DNA from: Larkinella humicola
GTDB taxonomy: Bacteria > Bacteroidota > Bacteroidia > Cytophagales > Spirosomataceae
Assembly (NCBI RefSeq): GCF_008727875.1
Contig: NZ_VTWS01000007.1
Coordinates: 1 to 64,000 of the forward strand
DNA: 64,000 bases
Direction of reading: 5' to 3'
In this document: one piece after another, positions 1 through 64,000 of the stretch
How the letters are laid out: every line of letters begins with the position of its first letter
How positions within the stretch are numbered: position 1 is the stretch's first letter
Position numbers and translations under genes: made by a program
Notes under the pieces: model-generated
Seen by the model: the letters and a program-made list of their open reading frames with translations, nothing else
The model's database searches: none
Told to the model about the DNA's origin: nothing

Positions 1-1980
1 TCAGGGTGCCCGACAGACTGCAGGGTGGATTGGGACACGTGCCCACCACCACCGGTGTGCTACCCACCGCCGTGCACCCGCTGCCGCTGGTCACCGTCAC
101 ACTGTAAGTGCCGTTGTTGGCCGTGGTTGCATTGGCGATCACCGGGTTCTGTTGGGTACTTGAATACCCATTCGGGCCTTTCCAAACGTAGGAAACTCCG
201 CCCGATGCCGTTAACGACAGCGACACCTGAACCGCCGTGCCTACGCAGGTGGTGGAAGAAGACACCTGGCTTAACACCGGCACGGGATTCACCGTTACCG
301 TGATGGTTTTGGTTACACTGCAACCCGCTCCGTCGGTAATCACCACCGTATACGTGGTGCTCGTCGTCAGGTTCGATACCGACACACTGCTGCCGTTGCC
401 CAAACCACCGCTCCATTGATAAGTCACATTCCCTACCGCATTGCTGGCTGAAGCCGTCAGCACTACACTGCCCCCCGAACACACCGCCGTCTGAGACGCC
501 GTCAAGGTGCCCGATAAAGTACACGGGGTTGGACAAACGCCCACCACCACCGGCGTGCTCGAAACCGCCGTACACCCACTGCCGCTGGTCACCGTCACAC
601 TGTAGGTACCATTGTTAGCACTCGTCGCATTATTGATCACCGGATTCTGCTGGGTACTGCTGTAGCCGTTGGGCCCTTTCCACAGATACGATACGCCCCC
701 GGAGGCCGTTAGGCTCAGCGAAGCCACTGTCCCCACACAGGCGGTGGACGAAGAAACCGATACCACCGGCACAGGATTCACCGTGACCGTGACGGTTTTG
801 GTTACACTGCAACCCGAACCGTCGGTGATCACTACCGTAAAAGTACTCGTCGTTGTCAGGTTCGATACACTTACACTGCTGCCACTGCCCAAACCGCCAC
901 TCCAGGCGTAGCTCACCGAGCCGGTTTGACCCGTCGCACTGGCCGTCAACACCACGCTGCTGCCTGAACAAACCGTCGTCTGGGAAGCCGTCAGGGTGCC
1001 CGACAGACTGCAGGGCGGATTGGGACACGTGCCCACCACCACCGGTGTGCTACCCACCGCCGTGCACCCGCTGCCGCTGGTCACCGTCACACTGTAAGTG
1101 CCGTTGTTGGCCGTGGTTGCATTGGCGATCACCGGGTTCTGTTGGGTACTTGAATACCCATTCGGGCCTTTCCAAACGTAGGAAACTCCGCCCGATGCCG
1201 TTAACGACAGCGACACCTGAACCGCCGTGCCTACGCAGGTGGTGGAAGAAGACACCTGGCTTAACACCGGCACGGGATTCACCGTTACCGTGATGGTTTT
1301 GGTTACACTGCAACCCGCTCCGTCGGTAATCACCACCGTATACGTGGTGCTCGTCGTCAGGTTCGATACCGACACACTGCTGCCGTTGCCCAAACCACCG
1401 CTCCATTGATAAGTCACATTCCCTACCGCATTGCTGGCTGAAGCCGTCAGCACTACACTGCCCCCCGAACACACCGCCGTCTGAGACGCCGTCAAGGTGC
1501 CCGATAAAGTACACGGGGTTGGACAAACGCCCACCACCACCGGCGTGCTCGAAACCGCCGTACACCCACTGCCGCTGGTCACCGTCACACTGTAGGTACC
1601 ATTGTTAGCACTCGTCGCATTATTGATCACCGGATTCTGCTGGGTACTGCTGTAGCCGTTGGGCCCTTTCCACAGATACGATACGCCCCCGGAGGCCGTT
1701 AGGCTCAGCGAAGCCACTGTCCCCACACAGGCGGTGGACGAAGAAACCGATACCACCGGCACAGGATTCACCGTGACCGTGACGGTTTTGGTTACACTGC
1801 AACCCGAACCGTCGGTGATCACTACCGTAAAAGTACTCGTCGTTGTCAGGTTCGATACACTTACACTGCTGCCACTGCCCAAACCGCCACTCCAGGCGTA
1901 GCTCACCGAGCCGGTCTGGCCCGTCGCACTGGCTGTCAGCACCACACTGCTGCCCGAACACACGGCTGTTTGAGACGCCG
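1..1980. repeat. 990-bp tandem repeat inside the giant Ig-repeat gene
   Basis: Bases 1 to about 925 match 991 to about 1915 at an offset of 990 with one difference noticed by eye (T at 26, C at 1016). The two copies diverge over the last 65 bases. Each unit encodes 330 residues made of two related sub-units (about 501 and 489 bp), and each sub-unit holds two Ig-like domains. A third, more diverged unit follows at about 1981-2480. The left end of the window cuts a repeat, so more copies may lie outside. Confidence 0.95.
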
Positions 1981-4090
1981 TCAGGGTGCCCGACAGATTG
2001 CAAGGGGGGTCAATGTCACATGCCCCCACCACCGGGGTGCTACCCACCGCCGTACAACCATTGCCGCTGGTCACCGTCACACTGTAAGTGCCGTTGTTGG
2101 CCGTAGTCGCATTATTAATCACCGGATTCTGCTGATTGCTCGAATACCCGTTGGGACCTTTCCACACGTAGGAAACACCACCAGCAGATGTCAACATAAT
2201 CAACATCGTCGTGCCTACACAGGCTGTAGACGAGGACACCTGCGGGAATGGCAAGCCTTGCACAGTCACATTAACCGTAGCGGTACCTGTACAATTAGAA
2301 CCCACTACCGTCAGCGTATAACTGCCGTTATGGGTTAATTGCGCGTTGGTAATCACGGGATTTTGTACGGACGAACTAAAGCCGTTTGGACCTTTCCAAC
2401 TATACGAATTGAAGCCACTCGTTGCCGTAAGACTGACCATATCCCCCACACAAACGGTAGCAGGTAAAGCCCCCGCCAGTGGATTACAAATACAGGCTTT
2501 GACGGTTACCGGTTGTGTTACGGCCTGATTACTGCAACCGTTTTGGCTAAACACTGCCAGCGTATAACTACCGGAATGGCTTACTTGAGCATTATTCACC
2601 AATACCGTTTGCCCGGTCTCGTAGAAGCCATTGGGACCCGTCCAAATATATTGGTAGGGTTGCGTTCCCCCGCTCGCGGTTGCTGACAGACTAAAACTCC
2701 CACCCAAACAGGTGCTCGCGCTTACCGATGCAGTAACCGTAGGTTTCGGCAAAATCTTCAGGCTGGTAATGGCGGTTCCTGAACAAACGGATGTCCCCGT
2801 AATCACAACCGTATAACTGCCGGTATTGGCGGTCGTTGCGTTGGGAATCGTCGGGCTTTGCAGGGAACTTGTAAAACCGTTCGGACCGTACCATTTGTAG
2901 GTTGTTCCTCCATCGGTTGCCGATAAGGTAATGGTCCCTCCTTCGCATACCGGAGAGTTACAAATGGCAATCGGTAAAGTGCCAATCAAAGCGGTTGTAC
3001 TGGACAAGGCCGTACAACCGGTTGCATCGGTTATTTTCACCGTATACACCCCCGCATTGGCGGTCGTCGCTACAGGAATGGTCTGGCTTTGACCGGTTTT
3101 CGAAAATCCATTGGGCCCGGTCCAGGCATATTGGTACGGGGCAGTGCCTCCCTGGGCGGTTGCACTCAACAATAACGGGCTGGCTTCACACGTTGGATTG
3201 GCACTGGCTGTAGCCTGAATCTGACACTCCGGCCCCGGGATGACTTCTATAGCACAACAGCCACCCACCGGGCAGCTTCCGAACATTCCCGTAAAAGAAT
3301 AGAAACCAATCGATTTGATGACCAATGTACTCCCCGTCGCCACGGCCTGATCTGCCGAAAACTGGCTTAGGCCATTTCGGGTCCATTGAACATTCGTTAG
3401 CGGTATTGGTATGGAAACCGTAAATTCATCTCCGGCGTACCATTGAATTGGTACGGAAAAACAGGTCAGTGCAATGTCGTCTTCCGATAAATCGTGATTG
3501 TTGGGTACCGAGTTGGGATCCGTACCCTGCATTTCTGTTACCTCGGCGGTAGTAAACCAAACGCCCCGCTCCAGTACTTTCGCTTTTAATTCCAGTATAA
3601 CCGAATCCCCCGCAGCCAGAACGCCGATGTTCCAGTTGCCACTGCCCGGCGTAAACAATCCGGAACCCCGTAAAACCGTGTGCGTACTGTATTGGGCACC
3701 GGCTGAAAGATCGTTTTTTACCACTACGCCATTCGCCGGACCGCTTCCGTCATTTCCCACCACAACCGTATAGGAAATGATCTCATTCAAGGCCGGATGA
3801 GCATTATTTATTTTCTGGTGAACATACACGTTGGGGTTCTGGGCCACTGCCATTCCAACGCTAAACAGCAGAACAAATACCGTTTGCCACAGGCGTTGGG
3901 ACGCCGTGATCGCTCGCTCATAAAACAATAAATTAATTTGTTTTGACAAGCAATTGTATAAATCCAATGTATAACGACGGGTTGCTTCCGGGGAAAATAA
4001 AGTACGCACGACCATCGGATTGTAGCATGGGCTACCGTCCCTGTTTGCCTGCCCATTTCTGTCTGTACGCAAAGTAGATGTTCTTTTCAT
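1..4090 (-). CDS. Giant secreted Ig-like repeat protein, 5' part; C-terminus off the left edge
   Basis: The reading frame stays open on the minus strand from ATG at 4090 to the left edge (1363 codons seen). A hydrophobic segment ending MAVAQ at residues 80-84 looks like the end of a signal peptide, but the 53 residues before its probable start are unusual. A TTG at codon 54 (3931) would give a normal 31-residue signal peptide, so the start is uncertain. Residues about 85-220 resemble a DUF11-type conserved repeat domain (paired sequence NDGSGPANGVVV). The rest is a chain of Ig-like/PKD-like domains, each with a CVG or CSG start, a Y.W/WKGPNG centre and a GTYTV/GSYTV end. From about residue 700 the chain becomes a 330-residue unit repeated at 99.9 percent DNA identity. 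Such proteins are typically type IX-secreted adhesins of Cytophagales, but the C-terminal sorting domain is not in view. Function inferred; adhesion most likely. Confidence 0.85.
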   Translation of the reverse strand, partial: MKRTSTLRTDRNGQANRDGSPCYNPMVVRTLFSPEATRRYTLDLYNCLSKQINLLFYERAITASQRLWQTVFVLLFSVGMAVAQNPNVYVHQKINNAHPALNEIISYTVVVGNDGSGPANGVVVKNDLSAGAQYSTHTVLRGSGLFTPGSGNWNIGVLAAGDSVILELKAKVLERGVWFTTAEVTEMQGTDPNSVPNNHDLSEDDIALTCFSVPIQWYAGDEFTVSIPIPLTNVQWTRNGLSQFSADQAVATGSTLVIKSIGFYSFTGMFGSCPVGGCCAIEVIPGPECQIQATASANPTCEASPLLLSATAQGGTAPYQYAWTGPNGFSKTGQSQTIPVATTANAGVYTVKITDATGCTALSSTTALIGTLPIAICNSPVCEGGTITLSATDGGTTYKWYGPNGFTSSLQSPTIPNATTANTGSYTVVITGTSVCSGTAITSLKILPKPTVTASVSASTCLGGSFSLSATASGGTQPYQYIWTGPNGFYETGQTVLVNNAQVSHSGSYTLAVFSQNGCSNQAVTQPVTVKACICNPLAGALPATVCVGDMVSLTATSGFNSYSWKGPNGFSSSVQNPVITNAQLTHNGSYTLTVVGSNCTGTATVNVTVQGLPFPQVSSSTACVGTTMLIMLTSAGGVSYVWKGPNGYSSNQQNPVINNATTANNGTYSVTVTSGNGCTAVGSTPVVGACDIDPPCNLSGTLTASQTAVCSGSSVVLTASATGQTGSVSYAWSGGLGSGSSVSVSNLTTTSTFTVVITDGSGCSVTKTVTVTVNPVPVVSVSSSTACVGTVASLSLTASGGVSYLWKGPNGYSSTQQNPVINNATSANNGTYSVTVTSGSGCTAVSSTPVVVGVCPTPCTLSGTLTASQTAVCSGGSVVLTASASNAVGNVTYQWSGGLGNGSSVSVSNLTTSTTYTVVITDGAGCSVTKTITVTVNPVPVLSQVSSSTTCVGTAVQVSLSLTASGGVSYVWKGPNGYSSTQQNPVIANATTANNGTYSVTVTSGSGCTAVGSTPVVVGTCPNPPCSLSGTLTASQTTVCSGSSVVLTASATGQTGSVSYAWSGGLGSGSSVSVSNLTTTSTFTVVITDGSGCSVTKTVTVTVNPVPVVSVSSSTACVGTVASLSLTASGGVSYLWKGPNGYSSTQQNPVINNATSANNGTYSVTVTSGSGCTAVSSTPVVVGVCPTPCTLSGTLTASQTAVCSGGSVVLTASASNAVGNVTYQWSGGLGNGSSVSVSNLTTSTTYTVVITDGAGCSVTKTITVTVNPVPVLSQVSSSTTCVGTAVQVSLSLTASGGVSYVWKGPNGYSSTQQNPVIANATTANNGTYSVTVTSGSGCTAVGSTPVVVGTCPNPPCSLSGTL

Positions 4091-4438
4091 CTGATGACCT
4101 TTTAGTTCTGTTTCCGACAGACTTCGCCAGTAAACAGCGTGTACCTCTATTTCAGACTTATCCAGACGATAAAAGTCACTTCTGGCTTGAAGGATTTCCG
4201 TCAAAATAATATAGCTTCCTGATAACTAAAACATTGCTGAACATCCTGTTTGAGTTACGCTGTGCATTCCTATACCCCTCCTGTGCAGATACCTAAAAAA
4301 GGAAACATAATTTTATATTTGTACACACAATTGATAGCTAAAATTATGCCATAGCTTATCCTGCGAACGAAACAAATGGAGCCCAAACGCAAAAAACCTG
4401 CCGGATGGCAGGTTTTCTAGCAGGAAAGATGCGAAAGT
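4091..4438. other. AT-rich intergenic region
   Basis: No gene is supported here. It holds the upstream region of the giant repeat gene, a plus-strand TATATTTG (4314-4321) that matches the Bacteroidota -7 consensus without a plus-strand gene behind it, and the hairpin at 4393-4416. A short untranslated RNA between promoter and hairpin is possible but not shown. Confidence 0.5.
4393..4416 (-). terminator. Rho-independent terminator of the TolB/Omp85-like gene
   Basis: Perfect 10-bp arms AAAACCTGCC and GGCAGGTTTT with a 4-base loop, followed on the minus strand by a run of T, 22 bases after the stop codon at 4439. The T-rich flank on both sides means it may work in both directions. Confidence 0.85.
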
Positions 4439-7400
4439 TTAGAAATCGTAGCCAAGGGTCAGGTAAGCCACCGGTTTCCCAACCACATTATTTTCAACAC
4501 CCCAGGCATAATCAAACTTAACGTAGTAACCAAAAAGCATCGTTCGTGCACCGGCACCATACCCCAGCAGGAAGGGATTTTTAAAATTGGTAACGGTTGC
4601 CTGGAACGGATCGCCCGCTCCTCCCACGATCTCGGTGTTCAGGCTATTCTGACGGCTGAATGGTCCTTTCCCGGCCCAGGCCGTACCAATGTCACTAAAG
4701 GCCACCAACTGGAAATTCCGGAGGAAATTGGACGTAACCGGCCCCCGATGCAAGTACCGGATAACGGGCAGACGCAGTTCGGCGTTGGCCAGCATGTGGC
4801 TATTGCCTGTCAGCTTACCCAGGCGAAAACCGCGCAGGGGAGCTGCCAGATCCAGGAAGAACACATCCCGGTTGTCCCGATTGGGTGACAGCAACAGGGG
4901 GTTGTTCGCTTTGTCTTCTTTGATGCCTTCCGAAATACCGATCCAATTTTCCATCCCGCCCAACGTACTCTTTTTGGGTGCCGCACCGGCTGAATGGCTA
5001 CCGGACAACCGCAGAGCCAGAATGATGTCCCGGTGGATTTTTTGATAATGCCGAAGGTCAACCGTGATCCGGTCGAAACTGCCCGCACCCCGCCGAACAC
5101 CACTTTCCACTTTTTCCGTCAAACCAATGTAATTCTCGTACCGAATTTTAAACCGGGTTCCCTCAATCATGTTCATTCCGTTGAGAGTCGTATTATCAAA
5201 AACGTACTCCGCTTTCGCCCCGGTGTAATCCGACGAACTGCCGCCCACCTGCAATAAATCCAGGTAGCGGGTCACGATGTAGAATGGCGCCACGGTAAAC
5301 CGGCTGTTCACCGAAATGGGGTACGAAGCTGACAGGGTTACTTTATTAAACCGGTATTTCTGGTATTGACCCGCATCGGAGAAAATCGTCTTCCGGTCAA
5401 ACCGGGCGCTATAATCAATCCGGTTTACCAGTTTGTGGTATTCCGTAAACAGATCGCTGTTCCGGAGGTTGGTGGTGATGAATAAACCGGCCCGGATGAT
5501 GTGGTTTTCCAGCAGGTCATTCATGGTGAGCGACTGAAAATAGCCAAAACCCCGGATTGGATCGATCCGCCAGTCGGAACTGGCATCACTCGCCACGAAC
5601 AATCCCTGGTATTTATAAGGCCCCCGAATCGTCACATTTTCCCGACGGCGGGTGCGTGGTATGGCCACCGACGCCGATGTGTTTGTACTCCGGCGTTGCT
5701 TAAATTCAATGGTTTTAGCCACATCGCTGTCAAACTGGTAGTTGTCCGTATCGACCTCTCCCGGCCCCAGTTTCAGCGCAGAGACTGTCGTGGAATCAAC
5801 GGTTTTGGCCGCCGTAGCGGAACTCGTACTGGGAGCCGTTGTGGTAGTCGCCACGGCTTTGGGCACTTCCTGAACGGTGGCACGACGGGTAAGTGGCAAC
5901 TGGCGCGTCAGGTTGAGGTTGACCCGGGGCCGAAATCCAATGACCTCACTCCCGTTTTTCAACTGGCTGTAAACCATGGCGCCCGAGGCAGGGTTCAGAT
6001 CGTACCGACGGATATTCTGGTTGAAACCGGTTATAAATTCCTTCGTTTTGGTTTCAACATCCATTTTGGCCAGATTTCGCACACCGGTTGCGTCGTCCAG
6101 GTAATAGATCGTATTGTCGGAAGAGGCAACCGGACGCATGGCGATGCTCAGCGAGTCGGTCAGGCGGCTCACCACCTCGACGCGGGGAGTTCCGTCGTGT
6201 AAAAACAGACTGAGCTGGTTGCGAATGGATTTGTACGTGCCTTTGTCGAGACCCAGCGAGTCGATGTGCCGGTTCGACGAAAAAACAATTTGCCGGGTCC
6301 GGCCCACAAACTGCGGATACAGATCGTCGTACAAATCATTCGTCAGTTGCTGCACGGTTCCCCGGCCCATGCTGAAGAGATACAAATCATTTTGCCCCCG
6401 GCGATCTGCACTGAACACGACGCTCGCTCCATCGTCAGAAGCATCCATATCGATCACCTGGCTAACACCCCGAACAACCATCCGCTGCTTTAACTTCGGT
6501 TTTTTATCCAGGTTGTTATACACATACAAATAGGTCTGCCCCCGTTCTTCGGTCAACACCAGCAGGTTGTCACGCTGCCAGGTAACGAGCGGGGAGGCCG
6601 GTTTTACGGGCGATTCGTCCTGCTTGTAGCCGCCTTTCCGAATCACCTGCTTTTTCTGCGTCTGCGTATTGACCACGGTTACTTCAAACTTTCCACGCCA
6701 GGCTGTCCCATAGGCATACTGACTTTGGTCGGGACTCAGTTTCAGGCTGGTCAGTTGGGCAGGCTCTTTGGAACTGGAAACCGTTACCTGAAAACCATCC
6801 TCGCCTGGTTTGTAGGCATCCACAACCGGTTTGGCCATCGACGAATAATACTCCCGCCATTCCCGCAAAAACCGGGAATACGGAACTCCGAGTGTGCTGG
6901 CTATGCTGTTCTGTTCATTCCGAATGATCCGGGTCAGGTTCAGAATATTGGAAATATTGTCTTTTCCGTAGCGTTCTGCTATGTAATTCCAGATGGAATG
7001 GCCTACGTACATGGCCTCCTCGCCCACCAGCGTTGACGGTTTACGAACGGGGCGCGTCAGTGCAACATCACGCATGTAGTCGTCCAGTTCAACACTCCAG
7101 CCATCGGCAATGTAAGATGCAATGCCCGGCATATACCATTCCGGCAAGGAAAGCAGCAAGGAACTTTGCAGGGCGTCTTTCAGACTGCCACCATACAGCA
7201 TATCGTAGACAAAAAGCAGCGAAACTTCCTTAATCAATTGCTTGCGAAAACTAATCTGGTCGCCCGTAAAAGCCAGTTCCAACCGCGATTTGGCCAGGCT
7301 CAACTCCTTGTAGTTCGTGCCGCTGGGCGCACTCAGACCGATGTTACTCTGGGAAAGCTCCTGGGGGGAGTTGTAAATAAAAACCTTGATGCGGTTATAT

Positions 7401-7651
7401 GGGGTGTAGCCCAGGATTTCGGTGATCCGGTCGAAATCCGTTTCGGCATACTGCGCCGTCAAATTGGCAATCTGATTGCCTTCCTGATAAAAATAAATTT
7501 CAAAGTTGGAGGTCTTGATCACCTTCCAATCAAACTTCCGGTACTGAATACGGTTTCTCCCGAACTGTTCCTGCGAAGGATAGTTCTGTGCCACCGCTTC
7601 ATTCATCACCAGCAATAGTCCGGCCAGGCAGAGTATAAATTGCTTACTCAT
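4439..7651 (-). CDS. Pseudo-peptidase/TolB-like propeller/Omp85-like barrel protein
   Basis: 1070 residues with a signal peptide (1-21, ending VAQ). Residues 25-280 resemble the peptidase-MA-like (gluzincin) module that precedes the propeller in many Bacteroidota proteins, with the usual segment LPEWYMPGIASYIADGW. The helix that should carry HExxH reads KEVSLLF, so the zinc site is lost. Residues about 290-590 form a TolB/WD40-like beta-propeller (blade motifs such as SSDNTIYYLDDA and SADRRGQNDLYLF). A Thr/Ser-rich linker lies near 600-640. The C-terminal third is an outer-membrane barrel: PLRGFRLG followed by ANAELRLP and a final YLTLGYDF is the pattern of Omp85/surface-antigen barrels (the RGF loop). 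Usually annotated as a TolB-like translocation protein; substrate unknown. It is its own transcription unit or the end of the operon running from lutB. Confidence 0.8.
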   Translation of the reverse strand: MSKQFILCLAGLLLVMNEAVAQNYPSQEQFGRNRIQYRKFDWKVIKTSNFEIYFYQEGNQIANLTAQYAETDFDRITEILGYTPYNRIKVFIYNSPQELSQSNIGLSAPSGTNYKELSLAKSRLELAFTGDQISFRKQLIKEVSLLFVYDMLYGGSLKDALQSSLLLSLPEWYMPGIASYIADGWSVELDDYMRDVALTRPVRKPSTLVGEEAMYVGHSIWNYIAERYGKDNISNILNLTRIIRNEQNSIASTLGVPYSRFLREWREYYSSMAKPVVDAYKPGEDGFQVTVSSSKEPAQLTSLKLSPDQSQYAYGTAWRGKFEVTVVNTQTQKKQVIRKGGYKQDESPVKPASPLVTWQRDNLLVLTEERGQTYLYVYNNLDKKPKLKQRMVVRGVSQVIDMDASDDGASVVFSADRRGQNDLYLFSMGRGTVQQLTNDLYDDLYPQFVGRTRQIVFSSNRHIDSLGLDKGTYKSIRNQLSLFLHDGTPRVEVVSRLTDSLSIAMRPVASSDNTIYYLDDATGVRNLAKMDVETKTKEFITGFNQNIRRYDLNPASGAMVYSQLKNGSEVIGFRPRVNLNLTRQLPLTRRATVQEVPKAVATTTTAPSTSSATAAKTVDSTTVSALKLGPGEVDTDNYQFDSDVAKTIEFKQRRSTNTSASVAIPRTRRRENVTIRGPYKYQGLFVASDASSDWRIDPIRGFGYFQSLTMNDLLENHIIRAGLFITTNLRNSDLFTEYHKLVNRIDYSARFDRKTIFSDAGQYQKYRFNKVTLSASYPISVNSRFTVAPFYIVTRYLDLLQVGGSSSDYTGAKAEYVFDNTTLNGMNMIEGTRFKIRYENYIGLTEKVESGVRRGAGSFDRITVDLRHYQKIHRDIILALRLSGSHSAGAAPKKSTLGGMENWIGISEGIKEDKANNPLLLSPNRDNRDVFFLDLAAPLRGFRLGKLTGNSHMLANAELRLPVIRYLHRGPVTSNFLRNFQLVAFSDIGTAWAGKGPFSRQNSLNTEIVGGAGDPFQATVTNFKNPFLLGYGAGARTMLFGYYVKFDYAWGVENNVVGKPVAYLTLGYDF

Positions 7652-7719
7652 AAGTAACGCTACTTTTAGGCATCGTTTCAGATCTGATGGTTTCCGGATC
7701 GAACAACCGGCATCAAACC

Positions 7720-8796
7720 TTATCCAACATTTTTTCCACTGTAATATAACGAAAAGCTACGCTCAATATTAACCTCCGGGTCTAATTCTTTCCGACCTTC
7801 CAGAAAGTCGGCGAATTGGTCGGCAAAAAACGGCGCCAGCGATACGCCCTTGGTACCCAACCCATTGAAAATCCCTACTGCCGGATGCGCCGGATGCAAG
7901 CCAATCAACGGCCGCCGGTCCTTCGTTGCCGGACGAATACCGACCCGCTGACCGACAATCCGGTACGGAACCTTCAGCAAGCCCTGTACTTTCTGCTGTA
8001 GAAACGCTTTTCCGTCCTCGGTTGTTTGCCAGTCGATGTCATGCCAGGTGTAGGTTGCCCCAATTCGGTAACGATTTGATTCAACGGGCATTATAAAGAC
8101 TCCTTGATTAACGATGCTGGTAACCGGATAATTGTCCATCGTAACATCCAGGACCTGCCCTTTTACGGGATTGTAGGGCAACCAATCGAATAACGGATTT
8201 TGATACGCATGGGGGCCTTCACAGAAAATGATTTTGCCGTAAATGCCGTCTTCCCATAAAATCTCGTTCTCCCTGATTTCTACTTTCTTAGCCTCAAAAT
8301 TTGTTTCGACATACCGGTTTTGTTCCTGAAAAAAAAGTCGGATGGCATTCAAGAAGACCGGCACATCCACCCAACCGGACCGGGTTACTTCCAAACCACC
8401 GAAGGGGTTGTGAATATAGGGCTGATACTGCTGATTATCAACGGATTCGGCCACATAGGGGCTAATAGAAGAGTCGGACGTCTGAGCCAGGTAATTATTT
8501 TGCTCTTCAACCGAACGGAAGGGGCGGTAAATGTTGGAATAATGGAGCAAAGGAATCTTCAGTTCCTGCTCGACTTCGCCATAAAACGTATTCAGAAATG
8601 GAAATAACTGATCGGCTTTCCAGGTGCGGACGAGCTTTTTACCCGTTAGTGGATTGAAAATTCCCGCTGCCGCCAGCGACGCCGAGGGAAGTTGGGACGA
8701 GTTGACAAGGACGACTTTTTTACCCCGCCGATGGAGCGTCCAGGCTAACACCGACCCGGCAATTCCTTGCCCGACAATCAAATAATCGGCGGTCAT
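7720..8796 (-). CDS. FAD-dependent oxidoreductase (DAO family)
   Basis: 358 residues. The N-terminal dinucleotide-binding motif GQGIAG (residues 9-14) after a hydrophobic strand and the C-terminal GIRPATKDRRPLIG/NGLGTKG segment are typical of glycine/D-amino-acid oxidase (DAO) family flavoproteins. The substrate cannot be read from the sequence. Its ATG overlaps the stop codon of cmk by four bases (ATGA), so the two are translationally coupled. The family is common in Cytophagales as a soluble cytoplasmic enzyme; no signal peptide is present. Confidence 0.88.
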   Translation of the reverse strand: MTADYLIVGQGIAGSVLAWTLHRRGKKVVLVNSSQLPSASLAAAGIFNPLTGKKLVRTWKADQLFPFLNTFYGEVEQELKIPLLHYSNIYRPFRSVEEQNNYLAQTSDSSISPYVAESVDNQQYQPYIHNPFGGLEVTRSGWVDVPVFLNAIRLFFQEQNRYVETNFEAKKVEIRENEILWEDGIYGKIIFCEGPHAYQNPLFDWLPYNPVKGQVLDVTMDNYPVTSIVNQGVFIMPVESNRYRIGATYTWHDIDWQTTEDGKAFLQQKVQGLLKVPYRIVGQRVGIRPATKDRRPLIGLHPAHPAVGIFNGLGTKGVSLAPFFADQFADFLEGRKELDPEVNIERSFSLYYSGKNVG

Positions 8797-9509
8797 GCAT
8801 CAATGGGTTTGAAATGCCCTTTGCGGTGGAGTTTGGAGATTTTCTCATCGGCCAGTTGAATCACCCAGTCAATTTGTTCGTCGATGGTGATGAAGGAAGT
8901 ATCCAGTTCAATGGCATCCTCGGCTTTCCGAAGCGGGCCTTCACTACGGGTACTGTCGATAAAATCCCGCTTTTTGAGGTTTTCCAGAATAACATCCAGA
9001 CCAATCAATTCGCCCTTTTGCAGCAACTCAATCTGTCGGCGCTGCGCCCGAATGGTGGCGTCGGCCGTCATAAAGATTTTCAGTTCCGCGTCTGGAAATA
9101 CCTTCGTCCCGATGTCCCGCCCGTCCATGACCACACCCCGTCTGCGTCCCAGCTTTTGTTGCTGGGCGACCATGGCATACCGCACTTCGGGAATCGCACT
9201 GACTTCACTGACGATATTGGATATGTACATTTTCCGGATTTCCTCCTCAACATTCAAACCGTTCAGGCAAGTTTCGTTTCGGCCATTTCTGGGATTGAAA
9301 TTGAAGGTAATCTGAATGAGTTGAAGCGCATCCTGAACGGCTTTGGGGTTTGTGAGGGCAACGTGATTCTGGATAAAATACAAACTCACGGAACGATACA
9401 TGGCACCCGTATCGATGTAGGCATAACCCATCCGGGCAGCCACCTGTTTGGCCGTCGTACTTTTTCCACAACTGGAATAGCCGTCGATGGCAATGACTAT
9501 TTTTGGCAT
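8793..9509 (-). CDS. cmk: Cytidylate kinase
   Basis: 238 residues. It phosphorylates CMP/dCMP with ATP in pyrimidine nucleotide synthesis. The P-loop GYSSCGKSTTAKQ (residues 10-22), the DTGAMYRSV segment, the DGRDIGT motif with following VFPDAELKIFMTA, and the C-terminal DSTRSEGPL/AIELDTS are all characteristic. Length is normal for the family. It sits 30 bases downstream of a GNAT gene and overlaps the FAD oxidoreductase gene by four bases, so it probably belongs to the same minus-strand transcript. Confidence 0.97.
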   Translation of the reverse strand: MPKIVIAIDGYSSCGKSTTAKQVAARMGYAYIDTGAMYRSVSLYFIQNHVALTNPKAVQDALQLIQITFNFNPRNGRNETCLNGLNVEEEIRKMYISNIVSEVSAIPEVRYAMVAQQQKLGRRRGVVMDGRDIGTKVFPDAELKIFMTADATIRAQRRQIELLQKGELIGLDVILENLKKRDFIDSTRSEGPLRKAEDAIELDTSFITIDEQIDWVIQLADEKISKLHRKGHFKPIDA

Positions 9510-9539
9510 GAGTGCAAAGAAACAACTTTCCGGGGAACC

Positions 9540-10154
9540 CTACTGCTTTCCGGCCAGGGAAATACGCTCCTGCCGGGTTACAAATTCTTCACGGAGCAAG
9601 GCAAATATGTGTTCGTCGAGGTATTGATTGTTCTTGATGGCGGCTTTTTTCAGAACGGCTTCAGCCCGAAAACCCGCTTGCTCCAACACCCGCATCGACA
9701 CTTTGTTTCCTTCCAGAACGCAGCCAAAGAGCCGGTTTACCTGGAAATTAACAAAAATGTAGTTGACCATGGCCGGCAGCACTTCGGTCATGATGCCCTG
9801 CCCCCAGTGGGCTTCACCGAGCCAGTAGCCAATTTCGGCATTGTGCCGGTAAATGTCCTCTTTGATGGTAAACCCCACGTTGCCAACGGCTTTGCCGCCA
9901 ATATCGATCGCCAGATTGACCGGTTGCTGATACGACCGGTTCATCCGGATCCAGGAACTGGCATCACGGACGGTGTAGGGATGCGGAAAAAAATCCCGGA
10001 CACGGTCCCAGATTTTTCGGTTGTTGGCCTGTTCAGATAACGAAAATTCATCGCCATCACGCCAGGACCGCAGAGTGCAGGTATCTAGATAAATGGTTGC
10101 CACGTTGCTGCCCGTTTTTGGCCAATATACGGTTTTTACAATATGGCCTTTCAC
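9540..10154 (-). CDS. GNAT N-acetyltransferase (RimJ/RimL type)
   Basis: 204 residues from GTG at 10154. An in-frame GTG at 10103 would give a start closer to the first conserved strand (ATIYLDTCTLRSW), and the 17 residues before it look non-conserved, so 10103 may be the true start. The acetyl-CoA loop is seen as HWGQGIMTEVLPAM and the terminal NKVSMRVLEQAGF helix is typical of ribosomal-protein-type acetyltransferases that accept varied amines. It starts 7 bases after the lutC stop. Substrate unknown. Confidence 0.85.
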   Translation of the reverse strand: MKGHIVKTVYWPKTGSNVATIYLDTCTLRSWRDGDEFSLSEQANNRKIWDRVRDFFPHPYTVRDASSWIRMNRSYQQPVNLAIDIGGKAVGNVGFTIKEDIYRHNAEIGYWLGEAHWGQGIMTEVLPAMVNYIFVNFQVNRLFGCVLEGNKVSMRVLEQAGFRAEAVLKKAAIKNNQYLDEHIFALLREEFVTRQERISLAGKQ

Positions 10155-10161
10155 TTTTTAG

Positions 10162-10752
10162 TTATGAATTTTGCAACAAAACCACGGAAAGGCTCCGCGC
10201 GCCGTGGGCACCAATGACCAATGCCTGCTCAATATCAGCGGTTTTCGACGGCCCCGCAATGAAGGCCCCGAAGCCTGATTCACTTATGTTCAGCCGTTCG
10301 TAGGCGTCGTGCATGTTCGGCACCAGGTCTGCGGTGTTGAGCAGTAAAACCAGATGCTGGCAAATGAAGGGCAAAACGCGGTGGCCACCCCGCTCTTCCG
10401 GCACCCAAATGGCCGAGTTTTCGGCCACCCCGATAACGCCCTGAATGATAGCCAGATCGACGGTTTCCAGTTGGTGCGGATCCAGGACGTCCCAGTCTGT
10501 GGTCGCCAAATGCTGTAAAGCCGGAACTTTGCTCACCACACTGGGCAAATCATTGTACGTCTGCCGTATATAGGTCTCCGCTTCCTCGTAGTTCGCCACC
10601 AGCACCGGCGTACCGCCGATAAACCGAAGAATTTCTGAAAACTTGGCAACCAAATCCGGGTAATCGGACTGAAACCGGGTCGTTTCGGGCAACGGTTGAA
10701 ACTCGGGCTTGTTCTGCTTCACAGCAGAGAGAATTCGTTCGCGACTGTTCAT
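10162..10752 (-). CDS. lutC: Lactate utilisation protein C (LUD domain)
   Basis: 196 residues when started at ATG 10752, which overlaps the lutB stop as ATGA. A longer frame from 10779 exists but would run into lutB. The LUD-domain core is visible (SAIWVPEERGGHRVLPF and FGAFIAGPSKTADIEQALVIGAHGARSL). In known systems LutA, LutB and LutC together oxidise L-lactate to pyruvate; LutC has no cofactor motif of its own. Immediate coupling to lutB supports the call. Confidence 0.92.
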   Translation of the reverse strand: MNSRERILSAVKQNKPEFQPLPETTRFQSDYPDLVAKFSEILRFIGGTPVLVANYEEAETYIRQTYNDLPSVVSKVPALQHLATTDWDVLDPHQLETVDLAIIQGVIGVAENSAIWVPEERGGHRVLPFICQHLVLLLNTADLVPNMHDAYERLNISESGFGAFIAGPSKTADIEQALVIGAHGARSLSVVLLQNS

Positions 10753-12116
10753 TTGTTCGTTTCTCTGTTCACATACCATTCCCGGAAACTCTCTTTGGGC
10801 GGTTCCGGCATTTCGCGCTGCTTAAACCAGGGATTGAGGGGATTGGAGACCGAATAAGGCAATAACCGCATCATCGTCCGACCGGCTTTCCCGGAAAACC
10901 GGAACAGTTTCGGGCTGGATAAGACGCTCGCCATCAGTTTCATGCCCTGTTTTTTGGTGCTGTCAACGTAGCCCTCAGCCACCAGCACCTGCCGCCACTT
11001 GTAAAGCTGATCGTGGATGTCGATCTTGACCGGGCAGACGTTCGAGCAGGAACCGCAAAGCGTCGACGCAAACGGCAAATCAGCGTTTTTCCGCATGTCC
11101 AGATTCGGGGCCAGAATAGAGCCGATGGGGCCAGCTACAGCATTGTGGTAACTGTGTCCGCCACTCCGGCGATACACCGGGCAGGTGTTCATGCAGGCTC
11201 CGCAGCGGATGCATTTGAGCGAGTTCCGGAAATCCGGGCGACCGAGCTGCGTAGTCCGACCGTTGTCGACAATGATGATGTGCATTGTCTGCCCTTGGCG
11301 GGGCCGGTGAAAATGGCTGGAATACGTCGTGATGGGCTGACCGGTGGCGCTCCGGGCCAGAAGCCGCAGAAAAACACCCAGGTGCTGTGCTTTCGGAATG
11401 ATTTTTTCGATGCCCATGCTGGCAATGTGAACATCAGCCAGGTGAGCGCCCATGTCCGCATTGCCTTCGTTGGTACAGACCACAAAACCGCCGGTTTCGG
11501 CAATGGCAAAGTTGACGCCGGTGAGGGCGGCCCTTCGCGTCAGGAATTTCTCCCGCAAATGCTGACGAGCGGCTTCGGCCAGGTATTTCGGATCTGATGC
11601 GCCTTTTTCTGTCCCCAGATGTTCATGGAAAAGCTCCCCGATTTCTTCTTTTTTCTTGTGAATACAGGGCATCACAATGTGGCTGGGCGGTTCGCCAGCG
11701 AGTTGAACAACGCGTTCGCCCAAATCCGTATCGACCACATCGACGCCTTTTTCAATCAGAAAATCATTCAAATGACATTCTTCCGTCAGCATCGACTTGC
11801 TTTTTACCATTTGGGTGGCCCCGGTTTCCCGTAGAATCTGCAACACGATTTCGTTGTGTTCGTGCCCATCTGCCGCCCAGTGAATTTTCACCCCGTTTTT
11901 GATGGCGTTCTGCTCAAACTCCAGCAGGTATTCATCCAGATTGGACAAGGCGTTGTGCTTGATGCGGGAACCGGCTTCGCGCAGGGCTTCCCATTCCGGA
12001 ATTTGAAAAACGGCCTTGTCGCGTTTTTCGCGCACAAACCACAGCGTCTTGTCGTGCCAGGTGGTTCGATCGACGTCTTCCGTAAATACTTCGGCGGCTT
12101 CGGAGTGATTCATCAT
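10749..12116 (-). CDS. lutB: Lactate utilisation iron-sulfur protein B
   Basis: 455 residues from ATG 12116. An in-frame ATG at 12164 exists, but its 16 extra residues overlap the end of a 51-codon ORF and do not resemble LutB starts. The LUD domain fills the first two thirds (DRTTWHDKTLWFVREKRDKAV near the start). Two cysteine clusters near residues 315 and 365 (CIRCGACMNTCPVYR and CGSCSNVCPV) bind 4Fe-4S centres, followed by a C-terminal DUF3390-like tail. The start codon lies one base after the preceding ORF, so translation is probably coupled. lutA is not adjacent but about 1.5 kb upstream. Confidence 0.95.
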   Translation of the reverse strand: MMNHSEAAEVFTEDVDRTTWHDKTLWFVREKRDKAVFQIPEWEALREAGSRIKHNALSNLDEYLLEFEQNAIKNGVKIHWAADGHEHNEIVLQILRETGATQMVKSKSMLTEECHLNDFLIEKGVDVVDTDLGERVVQLAGEPPSHIVMPCIHKKKEEIGELFHEHLGTEKGASDPKYLAEAARQHLREKFLTRRAALTGVNFAIAETGGFVVCTNEGNADMGAHLADVHIASMGIEKIIPKAQHLGVFLRLLARSATGQPITTYSSHFHRPRQGQTMHIIIVDNGRTTQLGRPDFRNSLKCIRCGACMNTCPVYRRSGGHSYHNAVAGPIGSILAPNLDMRKNADLPFASTLCGSCSNVCPVKIDIHDQLYKWRQVLVAEGYVDSTKKQGMKLMASVLSSPKLFRFSGKAGRTMMRLLPYSVSNPLNPWFKQREMPEPPKESFREWYVNRETNK

Positions 12117-12117
12117 G

Positions 12118-12273
12118 TTAGAGGTCACGGGCTTTGACCCGAACGGGTTTTCTATCCCGGGCATTCACCAGTTCTTCGTCGTTTCGTTTTGCCTGTTCAA
12201 TGACGCGCTGAACAGCCCGGCGCATTCCTTCCAGAAGTTTTTCGTTTTCCGGAGTGATTTTAATCTCGCCCAT
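12118..12273 (-). CDS. 51-residue basic/acidic small protein, possible antitoxin partner
   Basis: A short ORF read directly from the minus strand: it starts MGEIKITPENEK, has a charged helical centre (RRAVQRVIEQAKRNDEELV) and ends with VRVKARDL. The ATG overlaps the 3' end of the zeta-toxin-like frame by 14 bases and the stop lies one base before the lutB ATG. Position and size fit the small partner often encoded next to COG4185/zeta-like ATPases, but I cannot assign it to a named family. It is intact while its neighbour is broken. Role as an antitoxin is inference. Confidence 0.6.
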   Translation of the reverse strand: MGEIKITPENEKLLEGMRRAVQRVIEQAKRNDEELVNARDRKPVRVKARDL

Positions 12274-12829
12274 TTTGGTTAATCTTCTCCCAGATTTTTA
12301 CATTAAACAAATCAAGCGTGGCAGTTATTCCCCCTTGTGCAATAAATTCAGGAACTGTCCCGAAATTATTAATGACTAAAAATCGATCACTTATGGGAAT
12401 GTATAAAGTCAATAAATTTTTAATACTCCGACTGTACCGTCGCTCAATCACATCCGGTGGAATTGAATGCCCACCCGCTCTTTCGCCAGCTCAACGGATT
12501 CAAGCCACACATAGAACAAAGTAACCGAATAACCGGCCTGTTTCGCTCGTTTAATGGTCTGAACGTACGACCGTGTCGAAAGCGTCGTCTCCAATGCAAA
12601 GTCAACGTTTTGTTCAAGCAAATGGTTGATACGGTGCAGCATAATTCTTCCGGCTTCAAACGCTACCGTTTCCGGCTGGAAAGGTGACAAGCCTTTTGCA
12701 ATCGCTCCGGCGACCCGGTTCATCAGCGTTCACAAATTCCCGACAGTTCAATACTTCAGGCAGAATCGTATAAGCCGCCGTTGTTTTTCCGGCTCCATTA
12801 CAACCCGCAAGGATATACAGATTCGGCAT
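12260..12829 (-). pseudogene. Zeta-toxin-like ATPase (COG4185) pseudogene, two frame breaks
   Basis: Three consecutive frames together make one zeta-toxin family protein. Frame 1 from ATG 12829 gives a P-loop GCNGAGKTT and ends in VNADE. Frame 2 continues IAKGLSPFQPETVAF through ETTLSTRSYVQ to ELAKERV. Frame 3 continues GHSIPPDVIERRYSR and the C-terminal LYIPISDRF segment to the stop at 12260. Between frames 1 and 2 there are 16 extra bases (12703-12718). Between frames 2 and 3 (about 12470-12480) a stretch of roughly 20 bases appears lost, removing the residues usually found between ERV and GGH. The product would be truncated, so toxicity is unlikely. A double sequencing error is possible but less likely. 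The ATG lies five bases after the stop of the XRE gene. Confidence 0.78.
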
Positions 12830-12834
12830 CGGGT

Positions 12835-13035
12835 TTAATCCGTTTCCTCCAGTTGAAAGATCTCGTTTACGGTTTTCTCAAACACCTGCGCCAGTTTCAA
12901 CGCCAGAATCGTGGAAGGTACATAACGACCGGTTTCGATGGAATTGATCGTTTGCCGACTCACACCAATCCGTCCCGCCAAATCCGCCTGTGATAAATCC
13001 TTTTCAGCTCGCTCTACTTTAATACGGTTCTTCAT
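12835..13035 (-). CDS. XRE-family HTH transcriptional regulator
   Basis: 66 residues, almost entirely a Cro/C1-type helix-turn-helix: KDLSQADLAGRIGVSRQTINSIETGRYVPS at about residues 12-41, ending in an acidic tail. It overlaps the preceding membrane-protein gene by four bases (ATGA). Small XRE proteins of this length are regularly paired with a membrane protein of about 150-170 residues. It probably represses the promoter with a palindrome at 13567-13586. Confidence 0.92.
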   Translation of the reverse strand: MKNRIKVERAEKDLSQADLAGRIGVSRQTINSIETGRYVPSTILALKLAQVFEKTVNEIFQLEETD

Positions 13036-13541
13036 AACGCCATCAAAACCGTCTTTTCATTCCGGCGAATGGCGAGCCGAAACCGGATAATGAATACAAT
13101 CAATACCGTAAACAGGTTGTAAATCATGACACTAAAAAAAAGGCCACCGTGAACCAAAAGAATGAGCACCCCCAAAACCAGATAATTCACATATACCGCC
13201 CATTGCAACGACTCCAGCCGTAACTGGCTGATCATCTCGTCCTCCACTTTCTCTTTCGAAAAAGCGATCAACAACAGACCGATAATAGCCCCAAGGGCCG
13301 CCAGTTCGTCGGTCAGATTCATGGAGCTAATACCCCCATTTAAAAAATCGCCCCCGCCACTCAACCACCAGATTATTTTATAAACCCAGGCTGCATTTTC
13401 TTCTGGTGCGCTAAGCGAAATATCCAGAAAATCAAACCGAAATTCGGCATGCAAAACCAGCAAACCCAAAATCGTCGACGGAATAAACAAGATCCAGCCC
13501 ATCAGCCGGTAGCGATTCGGAAATAACCAGTGTGTTTTCAT
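13032..13541 (-). CDS. Small integral membrane protein paired with XRE regulator
   Basis: 169 residues with about four predicted membrane segments: residues 12-32 (MGWILFIPSTILGLLVL), 80-95 (ALGAIIGLLLIAF), 113-132 and 136-155, and a cytoplasmic basic end. I do not recognise a named function. The strict coupling to the XRE gene (ATGA overlap) is the usual arrangement of membrane sensor/regulator pairs in Bacteroidota. Its start is 23 bases after the promoter -7 element. Confidence 0.75.
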   Translation of the reverse strand: MKTHWLFPNRYRLMGWILFIPSTILGLLVLHAEFRFDFLDISLSAPEENAAWVYKIIWWLSGGGDFLNGGISSMNLTDELAALGAIIGLLLIAFSKEKVEDEMISQLRLESLQWAVYVNYLVLGVLILLVHGGLFFSVMIYNLFTVLIVFIIRFRLAIRRNEKTVLMAL

Positions 13542-13563
13542 AGAGATGTCTAATTATGTTGAC

Positions 13564-13594
13564 CAAATGTAAAACTTACTTTACATATTGTCAA
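13564..13594 (-). promoter_or_regulatory. Bacteroidota-type promoter of the membrane/XRE cassette
   Basis: On the minus strand TACATTTG (13571-13564) matches the -7 consensus TAnnTTTG exactly. A TTG sits 20 bases upstream (13594-13592). The distance to the ATG at 13541 leaves a leader of about 20 bases. The promoter spacer contains the palindrome described separately. Confidence 0.7.
13567..13586. promoter_or_regulatory. Palindromic operator candidate between -33 and -7
   Basis: Perfect 7-bp arms ATGTAAA and TTTACAT separated by six bases, lying across the promoter spacer and overlapping the -7 element. A small XRE regulator is encoded just downstream, so autoregulation is the simplest reading (inference). 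Confidence 0.6.
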
Positions 13595-13622
13595 GATAAT
13601 TGGACAACTATTTTTTCAACGT

Positions 13623-14360
13623 TTACGCCTGATTCAGTATTTCGGCGATGTGCATCACCTTCACCGGTAGCTTATTCCGACGAACAATGCCTTCCAGGTG
13701 CATGAGACACGACATGTCGCCACCCGTCAACACTTCAGCCCCATTGCGGATGTGGTCTTCCACGCGATCCACACCCATCCGGACCGAAACCGCTTCTTCA
13801 AAAACGCAGAACGTTCCGCCAAAACCGCAACATTCATCTTTCCGGTCGAGGCTGATCAACTCTAGGTCATCCACCATATTCAGCAGTTTTTCCGGTTTGG
13901 AATAGGGTGCAGCAACCAGTTCCGACATCTGGGAAAGATGCAAACCGCGTTGTCCGTGGCAACTCTGGTGCAGGCCGACCTTGTGCGGAAAACGGGCTGG
14001 CAGGTGATCCACTTTCAACACATCCGTCAAAAATTCGGTCAGTTCATACATGTGATTGCGGATTTGCAGCGCGTCACCCTCCCGCTTGTCCGAGTGGAGA
14101 TGATGTTTAATATGAAGCGCACAACTCCCTGACGGACAGACGATAGCATCATAACTACCCCCGAAGTTTTCGACAAACAATTCGTTGCAATCGTGAGCCA
14201 GGTTTTCAAACCCCGAATTGGCCATTGGCTGTCCGCAACAGGTCTGATTTAGCGGATACGTAACCGTGCAACCCAGTTTTTCCAGCAGTTGCAGCGTGGC
14301 GATGCCAACTTTTGGGTAAAACTGATCTACGTAACACGGCAAAAAAAGGGCAACTTTCAT
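13623..14360 (-). CDS. lutA: Lactate utilisation protein A (Fe-S oxidoreductase)
   Basis: 245 residues with two cysteine-rich CCG domains: NQTCCGQPMANSGF near residue 40 with PSGSC later, then HQSCHGQRG and DECCGFGGTFCVFEEAVS near 130-190. This is the LutA/YkgE pattern, which with LutB and LutC oxidises L-lactate. The lutB gene does not follow directly: a membrane/XRE/zeta cassette of about 1.5 kb lies between. The EEP hydrolase gene ends 78 bases upstream, and I saw no clear promoter in that gap. Confidence 0.94.
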   Translation of the reverse strand: MKVALFLPCYVDQFYPKVGIATLQLLEKLGCTVTYPLNQTCCGQPMANSGFENLAHDCNELFVENFGGSYDAIVCPSGSCALHIKHHLHSDKREGDALQIRNHMYELTEFLTDVLKVDHLPARFPHKVGLHQSCHGQRGLHLSQMSELVAAPYSKPEKLLNMVDDLELISLDRKDECCGFGGTFCVFEEAVSVRMGVDRVEDHIRNGAEVLTGGDMSCLMHLEGIVRRNKLPVKVMHIAEILNQA

Positions 14361-14438
14361 CGTTTAGTGAGCAGTTTACGTCAGACCGTGCAGTGTCTCC
14401 AGCGGCTTTGAACCCGTTTAGCCTCGTACAACGGTCTC

Positions 14439-15212
14439 TTATTTTTTGGGTTTACGGAAGCGATAGGTTGCCAAAACCGGCAGATGATCCGATAATTTCG
14501 GCACATCCAAAACCCGGTATCGAACCAGTTCCAGGTCGCTTTGTTTCAGACTCAGGATGTAATCGATCCGCGCTCCGGTGCCAACCAGCGTCGAGGTATG
14601 CGAATCCCTTCCGGCATCCGACCAGCGGTCCAGCAGCTTTTCAATTTCCGGATCATCGGGATCAGTGTTCAAATCTCCACACCAGATAACGGGTTGAATG
14701 CTGTTTTCAAGGGTTTTATCAATGAACGCCAATTGCAGACTCCGGTTTAGCGGGGATTGATGGTCGAGGTGTGAATTGCAAAAACGGATCGTTGTCTTTT
14801 CTGATAATTCAACGTACGCACACTGCAAAATCCGCTGCTCGGTTTTATCCGGGTTTGGTAACATCATCTTCTGATTTGCAATGATAGGGTACTTCGACAA
14901 GATAGCTGTCCCGTACTTACCGCCCTGAAAATCGATGGCACTTCCATACAATGGATACATCGATGTTAGCCGTGACAATTGCCCCAGATGGTCCTGCCCC
15001 CGGCTTCGGGTGGTCACACTGTCCACTTCCTGCAAAGCAATGATGTCAGGCTTATATTCCCGGATCAACCGTCCGATCTGCACAATGCTATTGTGTTCCT
15101 GGGAATTGGCTCCGTGATGGATGTTGAAAGTCAGAACGGTTATAGTCGGTTGCGCCGTTGTTTTCAGAAAAAAGCCACAGACCAGCACCACAATCAATAA
15201 ACAGATTCGCAT
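14439..15212 (-). CDS. Secreted endonuclease/exonuclease/phosphatase family hydrolase
   Basis: 257 residues from ATG 15212, where the frame begins with a signal peptide (MRICLLIVVLVCGFFLKTTAQ). A longer frame from 15248 would add 12 residues in front of it. Family motifs are TFNIHHG, DIIALQEVD, NSHLDHQS, CGDLNTDPDD and a terminal LSDHLPVLATY, giving the metal-binding Asn, Glu, Asp and His. Members cleave phosphodiesters or phosphomonoesters; the substrate here is unknown. It is placed between the fucose operon and lutA on the same strand. Confidence 0.88.
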   Translation of the reverse strand: MRICLLIVVLVCGFFLKTTAQPTITVLTFNIHHGANSQEHNSIVQIGRLIREYKPDIIALQEVDSVTTRSRGQDHLGQLSRLTSMYPLYGSAIDFQGGKYGTAILSKYPIIANQKMMLPNPDKTEQRILQCAYVELSEKTTIRFCNSHLDHQSPLNRSLQLAFIDKTLENSIQPVIWCGDLNTDPDDPEIEKLLDRWSDAGRDSHTSTLVGTGARIDYILSLKQSDLELVRYRVLDVPKLSDHLPVLATYRFRKPKK

Positions 15213-15287
15213 ACAGTCACACAGTTGGTTTCTGCCAAAATTACGCACAAATCCCGTTTCTGACAGCTTCCTCTCCGGCAGGCCGTA

Positions 15288-15614
15288 TTAAAGCGTGAAA
15301 ATGTTATCCAGCAACATCCATTTTTCGCCCGGTTTTGCCATCGGCAAGGCCTGCTGATAGGTCCACATCAGCGCTTCCCATTCCTGCACTTCCGGGTTCG
15401 CGGCATCCATAGCGGCCTTTTTTTCAAACGAAAAGGAATCATCCGTTTCCATGATCATGAACAACCGGTTGCCAATCCGGTAAATCTCCATTTCCGTAAT
15501 TCCCGCCGAGCGAATGCTCTCTTCGATTTCGGGACGCAGTTTCTCGTGGTATTTCTCGTATTCGGCAATCGAAGCCGGATCATCGATGAGGTCGAGGGCG
15601 AAGCAGTAGCGCAT
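15288..15614 (-). CDS. L-rhamnose/L-fucose mutarotase family protein (COG3254)
   Basis: 108 residues from ATG 15614, followed by RYCFALDLIDDP. A longer frame from 15680 would begin inside an inverted repeat and is unlikely. The fold family (DUF718) interconverts sugar anomers: the conserved MEIYRIGNRLFMIMETDD and the terminal KWMLLDNIF are visible. Members are named rhamnose mutarotases, but the neighbouring fucP, fucose dehydrogenase and lactonase genes point to L-fucose as the substrate. It is the last gene of the fucose operon. Confidence 0.88.
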   Translation of the reverse strand: MRYCFALDLIDDPASIAEYEKYHEKLRPEIEESIRSAGITEMEIYRIGNRLFMIMETDDSFSFEKKAAMDAANPEVQEWEALMWTYQQALPMAKPGEKWMLLDNIFTL

Positions 15615-15630
15615 AGAAGAATGATGGGTT

Positions 15631-15684
15631 ATGAATGATGAACGATGAATTAGCTGACGCACGCATCCATCGTTCATCATTCAT
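15631..15684. repeat. 17-bp perfect inverted repeat overlapping the fucP stop
   Basis: ATGAATGATGAACGATG (15631-15647) and its exact complement (15668-15684) with a 20-base loop. The right arm encodes the last residues and stop of fucP. It belongs in style to the GAATGA-rich octamer repeats found elsewhere in the window. Confidence 0.85.
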
Positions 15685-16966
15685 AATTCATCGTTTCGTT
15701 TTCAGGTTTGTATCCCCGCCAGCCGTAATACGCCACCACTAAAAAGCACAAAAGTGGTACGATGTAGGCGACTTTGATGTTGCTTTGATCGGAAATGTAG
15801 CCCATCAAAACCGGGAATAACGCGCCCCCGGCAATGGCCATCACGAGCAGGGATGACCCCAGTTCGGTATCTTCTTCCAGTTTGTTAATGCCCAGCGAGA
15901 AGATCGTGGCAAACATGATCGATTCAAAAAACGGTACGGCAAAGATCGCCCAAACCGCGATTTGGGAGCGCATGGTCATGGCTACCACCAGCAGCAGCAC
16001 GCTGATCAGGGAATAGATGGTTAACAGGCGGTTGGCCGACACAAACCGCATGAGATACGTACCAATAAACCGGCCAATTAAAAAGCCCAGCATGGCCCAA
16101 CCCAGCCATTCGGCAGCGGTTTTTTCAGGAACATCGCTGGAAAATTTGGCAAACCGGATGAAGAAACTGGTGACGCACACCTGCGCACCCACGTAGAAAA
16201 ACTGCGCAATGACGCCCCAGCGCAAATGCCGGTGCCGAAACACCGAACCCAGGGTCGAAGGTGCTTTCTTCTCGCTTTCACTGATGTCCGGCAATTTGGT
16301 GAACATGAACAAAGCGGCCACAGCAACCACCACAACCCCAATGACGACATACGGCATTTTGACCTGATCGGCTTCGTATTGCAAATAGGTATTGAGCTGT
16401 TCTGCCGACATCGCCGTCAACTCAGCTTCCGAATGTTCAATGCCGCTCAGGATCACCCGACCGCCTACCACCGGTGCCAGAAAAGCCCCCAAACCGTTGA
16501 ACGACTGACTGAAATTCAGCCGGGTCGTGGCCGTGGCCGGATCGCCCAGAATGGTTACGTACGGATTGGCAGCCGTTTCCAGAAACGCACAGCCCGATGC
16601 AATGATGAACAAAGCCCCCAGAAAAAAACCGTACATCCGGGTGTCGGCAGCCGGAACAAACAGAAAGGCTCCCGCGGCATACATCAATAAACCGGCAATG
16701 ATACCCCGCTGGTAGCCGTATTTTTTCATCACAAAACCGGCGGGTAAGGCCATGATGAAATACCCCAGATAAACCGCCGAGTCAATCAAGGCCGACTGTA
16801 AATCCGTCAATTGACACGCTTTCTTTAAGTGCGGAATCAGAATGGGTTCCAGATTATGGACGAAGGCCCAGAGAAAAAACAAACTGGTTACCAGCGCAAA
16901 CGCCAGCGTATAGCCGCGTATTGAACCGGCGGATTTGGCGGTGGTGGAAGAAGGAACGGAGGCCAT
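15677..16966 (-). CDS. fucP: L-fucose:H+ symporter, MFS family
   Basis: 429 residues, about twelve membrane segments. The FucP-type signature is clear: FFLWAFVHNLEPILIPHLKK near residue 30, then LIDSAVYLGYFIMALPAGFVMKKYGYQRGI, and GCAFLETAANPYVTILG near 125-140. Imports L-fucose with protons across the inner membrane. It follows the fucose dehydrogenase gene (85 bases) and precedes the mutarotase. The last residues (NYE) come from an inverted repeat that overlaps the 3' end. Confidence 0.95.
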   Translation of the reverse strand: MASVPSSTTAKSAGSIRGYTLAFALVTSLFFLWAFVHNLEPILIPHLKKACQLTDLQSALIDSAVYLGYFIMALPAGFVMKKYGYQRGIIAGLLMYAAGAFLFVPAADTRMYGFFLGALFIIASGCAFLETAANPYVTILGDPATATTRLNFSQSFNGLGAFLAPVVGGRVILSGIEHSEAELTAMSAEQLNTYLQYEADQVKMPYVVIGVVVVAVAALFMFTKLPDISESEKKAPSTLGSVFRHRHLRWGVIAQFFYVGAQVCVTSFFIRFAKFSSDVPEKTAAEWLGWAMLGFLIGRFIGTYLMRFVSANRLLTIYSLISVLLLVVAMTMRSQIAVWAIFAVPFFESIMFATIFSLGINKLEEDTELGSSLLVMAIAGGALFPVLMGYISDQSNIKVAYIVPLLCFLVVAYYGWRGYKPENETMNYE

Positions 16967-17051
16967 GAAAAGTCCGAAAATTAGGATGTAGGATTTATTA
17001 GCGATTCACCGCACGGCGGCACTCAATCGCTCAATAACAATTCACAATTGA

Positions 17052-17834
17052 TCAGGTCAAAGCCCGGTCCAGATGCACATAGCCCCCATCTACGTAGATG
17101 AGTTGCCCCGTCGTATGGCTGGATTTGTCGGACAGCAGAAAGACCACCATATTGGCAATCTCCTCCGGGGTCGTCATGCGCTTTTCGAGCGGTATTTTCG
17201 ATACGATGCTGTCCAGCTTCTCCTGCGGATTGTCAAACGTTTTGATCCAGTTTTCGTACAGGGGCGTCCACGATTCGGCCACCACCACGGCATTGACCCG
17301 GATGCTGTACGGCAACAGTTCCACCGCCCATTCCCGCGTCAGCGCATTGCGACCGCCGTTGGCTGCGGCATACGCCGAGGTGTTCCCTTGCCCGGTTTCG
17401 GCGGTTTTGGAGGTGATGTTCACAATCGCCCCTTTGGATTCTTTCAGAGCGGGTAGCGCATGGTGAGCCATCAGGTAATAATGGACCATGTTCTTGTGCA
17501 ACGATTGCATAAACCGCTCATAGTCACCACTTTCCAACCCGACTCCGTCATTGACGCCCGCGTTGTTCACCAGGCCATCGATGCGGCCAAATTGCGCGAG
17601 GGTTTGCTCGACGGCTTTTTTGCATTCGTCCGGCCGGGTCAGTTCGGCGGCAATCTGAAACGCTTTGCCCCCCGTTGCCGTGATGGCATCAACGGTTTTC
17701 TGGTTGTCGGCTGCGTTGCGTCCGATGATCACCGGGGTTGCTCCTTCGGCAGCCAGCACGGTCGAGATGCCCTCGCCAATGCCCTTAGCTCCGCCCGTGA
17801 CGATGATTATTTTGTCTTGTAGGTTCAGGTTCAT
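17052..17834 (-). CDS. L-fucose dehydrogenase-type SDR with Asn in place of catalytic Lys
   Basis: 260 residues from ATG 17834. NAD(P)-binding TGGAKGIGEG near residue 14 and NNAG near 90 are normal for a short-chain dehydrogenase. The end, SSHTTGQLIYVDGGYVHLDRAL, and NALTREWAVELLPYSIRVNAV match the bacterial L-fucose dehydrogenase group, which oxidises L-fucose to the lactone. The active-site tetrad is odd: Ser (ITSK) and Tyr are present, but YxxxK reads YAAAN, so the usual lysine is asparagine. Whether this is normal for the subgroup I cannot check. Neighbours (lactonase upstream, FucP downstream) support fucose. Confidence 0.85.
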   Translation of the reverse strand: MNLNLQDKIIIVTGGAKGIGEGISTVLAAEGATPVIIGRNAADNQKTVDAITATGGKAFQIAAELTRPDECKKAVEQTLAQFGRIDGLVNNAGVNDGVGLESGDYERFMQSLHKNMVHYYLMAHHALPALKESKGAIVNITSKTAETGQGNTSAYAAANGGRNALTREWAVELLPYSIRVNAVVVAESWTPLYENWIKTFDNPQEKLDSIVSKIPLEKRMTTPEEIANMVVFLLSDKSSHTTGQLIYVDGGYVHLDRALT

Positions 17835-17901
17835 ACACGTACGCACGGATGACTATCCGCGTAGTTTCTGGTAGGAATGGTTAAAAATCAGGCTTTCGCC
17901 T

Positions 17902-18726
17902 TTACAGATTATAAAACTTCACGGCATTGTCGCCAAACACCTTTTGCCGGACATCCTCCCCCCACGGTTTCACATAGTCCTCCACAATGCTCTTCATTGC
18001 TTCATACTCCGCAGCCACGAGGCAAACCGGCCAGTCGGAGCCGAAAGCCAGCCGGTTGGGACCGAAATGTTCGAAAACCACATCGAGATACGGGCGAAAA
18101 TCCTCCGGTTTCCAGGTCTGCCAGTCGGCTTCCGTCACCATCCCCGACACTTTGCAATACACGTTCGGACTTTTGGCAATCTCGGCCAGGTAGTTTGACC
18201 AGGTGTTGATTTTCTGGTCCTTGATATACGGTTTAGCGATGTGGTCGATGATGAAGGAAACCTCCGGAACTGTCCGAACCAGGTGCAGCGCGGCTTTCAG
18301 TTGCGTGGGGTAAATCAGGATGTCGTACGTCAGATCAAATGCCGCCAATTGCCGGACACCGCGAATGAATTCCGGGCGCATCATAAAATCGTCAGGTTCG
18401 CCCTGGACGACGTGCCGAAATCCTTTCAGTTCTTCAAACTGCGAGAAGAATTCCAGCCGTTCGTACAGATTTTTGGCCTGCAAATCGACCCAGCCCACTA
18501 CGCCTTTGATAAAATCATACGCTTCGGCCAGTTGCAGCAAAAACAGCGTTTCCGATTCCGACTGATCGGCCTGCACGGCCACACAGCCCTCCATGCCGTT
18601 CTGCTTCAAAACCGGCTCCAGATCGGCGGGCAAAAAATCCCGCCGAATCCGTTGCATTTCTTCCGTAATCCAACTGTCCCGTTCCGCATTGTAGAACCAG
18701 AAATGCTGGTGAGAATCGATCGTCAT
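17902..18726 (-). CDS. L-fuconolactonase (amidohydrolase family, COG3618)
   Basis: 274 residues. Opens with MTIDSHQHFW, the HxH metal-binding pair of TIM-barrel amidohydrolases, and carries FIIDHIAKP near residue 160 and the metal aspartate in FGSDWPVCL near residue 225. Expected to open L-fuconolactone to L-fuconate in the cytoplasm. It lies between the FAH hydrolase (5 bases) and the fucose dehydrogenase. Confidence 0.92.
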   Translation of the reverse strand: MTIDSHQHFWFYNAERDSWITEEMQRIRRDFLPADLEPVLKQNGMEGCVAVQADQSESETLFLLQLAEAYDFIKGVVGWVDLQAKNLYERLEFFSQFEELKGFRHVVQGEPDDFMMRPEFIRGVRQLAAFDLTYDILIYPTQLKAALHLVRTVPEVSFIIDHIAKPYIKDQKINTWSNYLAEIAKSPNVYCKVSGMVTEADWQTWKPEDFRPYLDVVFEHFGPNRLAFGSDWPVCLVAAEYEAMKSIVEDYVKPWGEDVRQKVFGDNAVKFYNL

Positions 18727-18731
18727 ATTTC

Positions 18732-19586
18732 TTAACTATAAGCAACAGCCGTCTGCTTCTGGGTTCCCAAGCCTTCGATGCCGAGTTCTACCACGTCGCC
18801 GGGTTTGAGGAAGCGTTGCGGTTTGAGGCCCATGCCGACGCCGGATGGCGTTCCGGTCGAAATGACATCGCCGGGGAGCAGCGTCATGAACTGGCTGATG
18901 TAGCTAACGAGCGTGGGAACGTCGAAAATCATGTCGTCGGTGTTGGAATCCTGCAACGACTCGCCGTTGACGCGCAGCCAGAGTCCCAGTTTATTCGGAT
19001 TCGGCACTTCGTCTTTCGTCACCATAAACGGCCCGAGGGGCGCAAAGGTGTCGGCACTTTTGCCTTTCACCCACTGCCCACCGCGCTCCAACTGGAACGC
19101 TCGTTCGCTGTAGTCGTTGTGAACGGCGTAGCCCGCAATGTAGTCGAAAGCGTCTTCTTTGGAAACGTACGTGGCTTTTTTGCCAATGACAATGGCCAGT
19201 TCCACTTCCCAGTCCGTTTTTTCAGACGCTTTCGGAATCATCACATTGTCATCCGGACCAACCAAAGCCGTGGTGGATTTGAAAAACAAAATGGGTTCGG
19301 CAGGAACCGGAGCGTTGGTTTCGGCGGCATGTTTGGCGTAGTTCAGACCCACGCAGACGATCTTGGACGGCCGTTTGATGCACGACGCCCGGCGAACACT
19401 TCCCGACACGCTGGGGCAGCTTGATGCGTTGGTTTCCAGCCAGGTAGCCAGTTTTTCGAGACCGTTGGTCGCAAAGAAAGTTTCATCGTAATCGTGTCCG
19501 AAAGCGGTTACATCCAGACTGGCACCCGAAGGCAGCATGACACCGGGGCGTTCGTTGTCCGGTGAGCCAAAGCGAAATAGTTTCAT
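18732..19586 (-). CDS. FAH-family hydrolase, probable 2,4-diketo-3-deoxy-L-fuconate hydrolase
   Basis: 284 residues. The FAH fold is shown by CVGLNYAKHAAET near residue 70, the metal ligands in TDWEVELAIVIGK (about 120) and HNDYSERAFQ (about 150), and TGTPSGVGMGLKP. Family members split C-C bonds in acylpyruvates. In the bacterial oxidative fucose route the homologue yields pyruvate and L-lactate; that assignment here comes from the operon. First gene of the fucose operon. Confidence 0.9.
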   Translation of the reverse strand: MKLFRFGSPDNERPGVMLPSGASLDVTAFGHDYDETFFATNGLEKLATWLETNASSCPSVSGSVRRASCIKRPSKIVCVGLNYAKHAAETNAPVPAEPILFFKSTTALVGPDDNVMIPKASEKTDWEVELAIVIGKKATYVSKEDAFDYIAGYAVHNDYSERAFQLERGGQWVKGKSADTFAPLGPFMVTKDEVPNPNKLGLWLRVNGESLQDSNTDDMIFDVPTLVSYISQFMTLLPGDVISTGTPSGVGMGLKPQRFLKPGDVVELGIEGLGTQKQTAVAYS

Positions 19587-19646
19587 TATGGAGGGTTTAC
19601 TTTTTTGACAATAAAGAGAAAAACCGGGGGCTTATAACCTTGCGTG

Positions 19647-19654
19647 CAAAAATA
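19647..19654 (-). promoter_or_regulatory. -7 element candidate for the fucose operon
   Basis: TATTTTTG on the minus strand fits TAnnTTTG, 61 bases upstream of the FAH gene start. No clear TTG at -33, so this is tentative. Confidence 0.4.
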
Positions 19655-19696
19655 AAGTGTCGAAACCGGATTGTAACAGCCCCGAAGAAATCTTAT

Positions 19697-19704
19697 TATA
19701 TTTG
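19697..19704 (+). promoter_or_regulatory. -7 element candidate for the Uma2 gene
   Basis: TATATTTG on the plus strand matches TAnnTTTG; a TTG lies 23 bases upstream (19671-19673). The Uma2 start codon is 66 bases downstream. Confidence 0.5.
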
Positions 19705-19770
19705 TAAAAAGCTTTTTCTAGACGCCTGACGACTATTGACGACTTCCTGAAAGCGCCAAATTTACGAGAA

Positions 19771-20340
19771 ATGCTGGATGAACTTGAGAAGGCCTGGCAG
19801 GATGAACAACGCCGTCGTCATCAATCATGGGCCGAGGTCGACGAAGGGAAAAAAGCCGAGTTTATTTTGGGTGAAATCATCTACCATTCACCAGTTTATG
19901 GGCGGCATTGGAAAGCTTCAACACGAATCACCCGGCGGCTCATACCGTATATCTATGATAACCATTTAGGTGAAGTCGGTTATGAAAAAGTGATGGTTCG
20001 TCTCACCCGGAACGATTACGAACCCGACATTTGCTTTTGGAATCAGGAGAAATCCGTTCAATTTGAACCAAAGCAATCGGCCTTTCCCCCGCCCGATTTT
20101 GTGGTCGAAATCTTGTCCGATAGCACCCGCGAAAGAGACTATGGTATCAAAATGACCGATTATGCCCTCCACGGCGTGCAGGAATACTGGATTGTGGATG
20201 TCGAACACGAAACCGTCGAACAATATCTGCTCGACGGAAACGCGTTTCAACTGGCTCAAAAATTGAAGGACGGTGTTCTGGAATCCGAAGTGATCAACGG
20301 TTTTCGAATCGGTATCAAAGAAATCTTTACCGAATCCTGA
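19771..20340 (+). CDS. Uma2-family restriction-endonuclease-like protein
   Basis: 189 residues, DUF820/Uma2. The PD-(D/E)xK-type core is visible: NDYEPDICFW (aspartate), FVVEILSDSTRERDYGIKMTDY (glutamate and lysine) and GVQEYWIVDVE. No biological role is established for the family, although it is common as solitary copies in Cytophagales and cyanobacteria. It sits alone on the plus strand between the fucose operon and the fucosidase PUL, both on the minus strand, and its 3' end meets the esterase gene four bases away. Signs of insertion are only positional. Confidence 0.9.
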   Translation: MLDELEKAWQDEQRRRHQSWAEVDEGKKAEFILGEIIYHSPVYGRHWKASTRITRRLIPYIYDNHLGEVGYEKVMVRLTRNDYEPDICFWNQEKSVQFEPKQSAFPPPDFVVEILSDSTRERDYGIKMTDYALHGVQEYWIVDVEHETVEQYLLDGNAFQLAQKLKDGVLESEVINGFRIGIKEIFTES

Positions 20341-20343
20341 GTC

Positions 20344-22800
20344 CTACTTCCCTACCGCTTCCCGACTCTCCAGTTTCCAGGTATTGTCAAAAAAACCGGC
20401 TTTTCGGACGCCCTTGATCCCGTCTTTCGCCATGTCCAGGCCGAAAATCATGTAATCCGGAAAACCGCTGCCAGCCGCAAAATACTGGTTAGCATCAGCA
20501 GCTTTCAGGCCTGCCAAACCGGTTCCGGTCACCACCGCCACCGAAGCCACCGGGCTGTCGGCGCGGGGCCAGCTAAAGTAGGCACTGACGTCTTCGCCGG
20601 TATACTGCTCATCTCCAATTCGTAACGCCCCCCGGCTGACTTGAATCGGGCAGTCTTTCAACAGCTTGTTCCACGCTCCGTTGGTCGTTGCATTACCAAA
20701 AAGCACGACGCCCCGATCCGCAAATTGCGCCGGATTAAATTCCTTGTCTGAAACCATGTCCACGGCTCCATTGCCCCGGTAATACCAGGTTTCGGCATCG
20801 TACCGCGCTTTGTTGAACGCCCATTCATTTTCGGCCGCCGTCCCCGAAGTGCCGTAGACAAATACCATCCGGTGGTTAAACGGTTCTTTGAACGTGCCGT
20901 TCCGATGGGAACCCTTCGCTGTCAAGGCCGGTTTGCGGCCAATTTCCCATGCCGCATTTTTGACGAGAAACAGTTTTTCAGCCGGATTTTTGACCTGATA
21001 CGCAATCGCTTTCAGACTATCCAGCGTAATCGTTACGGTTTCTCCAACGGCAAAATCCGCCAGATTCAACGACAGCAGGGCGACATTGTCGGTTTTCCCG
21101 GCAATCGTTTTGGCTTTTTTATCCCGTTTCAACTGAACCCGGCTATACTGCAACGGATGCTCCTGCTGCTCGACCGATACCCAACGCATTATCGGAGAAA
21201 TGGCAGGGTTGGCGGTCGTGAAATCAATGACGTTGACGGCGCTGTCGGCGGCAATGCGGTGCCATTTGAAATAGTCGAAAACCGGCTTCCAGTCGACGCT
21301 CTCGTTGCCGTACCAGTGCGATCCGCCCGGATATTCGTAGTGTGTGAAATCGGGATGAAACGTACCGAGCAGCTTGCGCATCTGACGGGCATATTCCACC
21401 GAAACCGTGCGGTCGGCATCGCCGTGCAGGATGTAGACGCCCAACGGTTTGTAATTGGACGCGAGGGCCAGCACGTTGCTGGGATTGCTGGTTCGCAAGA
21501 GCATTTTTTCCAAAGCAGTTCCGCCCTCTTCGGGAATTTTCCCGTCGTGCGAACCGTAACCGGCCAGCGTAGGATACCCGGCGCAAGGTGCAATGGCCGC
21601 CCAATTGCCGGGAAACGTCGCCCCCAGATACCAGGTACCGTGTCCGCCCATCGAGTGGCCGGTCAGGTAAATGCGCTGCGGATCGGGTTTGAATTGTTTT
21701 TTGGCAATGTCCAACACTTCCAGTGCATCCAGTCGCCCCCAGTCTTCCCAGTTAAAGCCCCGGGGCCGCCGGTTGGTCGGTGCCACCAGAACGCCCCAGT
21801 CTTTCGGCTGATAGGCCCGCGCCTGCCCAATGGCCTCAACCCCCGCGCCGTGGACCGACAGAAACAAAGCCGGAGCCTGTCCATCCGGTTTGGTCTGGGG
21901 AGCCACACCGAAATACTGAACACTACCGTCGATGGCACTGATGAAGGTCTGGCTGTAATGCTCGCCCGGTGCAGCGACGGATAGCGTCAGTTCTTTTTCG
22001 TCAATCACTTTTCCAGACTGCACTAAACTAACCAAAACCGCTCCCTCTTCTTTTTTGGAAACGCCCGACGCGTTCATCCGGAAACCTACCTTGCGCGTAC
22101 TCAGGGCCGGAACCGTTGGTAAATCCGTCAACACTTCTTTCCCAGACAGGCGGCTTTTCATTTTCAAGCCCACCAGCGGTTTGCTGGTGGTGTTAACGAG
22201 CACAACAGCGCCCCAGAGCGGCTCGGTCTGGTTGCCCAACACCACACTCGGCAGGGTCGGATCTTCGATTTTCAGGAACACCGGTTTTTCGGGAAAAACG
22301 AGTTTCGCCATCAGGCCCTGAAAACGCGAAAACTGTGACGTCCGCAGGTAAATTTCATTCAGTCCCTTTTTCAGCGCGACCGGAACGGCCAGCCAGCCGA
22401 GCGCATAGGGATCGCCCGCATGAGGGGCACCGTTGACATACACCATGTTATGCCCGGTAGCGTGCAGTACGGCCACCTGACCGCGGTCGGCCTGGTACGT
22501 CAGGTAGAGGTAGCCGTTGTTGAACGAACGCCCCCGGAATTTACCCTCTTTATCGGGCGTGACAACCTGCCACCGAAGCGAATCGGTGCTGCTGACCGAC
22601 AGTCCCTGCCCCTCGGCCGGTTTTTTCAAATCCCCCCGGTATAAATGGTACGCCAGTTGATCGGTATACAAAGCCTCACGCCCGTATTGGTGACACGGCC
22701 CGATTGCCAGACCCTGGGGGAAGTTATAAATGCGTTGCGCCTGAATCGTCAAAACCGTAGCCATGACCAGAAACGCAGAAAGAAGAATGCGGTTTTTCAT
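20344..22800 (-). CDS. Secreted alpha/beta-hydrolase (esterase/prolyl-oligopeptidase type)
   Basis: 818 residues with a signal peptide ending IQAQ at residue 22. A beta-sandwich N-terminal region precedes an alpha/beta-hydrolase domain with the nucleophile elbow GHSMGG (Ser near residue 382), ILHGDADRTVSVEYAR (Asp near 460) and PGGSHWYGNE (His near 495). The C-terminal 300 residues are unassigned. Fold resembles CE1-like esterases and S9 peptidases; the surrounding GH29 and GH20 genes favour a carbohydrate esterase, but deacylase and peptidase cannot be told apart here. It starts 18 bases after the fucosidase stop. Confidence 0.82.
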   Translation of the reverse strand: MKNRILLSAFLVMATVLTIQAQRIYNFPQGLAIGPCHQYGREALYTDQLAYHLYRGDLKKPAEGQGLSVSSTDSLRWQVVTPDKEGKFRGRSFNNGYLYLTYQADRGQVAVLHATGHNMVYVNGAPHAGDPYALGWLAVPVALKKGLNEIYLRTSQFSRFQGLMAKLVFPEKPVFLKIEDPTLPSVVLGNQTEPLWGAVVLVNTTSKPLVGLKMKSRLSGKEVLTDLPTVPALSTRKVGFRMNASGVSKKEEGAVLVSLVQSGKVIDEKELTLSVAAPGEHYSQTFISAIDGSVQYFGVAPQTKPDGQAPALFLSVHGAGVEAIGQARAYQPKDWGVLVAPTNRRPRGFNWEDWGRLDALEVLDIAKKQFKPDPQRIYLTGHSMGGHGTWYLGATFPGNWAAIAPCAGYPTLAGYGSHDGKIPEEGGTALEKMLLRTSNPSNVLALASNYKPLGVYILHGDADRTVSVEYARQMRKLLGTFHPDFTHYEYPGGSHWYGNESVDWKPVFDYFKWHRIAADSAVNVIDFTTANPAISPIMRWVSVEQQEHPLQYSRVQLKRDKKAKTIAGKTDNVALLSLNLADFAVGETVTITLDSLKAIAYQVKNPAEKLFLVKNAAWEIGRKPALTAKGSHRNGTFKEPFNHRMVFVYGTSGTAAENEWAFNKARYDAETWYYRGNGAVDMVSDKEFNPAQFADRGVVLFGNATTNGAWNKLLKDCPIQVSRGALRIGDEQYTGEDVSAYFSWPRADSPVASVAVVTGTGLAGLKAADANQYFAAGSGFPDYMIFGLDMAKDGIKGVRKAGFFDNTWKLESREAVGK

Positions 22801-22818
22801 CGGAAGTTCGTTAATCCA

Positions 22819-24258
22819 TTACCCAATTTTGACAACCCAAACCGGTTTGCCGGCCAGTTGCTGCCGCAGTTTTTCCGGAACACTCACCTCTACACCACTT
22901 CCCACTTTTTTCCACTTCAACGCCTGTTTGCTGCCCAGAATAGTCAGCGTAGCTTTGGGCTGAGTCGGCACAATCGGGAGTGTTAAAGTAGCTGGCAATA
23001 CGGTTTCAGTCTCTTTTGGTAAATACGACGCATATTGGACGTTGCCGTTGGCGGTAAAAGCCCACTGGTTCTGGCGGTAGGGAGCCAGCGGTTTGGTGCC
23101 ATACACCGACTCGCCGTTGACCTTGATCCACTCGCCAATTTCCGCCAGCCGCGTGTACGCTTCCTCGTGCCATTCGCCGTCGGGACCGGGGGCGATGTTC
23201 AGCAGCAGATTGCCGTTTTTGGCCACAATATCCACCAGCATTTGCACCAGTTTACGAGCCGGTTTAAAGTTTTCTTTCGGAATGTACGACCAGCTATCGC
23301 CCATGGTCAGACAGCTTTCCCACGGAATCGGCATGTAGTGATCCGGGATTTGCTGCTCGGGCGTCACGTAGTTTTCAAACTCGCCCGAAACCGTCCGGTC
23401 GACGACGAGCAAACCGGGCTGGTTTTGGCGACCCATCCCGGCGATGCGACCCATATCGATGTCCTGGCTGTAGGGAATCGTGCGCTGCCAGCTCACGGTC
23501 GAGTCGATGGTGCTGGCCGGGCGCACCCAACCGCCATCCAGCCACAGAATGTCCACTTTGCCGTACCCGGTCATCAATTCCTGAATCTGGTTGTAGGAAA
23601 AATCGCTGAATTTCTTCCAGAGTTCGGGGTATTTCTTGGGGTCGTAGCTCACGTTGCGGTCTTTCGGCGGAAAATACGGCCACCAGTACGACTCGGTATT
23701 CCAGTCGGGTTTGGAAAAATACGTGCCGACCATAAACCCTTCATTCCGAAACGCTCCCAGAATTTCCTTGGTCACATTGCTGCGCGGATTCGACGCGAAC
23801 GGCGATTTGGTGCTGGTGATTTTGTAGTCGGTTTGCTTCGAATCGAACATGCAAAAACCGTCGTGGTGCTTGGTCGTGAAGATCATGTACTTCATCCCGG
23901 CGGCTTTTGCGGCCGTAGCCCAGCGTTCCGGATTGAAGCGGGTGGGGTTGAAAGTGGTTTGCAGATTTTCGTACGCCTTCTTGTACCCGTACCAATTGCC
24001 AGACTCCGGTCCCCGGCGCACACACCAGCCTTCGTCCTCCGGGCAAAGCGACCACGACTCGACCACACCCCACTGGCTGTAAGTTCCCCAGTGCATGAGC
24101 AGCCCGAATTTAATATCCTGCCACTGATTCAATTTCTTCTTCACAAGACTGTCTTTTGGCCAGACATACTTGTCGTGGTTTTGCTCGGAATGTTGCTGAG
24201 CAACGGCCGATCCGGCAAAAACGAGTCCGGTGAGTAAACCGATGAGGATGGATTTCAT
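22819..24258 (-). CDS. Alpha-L-fucosidase, GH29
   Basis: 479 residues from ATG 24258, giving a signal peptide ending VAQ. A frame from 24273 exists but only adds five residues. GH29 motifs: FGLLMHWGTYSQWGV near residue 50, MKYMIFTTKHHDGFCMFDSK near 130, and VDILWLDGGW with the nucleophile Asp near residue 237. The C-terminal sandwich follows. Hydrolyses terminal alpha-L-fucose from glycans in the periplasm. Its product feeds the fucose operon 3 kb downstream. Confidence 0.97.
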   Translation of the reverse strand: MKSILIGLLTGLVFAGSAVAQQHSEQNHDKYVWPKDSLVKKKLNQWQDIKFGLLMHWGTYSQWGVVESWSLCPEDEGWCVRRGPESGNWYGYKKAYENLQTTFNPTRFNPERWATAAKAAGMKYMIFTTKHHDGFCMFDSKQTDYKITSTKSPFASNPRSNVTKEILGAFRNEGFMVGTYFSKPDWNTESYWWPYFPPKDRNVSYDPKKYPELWKKFSDFSYNQIQELMTGYGKVDILWLDGGWVRPASTIDSTVSWQRTIPYSQDIDMGRIAGMGRQNQPGLLVVDRTVSGEFENYVTPEQQIPDHYMPIPWESCLTMGDSWSYIPKENFKPARKLVQMLVDIVAKNGNLLLNIAPGPDGEWHEEAYTRLAEIGEWIKVNGESVYGTKPLAPYRQNQWAFTANGNVQYASYLPKETETVLPATLTLPIVPTQPKATLTILGSKQALKWKKVGSGVEVSVPEKLRQQLAGKPVWVVKIG

Positions 24259-24312
24259 GGGGTAAATAAACATGGAGTTAAATGAAACGAATGGAGACTT
24301 TGCTTTTCTTAA

Positions 24313-26622
24313 TCAATGTAGTAGCCAGTTCGAAGGCACCTCCCGGGGTTCTTCGTTGCCTTTGCTGTATTTCAGTTTGAGGGTATATCCGCCACCGCCT
24401 TCGATAAAGTCTAGTTCGACCGGGTGCAGACCCGCCTTCAACGCGACCTGCCCGCTTTTCTCAATCGGGCCGTGTTGTCCGTCGTTGTCAACCACCTCGC
24501 GGTTGGCGATGCGCAGGACGCCACCGTCGTCACAGGTCAGAAAAAAGCTGTAAACATCGGTTTCCGGAATGGCCAGATACCCCCGGAACCGGAGTCCAAA
24601 ACTGGGAGCCGTGGCCTGAGCCGGCACTTGAATCGCGCGGGTTGTCAGACTATCGGTAACCGTCGCCGATGCCATTCCTTTGGAATTTTTGAACGAACCG
24701 GCGTAGTAATGGACTTGCAAGCCCGGTTGCGTCGTTCGGGTCGTAACGGGTGCCGCCAACGCCTGTTGACGGAACCGGGCGGTATAGGTATCGCCTTTCA
24801 ACCCGCCGGGTGTAAAAGCCGCAAACGTCAATGTGGTCGGCTGCGTAATGGGCAGGGATCCGGGTAAAACCGTTGAGGTCGAATCGGGTTGCAAACCGTC
24901 GGTTCGGTAGCGAATAACCAGGTGATTGGCCGGTTTCTGAACCGAAAAGAGGGCCTTGTCGACATATACATTTTCTTCCGTAAACCCGGACAAATCGGGA
25001 AGACGATAGTGAACATTCAACGCATCCAGCCGGGCATAATGGCTTTTCAGCCGCTGCAAATAGTCCTCATACCGGTTTTCTTTCGTCCAGATCGCTTCGG
25101 CCAGGGCCGTCATCCGGGGCATGGCCATGTAGTCGACCCGGTTTTCGGAGGGAATGTATTCCGTCCAGATATTCGCCTGCGCCCCCTGAATCGCCGTGGC
25201 TTCGGATACGGTCAGGCCAGCCGGTATCGGGTTGAAATGATAGACGTTGTCAAGGGAATTCTTGTTGGGCAAGACATCGAAATACAGCGTATTGACGGGT
25301 GTCATCACGACTGGATTGCCGTTTTTGACCGCCTTCACTGGCGCATCTTTCACCCAACTCCGCCAGTACATGATCGTCGCCGAAGCATTGATTCCCCCTT
25401 CCAGCGCATCGTCCCAAACCAGCAATTTTTTACCTTTCGACTGAACATATTTTTCCATGCGGTGGACAAAATAACTCTGCAATTGGTTGACATCCTTCAG
25501 CCCTTCCCGCTGCATCAGCACCTTACACGCATCCGACTGCGTCCAGGTTGTTTTTTCGACCTCATCGGCTCCCAAATGAACATACGGACCTGGAAATAAG
25601 GCCATGATCTCATCCAGCACCGCTTGCGTAAATTCGTAGGTGGTTTCATTGCAGGGGCAAATCGGCACGGAGAAATCCTTGCCCCACCCCTCTTTTCCGG
25701 TGCAACTTAGAAACGGATACGCTTTGATGGCAGCCGCCAAGTGGCCCGGCATGTCGATTTCGGGAACAATGTCGATGTGTCGGGCAGCCGCGTAGGCAAT
25801 GAGTTGCTTCATCTCAGCCTGGGTGTAAAAACCGCCGTACAGCGTTTTTCCGTCTTTCTGAATCAGGTGCTTCGACGGCAAGGCAAAATCCGGATTGGTT
25901 TTCGCCCGCTCCAGCACCACCGAATCCTGGTTGTTGAACGTCCGCCAGGCCCCTATTTCCGTCAGTTTCGGGTATTTTTTGATTTCGATCCGCCAGCCCT
26001 GGTCATCGGTCAAGTGCAGGTGAAATGTATTGAATTTGTACAGTGCCAACAGGTCGATGAACTTTCGAAGATACGCCAGCGAAAAGAAATGCCGCGAGAC
26101 GTCCAGGTGCATTCCCCGCCAGGCATACGCCGGTTGATCTTCAATCTGCACCGCCGGAACCGCCAGTGATTGGATCGGGAAATTCGACCGGCTTTCCAAG
26201 GTAACCGGCATCAACTGCCGCAGCGTTTGAATGGCCCGGAACATCCCCGCCGGTTCCTTTGCCGTCAACGCTACGGTTTTGGGCGTGATAGCCAGGCGAT
26301 AGCCTTCCGGTGCCGTCAATCCGGCGTCATACTGAAAAATGATTTGTGTCGCCGTCTGTTTGACGGCCTTCGCCAGCGGTTTTCCAAAGCCGGTTTCCAG
26401 CATGGTGCGCAAAAAGTCCGCTTCCCGCCGAAAAAGGGCGGCTGATTTTGGGATGACGATGCCGGTTTCCGGCGTCAGAATAACCTGGCCCGGTTTGGGG
26501 GTCAGCGACGTCGGATACGGGATGATGGCGTACCTTTCGGCGACGGCCTGCGCGTGAAGCGTTGACCGATTCCAGACACTGAGTATTACTAACAAAACCA
26601 CTATTCTACTTTTCCTATACAT
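24313..26622 (-). CDS. Beta-N-acetylhexosaminidase GH20 with C-terminal PA14 domain
   Basis: 769 residues from ATG 26622, with a signal peptide (LLVILSVWNRSTLHAQ). A longer frame from 26721 begins inside a palindromic element and is rejected. The GH20b domain (about 30-145) precedes the barrel, with WRGMHLDVSRHFF, HLHLTDDQGWRIEIKKYP, and the catalytic pair in HLGADEVEKTTW near residue 350. Residues about 620-765 match PA14 (LRFRGYLAIPETDVYSFFLTCDDGG). Releases terminal GlcNAc or GalNAc. The fucosidase starts 54 bases downstream, so they are co-transcribed. Confidence 0.94.
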   Translation of the reverse strand: MYRKSRIVVLLVILSVWNRSTLHAQAVAERYAIIPYPTSLTPKPGQVILTPETGIVIPKSAALFRREADFLRTMLETGFGKPLAKAVKQTATQIIFQYDAGLTAPEGYRLAITPKTVALTAKEPAGMFRAIQTLRQLMPVTLESRSNFPIQSLAVPAVQIEDQPAYAWRGMHLDVSRHFFSLAYLRKFIDLLALYKFNTFHLHLTDDQGWRIEIKKYPKLTEIGAWRTFNNQDSVVLERAKTNPDFALPSKHLIQKDGKTLYGGFYTQAEMKQLIAYAAARHIDIVPEIDMPGHLAAAIKAYPFLSCTGKEGWGKDFSVPICPCNETTYEFTQAVLDEIMALFPGPYVHLGADEVEKTTWTQSDACKVLMQREGLKDVNQLQSYFVHRMEKYVQSKGKKLLVWDDALEGGINASATIMYWRSWVKDAPVKAVKNGNPVVMTPVNTLYFDVLPNKNSLDNVYHFNPIPAGLTVSEATAIQGAQANIWTEYIPSENRVDYMAMPRMTALAEAIWTKENRYEDYLQRLKSHYARLDALNVHYRLPDLSGFTEENVYVDKALFSVQKPANHLVIRYRTDGLQPDSTSTVLPGSLPITQPTTLTFAAFTPGGLKGDTYTARFRQQALAAPVTTRTTQPGLQVHYYAGSFKNSKGMASATVTDSLTTRAIQVPAQATAPSFGLRFRGYLAIPETDVYSFFLTCDDGGVLRIANREVVDNDGQHGPIEKSGQVALKAGLHPVELDFIEGGGGYTLKLKYSKGNEEPREVPSNWLLH

Positions 26623-26693
26623 ACTTACACGCTGTTCATGGTGTCTTAAAAGTGGTACTGAATTTCGGATTGCAACGGGGTCGGCCGTCTGTG

Positions 26694-26827
26694 CTGATCG
26701 CGATTTGCAATCGCGATCCACTCTGTTTCGGATTTGTAATCCGAAATTAGCCCTGCTCGTTAGGGTCGTTAAAAAAACGGATTACAAATCCGGGACAGAA
26801 TGGATCGCGATTGCAAATCGCGATCAG
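26694..26827. repeat. Nested four-palindrome intergenic element
   Basis: Four palindromes in a row: arms GATCGCGATT (26696-26718), TTTCGGATT (26726-26746), CGGATT (26778-26792) and GATCGCGATT (26803-26825), each with a 3-base loop. The first two and the last two are in turn inverted copies of one another, with differences in the spacer, so the whole element of about 134 bp is a large inverted repeat ending in CTGATC and GATCAG. It lies between the PAP2 gene and the GH20 gene in an otherwise continuous operon. Confidence 0.9.
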
Positions 26828-26834
26828 CGGACGC

Positions 26835-28151
26835 CTATTTAATTTTCATTTTTTGAATAAAAAACCGTCCGATCTGCTTGCCCTGCGCCACGCCGTTTTC
26901 AATGGAATCCCGGAAGTGAATCCCGCCGTACAAACGGGAAACGGCGGCTTCGCTGGCGGCCTGTTCAAACGACCGGAACGATCGGGCCGGAATCCCAAAC
27001 TCCAGTTCTACCGTGTCGGTATAGGTAACCGGCCCACCGGCCAGCGTCGTCAAAACCGTGGCGATGGCTGCCGACATCACGCTGTGGCCACTGGTGTATT
27101 CCGGAAACGGGGGCGTTTGCAACATCGGTCGCCAATCCCGGTCAAGGTGCTGATTGATAAAGGTTTCCGGACGAATCCGGTTGCTGTGGTATTTTTCTTC
27201 CCAGCATGAGATAAACGCATCAGCCATCGTCAACCCCACCAGCGTGTGCCAGCGTACGGTTTCGGCCAGCGACAGGTTTCGCTGGAGGCAAACGATGCTG
27301 GTGATGCCCATCCAATGTCCACCCGGTGTGATTTTCTTGGTCCCGAAACTAACGTGGCCCTTCTGGTTCAGGAAAAAAGGATTGCAGTCCCAGAAATTGG
27401 CGATGTGCCGTTGCTGATCGGTGAGTGCGCGGGTGGTGTCGTATACTTCTTTCGCCAGTTGAAAAAACGGCGATCCGGTTTTTTCGTCGTACTTCACCAT
27501 CGGCAAAGGCCGGAACTGCGACGCACTATCGAGCAGAAAAGGGCGCAATCTGGGCCAATGGGGCTCATACGCTTCCGAGTAGGCCGGGGGCGTCGGTTGC
27601 CAGTAACCCGGTTCGTTCGTGGGCGTGAAACGCAGATAACCGCTCGTTTTGATGTAGCCATCCTGAGCCGCATACCGGACGAGTTTTTTTACCAGCGTGT
27701 CGGCGTAGGCCCGCGTGGCCTGAATACGGGCGTCCGTCAGCCGGAACCGGTTTTTGGCCTCTTTCACCAACGCCAGCCGGTCTTTTTCAAGCGTATAGCC
27801 CGACGGCAACAAATCCTCACCCATGCGCAGAAGGGCGTATAAACTACCAAACCGGGCGTCGATTTGGGCGTCCGGCTGTCCGGTAAATGCCGGATAACTG
27901 CGCAGCAAACCGCCAAAAGGGACATAGTTGGCCGGGCGTTTTTGCTGGTATAGCAGTTCGTAGGCAGCCAGGTTGGCATACGCGTAATACCGGGCCGATG
28001 CACAGGGGCCGGTGACGTCGTTGACCATGACATCGGTCAGTTTTTTCAAGGTTTTCGCGTAGGCAGCAGCTTCCGTTTCCACCACAGGCGGTTCGGCCCG
28101 GAGGGTAAGGCTGCAAGCCAGCAGCAACAGAAATAGGAGTCTTTTTTTCAT
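26835..28151 (-). CDS. PAP2/vanadium-dependent haloperoxidase-like protein, copy 1
   Basis: 438 residues from ATG 28151, two bases after the UnbV gene stop. A signal peptide (MKKRLLFLLLLACSLTLRA) directs export. The vanadate/phosphate site is complete: K-x6-RP in KYHSNRIRP (near 320), SGH in YTSGHSVMS (near 353), and R-x5-H in SRLYGGIHF (near 404). Either haloperoxidase or acid phosphatase chemistry could use these residues. Function in a PUL is unknown. A homologue (36741-38066) follows the second UnbV gene in the same order. Confidence 0.87.
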   Translation of the reverse strand: MKKRLLFLLLLACSLTLRAEPPVVETEAAAYAKTLKKLTDVMVNDVTGPCASARYYAYANLAAYELLYQQKRPANYVPFGGLLRSYPAFTGQPDAQIDARFGSLYALLRMGEDLLPSGYTLEKDRLALVKEAKNRFRLTDARIQATRAYADTLVKKLVRYAAQDGYIKTSGYLRFTPTNEPGYWQPTPPAYSEAYEPHWPRLRPFLLDSASQFRPLPMVKYDEKTGSPFFQLAKEVYDTTRALTDQQRHIANFWDCNPFFLNQKGHVSFGTKKITPGGHWMGITSIVCLQRNLSLAETVRWHTLVGLTMADAFISCWEEKYHSNRIRPETFINQHLDRDWRPMLQTPPFPEYTSGHSVMSAAIATVLTTLAGGPVTYTDTVELEFGIPARSFRSFEQAASEAAVSRLYGGIHFRDSIENGVAQGKQIGRFFIQKMKIK

Positions 28152-28153
28152 AC

Positions 28154-31100
28154 TCAACGGGTCTTTTGGTAAACCCGGATGCTGTCATTATTACGGCTAA
28201 ACAAGATGGTCAGGGTGTTATTCTGTTCCAGAGTGACGATGTCCCGCACGTCGCCCTCGACCCGAAAACCGGCTTTTGACTGCGGCACGTACGAAAACCG
28301 GAACGTTCCGTTGTTTTTAAACAGCGAACCGTAGTTGGCATCCATCTTGCCAATCTTGATGCGGGTATACGACTGGTTTCCTCCGACCAGCAAATCCTTC
28401 AACCCGTCGCCATCGTAGTCAACCAGTGCCAGGGCAAAAATGGGCGCAAACTGGGCTTCAATGGGCAGGTCGTGTTTGGCAAAGGTGCCGTCGCCCTTGT
28501 TTTCCAGGAGGATAGAACAGAACGTGGTCGCCTGAAGTGTGTCGGCCCGGGTCAGTTGTTCCGGCGTCAGGATCTCTTTCAGGGTGGCGTCGGCGAAGGA
28601 CTGATAGGTCGGAAATTTTCGGCGAAGCGGAAAAAGCTGGTTGAGAGCTTCATCGCGGCTCACCAACGGATACGAACGGCCCTGGTTGTAATAACACAGG
28701 AACGGGTCGATGGCTTCGTTCTGGTCAAAATCGCCGTATACCATCGTCACCGGCTCGGTTTCGGTCGGTTTCATCTGGCTGTTGCGGCCAAAATTGCCGA
28801 CCACCAGATCCAGATCGCCATCGTTGTCAAGGTCGGCGGTTTCGATGCGGTTCCACCAGCCGTTTGATTGAGTGATTGAGCGATTGAGTGAGTTAGTGAA
28901 TACCCTGCCGGATTCATTTTTTAGAATCGTAACGGGCAACCATTCACCGACGAGGACGAGGTCTTGCCAGCCATCTTGGTCAAGGTCCAGCGCGACGGCG
29001 TCGGTAACCAGACCGATTTTGGTTAGAAAGGGCGCAAGCTGAGCGGTTTGATCGGTAAAAATGCCTTTGCCATCGTTGATGAGGATGCGGCTGCTGGTGG
29101 GTTCGGGATACCGGCCCGGAATGACCCGGCCCCCTACGAACAAATCGAGGTCACCGTCTTTGTCAAAATCCAGGGAAACGACGCAGCCATCACTGATGGT
29201 TTCGTCGGGAAGTGCCCCGGTTTGCCGCGCAAAATTCCCTTTTCCGTCGTTTAGGTACAACCGGTCCTGCAACAGCAGATCGTCGGGCAAATAGGCAAAA
29301 CCACCACTGGCTACGTACAAGTCCGGATCGCCATCGCCGTCGGCATCGAAAAACAGCGCGTCCGTGTCTTCGTGCATTTTATCCGCATCGAAAGCGGATT
29401 GCGGACTTACTTGCCAGCTTCCATTCTTTTGCTGCAAAAGCAAGCTTCCCGGCTGGCCTTTCGCACCGGCGGCATACAAATCGACCAGACCGTCTCCGTT
29501 GACATCGGCCTTCGCCAGATGCGGCCCCTGAAATGATAACATATTGGGAATCAACAACTGCCGCTTGAAATCATTATAAGCGTCCTCCGTATGCCGGTAC
29601 GGGAGCGAATCTCTAAGAACTTCCGTAAAAACCGGTTTCTCCAAGACGGTTTTGGTCCAGTCGTATTTTCCCGCTGCGTCTTCCGGTTTCAAAACCAGCT
29701 TTTGGTTGGCCTTTACGCCCCGCAACACCTGCATGTGGTCGTTCGGCCAGACAATTCGCAGACTATCGACGGTCGTCGCTTTGCCCAAACCAAAATGCAG
29801 GGGCGTATACAGACCGGACTGAAAACCACGCGAGGTGTTAAACTCCTGATACTGCGTCATTCCCTGGCTATACACCCATACTTTCGCCCCGGCAGCGAGC
29901 GTCGCCGGACTGTTCCCGAGCTGAACCTGCACATAATGCTGCTCCGAAACCCGGCTGTCATTGCGGTAAATCGAGGGCGGAACGTTGATGTTGTTGGTGA
30001 TGATTTCCAGATCACCGTCGTTGTCCAGATCGGCATAAACCGCCCCGTTCGAAAGCGCTTTCTGGTCAAGTCCCCAGGCTTTTACCTTGTTTTCGAACGT
30101 TAACTGACCGGTATTCCGGAAAATGTAATGTTGGGTTGTGGTCGACGGCATTTGCCTGAGAATGTCCATCATGGCCGTCGAATCGCCCCGCGCAATCTTC
30201 AACTGCTGGTCGGCGTAGAACTTCATGAAGTCCATGTTGGTGTAATCCCGCAGGTAGCCGTTGGTGACGTACAGATCCTTCCAGCCGTCGTTGTCAAAAT
30301 CCGCAAATAGCGGACACCAGCTCCAGTCGGTATTGGAGATACCCGCCAGTTGCCCGATTTCGCTGAATTTGGGCACCAGAAAACCGTTCTCTTTTTGAAC
30401 GCCGGTGTGTAACTGCAACATATTCCGCATCAACTGGTGGTCAAATCCGTTGCGGAGCATGTTCTGGTAGCTTTCGTAATTCTCCGGGCCATAGAGCAGT
30501 TTTTGCCGCCTGTTGTCTTCGGGCAGCATATCGAGCGTAAAAATATCCGGCCAGCCGTCGTTGTTGATGTCCGTCACCTCGTTGCCCATTGAAAAGTAGC
30601 TCAAATGCCCGACCGACTTTTCCAGCGAATCGTAAAAGTGGCCCTTTCCGTCGTTGAGATAGAGGTAATCCTGTTCGATGTAGTCGTTGGAAACGTAAAT
30701 ATCGGGCCAGCCATCGAGGTTGATGTCCGCAATGGCAACGCCCAGTCCGAAACCGATCGGATTGCCTTTGATCCCGGCGGCTTCGCTGACATCCACGAAC
30801 GTCCCGTTATCGTTCCGCAGCAAGCGGTCGCCCGCAAACTCGTCGCGCATGGCTTTCACGGCAGCCGCATCGAACCGCTTGAAATCCTTGATGTTGTGGT
30901 TGAGCAGGAAACAGTCCAGATCGCCATCCTTGTCGTAATCAAAGAAAGCCGCCTGGGTGCTGTGGGTTGGCAAATCCAGCCCGTATTGGGCGGCCTGATC
31001 CGTGAACGCTAGGTTTTTATTGTTGATATACAGCCGGTTGCGCCGTTGTTCCGGTCGGCCGCTACCGGAGTAGCAGACGTAAATATCCAGCCAGCCATCG

Positions 31101-31483
31101 CGGTTGATATCAACCAGCGTCACCCCGGTTTTCCAGCCCAGCCCTTTGCCGATTCCCGCCGAAGACGAAATATCTTTGAACTTCAAACTACCCTGATTGA
31201 GGTACATCCGGTCGGCCACCATGTTCCCGGTGAAGTACAGATCCGGCAAACCGTCGTTGTTCAAATCACCGACCGCCACGCCCCCGCCGTTGTAGAAATA
31301 CTCGTAGGCCAGCACATTGTTTTTTTCGGTCTCGACCAGTTTGTTGACAAATTTTACACCGGTTTGCTGGGGATTGAGCAGGGTAAACTGGGCCAAAGCA
31401 GGTTGGGCGGTCAGCAGACCGACGAGGCAGCGTATCAGGCCGGAAAGCCGTCCGATGCGAAGAAAGTGTACGGTAGTAATCAT
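28154..31483 (-). CDS. FG-GAP/VCBS repeat protein with ASPIC/UnbV domain, copy 1
   Basis: 1109 residues with a signal peptide ending LAQ at residue 32. Long runs of VCBS/FG-GAP propeller blades with calcium-binding motifs, for example DLNNDGLPDLYF near 77 and DYDKDGDLDCFLL near 195, flank an ASPIC/UnbV domain near 515-600 (GLGKATTVDSLRIVWPN). Extracellular or periplasmic; no enzymatic motif. Near residue 860 a degenerate octamer DNA repeat (28864-28901) has become coding sequence without breaking the frame. It follows the SusD gene after a terminator-like hairpin and runs directly into the PAP2 gene. Confidence 0.9.
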   Translation of the reverse strand: MITTVHFLRIGRLSGLIRCLVGLLTAQPALAQFTLLNPQQTGVKFVNKLVETEKNNVLAYEYFYNGGGVAVGDLNNDGLPDLYFTGNMVADRMYLNQGSLKFKDISSSAGIGKGLGWKTGVTLVDINRDGWLDIYVCYSGSGRPEQRRNRLYINNKNLAFTDQAAQYGLDLPTHSTQAAFFDYDKDGDLDCFLLNHNIKDFKRFDAAAVKAMRDEFAGDRLLRNDNGTFVDVSEAAGIKGNPIGFGLGVAIADINLDGWPDIYVSNDYIEQDYLYLNDGKGHFYDSLEKSVGHLSYFSMGNEVTDINNDGWPDIFTLDMLPEDNRRQKLLYGPENYESYQNMLRNGFDHQLMRNMLQLHTGVQKENGFLVPKFSEIGQLAGISNTDWSWCPLFADFDNDGWKDLYVTNGYLRDYTNMDFMKFYADQQLKIARGDSTAMMDILRQMPSTTTQHYIFRNTGQLTFENKVKAWGLDQKALSNGAVYADLDNDGDLEIITNNINVPPSIYRNDSRVSEQHYVQVQLGNSPATLAAGAKVWVYSQGMTQYQEFNTSRGFQSGLYTPLHFGLGKATTVDSLRIVWPNDHMQVLRGVKANQKLVLKPEDAAGKYDWTKTVLEKPVFTEVLRDSLPYRHTEDAYNDFKRQLLIPNMLSFQGPHLAKADVNGDGLVDLYAAGAKGQPGSLLLQQKNGSWQVSPQSAFDADKMHEDTDALFFDADGDGDPDLYVASGGFAYLPDDLLLQDRLYLNDGKGNFARQTGALPDETISDGCVVSLDFDKDGDLDLFVGGRVIPGRYPEPTSSRILINDGKGIFTDQTAQLAPFLTKIGLVTDAVALDLDQDGWQDLVLVGEWLPVTILKNESGRVFTNSLNRSITQSNGWWNRIETADLDNDGDLDLVVGNFGRNSQMKPTETEPVTMVYGDFDQNEAIDPFLCYYNQGRSYPLVSRDEALNQLFPLRRKFPTYQSFADATLKEILTPEQLTRADTLQATTFCSILLENKGDGTFAKHDLPIEAQFAPIFALALVDYDGDGLKDLLVGGNQSYTRIKIGKMDANYGSLFKNNGTFRFSYVPQSKAGFRVEGDVRDIVTLEQNNTLTILFSRNNDSIRVYQKTR
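28861..28901. repeat. Octamer repeat inside the UnbV gene
   Basis: Plus strand shows consecutive octamers GATTGAGT, GATTGAGC, GATTGAGT and GAGTTAGT, then GAAT. The same T, C, T pattern of last bases occurs at 54959-54985. The coded residues (NSLNRSITQSN on the minus strand) have no match in the paralogous protein. Confidence 0.8.
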
Positions 31484-31490
31484 TAAAAAG

Positions 31491-31539
31491 ACTTACGGGT
31501 TAACAAGCCCACATAGCGACAGCCTATTAACCCGTAAGT
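31491..31539 (-). terminator. Hairpin terminator after SusD copy 1
   Basis: 13-bp perfect arms ACTTACGGGTTAA and TTAACCCGTAAGT with a 23-base loop, followed on the minus strand by CTTTTT, between the SusD stop (31560) and the UnbV start (31483). May allow partial read-through to the UnbV gene. Confidence 0.75.
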
Positions 31540-31559
31540 TACGAAATTATACAAGTTAC

Positions 31560-33143
31560 TTATTGTTTATCCCACCAGATCCGGGTCGTAAACAGATCGG
31601 GGCCCTGCACCGCAATGGCCGCGTTGTACTGAGCCGCGTTCCGGCTGGCTTCCGACGATGGATACCGCAACCGGCGCATGATGGTACCACCGGTTTCGTT
31701 GCCCGCGTAGTTGGTCGGGGTCAAAACCGGGTAGCCCGTCCGACGCCAGTTGGCGTAAGCTTCGTACGAATTCAGGAAGTTAACCGCCCAGTATTGCGTG
31801 CCGATTTGCTCCATTTGTTGTGCCGTCGTACCGGTTGCCAGATACGGATGCGCCGTCAGGTAAGCCGTGATGGAAGCCGCCGGAATGGTTCCGCCGTACA
31901 ACGACATCATGCTCATGGCCGCTGTCACGCCTTTGTTGTAGTGTGCAGCCGCCTGACCGTCACCCCAGCCGCGAAGGGCTGCTTCTGCCAATAGGTATTC
32001 CACTTCGGCATAGCTCTGGAAAACCGTCGGGGCCGAGTTGCTCGCGATTTTGTTCAGGTTGGCTTCCGAATACGTCGCCATCGACTGGTCGGTCCAGGTT
32101 GGAATAAGCGTTTTGATCGTCGTCACGTCATACCCGTTTGGCAAGCCTTTCTGTACAGCCGGGGCCGATGCGGTGGCTTCTTTGGTCGGGTCAGCATTTC
32201 CCTCCCACAAGGTTGCGATAAACGGCAGACGCGGGTCGTTGTTGTTTTTCAGGAAGTTAACAAACGTCTGGCTGAGTTTGCTGTTGGCATTGCCTTTCAG
32301 GTTGGCCGCGTCGTATTCCTGCGTTTTCAGCGTGTTGCTGTCCAGGTTCCGTTTGTTGTCGTCGCCCTCGGCATGGTTCACTTTGGCAATGTCGTCATTG
32401 CTCTGCATCACGCCCCCGGCAATCGCTTTTTTCACATAGGTTTCCGCTTTGGCCGGGTCCACTTTCGTGAGCCGCATGCCCAACCGGAGCATCAACGAAT
32501 AGGCAAACTTCTTCCATTTGGTCAGATCCCCCGCGAAGATGATATCGCCCGCACCGTAGCCGGTTTTGGTGGCATCGAGGGCCGGAGCCGCCAGATCCAG
32601 TTCATTGAGCATATCGGCATAAATGTCGGCCTGCTTGTCGTATTTCGGTGAGTACGTATTGTTCAGATACCCTTTTGCGGCTTCGGAATACGGAATGTCG
32701 CCGTACAGATCCGTTACGCGGTGGTAGGCAAACACCCGGAAAATCCGGGCCACGTTGTAGAGGTTCGACTGCGCCGGATCGTCTTTCGTCAGGGCAATGA
32801 TCTGTTCCAGTTCCTTGATGTGCGAACCGTAGGCCGTCTCGAAAAACGCATCGGAATACGGACCGTTGTACAGGTACTTATCTCCCGACCAGTAGGTGTT
32901 CAGGGCGGCAAAATGCTGGATGATAGCACCGGCATAAATCAGATTTCCCCGGTGGTTTTCGTAACCTGTTCCGGCGGTTTTCACCACACTGTAAGAAAAC
33001 AGGTTGGGAATCACCGGCGTTGTGAGGGCGTTCGGGTTGGTGTTGAGTTCCTCAAACCCGTTGTCGCAAGAGGAAAACAGGAGACTGGCGCTCAGGAGAC
33101 TCGTCAGGATCGGCAGTCGTCTTCTTTTTATTGTTTGTAACAT
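31560..33143 (-). CDS. SusD/RagB-like glycan-binding lipoprotein, copy 1
   Basis: 527 residues. Lipobox cysteine at residue 26 (LLFSSC), followed by DNGFEELNTNPN. The SusD-like (SusD-like_2) helical repeats include RVTDLYGDIPYSEA near 130 and KKFAYSLMLRLGMRLTKVDP near 200. Expected to sit on the outer surface over the SusC channel. It lies 28 bases downstream of the SusC gene in the same orientation. Confidence 0.95.
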   Translation of the reverse strand: MLQTIKRRRLPILTSLLSASLLFSSCDNGFEELNTNPNALTTPVIPNLFSYSVVKTAGTGYENHRGNLIYAGAIIQHFAALNTYWSGDKYLYNGPYSDAFFETAYGSHIKELEQIIALTKDDPAQSNLYNVARIFRVFAYHRVTDLYGDIPYSEAAKGYLNNTYSPKYDKQADIYADMLNELDLAAPALDATKTGYGAGDIIFAGDLTKWKKFAYSLMLRLGMRLTKVDPAKAETYVKKAIAGGVMQSNDDIAKVNHAEGDDNKRNLDSNTLKTQEYDAANLKGNANSKLSQTFVNFLKNNNDPRLPFIATLWEGNADPTKEATASAPAVQKGLPNGYDVTTIKTLIPTWTDQSMATYSEANLNKIASNSAPTVFQSYAEVEYLLAEAALRGWGDGQAAAHYNKGVTAAMSMMSLYGGTIPAASITAYLTAHPYLATGTTAQQMEQIGTQYWAVNFLNSYEAYANWRRTGYPVLTPTNYAGNETGGTIMRRLRYPSSEASRNAAQYNAAIAVQGPDLFTTRIWWDKQ

Positions 33144-33171
33144 GATGCTGTAGTGTTAAGATCAGTAGTTC

Positions 33172-36100
33172 CTAGAAACGAACCATCAGGTTCAGACCAA
33201 AGCTGCGGGCCGGTGGTACGCCGAACATTTCGAGTCCCTGTGCATTTCCGCTGTTGTAGGTCGATTCCGGATCGACATTTGGCACTTTGCTGTACAATAA
33301 CAGCAGGTTCCGGGCGACGAACGACAAGCTAACCGACTGAATGGGCGTTTTTGCCAGGAACGACTTCGGCAGGGTGTAGCCAAACGTCAACTGGCGCAGT
33401 TTGGCGAAATCCGAGCTATAGATGAACTGGTCGGTGATCGTCGTCAGACCGCTGTAGTAGTCCTGAACGTCTTTGCCCGCAAACGTTTTCGTGAACGCAT
33501 CGCCGGTCGGCGAAACACCGGTTACGGTCAAACCGCCTTCACGGCCCACCAGCGTTTCTTTGGCCAGGCCTCTGGCGTAGGCGAAATAGTTGGTCGCACT
33601 GTACAGTTTGGCCCCAAATTTCGCATCGATCAGGAAGCTCATCGAGAAGTTCCGGTAGCTGAAGGTGTTGGTCAACCCCATCGTCAACGGCGGCACACCA
33701 CGACCCAGCATCGTAAATTCGCTGCGCATCGGAACGCCGGTAGCCGTGTTATAAACCGTGTTGCCATTGGCATCTTTCAGGGCTCTATACCCCGCCAGCA
33801 TCCCATAAGGCTCACCCTCAAAGTGATAGACGTACGCACTTTGTGTCCGCGACTGGTCAAGTTCCAGGCGTTTCAGACCATCGGCGATTTTTACGACTTT
33901 GTTATCGTTATACGCCATGTTGTAGGCCACATTCCACGTCAGACCGCTGGCCGCTTTAACGGGCGTACCGGTCAGCAACACTTCAATCCCTTTGTTCACG
34001 ACTTCACCCACGTTCAGCAACACGTTGCCGTAGCCGGAAGCCGATGAAGTTGACGCCGTCACCGGATCATTTTTCGTCACCCGGTTATAATACGTCAGGT
34101 CAAGTCCCAGTTTGTTGTTGAACAGCTTGGTTTCCAGACCAATTTCCGTGGTCGTCGAGGTGTTGGGCTGCAACAGGGCGTTCGGAATGGTTCCGCCGTT
34201 GATGCGCATCAGCGGGACGCTGCCCACGTAGGAGTTACCTTCCAGGGCGTAGGTCAGGTTCAGGGCGTATGGGTTCGGATAACCACCCCCTACCTGCGCC
34301 AGCGAAGCGCGGATTTTCCCGTAATTCAGCCAGTTGCCTTTGTTGGGCAGCACGTCGGAGAACACGAAGCTCAAACCGGCCGACGGATAGAACAGGCTAT
34401 TGTTGGCCTTCGCCAGCGTCGAGAACCAGTCCTGGCGACCGGTCAGGGTCAGGAACAGCACATTCTGGTAACCCACATCCGCCGAAGCAAACAGGGAGTT
34501 GATACCAAAACCGCTGTAGCCGTAGCCCGACGATTTGTTGATCGTGTTGTCGAGGAAGTAGTTGAAAGGCACGTTGAACTGGCTGCCGTTGTAGCTCATT
34601 TCCTCCGTCGAGCGACGCATCCGGTTTCCACCCGCCAGGGCATTGACCGAGAAAGCCCCGAACTCTTTGTTAAACCCAAGCAGCACTTCGGCGTTGGTTT
34701 CCTGAATCTGCACCTGACGACGGTTCATGCTCCCAAGCGTCGAATAGGCCAAACCGGTCGGTTCGATGCTCAGGTATTTCATCATGTTGTTGTCGGTACC
34801 CACCCGGCCCCGGATGTAGAGGAAGTCGGTGATGTTGTAGCGCATCGAAAACGATCCCAGGAAGCGGTTCCGAATGTCTTCGTTTTTCACTTTGTTCACC
34901 ACGAAATACGGGTTCTGTGCATACACGCTGCTGTTCCAGAGAGCCTCATATCCACGGGAATCGTAACCCGGATCCAGCGAACGGATGTCGACCGTATTGG
35001 CAATCATCTGCACCCCGTAGTTCGGGTTTTTGGGCGTATCCGACAGGAAGGTCCGGTTGGTTCCGGTTTCAATGTTGTACTGAGCAACGCCTTCGAAAAG
35101 CACTTTTTTCGACAGGTTGGCATTGGCGCTGAGGTTGAACGACTTCCGGTTGAACCCGGAGTTTGGAATGCTGCTTTTCGAGTCGAGGTTCGAGGCAGAG
35201 AAACGGAAGCTGGCGGCTTCGTTTCCACCGGCCACCGCCACGGTGTTGGTGAAGGTGCTACCGGCGTTGTAGAAATTCTTGACGTTATCTTTCTGGGCTG
35301 AATACGGCCGGGTTACGCCGTCGAACTGAATCACCGGCGAACCGTCGATCCGGGCACCCCACGATTGCGCTCCCGTGTTGATGGCTTCCTGCTGGGTCAG
35401 GGGTTTGGCCTGCCGGATTCCCTGCCCGTAGTCATACTGCCAGTCGGTCAACGTAAAGGGACGATCGCTGGTGTAGGTTCCGTTGTATTCGACCCCGATT
35501 CCTTTCTGGCCTTTCCCGGTTTTGGTCGTGATCAGAATGACCCCGTTCGAAGCGCGTGAACCGTAGAGAGCCGCAGCCGTTCCCCCTTTCAACACCGAAA
35601 TGGTTTCGATGTCGTCCGGGTTAATGCTGTTCAAACCGTCGCCCGTGTCCGTTCCGCCCCACATTCCGGCCGAGTTGACGTTCGTGTTGTCGATGGGCAC
35701 CCCGTTGACAACGTACAGGGGCTGGTTGTTACCACTCAGCGAACCGTTCCCCCGGATAATGACCCGGCTCGATCCGCCCGGTCCCGTTGCCGTTGCGGTT
35801 GCGTTCACCCCGGCGACTTTCCCCGACAAGGCGTTGCCAAGGTTGATTTCGCGGGCCTGCGTAAAATCCGATCCTTTCACTTCCGTCACCGAATAACCCA
35901 GGGCTTTTTTGTCTTTGGCGATCCCCAACGCCGTTACGACGACCTCCTCCAGCGTCTTGTCATCTTCAACCAGCGCGACATCGATGGTCGTCTGGTCGCC
36001 CACGGTAATGTTCTGGGCCACAAACCCGAGTGACTGAATTACCAGCACACTACCTTTGCCGACGCTGATGGAATACCGGCCGTCGGAATCCGTGATCGTT

Positions 36101-36261
36101 CCTTTGTTCGTTCCTTTAATCAAAACGTTGGCACCTGGAATGGCGCTCTGGCTCGCATCCGTCACTTTTCCCTGTACGTTCAGGAGTTGCGCCCACGACA
36201 CGCTGCAACTCACGAGCAGAACGAAAAAAAGGAGAGTAAACCGCTCTTTACATAGCTTCAT
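33172..36261 (-). CDS. SusC/RagA-like TonB-dependent outer-membrane transporter, copy 1
   Basis: 1029 residues, signal peptide 1-24. Carboxypeptidase-regulatory-like domain about 27-105 (QGKVTDASQSAIPGANVLIKG), then a TonB plug (KTLEEVVVTALGIAKDKKALGYSV; GVILITTKTGKG near 245) and the barrel to the C-terminal F. No N-terminal STN domain, so it is not of the sigma/anti-sigma-signalling type. Imports oligosaccharides or similar with SusD. Located at the head of the fucosidase/hexosaminidase PUL. Confidence 0.97.
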   Translation of the reverse strand: MKLCKERFTLLFFVLLVSCSVSWAQLLNVQGKVTDASQSAIPGANVLIKGTNKGTITDSDGRYSISVGKGSVLVIQSLGFVAQNITVGDQTTIDVALVEDDKTLEEVVVTALGIAKDKKALGYSVTEVKGSDFTQAREINLGNALSGKVAGVNATATATGPGGSSRVIIRGNGSLSGNNQPLYVVNGVPIDNTNVNSAGMWGGTDTGDGLNSINPDDIETISVLKGGTAAALYGSRASNGVILITTKTGKGQKGIGVEYNGTYTSDRPFTLTDWQYDYGQGIRQAKPLTQQEAINTGAQSWGARIDGSPVIQFDGVTRPYSAQKDNVKNFYNAGSTFTNTVAVAGGNEAASFRFSASNLDSKSSIPNSGFNRKSFNLSANANLSKKVLFEGVAQYNIETGTNRTFLSDTPKNPNYGVQMIANTVDIRSLDPGYDSRGYEALWNSSVYAQNPYFVVNKVKNEDIRNRFLGSFSMRYNITDFLYIRGRVGTDNNMMKYLSIEPTGLAYSTLGSMNRRQVQIQETNAEVLLGFNKEFGAFSVNALAGGNRMRRSTEEMSYNGSQFNVPFNYFLDNTINKSSGYGYSGFGINSLFASADVGYQNVLFLTLTGRQDWFSTLAKANNSLFYPSAGLSFVFSDVLPNKGNWLNYGKIRASLAQVGGGYPNPYALNLTYALEGNSYVGSVPLMRINGGTIPNALLQPNTSTTTEIGLETKLFNNKLGLDLTYYNRVTKNDPVTASTSSASGYGNVLLNVGEVVNKGIEVLLTGTPVKAASGLTWNVAYNMAYNDNKVVKIADGLKRLELDQSRTQSAYVYHFEGEPYGMLAGYRALKDANGNTVYNTATGVPMRSEFTMLGRGVPPLTMGLTNTFSYRNFSMSFLIDAKFGAKLYSATNYFAYARGLAKETLVGREGGLTVTGVSPTGDAFTKTFAGKDVQDYYSGLTTITDQFIYSSDFAKLRQLTFGYTLPKSFLAKTPIQSVSLSFVARNLLLLYSKVPNVDPESTYNSGNAQGLEMFGVPPARSFGLNLMVRF

Positions 36262-36740
36262 TGGTTTTCTGTAGGTTGGTTGATGTTAAGAAATAAGCGC
36301 AATAGCATTCCGGGAAACGGAACAGTAAGAAAATGGAAATAAGCAGATTAAGGGATTAGTGATAGGGTATTCAGAACAATCTTTTCTATAAATTACCTTC
36401 TTTATTGGGGATAAATGGCGTGCAAGCTTCAATAAAATTTGGCTTTCTACTGAATTAGCAAGCAAATATACTATTTGTTAATTTTTTTAAAAAATAGAGC
36501 CTGAATTATAAATAAATGAGTTTTATTACTTTCCAAAGGTTAAGTTTTACTAAATGGATATTTTCTGGATTACAATATTATTATTGCGTTACGCTGAATA
36601 AACCCGGTTTTTCAGAGTCAAATAAGTTCTCTAAAAAGTACCGTGAATATTTTCAGACAAGCCGATCTGCTCAACCTACAAACGGGCATCTGAAGCAAAA
36701 TTGAGGAATGTAAACTGCCAAAAAGGCAAAGAAAGGGCGA
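36262..36740. other. AT-rich upstream region of SusC copy 1
   Basis: About 480 bp without a supported gene. Contains the promoter candidate at 36463-36470 about 200 bases upstream of the SusC start and an A/T tract (36482-36494). Short open frames here lack family features or a good start. Confidence 0.6.
36463..36470 (-). promoter_or_regulatory. -7 element candidate for SusC copy 1
   Basis: TATATTTG on the minus strand fits TAnnTTTG exactly, giving a leader of nearly 200 nt. An uninterrupted T/A tract (36482-36494) lies just upstream. A TTG at -33 is not evident. Confidence 0.45.
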
Positions 36741-38066
36741 TCAGAGCAGGGGCTTAACACCGGCTTTTTTAAATTTAGCCACGACGAAGAGGCCGATGGC
36801 TTTTCCCTGAGCTTGCCCGTTCTCAATCGCATCGCGGTAATGAATACCGCCGTAAAGTCGGGAGATGGCCGCTTCTTCGGCGGCTTGCCGGAACGACGTA
36901 AAGTTCCGGGTGGGCAGTTCAAACAGGACTTCGGTATCGTCCGTAAATGAAAAATTCTCTCCGATCAGATACGTCAACACTTCGGCCACGGCGGTCGAAA
37001 TGACGCTGTGACCGCTGGTGTATTCCGGAAAAGGTGGCGTCTGCAACAGTGGCTGCCAGCGCGCATCGATGTAGCGGTTGATGACGGTTTCGGGTCGGAC
37101 GCGGTTACTGCGGTATTTTTCGTCCCAGCAACTGATGAAAGCATCCATCAACGTGGCGGCAACCAGCCAGTGGGCCTGGAGTGTTTTGTCGAAATCCAGT
37201 TTGGCTTTCCGGGTCGCAATGCTCGTGATGTTCATCCAGTGTCCTCCCGGACTGATTTTTTTAAAGCCAATCGACATGTGGCCGGAGGTGTTGATGGCGA
37301 AGGGGTTGCAGTCCCAGTACGAGGCAATAAACCGTTTTTTTTCATCCAGATTTTTCCCTTCCCGGTATACTTCGTAAGCCAGCTTGTAGAATGCACTGGT
37401 GGAATCCTTGCTAAAAACGACCGCCGGTTTGGGGGTAAACTGCGTGCAGGTATCGATGAACATTGGGCGGATGGTTCGCCAGTGGGGTTCGATCGCTTCG
37501 ATGTAACCCGGTGGGGTTGGATACCAGAATTGGTCACCTTTGGCGGGGCGGTGGCGCAGGCGGGTGCTTAGTTTCAGGTAATTATCGGTTGCGGCATACG
37601 CCGTTACTTGTTTAGCCACTTCCTGCGCAACGGCAATCGACGGGTTGATAACCGCCTGGTCGTACCCTTCTTTCCGGAGTGTTTCCATCAGCTTTTTCTG
37701 TTCCTCCTCCAGCATATAGCCCGAGGGAAGCATCAGCCGGCCGGTTTCCAGCACACAAAAAAGGGCAGCAATCTGGTAGTTGTAAGGACCTTTCGGTTCA
37801 ATCACGATCTTTTTATGGCTGCGAACCAAGGCCGAAGGGGCTGTTAAAGCGGTATTGTGCTGCGCCATGATTTCATACGCCCCCAGTAAACTGTACGAAT
37901 AAAACCGGCTGGCAGCGGGTGGATTGGCCACATCATGAATCATCACCATCGTCACCGCGAAAATCGTGGGCTGCAAATGACGCCCAAGATCCGGCCTGGC
38001 CTTTTGCCCCTGCACCGAATGACAAACCAGGAAACCAAGCAGAAATAAATACCGCATCACCTTCAT
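36741..38066 (-). CDS. PAP2/vanadium-dependent haloperoxidase-like protein, copy 2
   Basis: 441 residues from ATG 38066, which overlaps the UnbV stop as ATGA; a frame from 38231 would run over the UnbV gene and is rejected. Signal peptide ends VQG near residue 20. Active-site residues match copy 1: KYRSNRVRP, YTSGHSVIS and SRLYGGIHYRD. Same position relative to its UnbV gene. No glycosidase follows, unlike copy 1. Confidence 0.87.
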   Translation of the reverse strand: MKVMRYLFLLGFLVCHSVQGQKARPDLGRHLQPTIFAVTMVMIHDVANPPAASRFYSYSLLGAYEIMAQHNTALTAPSALVRSHKKIVIEPKGPYNYQIAALFCVLETGRLMLPSGYMLEEEQKKLMETLRKEGYDQAVINPSIAVAQEVAKQVTAYAATDNYLKLSTRLRHRPAKGDQFWYPTPPGYIEAIEPHWRTIRPMFIDTCTQFTPKPAVVFSKDSTSAFYKLAYEVYREGKNLDEKKRFIASYWDCNPFAINTSGHMSIGFKKISPGGHWMNITSIATRKAKLDFDKTLQAHWLVAATLMDAFISCWDEKYRSNRVRPETVINRYIDARWQPLLQTPPFPEYTSGHSVISTAVAEVLTYLIGENFSFTDDTEVLFELPTRNFTSFRQAAEEAAISRLYGGIHYRDAIENGQAQGKAIGLFVVAKFKKAGVKPLL

Positions 38067-41000
38067 TTTTTGTAAACCTGAACCGGTTCGTTGAAGGCCC
38101 CGATTACCAAATACTTCTGCTCCTTTACCTGTAATTCGACCACCGCTTTGACATCCCCAATCACCGATAAACCGGCTTCGGGTTGACTCACATACGAAAA
38201 ACCGCCTTTCCCGTCTCCTTTTAATAAACAACCATAATTGGCATCCAGACTGCCAATTTTCAGCCGATTATCGGATTTGTTTCCCAGCAGCAAAACATCC
38301 ATAAAACCGTCGTGATCGAAGTCTTCAACCAGTGATTTCGTTATTGGAGAAAATTGGGCCTGAAGCGGCAGAATCCGTTTTTCAAATGCGCCATCTTTCG
38401 CCAGAAAACAGACGGAACGGCATTCCGTAACCGTTATTTTTTTAGCTTTCGCTAAATCCTCCGCCGAGAAAATGTCGTTAATGGTTGCCGTCGAATAGTC
38501 TTTGTAGTAGCCAAATTTCCGACGCATGGGGAAGATCTGATCATTCAATTCGTCCCGGCTGACAAACGGATAGGATGTTCCCTGCACAAAAAAACTGAAG
38601 AACGGATCAATGGAACCGTTGTTATCAAAGTCGGCATACACCAGCTCGGCGGGTTCTTTTCTCGAGTATTTAAGCTGCGAATTGATGCCCAGATTTCCGG
38701 CGATAAGGTCTTTTTTACCGTCACCGTTTACATCAGCAACCGTGATCGAAAACCAGAAACCGTTTTCTTCTTCTGGAAAGTAGTGAGCGGTTTTATCCAC
38801 AAAACCGTCTTTGGTATTGACAAACACTTTAATTGGCATCAGTTCCCCACACAGCATCAAGTCTTTCCGGCCATCGCCATCCAGATCTTCCCATTGGGCA
38901 TCAGTAACCATGCCGACGGTCGAGAACGGCGTTTTTACGATTTTAAACTGTCCCTTTCCGTTATTTTCCAGCAAATAGGAAGCGGGTGGTTCCGGATACC
39001 GCCCCGGAATAACCCGCCCGGCGACAAACAGATCCAGATCGCCATCACTGTCGAAATCCACTACCCGAACACAGGATTTACTGCTGGCCGTCAGCACGGG
39101 TAAAGCGGTTGTAATCAATTTTAAATTGCCTTTGCCATCATTGATATACAGGACATCCTGCAACGATGGCGTGTTGGGTTCAAACAAGGAATAACCGCCT
39201 TTGGCAACGTATAGATCATCGTAGCCATCGCCATTGGCATCGAAAAAAACAGCCGCCGAAAGCGCCGAAACGTTCTCGTCTCCAATGGTTAATTCGTCAA
39301 TTTTTTTGAAGGTGCCGTCCGTTTGCTGCAACCAGATTTTGCCGTTGGTATTTTTATCCCCGCCAATAAAAAGATCCTCCAACCCGTCTTTATTCACATC
39401 GCCTTTTGCCAGAACCGGCCCAACCTGCGAATACATAAACAGCATCAGCGGCTGGCGTTTGAAATCATTTTCGTTGTAGCCTTCGTGAAGAAAGGAAATG
39501 ACCTTCTCGGTTTTTTGAAAAATACCGGGTTTGTTTTTCTGGACCACCCCTCCTTTGGACTTTAAAGGACTGGTAGACTGCGTAATCGTGAGAAGCTGAT
39601 TAGCAGCTACTTGCCTCAGCCTTTGTTCAGTTTGGTCGGGCCAGATCACTTTGATGGAATCGACCATCGTGGCCTGATCGAGGCCAAAATGCAGCCGGGT
39701 CGATTGCGAAGACAGGTAACCCCGAACCGGTTGTTGCTCCTGATACTGCAACCCGCCTTGGGTATAGACCGTAACCTTGGCTCCCACCGCCTGTTTATTC
39801 TTGCCAGCCGAAACCAGTTTGAGTTGAATGTAAGACGTTTTTAATTGCTCCCGGCTCAGGTTCTGGTATACAAAAGCGGGTTCGTTGATGTTGTTGACGA
39901 CCAGTTCCAAATCGCCGTCGTTATCCAGATCGGCATACACCGCCCCGTTCGAAATCGAAGCGGTTTGAAATCCCCAATCCGTCTGTTTATTCGCAAAAGT
40001 CAGATCCCGGTTATTCTTAAAAATATAATTGGGCAATTTGGTCGATGGCATGGCCCGGATCAAATCCATGAGCTGAATCGATTCGCGTTTGATCGCTTTC
40101 TGCACTTTATAATCACCCCAGTATTTCAGAAAATCCTTGTTGGTATAATCCCGCAAATACCCGTTGGTGATAAACAGATCTTTGTAACCGTCGTTGTCAA
40201 AATCAGCCAGCAAAGGCGCCCAGCTCCAATCCGTATTCGAAACACCGGCGGCCTGTGCAATTTCGCTGAAGGTTCCGTCGCCGTTGTTCAACTGCAACAT
40301 GTTGCGCATGTATTGCTTGTAGAGTTTTTGCTGAACCATGAGTTCAAAAGACTCGTAGTTTTCCTGGAGTTGCAGCAGTTTTTGCCGCCGATTGTCTTCG
40401 GGTAACATGTCCAGTGACATAATATCCGGCAGACCGTCGTTGTTGTAATCGGCAATGTCAATGCCCATCGAAAACTGCGCCAGATGCCGGAAATAGTGCT
40501 GGGTTTCGTCTTTGAACGTCCCGTTTTTCTGGTTGATGTAGAGGTAATCCGATTCGTTGTAATCGTTGGTGACGTAAATATCGGGCCAGCCATCCTGGTT
40601 CACATCGGCAATGGCCATACCCAACCCAAACGTGAGCGGATACTGGTGAATACCGGCTTTTTTGGTGACATCGACAAAATGGTTATCCCGGTTTTCATAG
40701 AGTTTATTCCCGGCCAGTTCATCCACTTCGTTCCGCAGTTTGGCCAGTTCCATGTTGTCGTATTTCTTCACATTGTGATTCAACAGCATCATGTCCAGAT
40801 CGCCGTCGTTATCAAAATCGAAAAAAGCCGACTGGGTGCTGTAGCCCGGATCATCGAGACCATATTGCCTGGCCTGTTCGGCAAACCGCACTGACCCATC
40901 GGACGAAACGCCCTGGTTGATAAACAATTGGTTCCGGCGTTTGTCGTCTTCTCCTTTGCCGGAATAACAGACATAGATATCCAGCAGGCCATCGCCGTTT

Positions 41001-41416
41001 ACGTCGGCCATGCTAACGCCGGTTTTCCAGCCGCCCGACCGACCGCCCAAGCCCGGCGCAGCGGTTTTGGTGACGTCTTTAAATTTCAGTCCACCCAGAT
41101 TCAGGTAGAGTTTGCTGGGTTTCAGATTGGCGGTAAAAAACAGGTCCTCCAGGCCATCGCCGTTCAGATCGCCGACGGCGACACCGCCCCCGTTGTAAAA
41201 ATACTCGTAGGATAAGACGTTCAGGCTTTCGTTTTCGTCAATGTCGTTGCTGAAATCGATGGCGGTTTGTTTCGGGGAAAGGAGTTGAAACAGAGTCGTT
41301 TGGGCTTGCAAAAAGGTTACCGGGAGACTCAACAGCAAGAGAAGCCCTACTTTAGGCACCCACGCTGTTTTTAAACCGGATGCGTACCTTTTGTATTCCG
41401 AACCGAGGACAATCAT
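38063..41416 (-). CDS. FG-GAP/VCBS repeat protein with ASPIC/UnbV domain, copy 2
   Basis: 1117 residues, signal peptide ending LQAQ near residue 39. Blade motifs such as DLNGDGLEDLFF and DFDNDGDLDMMLL, and an ASPIC/UnbV domain near 525-610 (GLDQATMVDSIKVIWPDQT). Homologous over the full length to copy 1 (28154-31483). Where copy 1 carries the coding octamer repeat, copy 2 has unrelated residues (DKTAHYFPEEE). It starts about 66 bases after the terminator that follows SusD copy 2 and runs into the PAP2 gene with a four-base overlap. Confidence 0.9.
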   Translation of the reverse strand: MIVLGSEYKRYASGLKTAWVPKVGLLLLLSLPVTFLQAQTTLFQLLSPKQTAIDFSNDIDENESLNVLSYEYFYNGGGVAVGDLNGDGLEDLFFTANLKPSKLYLNLGGLKFKDVTKTAAPGLGGRSGGWKTGVSMADVNGDGLLDIYVCYSGKGEDDKRRNQLFINQGVSSDGSVRFAEQARQYGLDDPGYSTQSAFFDFDNDGDLDMMLLNHNVKKYDNMELAKLRNEVDELAGNKLYENRDNHFVDVTKKAGIHQYPLTFGLGMAIADVNQDGWPDIYVTNDYNESDYLYINQKNGTFKDETQHYFRHLAQFSMGIDIADYNNDGLPDIMSLDMLPEDNRRQKLLQLQENYESFELMVQQKLYKQYMRNMLQLNNGDGTFSEIAQAAGVSNTDWSWAPLLADFDNDGYKDLFITNGYLRDYTNKDFLKYWGDYKVQKAIKRESIQLMDLIRAMPSTKLPNYIFKNNRDLTFANKQTDWGFQTASISNGAVYADLDNDGDLELVVNNINEPAFVYQNLSREQLKTSYIQLKLVSAGKNKQAVGAKVTVYTQGGLQYQEQQPVRGYLSSQSTRLHFGLDQATMVDSIKVIWPDQTEQRLRQVAANQLLTITQSTSPLKSKGGVVQKNKPGIFQKTEKVISFLHEGYNENDFKRQPLMLFMYSQVGPVLAKGDVNKDGLEDLFIGGDKNTNGKIWLQQTDGTFKKIDELTIGDENVSALSAAVFFDANGDGYDDLYVAKGGYSLFEPNTPSLQDVLYINDGKGNLKLITTALPVLTASSKSCVRVVDFDSDGDLDLFVAGRVIPGRYPEPPASYLLENNGKGQFKIVKTPFSTVGMVTDAQWEDLDGDGRKDLMLCGELMPIKVFVNTKDGFVDKTAHYFPEEENGFWFSITVADVNGDGKKDLIAGNLGINSQLKYSRKEPAELVYADFDNNGSIDPFFSFFVQGTSYPFVSRDELNDQIFPMRRKFGYYKDYSTATINDIFSAEDLAKAKKITVTECRSVCFLAKDGAFEKRILPLQAQFSPITKSLVEDFDHDGFMDVLLLGNKSDNRLKIGSLDANYGCLLKGDGKGGFSYVSQPEAGLSVIGDVKAVVELQVKEQKYLVIGAFNEPVQVYKK

Positions 41417-41481
41417 GGTAGCTTAAAACGAAAAACTTCAACAGGAGAAGTTGAAGTTAAGGTAATTTCTGAAACAAATAA

Positions 41482-41518
41482 AAATAGGGAAGGCTGCCGG
41501 ATGGCACCTTCCCTATTT
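41482..41518 (-). terminator. Hairpin terminator after SusD copy 2
   Basis: 12-bp arms AAATAGGGAAGG and CCTTCCCTATTT with a 13-base inner part, eight bases after the SusD stop at 41526. Confidence 0.82.
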
Positions 41519-41525
41519 CGTCGTA

Positions 41526-43112
41526 TTACTTATCCCACCAAACCCGGCCAGTGAGCAAATCACCACCCGTCAGGCGGCTAACCGCTTCGGTGTAACTGGT
41601 TTTGTTATTGATAATTTCCGTTGACAGGTAAATCATGCGTCTTGGAATGGTGGCATTCGTGACATTCCCCGGATAGTTGACCGGCGTCAGCACCGGATAG
41701 CCCGACCGTCGCCAGTTGATCCAGTTTTCAACAAAGTCCATGTAGCTTCCCGTTGCCAGCCAATACTGCGTGTTGATGGCATTCAGTGACGCTTCCGTCG
41801 ACGTCGCATTCAGCGGATTGGCGGCTACGTAAGCGGCTGCGGCTGCGGGCGTGATGGCGGCCGTGGCATCCAGTTGCGACAGTGACGTCATGGCAGCCGT
41901 TACACCGTTAGCGTAATGTTCGGCGGCCGTTCCCGGCACGTTCCAACCCCGCACTTTGGCTTCCGCCAGCAGCAGTTCGGTTTGCGCGTAGGTAATCGTT
42001 TCCAGTGTGCCGTTCCGTTTCAGGTACACCGAAATGCGTGGTCGGGAATATTTTCCCAGGGGCGCCACGTCGTTGCCGGTTCCTGTCGCTCCCGGATAGC
42101 CCGCTGCCGTCCGGATGTCCCGGGCACCACCGCTCAGGTCGTAACCATTTGGCAAGCCAACCTGAACAGCAGGATCGTTAACCCCCACCAGCGTTTGAAG
42201 CGCATTGTTGGCCAGGCCCGGCTGTGGCACTTCGGCAATGGCACTCAAACGCGGGTCATTGGTCGCTTTCAGGGCGTCGATGAAGGTTTTAGACCACCGC
42301 AGTTCCCGGAAATCATCCGCAACCTGGTACACGTTGAAAATCCCGGACGTCGCATTATTGGCATCCGATACGATTTTCGCGTTGTCGTCGTTGGACGTGA
42401 ACACCCCGCCCGCAGCCGCTTTTTCGGCCCAGGTTTTCGCCGTGGCCGGATCGATCTTGGTCAGACGCATGGCCGCCCGCAACATCAGCGAATAGCCCAG
42501 TTTTTTCCATTTGACGATGTCACCGGCGTAATACAAGTCGCCGGTTGGCTTCAGCTTGGTGGCATCCAGGGCGGCCGTTGCCTGCTCCAGTTCGGTCAGA
42601 ATACCGGTATAAATCGACTGTTGCGTATCGTATTTCGGGTTCGCAACACCTTCTTTCACTTTGAAAGCTTCGCTGTACGGAATATCGCCGTAAACGTCGG
42701 TGGCCCGCTGCATGTTCATGGCCTGCATGATCCGGCCAACGTTATACAGATTCGTGTACTGCTCCTTGCCTTTCGTCAGGCTGATCATTTCAGCCAAAAC
42801 CGTACCGATGCTGTAAGCCCGGCTGAACAGGCTGCCCTGATAGCTGGTCGAGTTCTGGGTGTTGACATATTTGTCACCATTTCCGTAATACGTAAAGGTT
42901 GACGCCAGAACCTGCATCGAGGTGCTTTGGTAGAGAATCCCATCGTAGCCCAGGTTGATGTACGACATCTGGGCGTTGGGTAAAAAGAAGTTCGGGTCCC
43001 AGGTTGACTCACTCGACCGGGTCGGGTCGGTGTTGATTTCGTCAAATTTGTCGGTACAGCTTGTCGCACAAACCAACAACAGCGCTGCTATATAGATTGA
43101 AGTTTTCTTCAT
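41526..43112 (-). CDS. SusD/RagB-like lipoprotein, copy 2
   Basis: 528 residues from ATG 43112; a TTG at 43121 touches the SusC stop and is less likely. Lipobox cysteine at residue 19 (CATSC). SusD-like motifs include RATDVYGDIPYSEAF near 140 and KKLGYSLMLRAAMRLTKIDP. Nine bases separate it from the SusC stop, so the pair is co-translated. Partner of the SusC copy 2; ligand unknown. Confidence 0.95.
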   Translation of the reverse strand: MKKTSIYIAALLLVCATSCTDKFDEINTDPTRSSESTWDPNFFLPNAQMSYINLGYDGILYQSTSMQVLASTFTYYGNGDKYVNTQNSTSYQGSLFSRAYSIGTVLAEMISLTKGKEQYTNLYNVGRIMQAMNMQRATDVYGDIPYSEAFKVKEGVANPKYDTQQSIYTGILTELEQATAALDATKLKPTGDLYYAGDIVKWKKLGYSLMLRAAMRLTKIDPATAKTWAEKAAAGGVFTSNDDNAKIVSDANNATSGIFNVYQVADDFRELRWSKTFIDALKATNDPRLSAIAEVPQPGLANNALQTLVGVNDPAVQVGLPNGYDLSGGARDIRTAAGYPGATGTGNDVAPLGKYSRPRISVYLKRNGTLETITYAQTELLLAEAKVRGWNVPGTAAEHYANGVTAAMTSLSQLDATAAITPAAAAAYVAANPLNATSTEASLNAINTQYWLATGSYMDFVENWINWRRSGYPVLTPVNYPGNVTNATIPRRMIYLSTEIINNKTSYTEAVSRLTGGDLLTGRVWWDK

Positions 43113-43121
43113 GGTTTTCAA

Positions 43122-46100
43122 TTATTTTTTGAACCGGGCATTTAAGGTGAAACCAAACGTTCTGGTTGAAGGCAACTGGGCACCTTCCGTCCCGGCGTAG
43201 CGCAGGTCGGACGAGAAACCAGCTTCCGGATCGAAGTTTTCGGTGTGCTTCAGCAGCGTAGCCAGGTTACGGCCAACCAGTGACAGGGATATGTCTTCAA
43301 ACGGCAGTTTGCTACCCGTAAACCATTTTTCCGGCAGGTGATAGCTCAGGACGACCTGACGCAGTTTAATGAAATCGGCATTGAACACGTTCAGTCTCGA
43401 GATGTTGGTCACCAGAGCCGGATAGTAGGTGTAGGCCGGTACGTTCCGGGTGTTGGTTTCGCCGGTAGCCAGCACACCCGATGCCACGACTCCGGTTTCA
43501 CGACCCACCAGCGTCATCTTGTTCAGCCCGTCCACGATGGAATAGTGGTTGGTCGCCGACAGCACTTTTGCGCCAAATTTATAGTCGAACAGGAACGAAA
43601 GGCCAAAGTTTCCGTAGTTGAAGCTGTTGTTCAAACCGCCGTATACTTTCGGAATGGCTGACCCCATAGGCGTCAGTGCTCCCCGTTCCGGAACCCCGTT
43701 GGCACCGACGATGACCTGCCCGCTGGCGTTGTATTTGTAATCATAAGCCATAATTTGCGCGGCCGGCAAGCCTTTCACGTGGGCGATGTTTCCGTTCAGA
43801 GGCCGGTAGGTTCCCAGTCCGAGGGTGGTCGTTCCGCCATCGCCGTCGATGTCCACAATCGTATTTTTGACGTTGGTGATGTTGAATGACACATCCCACT
43901 TGAACGATTTGTTCACAATCGGCGTACCGGTGATCAACAACTCAAGCCCGGTATTTTTGGTCGAACCCAGGTTCAGAACCCGCGACGAGTACCCGGTGGT
44001 GGGCGACAACGGACCGCTCACAATTTCATCCTTGGTTTCCCGGTTAAAATAGGCGAAGTCGATTCCCAGACGGTTTTGCAAAAATTTGGTTTCAAAACCA
44101 ATTTCAAACTCTTTCAGCCGGAACGGTTTCAGGTTGAGGTTGGGCAACTGAGAACTAAATCCGCCTTGTGGAACGCCATTGATGGTGTTCCCCAGCGAGT
44201 AATACTGGCTCGTCAGATAGGCATCAAACGCTTCACCGCTGGTTTGGGCATACGACGCCCGCAGTTTACCAAAATCCAGGGAAGGCACTTTGAACAATTC
44301 CGAGAACACAAAACTGGCGGAAACCGAAGGCGCAAAAATACCCCGGTTGGCCGACGGCAGGGTTGAATAGATGTCGTAACGACCCGTGGTTGACAGCGTC
44401 AGGAAGTTCTTGTAGTCAAAATCCGCCGTATAATACGCCGATTGGACCTGCCGTTCGTTAAATCCGTAGGATTGCCCTTTGGTCAGTGTATTCGACAGGG
44501 TATACAGGTACGGAATGCTCAGACTACCGCCCGAAACCCCAACACTCTCGGCTCTGTTTTTTCTGAGGTTGGCCCCCAGCGCCATATTCAGGTTCAAATC
44601 CGGAAGCAGTTTGCGGTTAATTCCCAACAAACCGTCGATGTTCATTTCGTGTTTCTGCTCCTTGCTGTAATTGACGCTACCCAGCCGCGAGTAAGCGGTT
44701 CCGTAGGGCGTTACACTAAAGCCGCCGTCATTGATCAGGTCATACCCAATCCGGCCCTGCAGGTAAATCCAGTCCGCAAACTGGTATTTACCGGTAATGG
44801 CCGAAATCAGGCGTTTCCGATCCAGACTACTTTTATACTGATTCACGACAAACCAAGGGTTGGTTTTGTACGTGTCATCGCTGAATGTCAACTCATTACC
44901 CGTTACAGGATCGAAACCCGGTTTCAAAGCGGCCTGGTTGAAACTTGTCGCCAGGAGCATAATCCCGTAGTTCGGGTTCTGGGGAGCATCGCTCAAAGCT
45001 GGCCGGTTTTTATCCTGCTGGTCGATGTAGTTCCCCATAATGGTCACATCGAACTTATCGGTAACTTTCTGATTCACATTGAGGTTAATGGTTTTCCGTT
45101 TCATACCGCTGTTCCGAACGGTAGTCTGGGCGTCCATCGACGACAGGGATAACCGGAAGCTGGTTTGCTCATTTCCGCCCGACATCGCCACGGTATTCGT
45201 CAGCGTAGCGGCTGTCCGGTAGAACTGGTCGATGTTGTCTTTGACGGGTGAATACGGATACTGTTTGCCGTCGAACTGGGTATACATGGCACCGTCCATT
45301 TTTTCGCCCCAGCTGTAAATCCCCGAATTTCGGGCGCTGTTGACGTCGGTTGGCCGTTTACCCTGCGTTCCCTGACCGTATTCATACTGATAGTCGGTCC
45401 AGTTAATGACCTTGTCAAACTGCATGTTTCCGTTGTATTCCACCGAAAGACCGGAGTTTTTGCTGCCACCTTTGGTCGTAATCAGAATGACCCCGTTGGC
45501 CGCCCGCGTACCATACAAAGCCGCAGCCGTAGCTCCTTTTAACACCGTCATGGTTTCAATATCATCCGGGTTAATGTTGGCAATCCCGTCGCCGTTATTG
45601 TTTCCGCCCCACTCACCGGCGTTTCCGCGCGAGGAGTTATCCATCGGAACCCCATTGATGACAAACAAAGGGCTACCACCGCTGAAGTTGCTCACCCCCC
45701 GAAGGTTGATCCGGGACGACGAACCAGGACCGCCGGTTCCGGGCGTAATGCTTAAACCGGCCACCCTCCCCTGCAGGGAGTTGATGACGTTGGTTTCGCG
45801 CGCCTGGTTGACCGATGACGCATCGATGGTCGTTACGGAATACCCCAGCGAGCGCGTGTCCCGCTTGATCCCCAAAGCCGTTACGACGACTTCTTCCAGT
45901 GAAGCGTCGCCGGGTTGCAACTGAACTTCGATGGTCGAGCGGTTTCCGACTGCAATTTCTTGTTTTGCGTAGCCAATATAAGAAACCACCAGAACGGCGT
46001 TATCGTCGGGTACGACAATTCGAAAACTTCCATTTCCATCGGTGTTGGTGCCGCGGGTCGTTCCCTTGATGGTGATGGTTGCGCCAGCCAGCCCGTTCCC

Positions 46101-46235
46101 TTTCTCATCCGACACCTTTCCGGTAACTGCTTTATCCACAGCCAATGAAGGTGAAGCCGCAAAGAGTAGCCAGGCTCCGGCAAAGACAAAAACCTTTAAG
46201 CAGGTTTTAAGTAGTTTTTGTTTCATAAACTTCAT
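43122..46235 (-). CDS. SusC/RagA-like TonB-dependent transporter, copy 2
   Basis: 1037 residues, signal peptide about 1-32. Regulatory-like domain GKVSDEKGNGLAGATITIKG near 40-115, plug with LEEVVVTALGIKRDTRSLGYSV and GVILITTKGG near 245, barrel to the end RFKK. No STN domain. First gene of the second SusC-SusD-UnbV-PAP2 set. The next gene upstream is divergent. Confidence 0.97.
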   Translation of the reverse strand: MKFMKQKLLKTCLKVFVFAGAWLLFAASPSLAVDKAVTGKVSDEKGNGLAGATITIKGTTRGTNTDGNGSFRIVVPDDNAVLVVSYIGYAKQEIAVGNRSTIEVQLQPGDASLEEVVVTALGIKRDTRSLGYSVTTIDASSVNQARETNVINSLQGRVAGLSITPGTGGPGSSSRINLRGVSNFSGGSPLFVINGVPMDNSSRGNAGEWGGNNNGDGIANINPDDIETMTVLKGATAAALYGTRAANGVILITTKGGSKNSGLSVEYNGNMQFDKVINWTDYQYEYGQGTQGKRPTDVNSARNSGIYSWGEKMDGAMYTQFDGKQYPYSPVKDNIDQFYRTAATLTNTVAMSGGNEQTSFRLSLSSMDAQTTVRNSGMKRKTINLNVNQKVTDKFDVTIMGNYIDQQDKNRPALSDAPQNPNYGIMLLATSFNQAALKPGFDPVTGNELTFSDDTYKTNPWFVVNQYKSSLDRKRLISAITGKYQFADWIYLQGRIGYDLINDGGFSVTPYGTAYSRLGSVNYSKEQKHEMNIDGLLGINRKLLPDLNLNMALGANLRKNRAESVGVSGGSLSIPYLYTLSNTLTKGQSYGFNERQVQSAYYTADFDYKNFLTLSTTGRYDIYSTLPSANRGIFAPSVSASFVFSELFKVPSLDFGKLRASYAQTSGEAFDAYLTSQYYSLGNTINGVPQGGFSSQLPNLNLKPFRLKEFEIGFETKFLQNRLGIDFAYFNRETKDEIVSGPLSPTTGYSSRVLNLGSTKNTGLELLITGTPIVNKSFKWDVSFNITNVKNTIVDIDGDGGTTTLGLGTYRPLNGNIAHVKGLPAAQIMAYDYKYNASGQVIVGANGVPERGALTPMGSAIPKVYGGLNNSFNYGNFGLSFLFDYKFGAKVLSATNHYSIVDGLNKMTLVGRETGVVASGVLATGETNTRNVPAYTYYPALVTNISRLNVFNADFIKLRQVVLSYHLPEKWFTGSKLPFEDISLSLVGRNLATLLKHTENFDPEAGFSSDLRYAGTEGAQLPSTRTFGFTLNARFKK

Positions 46236-46804
46236 TATTAGGATTGTTTTAGGTGAATATACGTAAAAAGCGCACTGAATTCAAGTAGGAAAACTGAAGG
46301 CTAATCTGCCGATTCTTAGCCTGTTACAGCCCAAAAAGAATGACTCTACTTCCAAAATATACTGAAAATGGCAAAAAAACAGGCAGAATATTCTGCACGA
46401 TGAGGTATCAACTGCAAAGATATTCCTTTTTTAAAAAATTTAATAATACCGTCATTAATTTTAAATTAATATTGAATTTATACAGTTCCTATATAGGATC
46501 ACTTTTAACGTACCCTGACCGACTTCACTACCACACGATTGTACTTTAGCAATAAAAATGCAGGGAATCCGCAACAAACCTCGTCACGAAATGGTACAAA
46601 AAAAACGGCGGCTATCCCTAACGTTTATAACCCGGCGGTTTTGGCGTAAAAAGAAAGTCCCGGAATTTTCATGTTCCGATTCAGCCGCTGGCCCGTCAAA
46701 AAAAATAATTTGCAACCTAAATTTCTGTCTTGCGACCATTAAAAAACCGGTTTAAACTATCTTCCAGCCCTGTTTTCCAATTTTATACTGCAAACGACTC
46801 CCGA
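46236..46804. other. Divergent intergenic region
   Basis: About 570 bp between SusC copy 2 and the haem/VCBS gene. AT-rich, with a -7 candidate for SusC at 46415-46422, an A/T tract (46427-46438) and a 12-bp palindrome TCCTATATAGGA (46487-46498). Short open frames here show no recognisable family and are not annotated. Confidence 0.6.
46415..46422 (-). promoter_or_regulatory. -7 element candidate for SusC copy 2
   Basis: TATCTTTG on the minus strand fits TAnnTTTG; leader about 180 nt. TTTTTTAAAAAA (46427-46438) lies just upstream, as in SusC copy 1. No TTG at -33. Confidence 0.42.
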
Positions 46805-48385
46805 ATGTCCTCTCTTCAAACCAGTCTATTTTTTTTCATCGTCTTCGGGGTAGCCTCTTTCTCTTTCGTAGAAATAGACGCCCCCCAGGCCCGTCTTCAT
46901 AGTAGAACTGCGGATGGAAACGATTCCATTTCTGTCGGGAAGCAACTGGCCATGCGCCATTGCGGGAGTTGCCACCTCGTTCCGGAACCGGCGTTGCTGG
47001 ACAAGAAGACCTGGGTAGCGGGGGTGCTTCCCAACATGGCCATGCGGCTTGGCATCAAATTACCCGGTCAGGATACGCTAAAACCGCTCTCGCCCGAGGA
47101 GGAAAAAGCCGTTGGCAGGCTGAACATTTACCCCGAAACCGCCCTGCTTTCGGCAGACGAATGGGCGGAAATTGTGCGGTATTACGAACATCTCGCACCC
47201 GCCGAACCGTTGCCGCAAAAACCCTATCAGCCCCTGACCAATCAACTTCCGCTGTTCAAAGCGCGGGAAATTGCACTCGGCGATAAACCGGTTCCGCAAA
47301 CGACCTTGCTGAAATATGACAAATTTACCAGCCAACTTTACGTAGGCGATGCCCAGAACGCCTTGTATGTGCTCGGCAACCCGCTGCAAGCTGGTGATGC
47401 GTTCCTGAACGATACCTGGTGGATCGATACCGCCCCGACGGATATTGACTTTCCTAAAAATGCCGCTCCCCGCCTGCTCACCATTGGGATTTTCAGCCCG
47501 TCGGACCAGCACCTTGGACGACTCATGACGCTGGAACGGGCGGCCAAACCCGGCACCTCTCCCATCAATATCCGGGACCTGCCCCGGCCGGTGCAGTTTG
47601 CAACCGGCGACCTGAATGCCGACGGCAAAGAGGATGTGATCATCTGCGGTTTTGGCAATAATGCGGGCAAGCTATTCTGGTACGACGGTTTCGAGCCGAC
47701 CAAAGAACACGTTTTGAAAGCCTTGCCCGGTGCCCGAAAAGTGGAGATTGCGGATTTTAACCGCGATAAAAAGCCCGACATCATGGTTGTGATGGCCCAG
47801 GCGCGGGAAGAAGTCGTTATTTTTTACAACCAGGGCAACGGGCGGTTCAAGGAAAAAACCGTGCTGCAGTTTTCGCCCCTGTTCGGTGCCAGCTATTTTG
47901 AACTGGCTGATTTTAACCAGGATGGTTTTCAGGATATTCTGCTGACCAATGGCGACAACTGGGATTACTCGTCCGTCAACAAAAATTACCACGGCGTGCG
48001 GATTTATCTGAACGATCGGAAAGACAACTTCAAAGAAGCCTGGTTTTATCCGCTCTACGGAGCCAGTAAAGCCATCGCCCGGGATTTTGACCAGGACGGC
48101 GACCTCGACATTGCGGCCACGTCGTTCTATTCCAATCTGGCCCAGCCCGAGCAGGGCTTTGTGTATTTGTCCAACGAAGGCCGACTGAACTTCAAACCGT
48201 TTACCACGACGGAAGGTGCTCACGGAAAATGGCTCACCATGGAAGCCGCCGATTTCGACAAAGACGGTGATGTTGATCTCGTGTTAGGCTCGTATTTCCA
48301 CACGGTTGGCGAAATGACCCAGTTGATTTTTAAGGGTATTCTATCGTTTCCGCAACTGCTGGTGCTGGAAAACCGGAAGAGATAA
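46805..48385 (+). CDS. VCBS/FG-GAP protein with cytochrome-c haem motif
   Basis: 526 residues from ATG 46805, giving a signal peptide; a frame from 46730 starts 75 bases earlier without good support. A CxxCH haem-binding motif (MRHCGSCHLVPEP near residue 55) lies in a short cytochrome-like domain (to about 140), followed by VCBS blades with DLNADGKEDVIICGFG, DFNQDGFQDILL and DFDQDGDLDIA. The combination suggests a periplasmic electron-transfer or sensing protein. It stands alone on the plus strand, divergent from SusC copy 2. Function unknown. Confidence 0.85.
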   Translation: MSSLQTSLFFFIVFGVASFSFVEIDAPQARLHSRTADGNDSISVGKQLAMRHCGSCHLVPEPALLDKKTWVAGVLPNMAMRLGIKLPGQDTLKPLSPEEEKAVGRLNIYPETALLSADEWAEIVRYYEHLAPAEPLPQKPYQPLTNQLPLFKAREIALGDKPVPQTTLLKYDKFTSQLYVGDAQNALYVLGNPLQAGDAFLNDTWWIDTAPTDIDFPKNAAPRLLTIGIFSPSDQHLGRLMTLERAAKPGTSPINIRDLPRPVQFATGDLNADGKEDVIICGFGNNAGKLFWYDGFEPTKEHVLKALPGARKVEIADFNRDKKPDIMVVMAQAREEVVIFYNQGNGRFKEKTVLQFSPLFGASYFELADFNQDGFQDILLTNGDNWDYSSVNKNYHGVRIYLNDRKDNFKEAWFYPLYGASKAIARDFDQDGDLDIAATSFYSNLAQPEQGFVYLSNEGRLNFKPFTTTEGAHGKWLTMEAADFDKDGDVDLVLGSYFHTVGEMTQLIFKGILSFPQLLVLENRKR

Positions 48386-48456
48386 AAACATCAGGCTTCC
48401 GCCTTTTGCCCCGTTCCCTAATTGCTTTAACCACCGGATTACGAGTTTGACTTATC

Positions 48457-48572
48457 AGCCCACTGCTTTAGCTGTGGGTATAACGAAAAGTATCCCTGCC
48501 AACCGAACCGTTTTAACGGTTTCGTAATGATTCGGTCTCATGATAATGTACCCACAGCTAAAGCAGTGGGCT
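48457..48572. repeat. REPIN/BIME-like inverted pair of hairpins
   Basis: 24-bp perfect inverted repeats (48457-48480 and 48549-48572), each itself an imperfect hairpin (CCCACTGC/GCTGTGGG around TTTA). The 68-base spacer holds a further palindrome AACCGTT-TT-AACGGTT (48506-48521). This is the structure of a mobile palindromic element dependent on a Y1 transposase in trans, but no transposase is in the window. Confidence 0.75.
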
Positions 48573-48648
48573 AATAAACATCTTCTCCGGCGGTTATTAA
48601 ATTTAAATCAATTAACGGATGTAGGGGCAAACGGCGGAAGCACTATCA

Positions 48649-48686
48649 ACAGAAAGAGGCAGACCAAACGGTTTGCCTCTTTCTGT
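48649..48686 (-). terminator. Hairpin terminator after SusD copy 3
   Basis: 13-bp perfect arms ACAGAAAGAGGCA and TGCCTCTTTCTGT with a 12-base loop, about 40 bases after the SusD stop (48728). Confidence 0.75.
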
Positions 48687-48727
48687 AATTATCAGTCAAA
48701 ATTACTGATTTATTTTCAAGCCGAGCT

Positions 48728-50326
48728 TTACTTCACATCCCAGAAAAGCTTGGTTTTCAAATTATCCGCTGCTTTTACGGCCGAGTAGTTCACCGCATTG
48801 TAAGTAATTTCATTGCCCGGAATCGTCCATTTCACCGGCGGCAGCGTCTGGTTGTTGGCGTTGTCAACCTGGAAGCTCAGAACCGGCAGGTCTAACCGAC
48901 GCAGATCGGCCCAGTTTTCGTAAGGCTGAACTACGTTGTAGTGCAACCATTTCTGGGTAGCAATCAGGCTCAGTTTCTGGGCGTTGGTCGTTGCTTTCGC
49001 CCAGCTTACGCCGTCACCTGCAATGTAGGCGGCAACCGAAGCAGGCGTTGCCGCCGTCGGAATGGTTGAACCCGTGATCCCGGTGGCGTTGGTCAACGAC
49101 AGAATCTTGTTGTAGAATTCCACCGACTGCGTAATCGCCGTTTCGTATGCGGTTTTGGCTGATGCATCATTGTTCGTCCGCAGGTAATATTCTGCCTTGA
49201 TCAGGTTCATCTGCGCAGCGTTGATGATCACACCGGGGAAAAACTGGTTGTGGCTTGTGGTATACCGGTTGTAAATCGCCAGTTGGCCAGCATTGTATTG
49301 AGCCGTTTGAACGGCTTCGGTCGCCAGGGGATCGATGCCAATAAACTTCCCGGCTGCATTCAGACCCGGTTCAAACAGGATGGGCAAACGCGGGTCTTTG
49401 TTGGTGTTCATGTGGTCGATCATTGCCTTGCCCGCGGTGTTTCCGTACCAGCCGTCTGATGCCAAACCGCCCTGAAACCCTTTTGAGTTGATGTCGGTGT
49501 TGATGTCGAAAACGTTGATCTGGATGTTCTGCGCGTTGGTTTCCACAATTGGATAGGTGGTTGCGTTGCCCAGAATCTCCGCGATCTCGGTGTTGGAGCG
49601 CGTTTTCATGCTTTCCACATCCGATACGCGGTTCAGCAGCCGCAGCCGCAGCGAGTTGGCATAGCGTTTCCAGGCCGCAATGTCACCTTTGTTAATAAAG
49701 TCCTGCGTCTGAAACGATTTCTGATACCCGGCATTCAGCGTGATGCCGTTCAACTCGGTGGCAATGCGTTTCAGGTCATCCAGCAGAAAAGCGTAAATCC
49801 CTTCTGCCGTATCGAATTTCGCCAGCGAAGACGCGTATTCACCACCATTCGTACTCAGCATCCCGGCTTCCGAGAACGGGATTGCCCCGTGTACATCCAC
49901 CAGCCGCTGCGTCTGATCATAGACGTAGATCGCAGCCGCCAGCATGAAAATTTTCCGGTCGGCCTGCTGATCGGCGGGTCTGGAAGCGTAGATTTTCTGC
50001 AATTCGCGGTACTGCGCGAGCATGTTATAGTAGTTATACCACACGTTTTCGACCCCTGCCGAACCCGGAACGTAAAGACCGGACTGGTTCAGCCGACCAA
50101 TCGCCTGGGTATACGGATTCAGCGAAAGCCGCAGGGTTGTAAAATAGTGCGTATAGCCCGGCAGAACATACTCCCGGTTGGCGTACAGCACGCCGGTAAA
50201 TTGTTTTTCAACGGTCGACTCGGCAATTTTGGCCGGATCGGGGTAGGCTTCGGCAAACTCGGATTCCTTACAGGATACGGTTCCCAGTAAAAGCCCGGCT
50301 AAAGCAACTATGGCTATTTTTTTCAT
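48728..50326 (-). CDS. SusD/RagB-like lipoprotein, copy 3
   Basis: 532 residues from ATG 50326; a frame extending to 50497 would overlap SusC and is not used. Lipobox cysteine at residue 19 (LGTVSC) followed by KESEFAEAYPDP. SusD-like architecture (RLVDVHGAIPFSEAGM near 145, AAWKRYANSLRLRLLNRV near 220) but more diverged than copies 1 and 2. The start lies 20 bases after the SusC stop. Confidence 0.93.
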   Translation of the reverse strand: MKKIAIVALAGLLLGTVSCKESEFAEAYPDPAKIAESTVEKQFTGVLYANREYVLPGYTHYFTTLRLSLNPYTQAIGRLNQSGLYVPGSAGVENVWYNYYNMLAQYRELQKIYASRPADQQADRKIFMLAAAIYVYDQTQRLVDVHGAIPFSEAGMLSTNGGEYASSLAKFDTAEGIYAFLLDDLKRIATELNGITLNAGYQKSFQTQDFINKGDIAAWKRYANSLRLRLLNRVSDVESMKTRSNTEIAEILGNATTYPIVETNAQNIQINVFDINTDINSKGFQGGLASDGWYGNTAGKAMIDHMNTNKDPRLPILFEPGLNAAGKFIGIDPLATEAVQTAQYNAGQLAIYNRYTTSHNQFFPGVIINAAQMNLIKAEYYLRTNNDASAKTAYETAITQSVEFYNKILSLTNATGITGSTIPTAATPASVAAYIAGDGVSWAKATTNAQKLSLIATQKWLHYNVVQPYENWADLRRLDLPVLSFQVDNANNQTLPPVKWTIPGNEITYNAVNYSAVKAADNLKTKLFWDVK

Positions 50327-50345
50327 TTTGAGAATTTCGTTAAGA

Positions 50346-53300
50346 TTAGAAACTGGCGCGAAGCATGACCCCCATGGTCCGGAACGATGGGTTATTCCCG
50401 GCGTTGTTGATGTTATCATACCATCTCGTACTGGAATTGGTCTGTTCAGCATCCAGGTCTTTGATGGTCCGGTAGAAGAAGAACAGGTTGCGGCCAAACA
50501 CCGACAGCGTCAGGTTCTGGGTTCCGATTCGGCGGGTAATGTTGGCCGGAATCCGGTAGCCCAGGGAGATTTCCCGCATTTTGATGTAGGAATTTTCCTT
50601 GACAAACAGTTCGTACCGGGCATTGCCGTATTGCGGGCCACCCCAGTTGTAGGTTGCATTGTAATAGGTCGCCTGCGAAACCACGTTGGTGTTGGCTTCC
50701 CCGTTGGCCAGTACGCCCTGCATCAGCATCCCATCGTTGTAAACGACTTCGCCTTTGGGGCCGGCAGCGGCTGTAGTCTGCACCCCTTTGCCGTTGGCGT
50801 CTTTGTAGTAGCTCAGTCCACCGCGTTCCTTATCCATGGCAGTCAGGCTTTCTTCGGTCAAACCGCGTGAGGTCAACCAGTTGATCCCCGTCGGCATGAT
50901 GTGACCGCCAAACCGGAAATCAGCCACCAGATCCAGGTTAAATCCTTTGTAGTTCAGGCTATTGATCAAACCACCCGTCAGTTTCGGCATGGCGTTTCCG
51001 ACCTTGATCCAGTTGGCACCATCCAGTTGGTACAGACCATTCGGACCGACAATACCCTGTCCGTTCGCATTTTTCAGGATTCCGTGGGCATAAATATCCC
51101 CCATCGGTTGGCCGACCACCGACCGCAACTGGGCCGCATTGCCATCGTAATCCGCATGGATCAGTTCCGTCGAGTTGTTGGCCAGTTTTTCAACTTTGTT
51201 GCTGTTCTTCGCCAGGTTCAGCGTGATGTCCCAGTTGAAAGCATTGTAGCCTAACCCTTTGATCGGCGTCGCGTTCAGGGCCAGTTCCAGCCCCTGGTTC
51301 CGCAGCGTACCGATGTTGGCGAGCACCGAACGGGCACCCGAGCTGGCGGCAATCGTCAACGGCAGAATCTGATCGACGATCTGGGCGTTGTAATACGACA
51401 GGTCAAATCCGATCCGGTCTTTCAGGAAGCGGGCTTCCAGACCAAATTCAAATTCACGCTTCTGTTCGGGACGGATTTTGTCGTTTCCGTAGGAACTGTT
51501 GATCGTCGTGTAAAGAACGGAGCTTCCGCCGGTTTGCTGGAGGCTCAGGTTCCCCTGGCTGTAGGCATTGTTGGCGCTGTAAATCTGCGGGTAGTTCCCC
51601 ACAATCCCGAACGACGCCCGCAGTTTCCCGTAGCTAACCACCGTAGGCAACTTCAGAAAGTCACTAAACACCAAACCGGAGTTAACAGAAGGATAGGTAA
51701 ACGCGTTGTTGCCGGTGATCAGCGTAGAAGTCCGGTCCCGGCGGATGGTTCCTTCCACAAAGAAGAAGCCTTTGTAATCAAAATTCAGCGTTCCCAGATA
51801 GGCATCCCGAACATAGCGGTCGCGGGTGTTGCTGCCGTTGGGGGTGTTCACCGAGGCCGAAACATCGAAGAAATTTTCCGTGCTCAACCCACCGTTGGTC
51901 GAACGGCTGATAAAGGTATTCAACTGCTTGTTGGCCGTATATCCCGCCATGGCCGTCAGGTTCATATCCTGATTCAACTTTTGGGTATAGGTCAGCAGCA
52001 GGTCTCCGTAGACGTTGTTGTATAAGTTGTTGGTCATGGAAAACGATCCCGAATACCCAAAGGCCAGCGGAACGGAGCTGCGTTGTTTGTCTTCCAGCCG
52101 TTCCGACGTAATGTCGGTTCCGATCCGGCCCCGCAATTTCAGGTTGTCCAGAATGTCGTAGTGCTGCGTCACGGCCGCGATCACGCGGTTGCTATATTCA
52201 TCGTAGGTGTTGGCACGGGTGCTCCACACGTAATCCCCGATATCCGATTTGAAACCGTTCCGGATGATGTTCTCACTCGGCGTCAGACTCTGGTTGGTTC
52301 CGGTTACGAATTTGTAGCCCTGGCTGGTTTGGTATTTATTGAAATACCAGTCGGCGGATTCAAAGCGGTTCATCATACCCGTAAAGTTGTTGATCATACG
52401 ATCCACTTTATAGGGGCGGTTGTGCGTATACTGGTTGACATAATTCACCATCAAATCTGTCCGGAGCTTTTTGTTGAGGCTAAAGCTCGTGTTCAGGTTC
52501 ATGATGTTCTTACTGTTCTTCGCGTTGTAGCTGATCATGCCGTTGTCCTGACGGGTGTAGGAAAACCGCAGGTTGGAATTGTCCGTTGCCTTGGAAATCG
52601 ACAGGTTGATGTTGGAACTGTTGGCGTTCTGGAACAAGTCCGCGTAGCTGTTTTTGGAAGGCGAATACGGCCGGATCACACCGTCGAACGCCATCACCGG
52701 CTGTCCGTCAAACTTGGGTCCGAAATTGACCGTGGCATTCAGCAGACCCCGCGTGTCACCCACGCCATCTCCGTTGGTATCGTAGGAGATAAAACCGTTG
52801 GCATCCTGGCCGCCGTTTGCGTAGTTCAGCATGTAGCCCGGCCCCCGAACATCCTGATACCGGGGCAGATAAGCAATTTTGTCGACGCTATAACTGGCGT
52901 TAAAATCAACGCCTAATCCTTTTTTCCCTTTTCCGGTTTTAGTCGTCACCAACACCACCCCGTTCACGGCTTCCGAACCGTAGAGGGCAGCCGCCGAAGC
53001 GCCTTTCAAAATCGAGATGTTTTCAATATCCGCCGGGTTCAAATCCAGCAGACCGTTCCCCCGAATCCGTTGGTCTCCCCAATAATCCGTGTTCCGTACT
53101 TCGCCGTTCCGAATGGGAATACCGTCCATCACGATCAAAGGCTGGGTATTGCCGGTAATGGAAGCAAACCCGCGAACGCTGATGCTGACCGCACTGGTGG
53201 CACCACCCGGTGTTGCGTTGATGACCACACCCGGCGCTTTTCCGTACAGAGCAGTGGCAAAGTTCGGAGAAGCGGCTTTGACCAGCGCGTCGTTCTTGAC

Positions 53301-53669
53301 CACCGTCGTCGCATACCCCAGCGCCCGTTGTTCTTTCGTAACCCCCAAAGCGGTCACGACCACTTCATTGATCATGGTCGCGTCTTCGGTCAGTGCAAGG
53401 TCAACCACCGACCGGTTGGCAATGGCGACTTCCTGCGTTTTGTAACCGATGAAGGAGAAAACCAGCGTTCCGTTTTTACTGGCGGAAAGACTATACTGGC
53501 CACTGGCATCCGTCGTAGTCCCTTGAGAAGTGCCTTTCACCACAATGGAAACGCCCGGCAAAGGCTGGCCATCGGTGCTTGCCGTAACCTTCCCCGTAAT
53601 CGTCTGGGCGAAGACGGGTGAACTTACCATCAAAAGCATGACGATAAGCCTAAGTAGATTTTTTGACAT
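50346..53669 (-). CDS. SusC/RagA-like TonB-dependent transporter, copy 3
   Basis: 1107 residues with signal peptide ending VFAQ at residue 22. Regulatory-like domain TGKVTASTDGQPLPGVSIVVKG near 25-100, plug with INEVVVTALGVTKEQRALGYATT and GVVLVTTKTGKG near 240, then barrel. No STN domain. The adjacent genes are SusD copy 3 and, beyond a repeat-rich gap, an SDR and a UxaA-type dehydratase; no glycosidase is near. Confidence 0.97.
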   Translation of the reverse strand: MSKNLLRLIVMLLMVSSPVFAQTITGKVTASTDGQPLPGVSIVVKGTSQGTTTDASGQYSLSASKNGTLVFSFIGYKTQEVAIANRSVVDLALTEDATMINEVVVTALGVTKEQRALGYATTVVKNDALVKAASPNFATALYGKAPGVVINATPGGATSAVSISVRGFASITGNTQPLIVMDGIPIRNGEVRNTDYWGDQRIRGNGLLDLNPADIENISILKGASAAALYGSEAVNGVVLVTTKTGKGKKGLGVDFNASYSVDKIAYLPRYQDVRGPGYMLNYANGGQDANGFISYDTNGDGVGDTRGLLNATVNFGPKFDGQPVMAFDGVIRPYSPSKNSYADLFQNANSSNINLSISKATDNSNLRFSYTRQDNGMISYNAKNSKNIMNLNTSFSLNKKLRTDLMVNYVNQYTHNRPYKVDRMINNFTGMMNRFESADWYFNKYQTSQGYKFVTGTNQSLTPSENIIRNGFKSDIGDYVWSTRANTYDEYSNRVIAAVTQHYDILDNLKLRGRIGTDITSERLEDKQRSSVPLAFGYSGSFSMTNNLYNNVYGDLLLTYTQKLNQDMNLTAMAGYTANKQLNTFISRSTNGGLSTENFFDVSASVNTPNGSNTRDRYVRDAYLGTLNFDYKGFFFVEGTIRRDRTSTLITGNNAFTYPSVNSGLVFSDFLKLPTVVSYGKLRASFGIVGNYPQIYSANNAYSQGNLSLQQTGGSSVLYTTINSSYGNDKIRPEQKREFEFGLEARFLKDRIGFDLSYYNAQIVDQILPLTIAASSGARSVLANIGTLRNQGLELALNATPIKGLGYNAFNWDITLNLAKNSNKVEKLANNSTELIHADYDGNAAQLRSVVGQPMGDIYAHGILKNANGQGIVGPNGLYQLDGANWIKVGNAMPKLTGGLINSLNYKGFNLDLVADFRFGGHIMPTGINWLTSRGLTEESLTAMDKERGGLSYYKDANGKGVQTTAAAGPKGEVVYNDGMLMQGVLANGEANTNVVSQATYYNATYNWGGPQYGNARYELFVKENSYIKMREISLGYRIPANITRRIGTQNLTLSVFGRNLFFFYRTIKDLDAEQTNSSTRWYDNINNAGNNPSFRTMGVMLRASF

Positions 53670-54172
53670 AAAGGAGATGTAGTAAGATGGAAATAGAAGA
53701 AATTTAATACAAGATTAATAATTTTTTTAAATATAAAAGCCCGTTATATTAAAAAAAATTATTAAGTCTTTGCGGTATTGGTTTTGCCTGATCCGACAAC
53801 CAGGTGCTATCGGGCTGATTGTGTTGAAATTGATACGACAACCAATAAAAATAAAGCAAAAAGATGAGTCTGACAAATTATCGCACTTTCGCTTTTGCCC
53901 CGTTCCCCTGAAGGGGACTTTTAGCATTTAGAGGAGTGCGTCCAAGTCCTCTAAATGCTAAAAGTCCCCTTCAGGGGAACGGGGCAAAAGCGAAAGTGTA
54001 AAAGAATTACCAGACATAATTTCTATAATCAGACAATTCATATGAAGACCAAAAGCCAGGGCGAGGTAGAAAGGAAATCACCAGCTACCACCGGCAATCC
54101 CGTTCTTTCTACCTCACCCCGGCTCCCCTGTCTTTCCTCTCGTATCTATATACTCAACTCTTTACGCTCCCC
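53670..54172. other. Repeat-rich intergenic region
   Basis: Contains the upstream region of SusC copy 3 (a one-mismatch -7 TAATCTTG at 53710-53717 beside an A/T tract), the 52-bp inverted repeat (53884-53998) and an 11-bp stem GAGGTAGAAAG/CTTTCTACCTC (54063-54125) near the 3' end of the SDR gene. No gene supported; open frames that begin MLKVPF are coded by the inverted-repeat arms. Confidence 0.75.
53884..53998. repeat. 52-bp perfect inverted repeat with 11-base loop
   Basis: Left arm 53884-53935 and right arm 53947-53998 are exact reverse complements, loop 53936-53946. Part of the arm (CTTTTGCCCCGTTCCC) also occurs at 48403-48418. No transposase is adjacent. May be a MITE or other mobile palindromic repeat, and RNA from either strand would form a long stable hairpin. 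Confidence 0.93.
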
Positions 54173-54946
54173 TCAATTATTCAACCGAACAAAACCGCCG
54201 TCGATGGGATAATCGCAACCGGTATTGAAACCGGCTTCGTCCGAGCAGAGGTACAAGGCCAGCGCGGCAATTTCCACCGGTTTCGCCATCCGGCCAATGG
54301 GCTGAGTAGCCGCCAGTTTGGCAAACATCTCCGCTTCCTGTCCGGGGTAGGTCCGGGCAATAAAACCGTCGACAAACGGCGTATGAACGCGGGCGGGTGA
54401 TATGCAGTTGCAGCGAATGTTGTGTTTCAGGTAATCCTTGGCCACCGACAGGGTCATCGAAACCACCGCGCCCTTGGTCATCGAATAGGCAAACCGATCC
54501 GGAATACCGACCGTAGCAGCAATCGACGCCATGTTTAACACGACGCCCCCGCCATTGGCTTTGAGGTGTGGAATGGTGGCATACAGGCAGTTGTAAGCCC
54601 CTTTGACATTAACCGTAAACACCCGGTCAAAATCGGCCTCTGTCGTCGTTTCAACGGTACCGATGTGCGAAATACCGGCGTTGTTAACCAGAATGTTGAT
54701 GGCTCCACCAGCGGCAATCCGGTTAATCACCTCAACAACCTGCGCCTGATTCGACACATCGACGGCATGCGCGTGCGCCCGCCCTCCATTGGCATTGATC
54801 TCCTCGGCCACCTGGCGGGCCAGGTCCGCATTCAACTCCAGAATATGAACCAGGGCACCCGCCTGCGCGAAGGTCTGCGAAATCGCCAGCCCAATTCCAC
54901 TGGCTCCACCCGTGATGATGGCAACTTTATCCTTTAGACTAAACAT
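54173..54946 (-). CDS. Short-chain dehydrogenase/reductase, possible 2-keto-3-deoxy-L-fuconate dehydrogenase
   Basis: 257 residues. NAD-binding TGGASGIGLA near residue 13, NNAGISHIG near 87, catalytic Ser (MASIAAT) and full YxxxK (YSMTKGA), so a complete active site, unlike the SDR in the fucose operon. The closing CDYPIDGGFVRLN is typical of sugar-acid SDRs. The fucose operon lacks a 2-keto-3-deoxyfuconate dehydrogenase, and a UxaA dehydratase lies 97 bases upstream, so this role is inferred. Other sugar acids are possible. Confidence 0.78.
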   Translation of the reverse strand: MFSLKDKVAIITGGASGIGLAISQTFAQAGALVHILELNADLARQVAEEINANGGRAHAHAVDVSNQAQVVEVINRIAAGGAINILVNNAGISHIGTVETTTEADFDRVFTVNVKGAYNCLYATIPHLKANGGGVVLNMASIAATVGIPDRFAYSMTKGAVVSMTLSVAKDYLKHNIRCNCISPARVHTPFVDGFIARTYPGQEAEMFAKLAATQPIGRMAKPVEIAALALYLCSDEAGFNTGCDYPIDGGFVRLNN

Positions 54947-54954
54947 AGTTAATT

Positions 54955-55040
54955 GTGAATGAGTGAATGAGCGAATGAGTGAATGATAAATAGCCGGGTT
55001 CTTGACACACTATTCACTCATTCTATCATTCACTCATTCA
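54955..55040. repeat. GAATGAGY octamer array with inverted copy
   Basis: Plus strand 54957-54986 has GAATGAGT, GAATGAGC, GAATGAGT and GAATGATA. The last 16 bases (54973-54988) have an exact inverted copy at 55024-55039. It sits between the UxaA and SDR genes and matches the octamers inside the UnbV gene at 28861-28901. Confidence 0.85.
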
Positions 55041-55043
55041 AAA

Positions 55044-56711
55044 TTAAAGAGAAACGCCCCGCTTCCAGGGGATAAAATCGTCCTGACCCAGTTGCTGGGC
55101 TTTGGTTTTGACTTCGCCACTGGCGAGCCGGATCACGTATTCGAGCAGTTCTTCGGCATTTTGCTCGATGGTTTCTTCGCCTTCGATGATCGGGCCGCTG
55201 TCGAAGTCGATGACGTCGGGCATGCGCCGGAGCAGGGCGGTATTGGTCGAAATTTTCACTACAGGGCAGATCGGGTTGCCCGTGGGCGTTCCCAAACCGG
55301 TCGTAAACAGAATGATGTTGGTGCCGGAACCGGCCATGCCCGTGGTGGCTTCCACGTCGTTGCCGGGCGTACAAAGCAGGTTCAAACCGGGTACAGTGGC
55401 GGGTTCGGTGTAATTCAGAACATCAGCAACGGGTGACGTACCCCCTTTCTTGGCCGCTCCCGCTGATTTGATGGCATCCGTAATCAACCCGTCGCGGATG
55501 TTTCCCGGCGAGGGGTTCATGTCGAAACCGGAACCAACGGCTTCCGCTTTCGCCGAATAATCCTGCATCAAGTGAATGAATTTCAGGGCTTTTTCGTCAG
55601 AAACCGAGCGATTGATCAGCTCCTGTTCCACCCCGTTCAGTTCAGGAAACTCCGCCAGCACGGTTTTAGCCCCCAGGGTTACCAAAATATCCGACAGATG
55701 CCCGATGGCCGGGTTGGCCGAAAGGCCCGAAAACCCGTCAGAACCGCCACATTTCAGGCCAATAGTCAGGCTGCTCAAAGGAGCAGGTTGCCGCTCCAGT
55801 TTGTTGGCTTCAACCAGTCCCAGGAACGTTTCGCGGATGGCATTGGTCAGCATGGCATATTCGGTGCCGTCCTGCTGTTCAAAAATTAGCATCGGTTTGT
55901 TGAATTTCGGATTGCGTTTCCGAACTTCATCGACCAGCATCGAGGTTTGTGTATGCTGGCAACCCAGACTCAACACCGTGACACCGGCCACGTTGGGGTT
56001 GTTGATAAAACCGGCAAACAGGCCACACAGGGCTTCGGAATCCTGGCGCGTGCCGCCACAACCCATTTCATGCGTCAGAAACTTGATGCCGTCGATGTTT
56101 TTAAAAGGCCGCTTGACAACGGGTTCATCCAGCGTTCGGACCTGCGACGGATCGAGAAAAGCTTCCATTTTATGAACCCGGTCCATATCGCCCACTTTAT
56201 AGAGCTGCAGCAACTCATGAACCTGCTCCCGGTAAATCTCCGACTGGGCATAGCCCAACTCCCGCTCAAACGCATCTTTCAGAATCAGGATGTTGCGGTT
56301 TTCGCAAAAAACGAGCGGCACCACAAGCCAGTAGTTGGCGGTTCCCACCATACCGTCGGCGCGGTGGTAGCCCATGAACGTCCGGTTGTGCCAGGCCGAC
56401 ACGTCGGGTTGTTGCCAGGTGTAGGGCTGTTTTTTGTCGATTCCGTACTGATCGGCGTCGTGTTTGAGATTGAACGTCGTGATGGGTTCGCCCCGTTTGA
56501 TAGGTTGTGTGGCTTTCCCGACCAGCACGCCGTACATAATCACCGAGTCACCGGTTTGCAGATCTTCGGTTACAAATTTGTGTTTCACCCCGACCCCAAC
56601 CGGCAGGGTATACGTTTGTCCCTCAAAATCAACCTGTTCGCCCGACTGGAAATTTTGCAGGGCTACAATTACATTATCGGCGGGGTGTACTTTCAGAAGT
56701 TTATGCTGCAT
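55044..56711 (-). CDS. UxaA-family sugar-acid dehydratase (possible fuconate dehydratase)
   Basis: 555 residues from ATG 56711; 28 further residues from 56795 are not family-like. N-terminal SAF-type domain, then the UxaA core with HEMGCGGTRQDSEALCG near 215 and GLKCGGSDGFSGLSANPA near 325, and CPVVKISTN near 490. UxaA-type enzymes are Fe-dependent altronate dehydratases and relatives. The fucose operon lacks a dehydratase, and the adjacent SDR suggests this one acts on L-fuconate; that specificity is inference and altronate is the alternative. Confidence 0.85.
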   Translation of the reverse strand: MQHKLLKVHPADNVIVALQNFQSGEQVDFEGQTYTLPVGVGVKHKFVTEDLQTGDSVIMYGVLVGKATQPIKRGEPITTFNLKHDADQYGIDKKQPYTWQQPDVSAWHNRTFMGYHRADGMVGTANYWLVVPLVFCENRNILILKDAFERELGYAQSEIYREQVHELLQLYKVGDMDRVHKMEAFLDPSQVRTLDEPVVKRPFKNIDGIKFLTHEMGCGGTRQDSEALCGLFAGFINNPNVAGVTVLSLGCQHTQTSMLVDEVRKRNPKFNKPMLIFEQQDGTEYAMLTNAIRETFLGLVEANKLERQPAPLSSLTIGLKCGGSDGFSGLSANPAIGHLSDILVTLGAKTVLAEFPELNGVEQELINRSVSDEKALKFIHLMQDYSAKAEAVGSGFDMNPSPGNIRDGLITDAIKSAGAAKKGGTSPVADVLNYTEPATVPGLNLLCTPGNDVEATTGMAGSGTNIILFTTGLGTPTGNPICPVVKISTNTALLRRMPDVIDFDSGPIIEGEETIEQNAEELLEYVIRLASGEVKTKAQQLGQDDFIPWKRGVSL

Positions 56712-56833
56712 AGTTATAAGAGTAGGAATAACATCCGGGGCTGATCCATCAGAATACCGGTTTATTTCAAGAGACAAAAGTCTGTGAATTATCACTAATA
56801 TTGAAATAAAAAAATCAAGATTCTTCCCTATTC
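56712..56833. promoter_or_regulatory. Divergent spacer between uxaA-like and ade genes
   Basis: 122 bp shared by both promoters. A near-consensus TAATATTG occurs on the plus strand before ade; no convincing full promoter or operator was seen. Confidence 0.35.
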
Positions 56834-58489
56834 ATGCAAGTTTCCGGCAATCTCCTTAATCTTTTTGACCGCACCATCCGTTTCAGCCAGTTGACCATTG
56901 AGCAGAGCCGGATTCACCAAATCGACGAACTGGGTCCCGAACGTCCCGGGGAACCGTATCTCCTGCCCGGTTTTGTCGATGCCCACGTTCATGTTGAAAG
57001 TTCACTGCTCACGCCCGCCCAGTTCGCCCGGTTGGCGGTGGTTCACGGCACCATCGCTACCGTGTCGGACCCGCACGAGATTGGAAACGTCCTGGGTGTC
57101 GAAGGGGTGGAGTATATGATTGCCGACGGCAAACGCGTGCCGTTCAAATTCTGTTTTGGTGCTCCCTCCTGCGTACCGGCCACCCTGTTCGAAACTGCTG
57201 GTGCTACCATTGGTGTTCGGGACCTCCGGCGGTTGCTGGGGCTGAAAGAAATTGGCTACCTGGCCGAGATGATGAATTTTCCGGGCGTCCTGAACCAGGA
57301 CCCCGACGTGATGGCAAAGATCGCGCTGGCCAATGCCTTCAACAAGCCCATCGACGGCCACGCCCCCGGTTTGCGGGACGACGACGCCCAACGCTACATC
57401 GATGCGGGTATGACCACCGACCACGAGTGTTTTACGTATGAGGAAGGGCTGGACAAAGTGCAGCGGGGGATGGCTATTCTGATTCGCGAGGGAAGTGCGG
57501 CCAAAAATTTCGAAGCACTGATTCCGCTGCTCGCCGACTTTCCGGAGAAGATCATGTTCTGCTCCGACGACAAGCATCCCGACAGCCTGGTGGAAGGCCA
57601 CATCAACCAACTGGTTAAACGGGCGTTGGCAAAAGGACACGATTTATTCAATGTCCTGCGGGCCGCCTGCCTCAATCCGGTGTTGCATTACCGCCTGCCG
57701 GTGGGTCTGCTGCGGGAAGGTGATCCGGCCGATTTCATCGCGGTCAGCGACTTGCATGCGTTTCAGATTCTCAAGACGTATAGTAATGGCGTTGTGGTGG
57801 CCGAAAATGGAATTTCACTATTGCCGGATTTGCGGAGTGAACACGTTAACCGGTTTACTTGCCTGCCGAAAAAACCGGAGGATTTTGAAGTGAGCGTAGA
57901 ATCGACCGTTGGTCAGGATCAGCAGCTTCAGGTCATTGAAGCCCTTGATGGGCAGTTAATTACCAATACCCTCCTTCTCACACCAACCCTTCTGAAAAAC
58001 CGGGTGGTGGCCGATGTGACGCGGGATATTCTGAAAATAACCGTCGTGAACCGCTACCAGGACGCGGCCCCGGCCGTGGCCTTCATCAAAAATTTCGGAC
58101 TTAAAAAAGGAGCGATTGCTTCTTCCGTCGGGCACGATTCCCACAACATCATTGCCGTGGGCTGCGACGACGACAGCATTTGTCAGGCCGTTAACCGGGT
58201 CGTCGAAGCCCGGGGTGGGTTGAGTGCCGTTGCGAATGCGGCCCACCATCACCTTCTTCCCCTCCCCATCGCCGGTTTGATGACCGATACCGACGGCTAT
58301 GCCGTGGCGGCTACGTACACGGCCATCGACCGCTTTGTCAAGGATGAACTGGGAAGTACGCTGGGTTCACCGTTCATGACCTTGTCCTTCATGGCCTTGC
58401 TTGTTATTCCGTCCCTCAAACTCAGTGACCGCGGCTTATTTGACGGACAAAACTTCCGCTTCACTCCCCTTCTGATCCGACGGTCCTAA
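56834..58489 (+). CDS. ade: Adenine deaminase
   Basis: 551 residues. Deaminates adenine to hypoxanthine for purine salvage. Metal-binding HVHVESS (near residue 50), DPHEIGNVLG (near 75), GHAPGL (near 180), and MTTDHECFTYEE (near 195) are the bacterial adenine deaminase motifs; the C-terminal region has GHDSHNIIAVG. Length normal. It stands alone on the plus strand, divergent from the UxaA gene and ahead of an ECF sigma gene. Confidence 0.97.
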   Translation: MQVSGNLLNLFDRTIRFSQLTIEQSRIHQIDELGPERPGEPYLLPGFVDAHVHVESSLLTPAQFARLAVVHGTIATVSDPHEIGNVLGVEGVEYMIADGKRVPFKFCFGAPSCVPATLFETAGATIGVRDLRRLLGLKEIGYLAEMMNFPGVLNQDPDVMAKIALANAFNKPIDGHAPGLRDDDAQRYIDAGMTTDHECFTYEEGLDKVQRGMAILIREGSAAKNFEALIPLLADFPEKIMFCSDDKHPDSLVEGHINQLVKRALAKGHDLFNVLRAACLNPVLHYRLPVGLLREGDPADFIAVSDLHAFQILKTYSNGVVVAENGISLLPDLRSEHVNRFTCLPKKPEDFEVSVESTVGQDQQLQVIEALDGQLITNTLLLTPTLLKNRVVADVTRDILKITVVNRYQDAAPAVAFIKNFGLKKGAIASSVGHDSHNIIAVGCDDDSICQAVNRVVEARGGLSAVANAAHHHLLPLPIAGLMTDTDGYAVAATYTAIDRFVKDELGSTLGSPFMTLSFMALLVIPSLKLSDRGLFDGQNFRFTPLLIRRS

Positions 58490-58530
58490 AACCGTATGCA
58501 CGCATACTAAAATAAAAAAAATCCTATTTA

Positions 58531-58587
58531 TACAAGTTTTTGTAAAAAAAAGCCCGAACTGTTTTTATTAACAAGTTTTGTTAATAA
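58531..58587. promoter_or_regulatory. Two short palindromes upstream of the ECF sigma gene
   Basis: TACAA-GTTT-TTGTA (58531-58544) followed by A-rich sequence could end the ade transcript. TTATTAACAA-GTT-TTGTTAATAA (58565-58587) is a perfect 10-bp inverted repeat 54 bases before the ECF start and could be an operator. Confidence 0.5.
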
Positions 58588-58640
58588 GTTTACATTCTGT
58601 AGAAAGAGTACTTTCTGTTGACCCATCCTAAACCATTACT

Positions 58641-59231
58641 ATGCCTCGCTACCGCACCCCATCCGGTATAGACGAAGAGCAACTCTGGGATCAGTTCCGG
58701 AGTGGCGATGAAGTGGCTTTTGCCCGGCTTTATAAGGAATATGTGCAGGTGCTGTATCACTACTGCGCCCACTTCACCGCCGACCGGGCCTTGATCAAAG
58801 ATTGTATTCACGACCTGTTTGTCGAATTGTGGAAACACCGGCAAACCATCGGTCAGACCACCTCGGTCCGGTTTTATCTGATGGCTTCGATCAAGCGAAA
58901 ACTGGTTCGCCATTTGAACGCCGAGATGAAATTCAGCAGTCAGGACGATGTAGAAAACGACCGCGAATGGCTCCCCGGCTGTGCGCCGTCCTACGAATCG
59001 ACGCTGATTTCCTACGAAGAAGACGACCACGTTAATTCCTGCGTGGCCAAAGCCATCGAAAAACTCCCCCGCCGTCAACGCGAAGCCGTTTATCTGCGCT
59101 ATTACCAGAATTTGAGCAACGAAGAAATTTCGTCGCTGATGCAGATCAACATCCAGTCGGTTTACAACCTGATTTTCGGTGCGTTGACCAATCTAAAAAA
59201 ATACATTTCGCCCGAAAAAGTGGTTCTGTAA
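58641..59231 (+). CDS. ECF-type RNA polymerase sigma factor, no anti-sigma gene adjacent
   Basis: 196 residues. Sigma-70 region 2 near 20-90 (FARLYKEYVQVLYHYC, CIHDLFVELWKHRQTI) and region 4 near 135-185 (LPRRQREAVYLRYYQNLSNEEISSLMQINIQSVYNLIFGAL). Of the Bacteroidota ECF type often coupled to FecR/SusC. No FecR anti-sigma gene lies beside it and the SusC proteins in the window lack STN domains, so its control and targets are unknown. Confidence 0.93.
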   Translation: MPRYRTPSGIDEEQLWDQFRSGDEVAFARLYKEYVQVLYHYCAHFTADRALIKDCIHDLFVELWKHRQTIGQTTSVRFYLMASIKRKLVRHLNAEMKFSSQDDVENDREWLPGCAPSYESTLISYEEDDHVNSCVAKAIEKLPRRQREAVYLRYYQNLSNEEISSLMQINIQSVYNLIFGALTNLKKYISPEKVVL

Positions 59232-59268
59232 CGGACGAACACCACTCCCTCGCGGTTCTAACTATTGC

Positions 59269-59338
59269 TTGTCGTTTGAAGTTTACCCACTACGGTTACT
59301 TACCTTTGTAACCATAACCGGTCTACTTCAAACGACAA
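59269..59338. repeat. 14-bp inverted repeat flanking the rarA promoter
   Basis: TTGTCGTTTGAAGT (59269-59282) and its exact complement (59325-59338) enclose the -7 TACCTTTG. A looped structure in the leader or an operator is possible. Confidence 0.75.
59275..59308 (+). promoter_or_regulatory. Promoter of rarA
   Basis: TACCTTTG (59301-59308) is an exact TAnnTTTG; TTTG at 59275-59278 lies 22 bases upstream. The start codon is 38 bases downstream. Confidence 0.65.
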
Positions 59339-59345
59339 ATTCTGC

Positions 59346-60617
59346 ATGAACCCGATTACCACACCCCTGCCCGAACGGATGCGCCCCCGCACCCTGGATG
59401 ACGTCATTGGCCAGCAAAAACTGATTGGCCGGGGAAGCGCCTTACGCCGGGCCGTCGAAGCTAATCGCATTCCGTCGATGATTTTATGGGGACCGCCGGG
59501 CGTTGGAAAAACAACCCTCGCCCAGTTGATTGCGGAAGCCACCAAACGCCCTTTTTTTAGTCTGAGCGCCATTAGCGCGGGCGTGAAAGAAGTCCGCGAC
59601 GTGCTCAGTCGTCCCTCGGGTTTGTTCCCTCCCATCGTTTTCATTGACGAAATTCACCGGTTTAACAAAAACCAGCAAGATGCGCTGCTCGGTGCGGTCG
59701 AAAAAGGAACGATTACATTGATTGGGGCTACGACCGAAAACCCGTCGTTCGAGGTCAACTCGGCTTTGTTGTCGCGCTGTCAGGTCTATATTCTGGAATC
59801 GCTCGGTGCCGACGAACTAAAGCAACTGATTGATAATGCGTTGCTGAAAGACAGCTACCTGAAAGAGAAAAAGATAACCGTTCAGTCCTACGACGCGCTC
59901 ATGCGGATTTCGGGCGGTGACGGGCGGAAACTCCTGAACCTGCTGGAACTGGTGGTGACCTCCAGACCCGACAATCAGGAAATGACCATCGATGATGAAC
60001 TGGTGACGACCGTTGCCCAACATCAGATTGCCCGGTATGATAAATCGGGCGAACAACACTACGACATCATTTCGGCCTTCATCAAATCCCTGCGCGGCAG
60101 CGACCCCAACGGCGCGCTGTACTGGATGGCCCGGATGCTGGTGGCGGGTGAAGATCCCGAATTCATTGCCCGCCGGATGTTGATTCTAGCCTCGGAAGAC
60201 ATTGGCAACGCCAACCCGACGGCGATTATCATGGCGACCAACGCCATGCAGGCCGTGAAAATTATCGGCTTTCCCGAATGCCGGATTGTACTCTCGCAGG
60301 TGGCGGTTTATTTAGCGACGTCGCCAAAAAGCAACGCCAGTTATGTAGCGATCAATGAAGCCATGGCGCTGGCCGAACGGACGTCCGATCAACCCGTACC
60401 CCTGCATCTGCGAAATGCGCCGACAAAACTCATGAAGCAGATTGGTTACGGCAAAAACTACCAGTATGCGCACGATTATGAGGGGAATTTTGTGCAGCAG
60501 AACTTCTTACCCGATGAGTTGAAGGGGACGAAATTGTATCAGCCGGGTCAGAATGCGCGGGAAAACGAAATCCGGAAGCAGTTGCAGCGATGGTGGGGTG
60601 AGTGGTACGACTATTGA
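59346..60617 (+). CDS. rarA: Replication-associated recombination protein A (AAA+ ATPase)
   Basis: 423 residues. RarA/MgsA acts at stalled replication forks. Walker A GPPGVGKTTLA near residue 50, Walker B VFIDEIHRFNK near 100, sensor GATTENPSFEVNSALLSRC near 122, and the C-terminal MgsA oligomerisation region (GSDPNGALYWMARM, ASEDIGNANP) are all present. Length normal. Two membrane-protein genes follow on the opposite strand, their 3' end four bases away. Confidence 0.97.
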   Translation: MNPITTPLPERMRPRTLDDVIGQQKLIGRGSALRRAVEANRIPSMILWGPPGVGKTTLAQLIAEATKRPFFSLSAISAGVKEVRDVLSRPSGLFPPIVFIDEIHRFNKNQQDALLGAVEKGTITLIGATTENPSFEVNSALLSRCQVYILESLGADELKQLIDNALLKDSYLKEKKITVQSYDALMRISGGDGRKLLNLLELVVTSRPDNQEMTIDDELVTTVAQHQIARYDKSGEQHYDIISAFIKSLRGSDPNGALYWMARMLVAGEDPEFIARRMLILASEDIGNANPTAIIMATNAMQAVKIIGFPECRIVLSQVAVYLATSPKSNASYVAINEAMALAERTSDQPVPLHLRNAPTKLMKQIGYGKNYQYAHDYEGNFVQQNFLPDELKGTKLYQPGQNARENEIRKQLQRWWGEWYDY

Positions 60618-60621
60618 TCGG

Positions 60622-61791
60622 TCAATACCGCTCACCGCTGCCGCCACCGCCAAAATCACCACCGCCAAACCGCATATCATCTTTGGAACCCAGATGCCCC
60701 GAAGTGGCCTGAACACTCGCCAGCAGTTCGGCATTGATCAGGAATTGGTTGGGTGAATCTTCATCGGGCCGATCCGTAAAACCGGCCTGGGGTACGCGCA
60801 GATACCGAATCAAAAAAACCGCTATCAGAATGAGCGACAATCCGTTGACGGCCAGATAAACTTCCAGCGAAAACAGCGGGTGAAAATACCGCCAGGTGGC
60901 CAGGGCCAATCCCCAGCCGATGGCACTCATGATCAGTAACGGGCGTTCTTTCTGACGGAAACCCAGGTAAAATAAGGCAATCGGAACCGCGATGGTCAGC
61001 GTCCAGAAAAGGCCCGCCCAGGCAATTTCTGGGGCTTCGGCGGGTCGTCGGTCCATCATCCAGTAGTTCAGTTCACGAACGGCATAGTAGTTACAACTAA
61101 TCAGTAACAGGCTCAGGGACAGCCACTCCAGCAATATTAAATTATCCCGCCAGTACACCATTTCATCCCGGTCTTCATACAGCCGGGCCAGTACATACAG
61201 CCCCGCCGACACGCCCATCAGTACAAACGGCAGGAGTTGTTTCCCGAACGAAAACTCCAGTATGAAGTCGAAAAGGGCTACGGCCAGTATTACAAAAGCC
61301 GCTAACGTCAGCAACAGATCGCTATAATACCAGACGCCGAACAGCACCAGAGGCAAGCCGATGACACAATACTGCCAGAGCGGCAAGTTGTCGGGAAACA
61401 GACCGATTACTCCTACAATGACGAGGGCCACAGCGGCAATGATCAGGGCATTGTCAGTACCGGCCCGGTAGTGATTGCGGCTGTTGATCAGATGGTTAGC
61501 CAGAAAACCAATGGCGACTCCGAAACCGATATTGAAGAAATGATAAAAAAGATTGACTTCAAAGAGTTTTGACAAGAGCGTTGCCAGCAAAAAATACCCG
61601 CCACTGACGGCGACAATGGAAAACACGAACAGGCCGATTTCGATGAACCCGTTGGATTCGTGAAAACCGACCGGAAATTTTTCCCGGATCTGCCTCATTT
61701 TCGCTTCATCGAACAGGCCCTGGCGTTGCCAGTGGGCCGCCTGTTCGGTGATGTGTTTGTTGCGAACCCAGTTTTCGTTGTAGGCTTTCAT
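60622..61791 (-). CDS. Polytopic membrane protein with glycine-rich tail
   Basis: 389 residues from ATG 61791; a frame from 61872 overlaps the preceding gene and adds 27 residues that look unconserved. About ten membrane segments, soluble N-terminus with HITEQAAHWQRQGLFDEAK, and the end FGGGDFGGGGSGERY. DUF2157/DUF4401-like in layout; I cannot name the family firmly. Pairs with the DUF2157-like gene upstream. Confidence 0.7.
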   Translation of the reverse strand: MKAYNENWVRNKHITEQAAHWQRQGLFDEAKMRQIREKFPVGFHESNGFIEIGLFVFSIVAVSGGYFLLATLLSKLFEVNLFYHFFNIGFGVAIGFLANHLINSRNHYRAGTDNALIIAAVALVIVGVIGLFPDNLPLWQYCVIGLPLVLFGVWYYSDLLLTLAAFVILAVALFDFILEFSFGKQLLPFVLMGVSAGLYVLARLYEDRDEMVYWRDNLILLEWLSLSLLLISCNYYAVRELNYWMMDRRPAEAPEIAWAGLFWTLTIAVPIALFYLGFRQKERPLLIMSAIGWGLALATWRYFHPLFSLEVYLAVNGLSLILIAVFLIRYLRVPQAGFTDRPDEDSPNQFLINAELLASVQATSGHLGSKDDMRFGGGDFGGGGSGERY

Positions 61792-61831
61792 CTTGGCAAG
61801 GGGTGTGGAGTGAATGCGCAAAGGGTCAGCG

Positions 61832-62782
61832 TCAAACGTTCCGGCTTTTTGATAGATAAGCCGTAATGCCAATGCCGGTGATGATCCAGTAGAGGTACGT
61901 GGCTTCGTCGCGCAGGTGCAAATAATGGAACACCAGGTAGGTTACACCAATGTACCCGTAAAACGTACTCATGAGCAGGAAAAGAAACGAATGTTCTTTT
62001 CGGGCATACCAGTCGAACGCAACGCAGGCGACTGCCAGCGCGACGGCAAACAACAGATCCTGTTCTTTAAAATTGAACAGCCCGGCCACCAGCGCAACCA
62101 GCAGCAGGTTGCCTGCAAATGTCAAAGTGGTTAGGGTAAAATGCCGTTTGATCCGTTGCCGATCCAGCACCAGTGCCCCCGCCATGAGCACCAGACTCAG
62201 CACGATGGCCGAAAGCAAAACCGTCAGGTCTCTCAGGTTGCCCCTGAAGTAAAACTCCAGCGGTCGAACCGTCACCCCAATCCACGAAATCAGGGCGGTG
62301 AGTCCCATCGCCAGCACACCCCGGTGGTCGAACAGATACGCCAGCGTCAGAAACAGGATGGCGGGCAAAAAAGTTACCAAACCGTAGCGGGTTCCAAACA
62401 GGTTATATTGGTATTGCAAATACCCTTCCAGCGTCAAAAAAAGCAGGCAACCCAGCAACAGGGCATAATCGCCAAACGGCGAACGACTGGGTGAGTGAGC
62501 GGTGGTGAGTGGCCCCTTGAAACGAATGGCAAACGCAAAACAGGCCGCGCAAACTACCGCCAGCGCCAGAATCAGCAGGTTGTGGCCGATCTGGTCGATG
62601 TATTTGTAAATCAGCCAGCCCGTTCCCGTCGTAAAAAGCAGAATACCGGCATAGAGCAACGACCGTAATTCCCAATGTACCGAAAACAGTTTCTGGTCTT
62701 CAACCGATTGGATCACAACGCGTTGTTGCTCGTCAAGCAAGTGCTGATCGGCAAGTTCCTGCAATACCCTTTTCGGGGACAT
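61832..62782 (-). CDS. DUF2157-like polytopic membrane protein
   Basis: 316 residues, soluble N-terminus (about 1-35, VLQELADQHLLDEQQ) then about nine or ten membrane segments. DUF2157 proteins have this layout; no function is known. Inside the coding sequence a GGGTGAGTGAGCG... stretch (62488-62512) recalls the octamer repeats elsewhere; it encodes TTAHSPSRSPFG. First gene of a two-gene unit. Confidence 0.72.
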   Translation of the reverse strand: MSPKRVLQELADQHLLDEQQRVVIQSVEDQKLFSVHWELRSLLYAGILLFTTGTGWLIYKYIDQIGHNLLILALAVVCAACFAFAIRFKGPLTTAHSPSRSPFGDYALLLGCLLFLTLEGYLQYQYNLFGTRYGLVTFLPAILFLTLAYLFDHRGVLAMGLTALISWIGVTVRPLEFYFRGNLRDLTVLLSAIVLSLVLMAGALVLDRQRIKRHFTLTTLTFAGNLLLVALVAGLFNFKEQDLLFAVALAVACVAFDWYARKEHSFLFLLMSTFYGYIGVTYLVFHYLHLRDEATYLYWIITGIGITAYLSKSRNV

Positions 62783-62820
62783 ATTAGCGAAAAATAGTGT
62801 TACTAGTTATAACAGTAAAG

Positions 62821-64000
62821 ATGGGCAAATGGATTGAAAAAATGGCAACCAGACCGCAACAGATCGAACTTCCACCAAAATACTACCTGGATTATTTCCG
62901 CTATCTGACCGGTTTTGTCCGTCGCATGTACGGCCATTTACTGAATGAAGCGGAGCAGGAATTCATTCGCCGGTTTGACGAGCTGACCGAAGATGCGCAG
63001 TGCCTCTACGTCCGGTTCAGCAACCGACGGGGAACGTTTTTTCGGGTGCAGAAACTTCAATACAAGGAAATTGATGACCTTCCTGCGGCCGTAGGCGAAC
63101 TCCTCATCAACGGTTTTATCGAACGGCTCAACCCGCACCACGAAGTGCTGGGCGATGAGGTGCTGAACACCTTTACCAAACCGGAGTTGCTGGAGTTGTT
63201 GCCGCTGGAACCGGAAGAAGTCAAACCGCTGGGGAAAGCGAAAAAGGAAAACATTGTCCGGTATGCCCTGCACGAGCTGGATTTTGCCCGGATTGTCGAA
63301 AGCCTGACCCGGCTGGAAACGGTGGTAAAACCGCATTTCGACGCGGAGGTGATGATGTTGAAATACCTGTTTTTCGGAAACCGTTCCGGCGACATGACCG
63401 AATTTGTGATTCGCGATCTGGGCATGGTGACTTTCGAACGCTACGACGAATCGAAGCTGACGGCCCGCTTTGTGAACCGTAAAGAGGTAGAAGACAAACT
63501 GCTGATTTCACTTACGAACGAAGAATTTCACGAACTGCGCGATTCGGTGACGCCACCGGAAGATGTGTTCAACTGGTTTATGAACTGGAACGAAACCCGG
63601 CCTGAACTCAGCGAGATTGCCAAACCGGGTTATGCCAAACTGGTGGCCCACGTCGGCGGTTTTCTGGAGCGTCAGAAAATGCCGGAACAGGCCATGCAGG
63701 TCTATTCCCTGACCGAACGGGTTCCGGCCCGCGAACGGCGCGCACGGCTGCTGTTCCGGTCGGGGCTGACAGACGAAGCGCTGGCCCTCTGCGACGAAAT
63801 CGCGCTGAATCCGCAGAACGCCGATGAACGGTATTTTGCCAACGACTTCCGGGAGAAAATTCTGAGTGCCGGGGAGAAAAAGCGCAGCCGAAAAGCCACC
63901 ACCCGGTTTTTATCCGATGCCGAGAGCGTCGGCATTCCGGCCATTTACCGGCACCACGTCGAAGCCGGGGTCATGAATCACTTTCTGGAAACCGGCTGGG
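62821..64000 (+). CDS. FAN1-like VRR-NUC nuclease, N-terminal part, truncated by the window
   Basis: 393 residues visible, open to the right edge. The start resembles FAN1/VRR-NUC proteins: LPPKYYLDYFRYLTGFVRRMYG near residue 20, DELTEDAQCLYVRFSNRRG near 60 and FTKPELLELLPLEPEEVKPL near 130. The catalytic VRR-NUC domain would lie off the window. FAN1 family enzymes are structure-specific 5'-flap exonucleases. ATG 62821 is used; ATG 62842 is an alternative. It is divergent from the DUF2157-like gene. Confidence 0.8.
   Translation, partial: MGKWIEKMATRPQQIELPPKYYLDYFRYLTGFVRRMYGHLLNEAEQEFIRRFDELTEDAQCLYVRFSNRRGTFFRVQKLQYKEIDDLPAAVGELLINGFIERLNPHHEVLGDEVLNTFTKPELLELLPLEPEEVKPLGKAKKENIVRYALHELDFARIVESLTRLETVVKPHFDAEVMMLKYLFFGNRSGDMTEFVIRDLGMVTFERYDESKLTARFVNRKEVEDKLLISLTNEEFHELRDSVTPPEDVFNWFMNWNETRPELSEIAKPGYAKLVAHVGGFLERQKMPEQAMQVYSLTERVPARERRARLLFRSGLTDEALALCDEIALNPQNADERYFANDFREKILSAGEKKRSRKATTRFLSDAESVGIPAIYRHHVEAGVMNHFLETGW

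Follow-up and report, generated by a model that had tools for sequence, protein, structure and literature searches.

The window analysed here, a 64,000-nucleotide stretch of the Larkinella humicola genome, carries between positions 26835 and 46235, on the minus strand, two sets of genes arranged in the same order. Set 1 consists of genes for a SusC-type TonB-dependent transporter of 1037 aa (43122..46235; TIGR04056, 641.5 bits), a SusD-type protein of 531 aa (41526..43121; PF12771), a UnbV/FG-GAP protein of 1117 aa (38063..41416; PF13517 and PF07593) and a PAP2 protein of the vanadium-haloperoxidase type (36741..38066; PF01569), with a terminator-like hairpin and a T run after it between the SusD and UnbV genes (~41480..41517; intergenic z -7.9). 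Set 2 repeats this layout with a SusC-type protein of 1029 aa (33172..36261; TIGR04056, 621.8 bits), a SusD-type protein of 527 aa (31560..33143; PF12771), a hairpin with its T run (~31484..31539; intergenic z -6.1), a UnbV/FG-GAP protein of 1109 aa (28154..31483; PF13517 and PF07593) and a vanadium-haloperoxidase-type PAP2 protein of 438 aa (26835..28151; PF01569). The UnbV stop and the PAP2 start share ATGA in set 1, and the two genes are separated by two bases in set 2. Set 2 then continues on the same strand into a GH20 hexosaminidase with a PA14 domain (24313..26721), a GH29 alpha-L-fucosidase (22819..24273) and an 818-aa esterase/S9-like hydrolase (20344..22800), while set 1 has no CAZyme gene in its run. 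Coordinates and domain matches thus agree with the sequence-only reading, which had described this gene order, the hairpins, the tight coupling of UnbV to PAP2 and the presence of glycosidases in one set only.

The PAP2 proteins of the two sets are 46% identical and the UnbV proteins 50% identical. In both sets the adjoining SusC and SusD genes (TIGR04056 and PF12771/PF12741) constitute a SusCD uptake pair, and the nearest solved SusC to both transporters is BT_2264 (5fq6; E 1.3e-126 for set 2), so that the substrate may be something else than a glycan. A third SusC-SusD pair lies at 53669-48728, where neither a UnbV nor a PAP2 gene adjoins it.

As judged from sequence, the window PAP2 proteins are of the type of the Zobellia galactanivorans vanadium haloperoxidase (4cit/4usz), which the set 2 protein matches over residues 2-438 (E 8.7e-114) with full-length homology and 42% identity to 4cit. 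The next solved matches are two other vanadium haloperoxidases (E 5.8e-5 and 3e-4), followed by NapH3 (0.12), the PAP2 phosphatase 9htz (0.26), NapH1 and a bromoperoxidase, 9htz thus ranking between two haloperoxidase-family chains in this single-sequence search of the PDB, by which only one close relative of the window enzyme is solved. When a profile of 26 relatives is used, haloperoxidases are met from E 6.3e-204 up to E 0.1, unrelated chains come after them, and an acid phosphatase appears only at E 4.6; in both searches the nearest solved chains are haloperoxidases, not phosphatases. Their PF01569 domains score 37.1 and 45.3 bits (cut-off 27.2). Seven residues (K, R, S-G-H, R, H), which we take to be the vanadate site, are present in both proteins and identical in 4cit, so the site is complete, as previously proposed. 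They are invariant in all 84 aligned proteins (80 from the top-ranked loci among 585 relatives, plus four of the host genome), and the patterns used for finding relatives did not contain them. PAP2 phosphatases carry these same site residues. The window enzymes differ from the Zobellia enzyme in having no recognised lipobox and in standing beside a PF12771-type SusD, and their peroxidase activity is a prediction.

The host genome contains seven PAP2 matches: four with at least 42% identity, including both window proteins, adjoin a large UnbV gene, a neighbour that the remaining three lack. It thus holds four such sets, two of them outside the window; one of these extra sets has a second UnbV gene and the other a 258-aa ORF before UnbV. 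Among the best 80 of 585 relatives found in genome_contigs, a sample of close kin and hence biased, UnbV is the immediate upstream gene at 66 loci, is found within six genes upstream at 73, and lies within 8 kb on either strand at 75. When the longest open frame is considered, 25 of the 66 adjacent pairs overlap by at least four bases and 11 by one base. We also looked for UnbV-haloperoxidase fusions, and no ORF at these 80 loci matches both models; a 1461-aa Gemmatirosa ORF proved to be an overlong frame across a separate UnbV gene. In Flavobacteriaceae, UnbV is present within 8 kb at 18 of 22 loci (20 hand-picked down the match list and two from another search).

A broader sample of 148 genomes, taken evenly from the class, yielded 31 close matches (E better than 1e-100). 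A large UnbV gene lies within 8 kb of 29 of them, and in 17 cases it immediately precedes the enzyme gene on the same strand; none of the 18 weaker PAP2 homologues has such a gene within this distance. Since five candidates had been scored in each genome in this search for UnbV, the stretches were re-searched by HMM: outside the host genome, a UnbV of at least 300 bits was detected within 8 kb of 24 of the 27 close matches, 18 of them within 400 bases, and again beside none of the 18 weaker homologues, although an ORF distantly similar to UnbV (196 bits) accompanies one of these (G118). At one further close match (G021), the stretch ends within a UnbV gene. All 20 genomes with the close-type enzyme hold a big UnbV, compared with six of the 128 others (Fisher p 8e-20, with species that are not independent); conversely, a close enzyme is present within 8 kb for 37 of the 69 UnbV genes in the class sample. 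The enzyme does occur without UnbV at some loci (L060, L071, L079, L097, L177, L202, L210 and L215, and G122 and G095 in the class sample). UnbV and haloperoxidase are nonetheless a robust unit, and a pairing no commoner than chance, the outcome that would have spoken against the sequence-only reading, is not what the survey found.

The tie of this unit to SusCD, which was part of the same proposal, fared less well. It is frequent in close kin, where both SusC and SusD genes lie upstream on the same strand at 35 of the 63 loci with at least 8.5 kb of upstream sequence (from the best 80 of 585), and a SusD gene lies upstream at 12 of the 22 Flavobacteriaceae loci. In the class sample outside the host genome, both are found within ~8 kb of only four of the 27 close matches, a count to be read with the possibility that the HMMs miss divergent SusD proteins and with the fact that tandem UnbV genes push SusC beyond the 8-kb reach. 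We would not call this tie above chance in the class sample, and the count of 4/27 speaks against SusCD as a fixed part of the unit. A separate search of the class sample for SusC, with five candidates scored per genome, gave 6 of the 148 genomes at E 1e-200, a figure on which none of these conclusions draws.

UnbV and the enzyme form a two-gene cassette. Where all four genes are present (30 loci), the correlation of pairwise distances is r 0.962 between UnbV and enzyme and 0.990 between SusC and SusD, versus 0.724-0.730 across the two pairs and permuted maxima of at most 0.41. When all 60 loci at which UnbV adjoins the enzyme are taken, the correlation of these two is 0.88 and both proteins have the same nearest neighbour in 42 cases. 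Their predicted membrane anchoring also agrees. With a lipobox pattern broader than that of a first scan, which it replaced (enzymes 16/79, UnbV 17/73), and which is itself a heuristic, the lipoprotein state of UnbV and enzyme is concordant at 59 of 64 loci, and four of the five discordant ones look by eye like lipoboxes missed by the pattern; in Flavobacteriaceae it is concordant in 14 of 15. This agreement indicates a common site of action for the two proteins. A lipobox is detected in 0/30 enzymes and 0/30 UnbV proteins at loci with a PF12771-type SusD, in 8/9 and 10/12 at loci with the other SusD type, in 14/40 and 9/31 where there is no SusD in the run, and in 21/22 and 33/37 in the Flavobacteriaceae set. 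The pattern finds none in the four UnbV and PAP2 proteins of the window (LLAC in the set 2 PAP2 protein might pass a laxer rule), nor is there a secretion domain among their Pfam matches, which points to the periplasm rather than the surface; the window pair looks soluble and periplasmic. The earlier suggestion of an undescribed surface system is therefore doubtful as regards the surface, while "undescribed" holds within the literature that we searched.

The enzyme is found at E 1e-80 or better in 127 of 299 genomes of the family to which the genome of locus L104 belongs. In genome G152, presumably that of a Zobellia, an enzyme 98% identical to 4cit directly follows three UnbV genes (locus L199). 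A plasmid of Gemmatirosa, a member of the Gemmatimonadota, carries SusC, SusD, UnbV and the enzyme in this order, then another UnbV, SusC and SusD. On a Hymenobacter plasmid, genes for a TonB receptor, a SusD, a VCBS protein and a hypothetical protein precede the enzyme, which is split over two overlapping frames, and a GH3 gene lies downstream; an Adhaeribacter plasmid carries a relative (38%) without UnbV in the examined stretch. The plasmid records call the enzyme gene a vanadium-dependent haloperoxidase.

Genes of sugar metabolism are common around the cassette. A BLAST search with identified examples detected at least one at 57 of 102 loci, namely ROK regulators (19), SSF symporters (16), GH29 (8), GH92 (7), XylA (7), XylB (7), trehalase (6), GH65 (6) and NagB (5). 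The same queries, which come from close-type loci and hence favour these, found a sugar gene in eight of the 25 class-sample stretches that cover the 27 close matches from genomes other than the host's, against none of the 18 stretches around weaker homologues (p 0.013); the other 17 of the 25 contain none of the queried sugar genes. At the Flavobacteriaceae loci, XylA is present at seven of 22, versus ~0.1 expected by our estimate for a single-copy gene and 20 kb of a 4-Mb genome.

The set 2 UnbV protein was modelled with AlphaFold at a mean pLDDT of 92.6, and its strands and Pfam positions, as we read them, place the UnbV domain between two propellers. Because other multi-propeller proteins obscured the fold search with the whole chain, a separate model of the N-terminal half was made (pLDDT 92.9). 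The first fold match of this half is CRTAC1, followed by aldos-2-ulose dehydratase, integrin alpha chains and GlcNAc-binding lectins; aldos-2-ulose dehydratase (4a7y, 4a7k) and PVL-type lectins occupy ranks 2, 6, 7 and 8, with TM by query of 0.33-0.45. Among 66 sequences, 47 of the 59 invariant UnbV columns lie before residue 560. Aldos-2-ulose dehydratase combines a propeller bearing a catalytic metal site with cupin domains; there is no cupin among the Pfam matches of the window UnbV proteins, and the similarity, at these low TM values, is to one propeller and by fold alone. With FG-GAP repeats (PF13517), a UnbV_ASPIC domain (PF07593) and a CRTAC1-like fold, the window UnbV has the features of the CRTAC1/UnbV-ASPIC group of the VCBS superfamily, the bacterial proteins differing from CRTAC1 in their length of ~1100 aa and in FG-GAP repeats that flank the UnbV domain on both sides. 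According to PMC8023676, aldos-2-ulose dehydratase and the lectins belong to this superfamily and convert or bind sugars, and a sugar-binding or sugar-converting role of UnbV would fit these fold kin.

These observations lead us to favour, tentatively and at a little under an even chance, the view that the enzyme and its UnbV partner carry out peroxide or halide chemistry at sugar-feeding loci, where the cassette would sit and where, in kin of the window, it has been joined to SusC-SusD uptake operons. SusCD would carry a saccharide across the outer membrane, and neighbouring glycosidases, isomerases, kinases or symporters would process it. UnbV and the enzyme would share one compartment, the periplasm in the window and a lipid-anchored location in the Flavobacteriaceae type. 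The enzyme would bind vanadate and oxidise a halide, most likely iodide, with H2O2, the outcome being either the disposal of peroxide in a cycle or the production of reactive halogen species. UnbV, as a calcium-rich propeller akin to propellers that bind or convert sugars, would assist it as a partner that binds sugar or serves as a scaffold.

A possible parallel is provided by Arenibacter C-21, in which the uptake of iodine is reported to require glucose, oxygen and calcium, a peroxide-generating or iodide-oxidising system can take the place of glucose, and five or more homologues of the Zobellia haloperoxidase are encoded in the genome (PMC5064120). A calcium-rich propeller beside the enzyme, near sugar genes, would fit this behaviour. 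A bolder version, which we regard as improbable, makes UnbV itself a calcium-dependent sugar-converting enzyme (aldos-2-ulose-dehydratase-like or a sugar oxidase) in complex with the haloperoxidase, the peroxide and halide chemistry being driven by sugar as it arrives. If true, it would explain the dependence of Arenibacter iodine uptake on glucose, oxygen and calcium. Points against the peroxide/halide reading are that SusCD and the queried sugar genes are often missing near the cassette in the class sample, that some loci have the enzyme without UnbV, that 9htz ranks among the haloperoxidase-family chains and PAP2 phosphatases have the same site residues, and that none of the genes in the window sets was recognised as a sugar oxidase.

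Other explanations have to be weighed against the peroxide/halide reading. The two window sets are paralogues, as expected if the adjacency of UnbV and PAP2 reflected chance or local duplication in one lineage, an idea to which we give next to no credence given the class-wide survey and its HMM recheck, the co-divergence of the two proteins, the lipoprotein agreement, the G152 cassette and the gene order on the Gemmatirosa plasmid. The main rival sees in the PAP2 protein a phosphatase of the periplasm that frees sugars or glycans of phosphate for inner-membrane crossing, with UnbV binding the substrate. It draws on the PAP2 domain, on the match to 9htz, on the small-sugar genes nearby (XylA/XylB/SSF, trehalase, MFS) and on the existence of SusCD loci with phosphatases, the Flavobacterium PUS systems (PMC8115612). 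We consider it rather unlikely, as the much closer full-length kin is deposited as a vanadium haloperoxidase and the profile search meets haloperoxidases ahead of any phosphatase.

That same kinship would also suit a device for competition or protection, in which hypohalous acid made at the feeding site hits competitors, or the enzyme disarms toxic compounds, sugar-gene sites being those where it pays. The presence of the cassette on plasmids and in another phylum is in line with such a role, as is the upregulation of Zobellia vIPO3 on Ascophyllum versus alginate, which PMC9296495 discusses beside halogenated algal defences. Nevertheless, the members with a PF12771-type SusD have no lipobox and look periplasmic, a poor site for a weapon, and sugar genes are enriched beside the cassette; we hold this explanation to be unlikely.

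With regard to known systems, the window resembles polysaccharide utilisation loci in its SusC-SusD pairs and, in set 2, in the added GH20 and GH29 genes, but set 1 has no glycosidase and both sets have UnbV and haloperoxidase in addition, which to our knowledge are not among the known parts of such loci. The PUS systems likewise join a SusCD-like pair to non-CAZyme enzymes; these are phosphomono- and diesterases, and the terms PAP2, haloperoxidase and VCBS are absent from the main text of that source (PMC8115612). Among the matches listed in our literature searches, which covered few subscription papers, none joined UnbV/VCBS proteins, haloperoxidase and SusCD by title or abstract, and none was found that pairs UnbV with SusD; the parts have thus been named already and, as far as the literature was searched, the UnbV-haloperoxidase unit has not been described. 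We know of no settled role for bacterial vanadium iodoperoxidases, nor of a function for bacterial UnbV proteins. The link between the two families, which often extends to sugar loci, provides a common and testable context for each, and it points to a partner protein of the solved Zobellia enzyme.

Finally, the hairpin after SusD is a recurrent feature. The stretch between SusD and UnbV reaches at least 30 bases at 33 of 35 loci, and 25 of these 33 contain a hairpin followed by a T run, with 29 folding more stably than shuffled sequences at z below -1.5. In the control stretches between SusC and SusD, of which 13 of 29 reach this length, a hairpin with a T run is found in 0/13 and z is below -1.5 in 2/13. 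Attenuation after SusD is the natural reading, and under the peroxide/halide reading the hairpin would give transporter and cassette different levels.

The link between the haloperoxidase and sugar genes does not require UnbV, the large FG-GAP/UnbV propeller protein, because loci without UnbV also adjoin sugar genes. The haloperoxidase is present and UnbV absent in loci L060, L071 and L079, in L177 and L202, and in L244, and the neighbours are NagB-ROK, XylB-XylA-symporter or GH65-trehalase genes. Among the class-draw genomes, G007 carries UnbV (L161, G007:C81:56735-59923, with an open frame of 1575 aa that includes an extra part); the genome lacks the close-type haloperoxidase.

Two further genomic arrangements bring distant UnbV-like proteins near remote PAP2 homologues. 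On contig C17 of the host genome (L028), about 3 kb separates a distant, shorter UnbV-like protein (757 aa, 7728-10001) from a remote PAP2 homologue (12979-14526), and a similar proximity is seen in class-draw genome G118. Both arrangements may represent an older form of the UnbV-PAP2 pairing.

Between SusD and UnbV, L072, L078 and L095 encode a protein of about 450-460 aa, for which a Pfam search with the L072 copy (5123-6496) gave no match. After the haloperoxidase, many Flavobacteriaceae loci have an ORF of about 300 aa (for example 5072-5971 in L199, with a GyrI-like domain, and 5001-5912 in L208), which was also found in three class-draw stretches. Downstream of the haloperoxidase, the Dyadobacter loci L046, L052, L053, L063, L066 and L069 carry a ThuA-like gene and encode a protein of about 1056 aa.

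Within the window, a third SusC-SusD pair (48728-53669, minus strand) has no adjoining UnbV or haloperoxidase gene; its neighbours are a short-chain dehydrogenase gene and a galactarate/altronate dehydratase-like gene. Divergent from set 1 lies a plus-strand FG-GAP protein gene (46730-48385), whose translation contains a heme-like CGSCH motif near the N-terminus; the protein is a possible redox partner.
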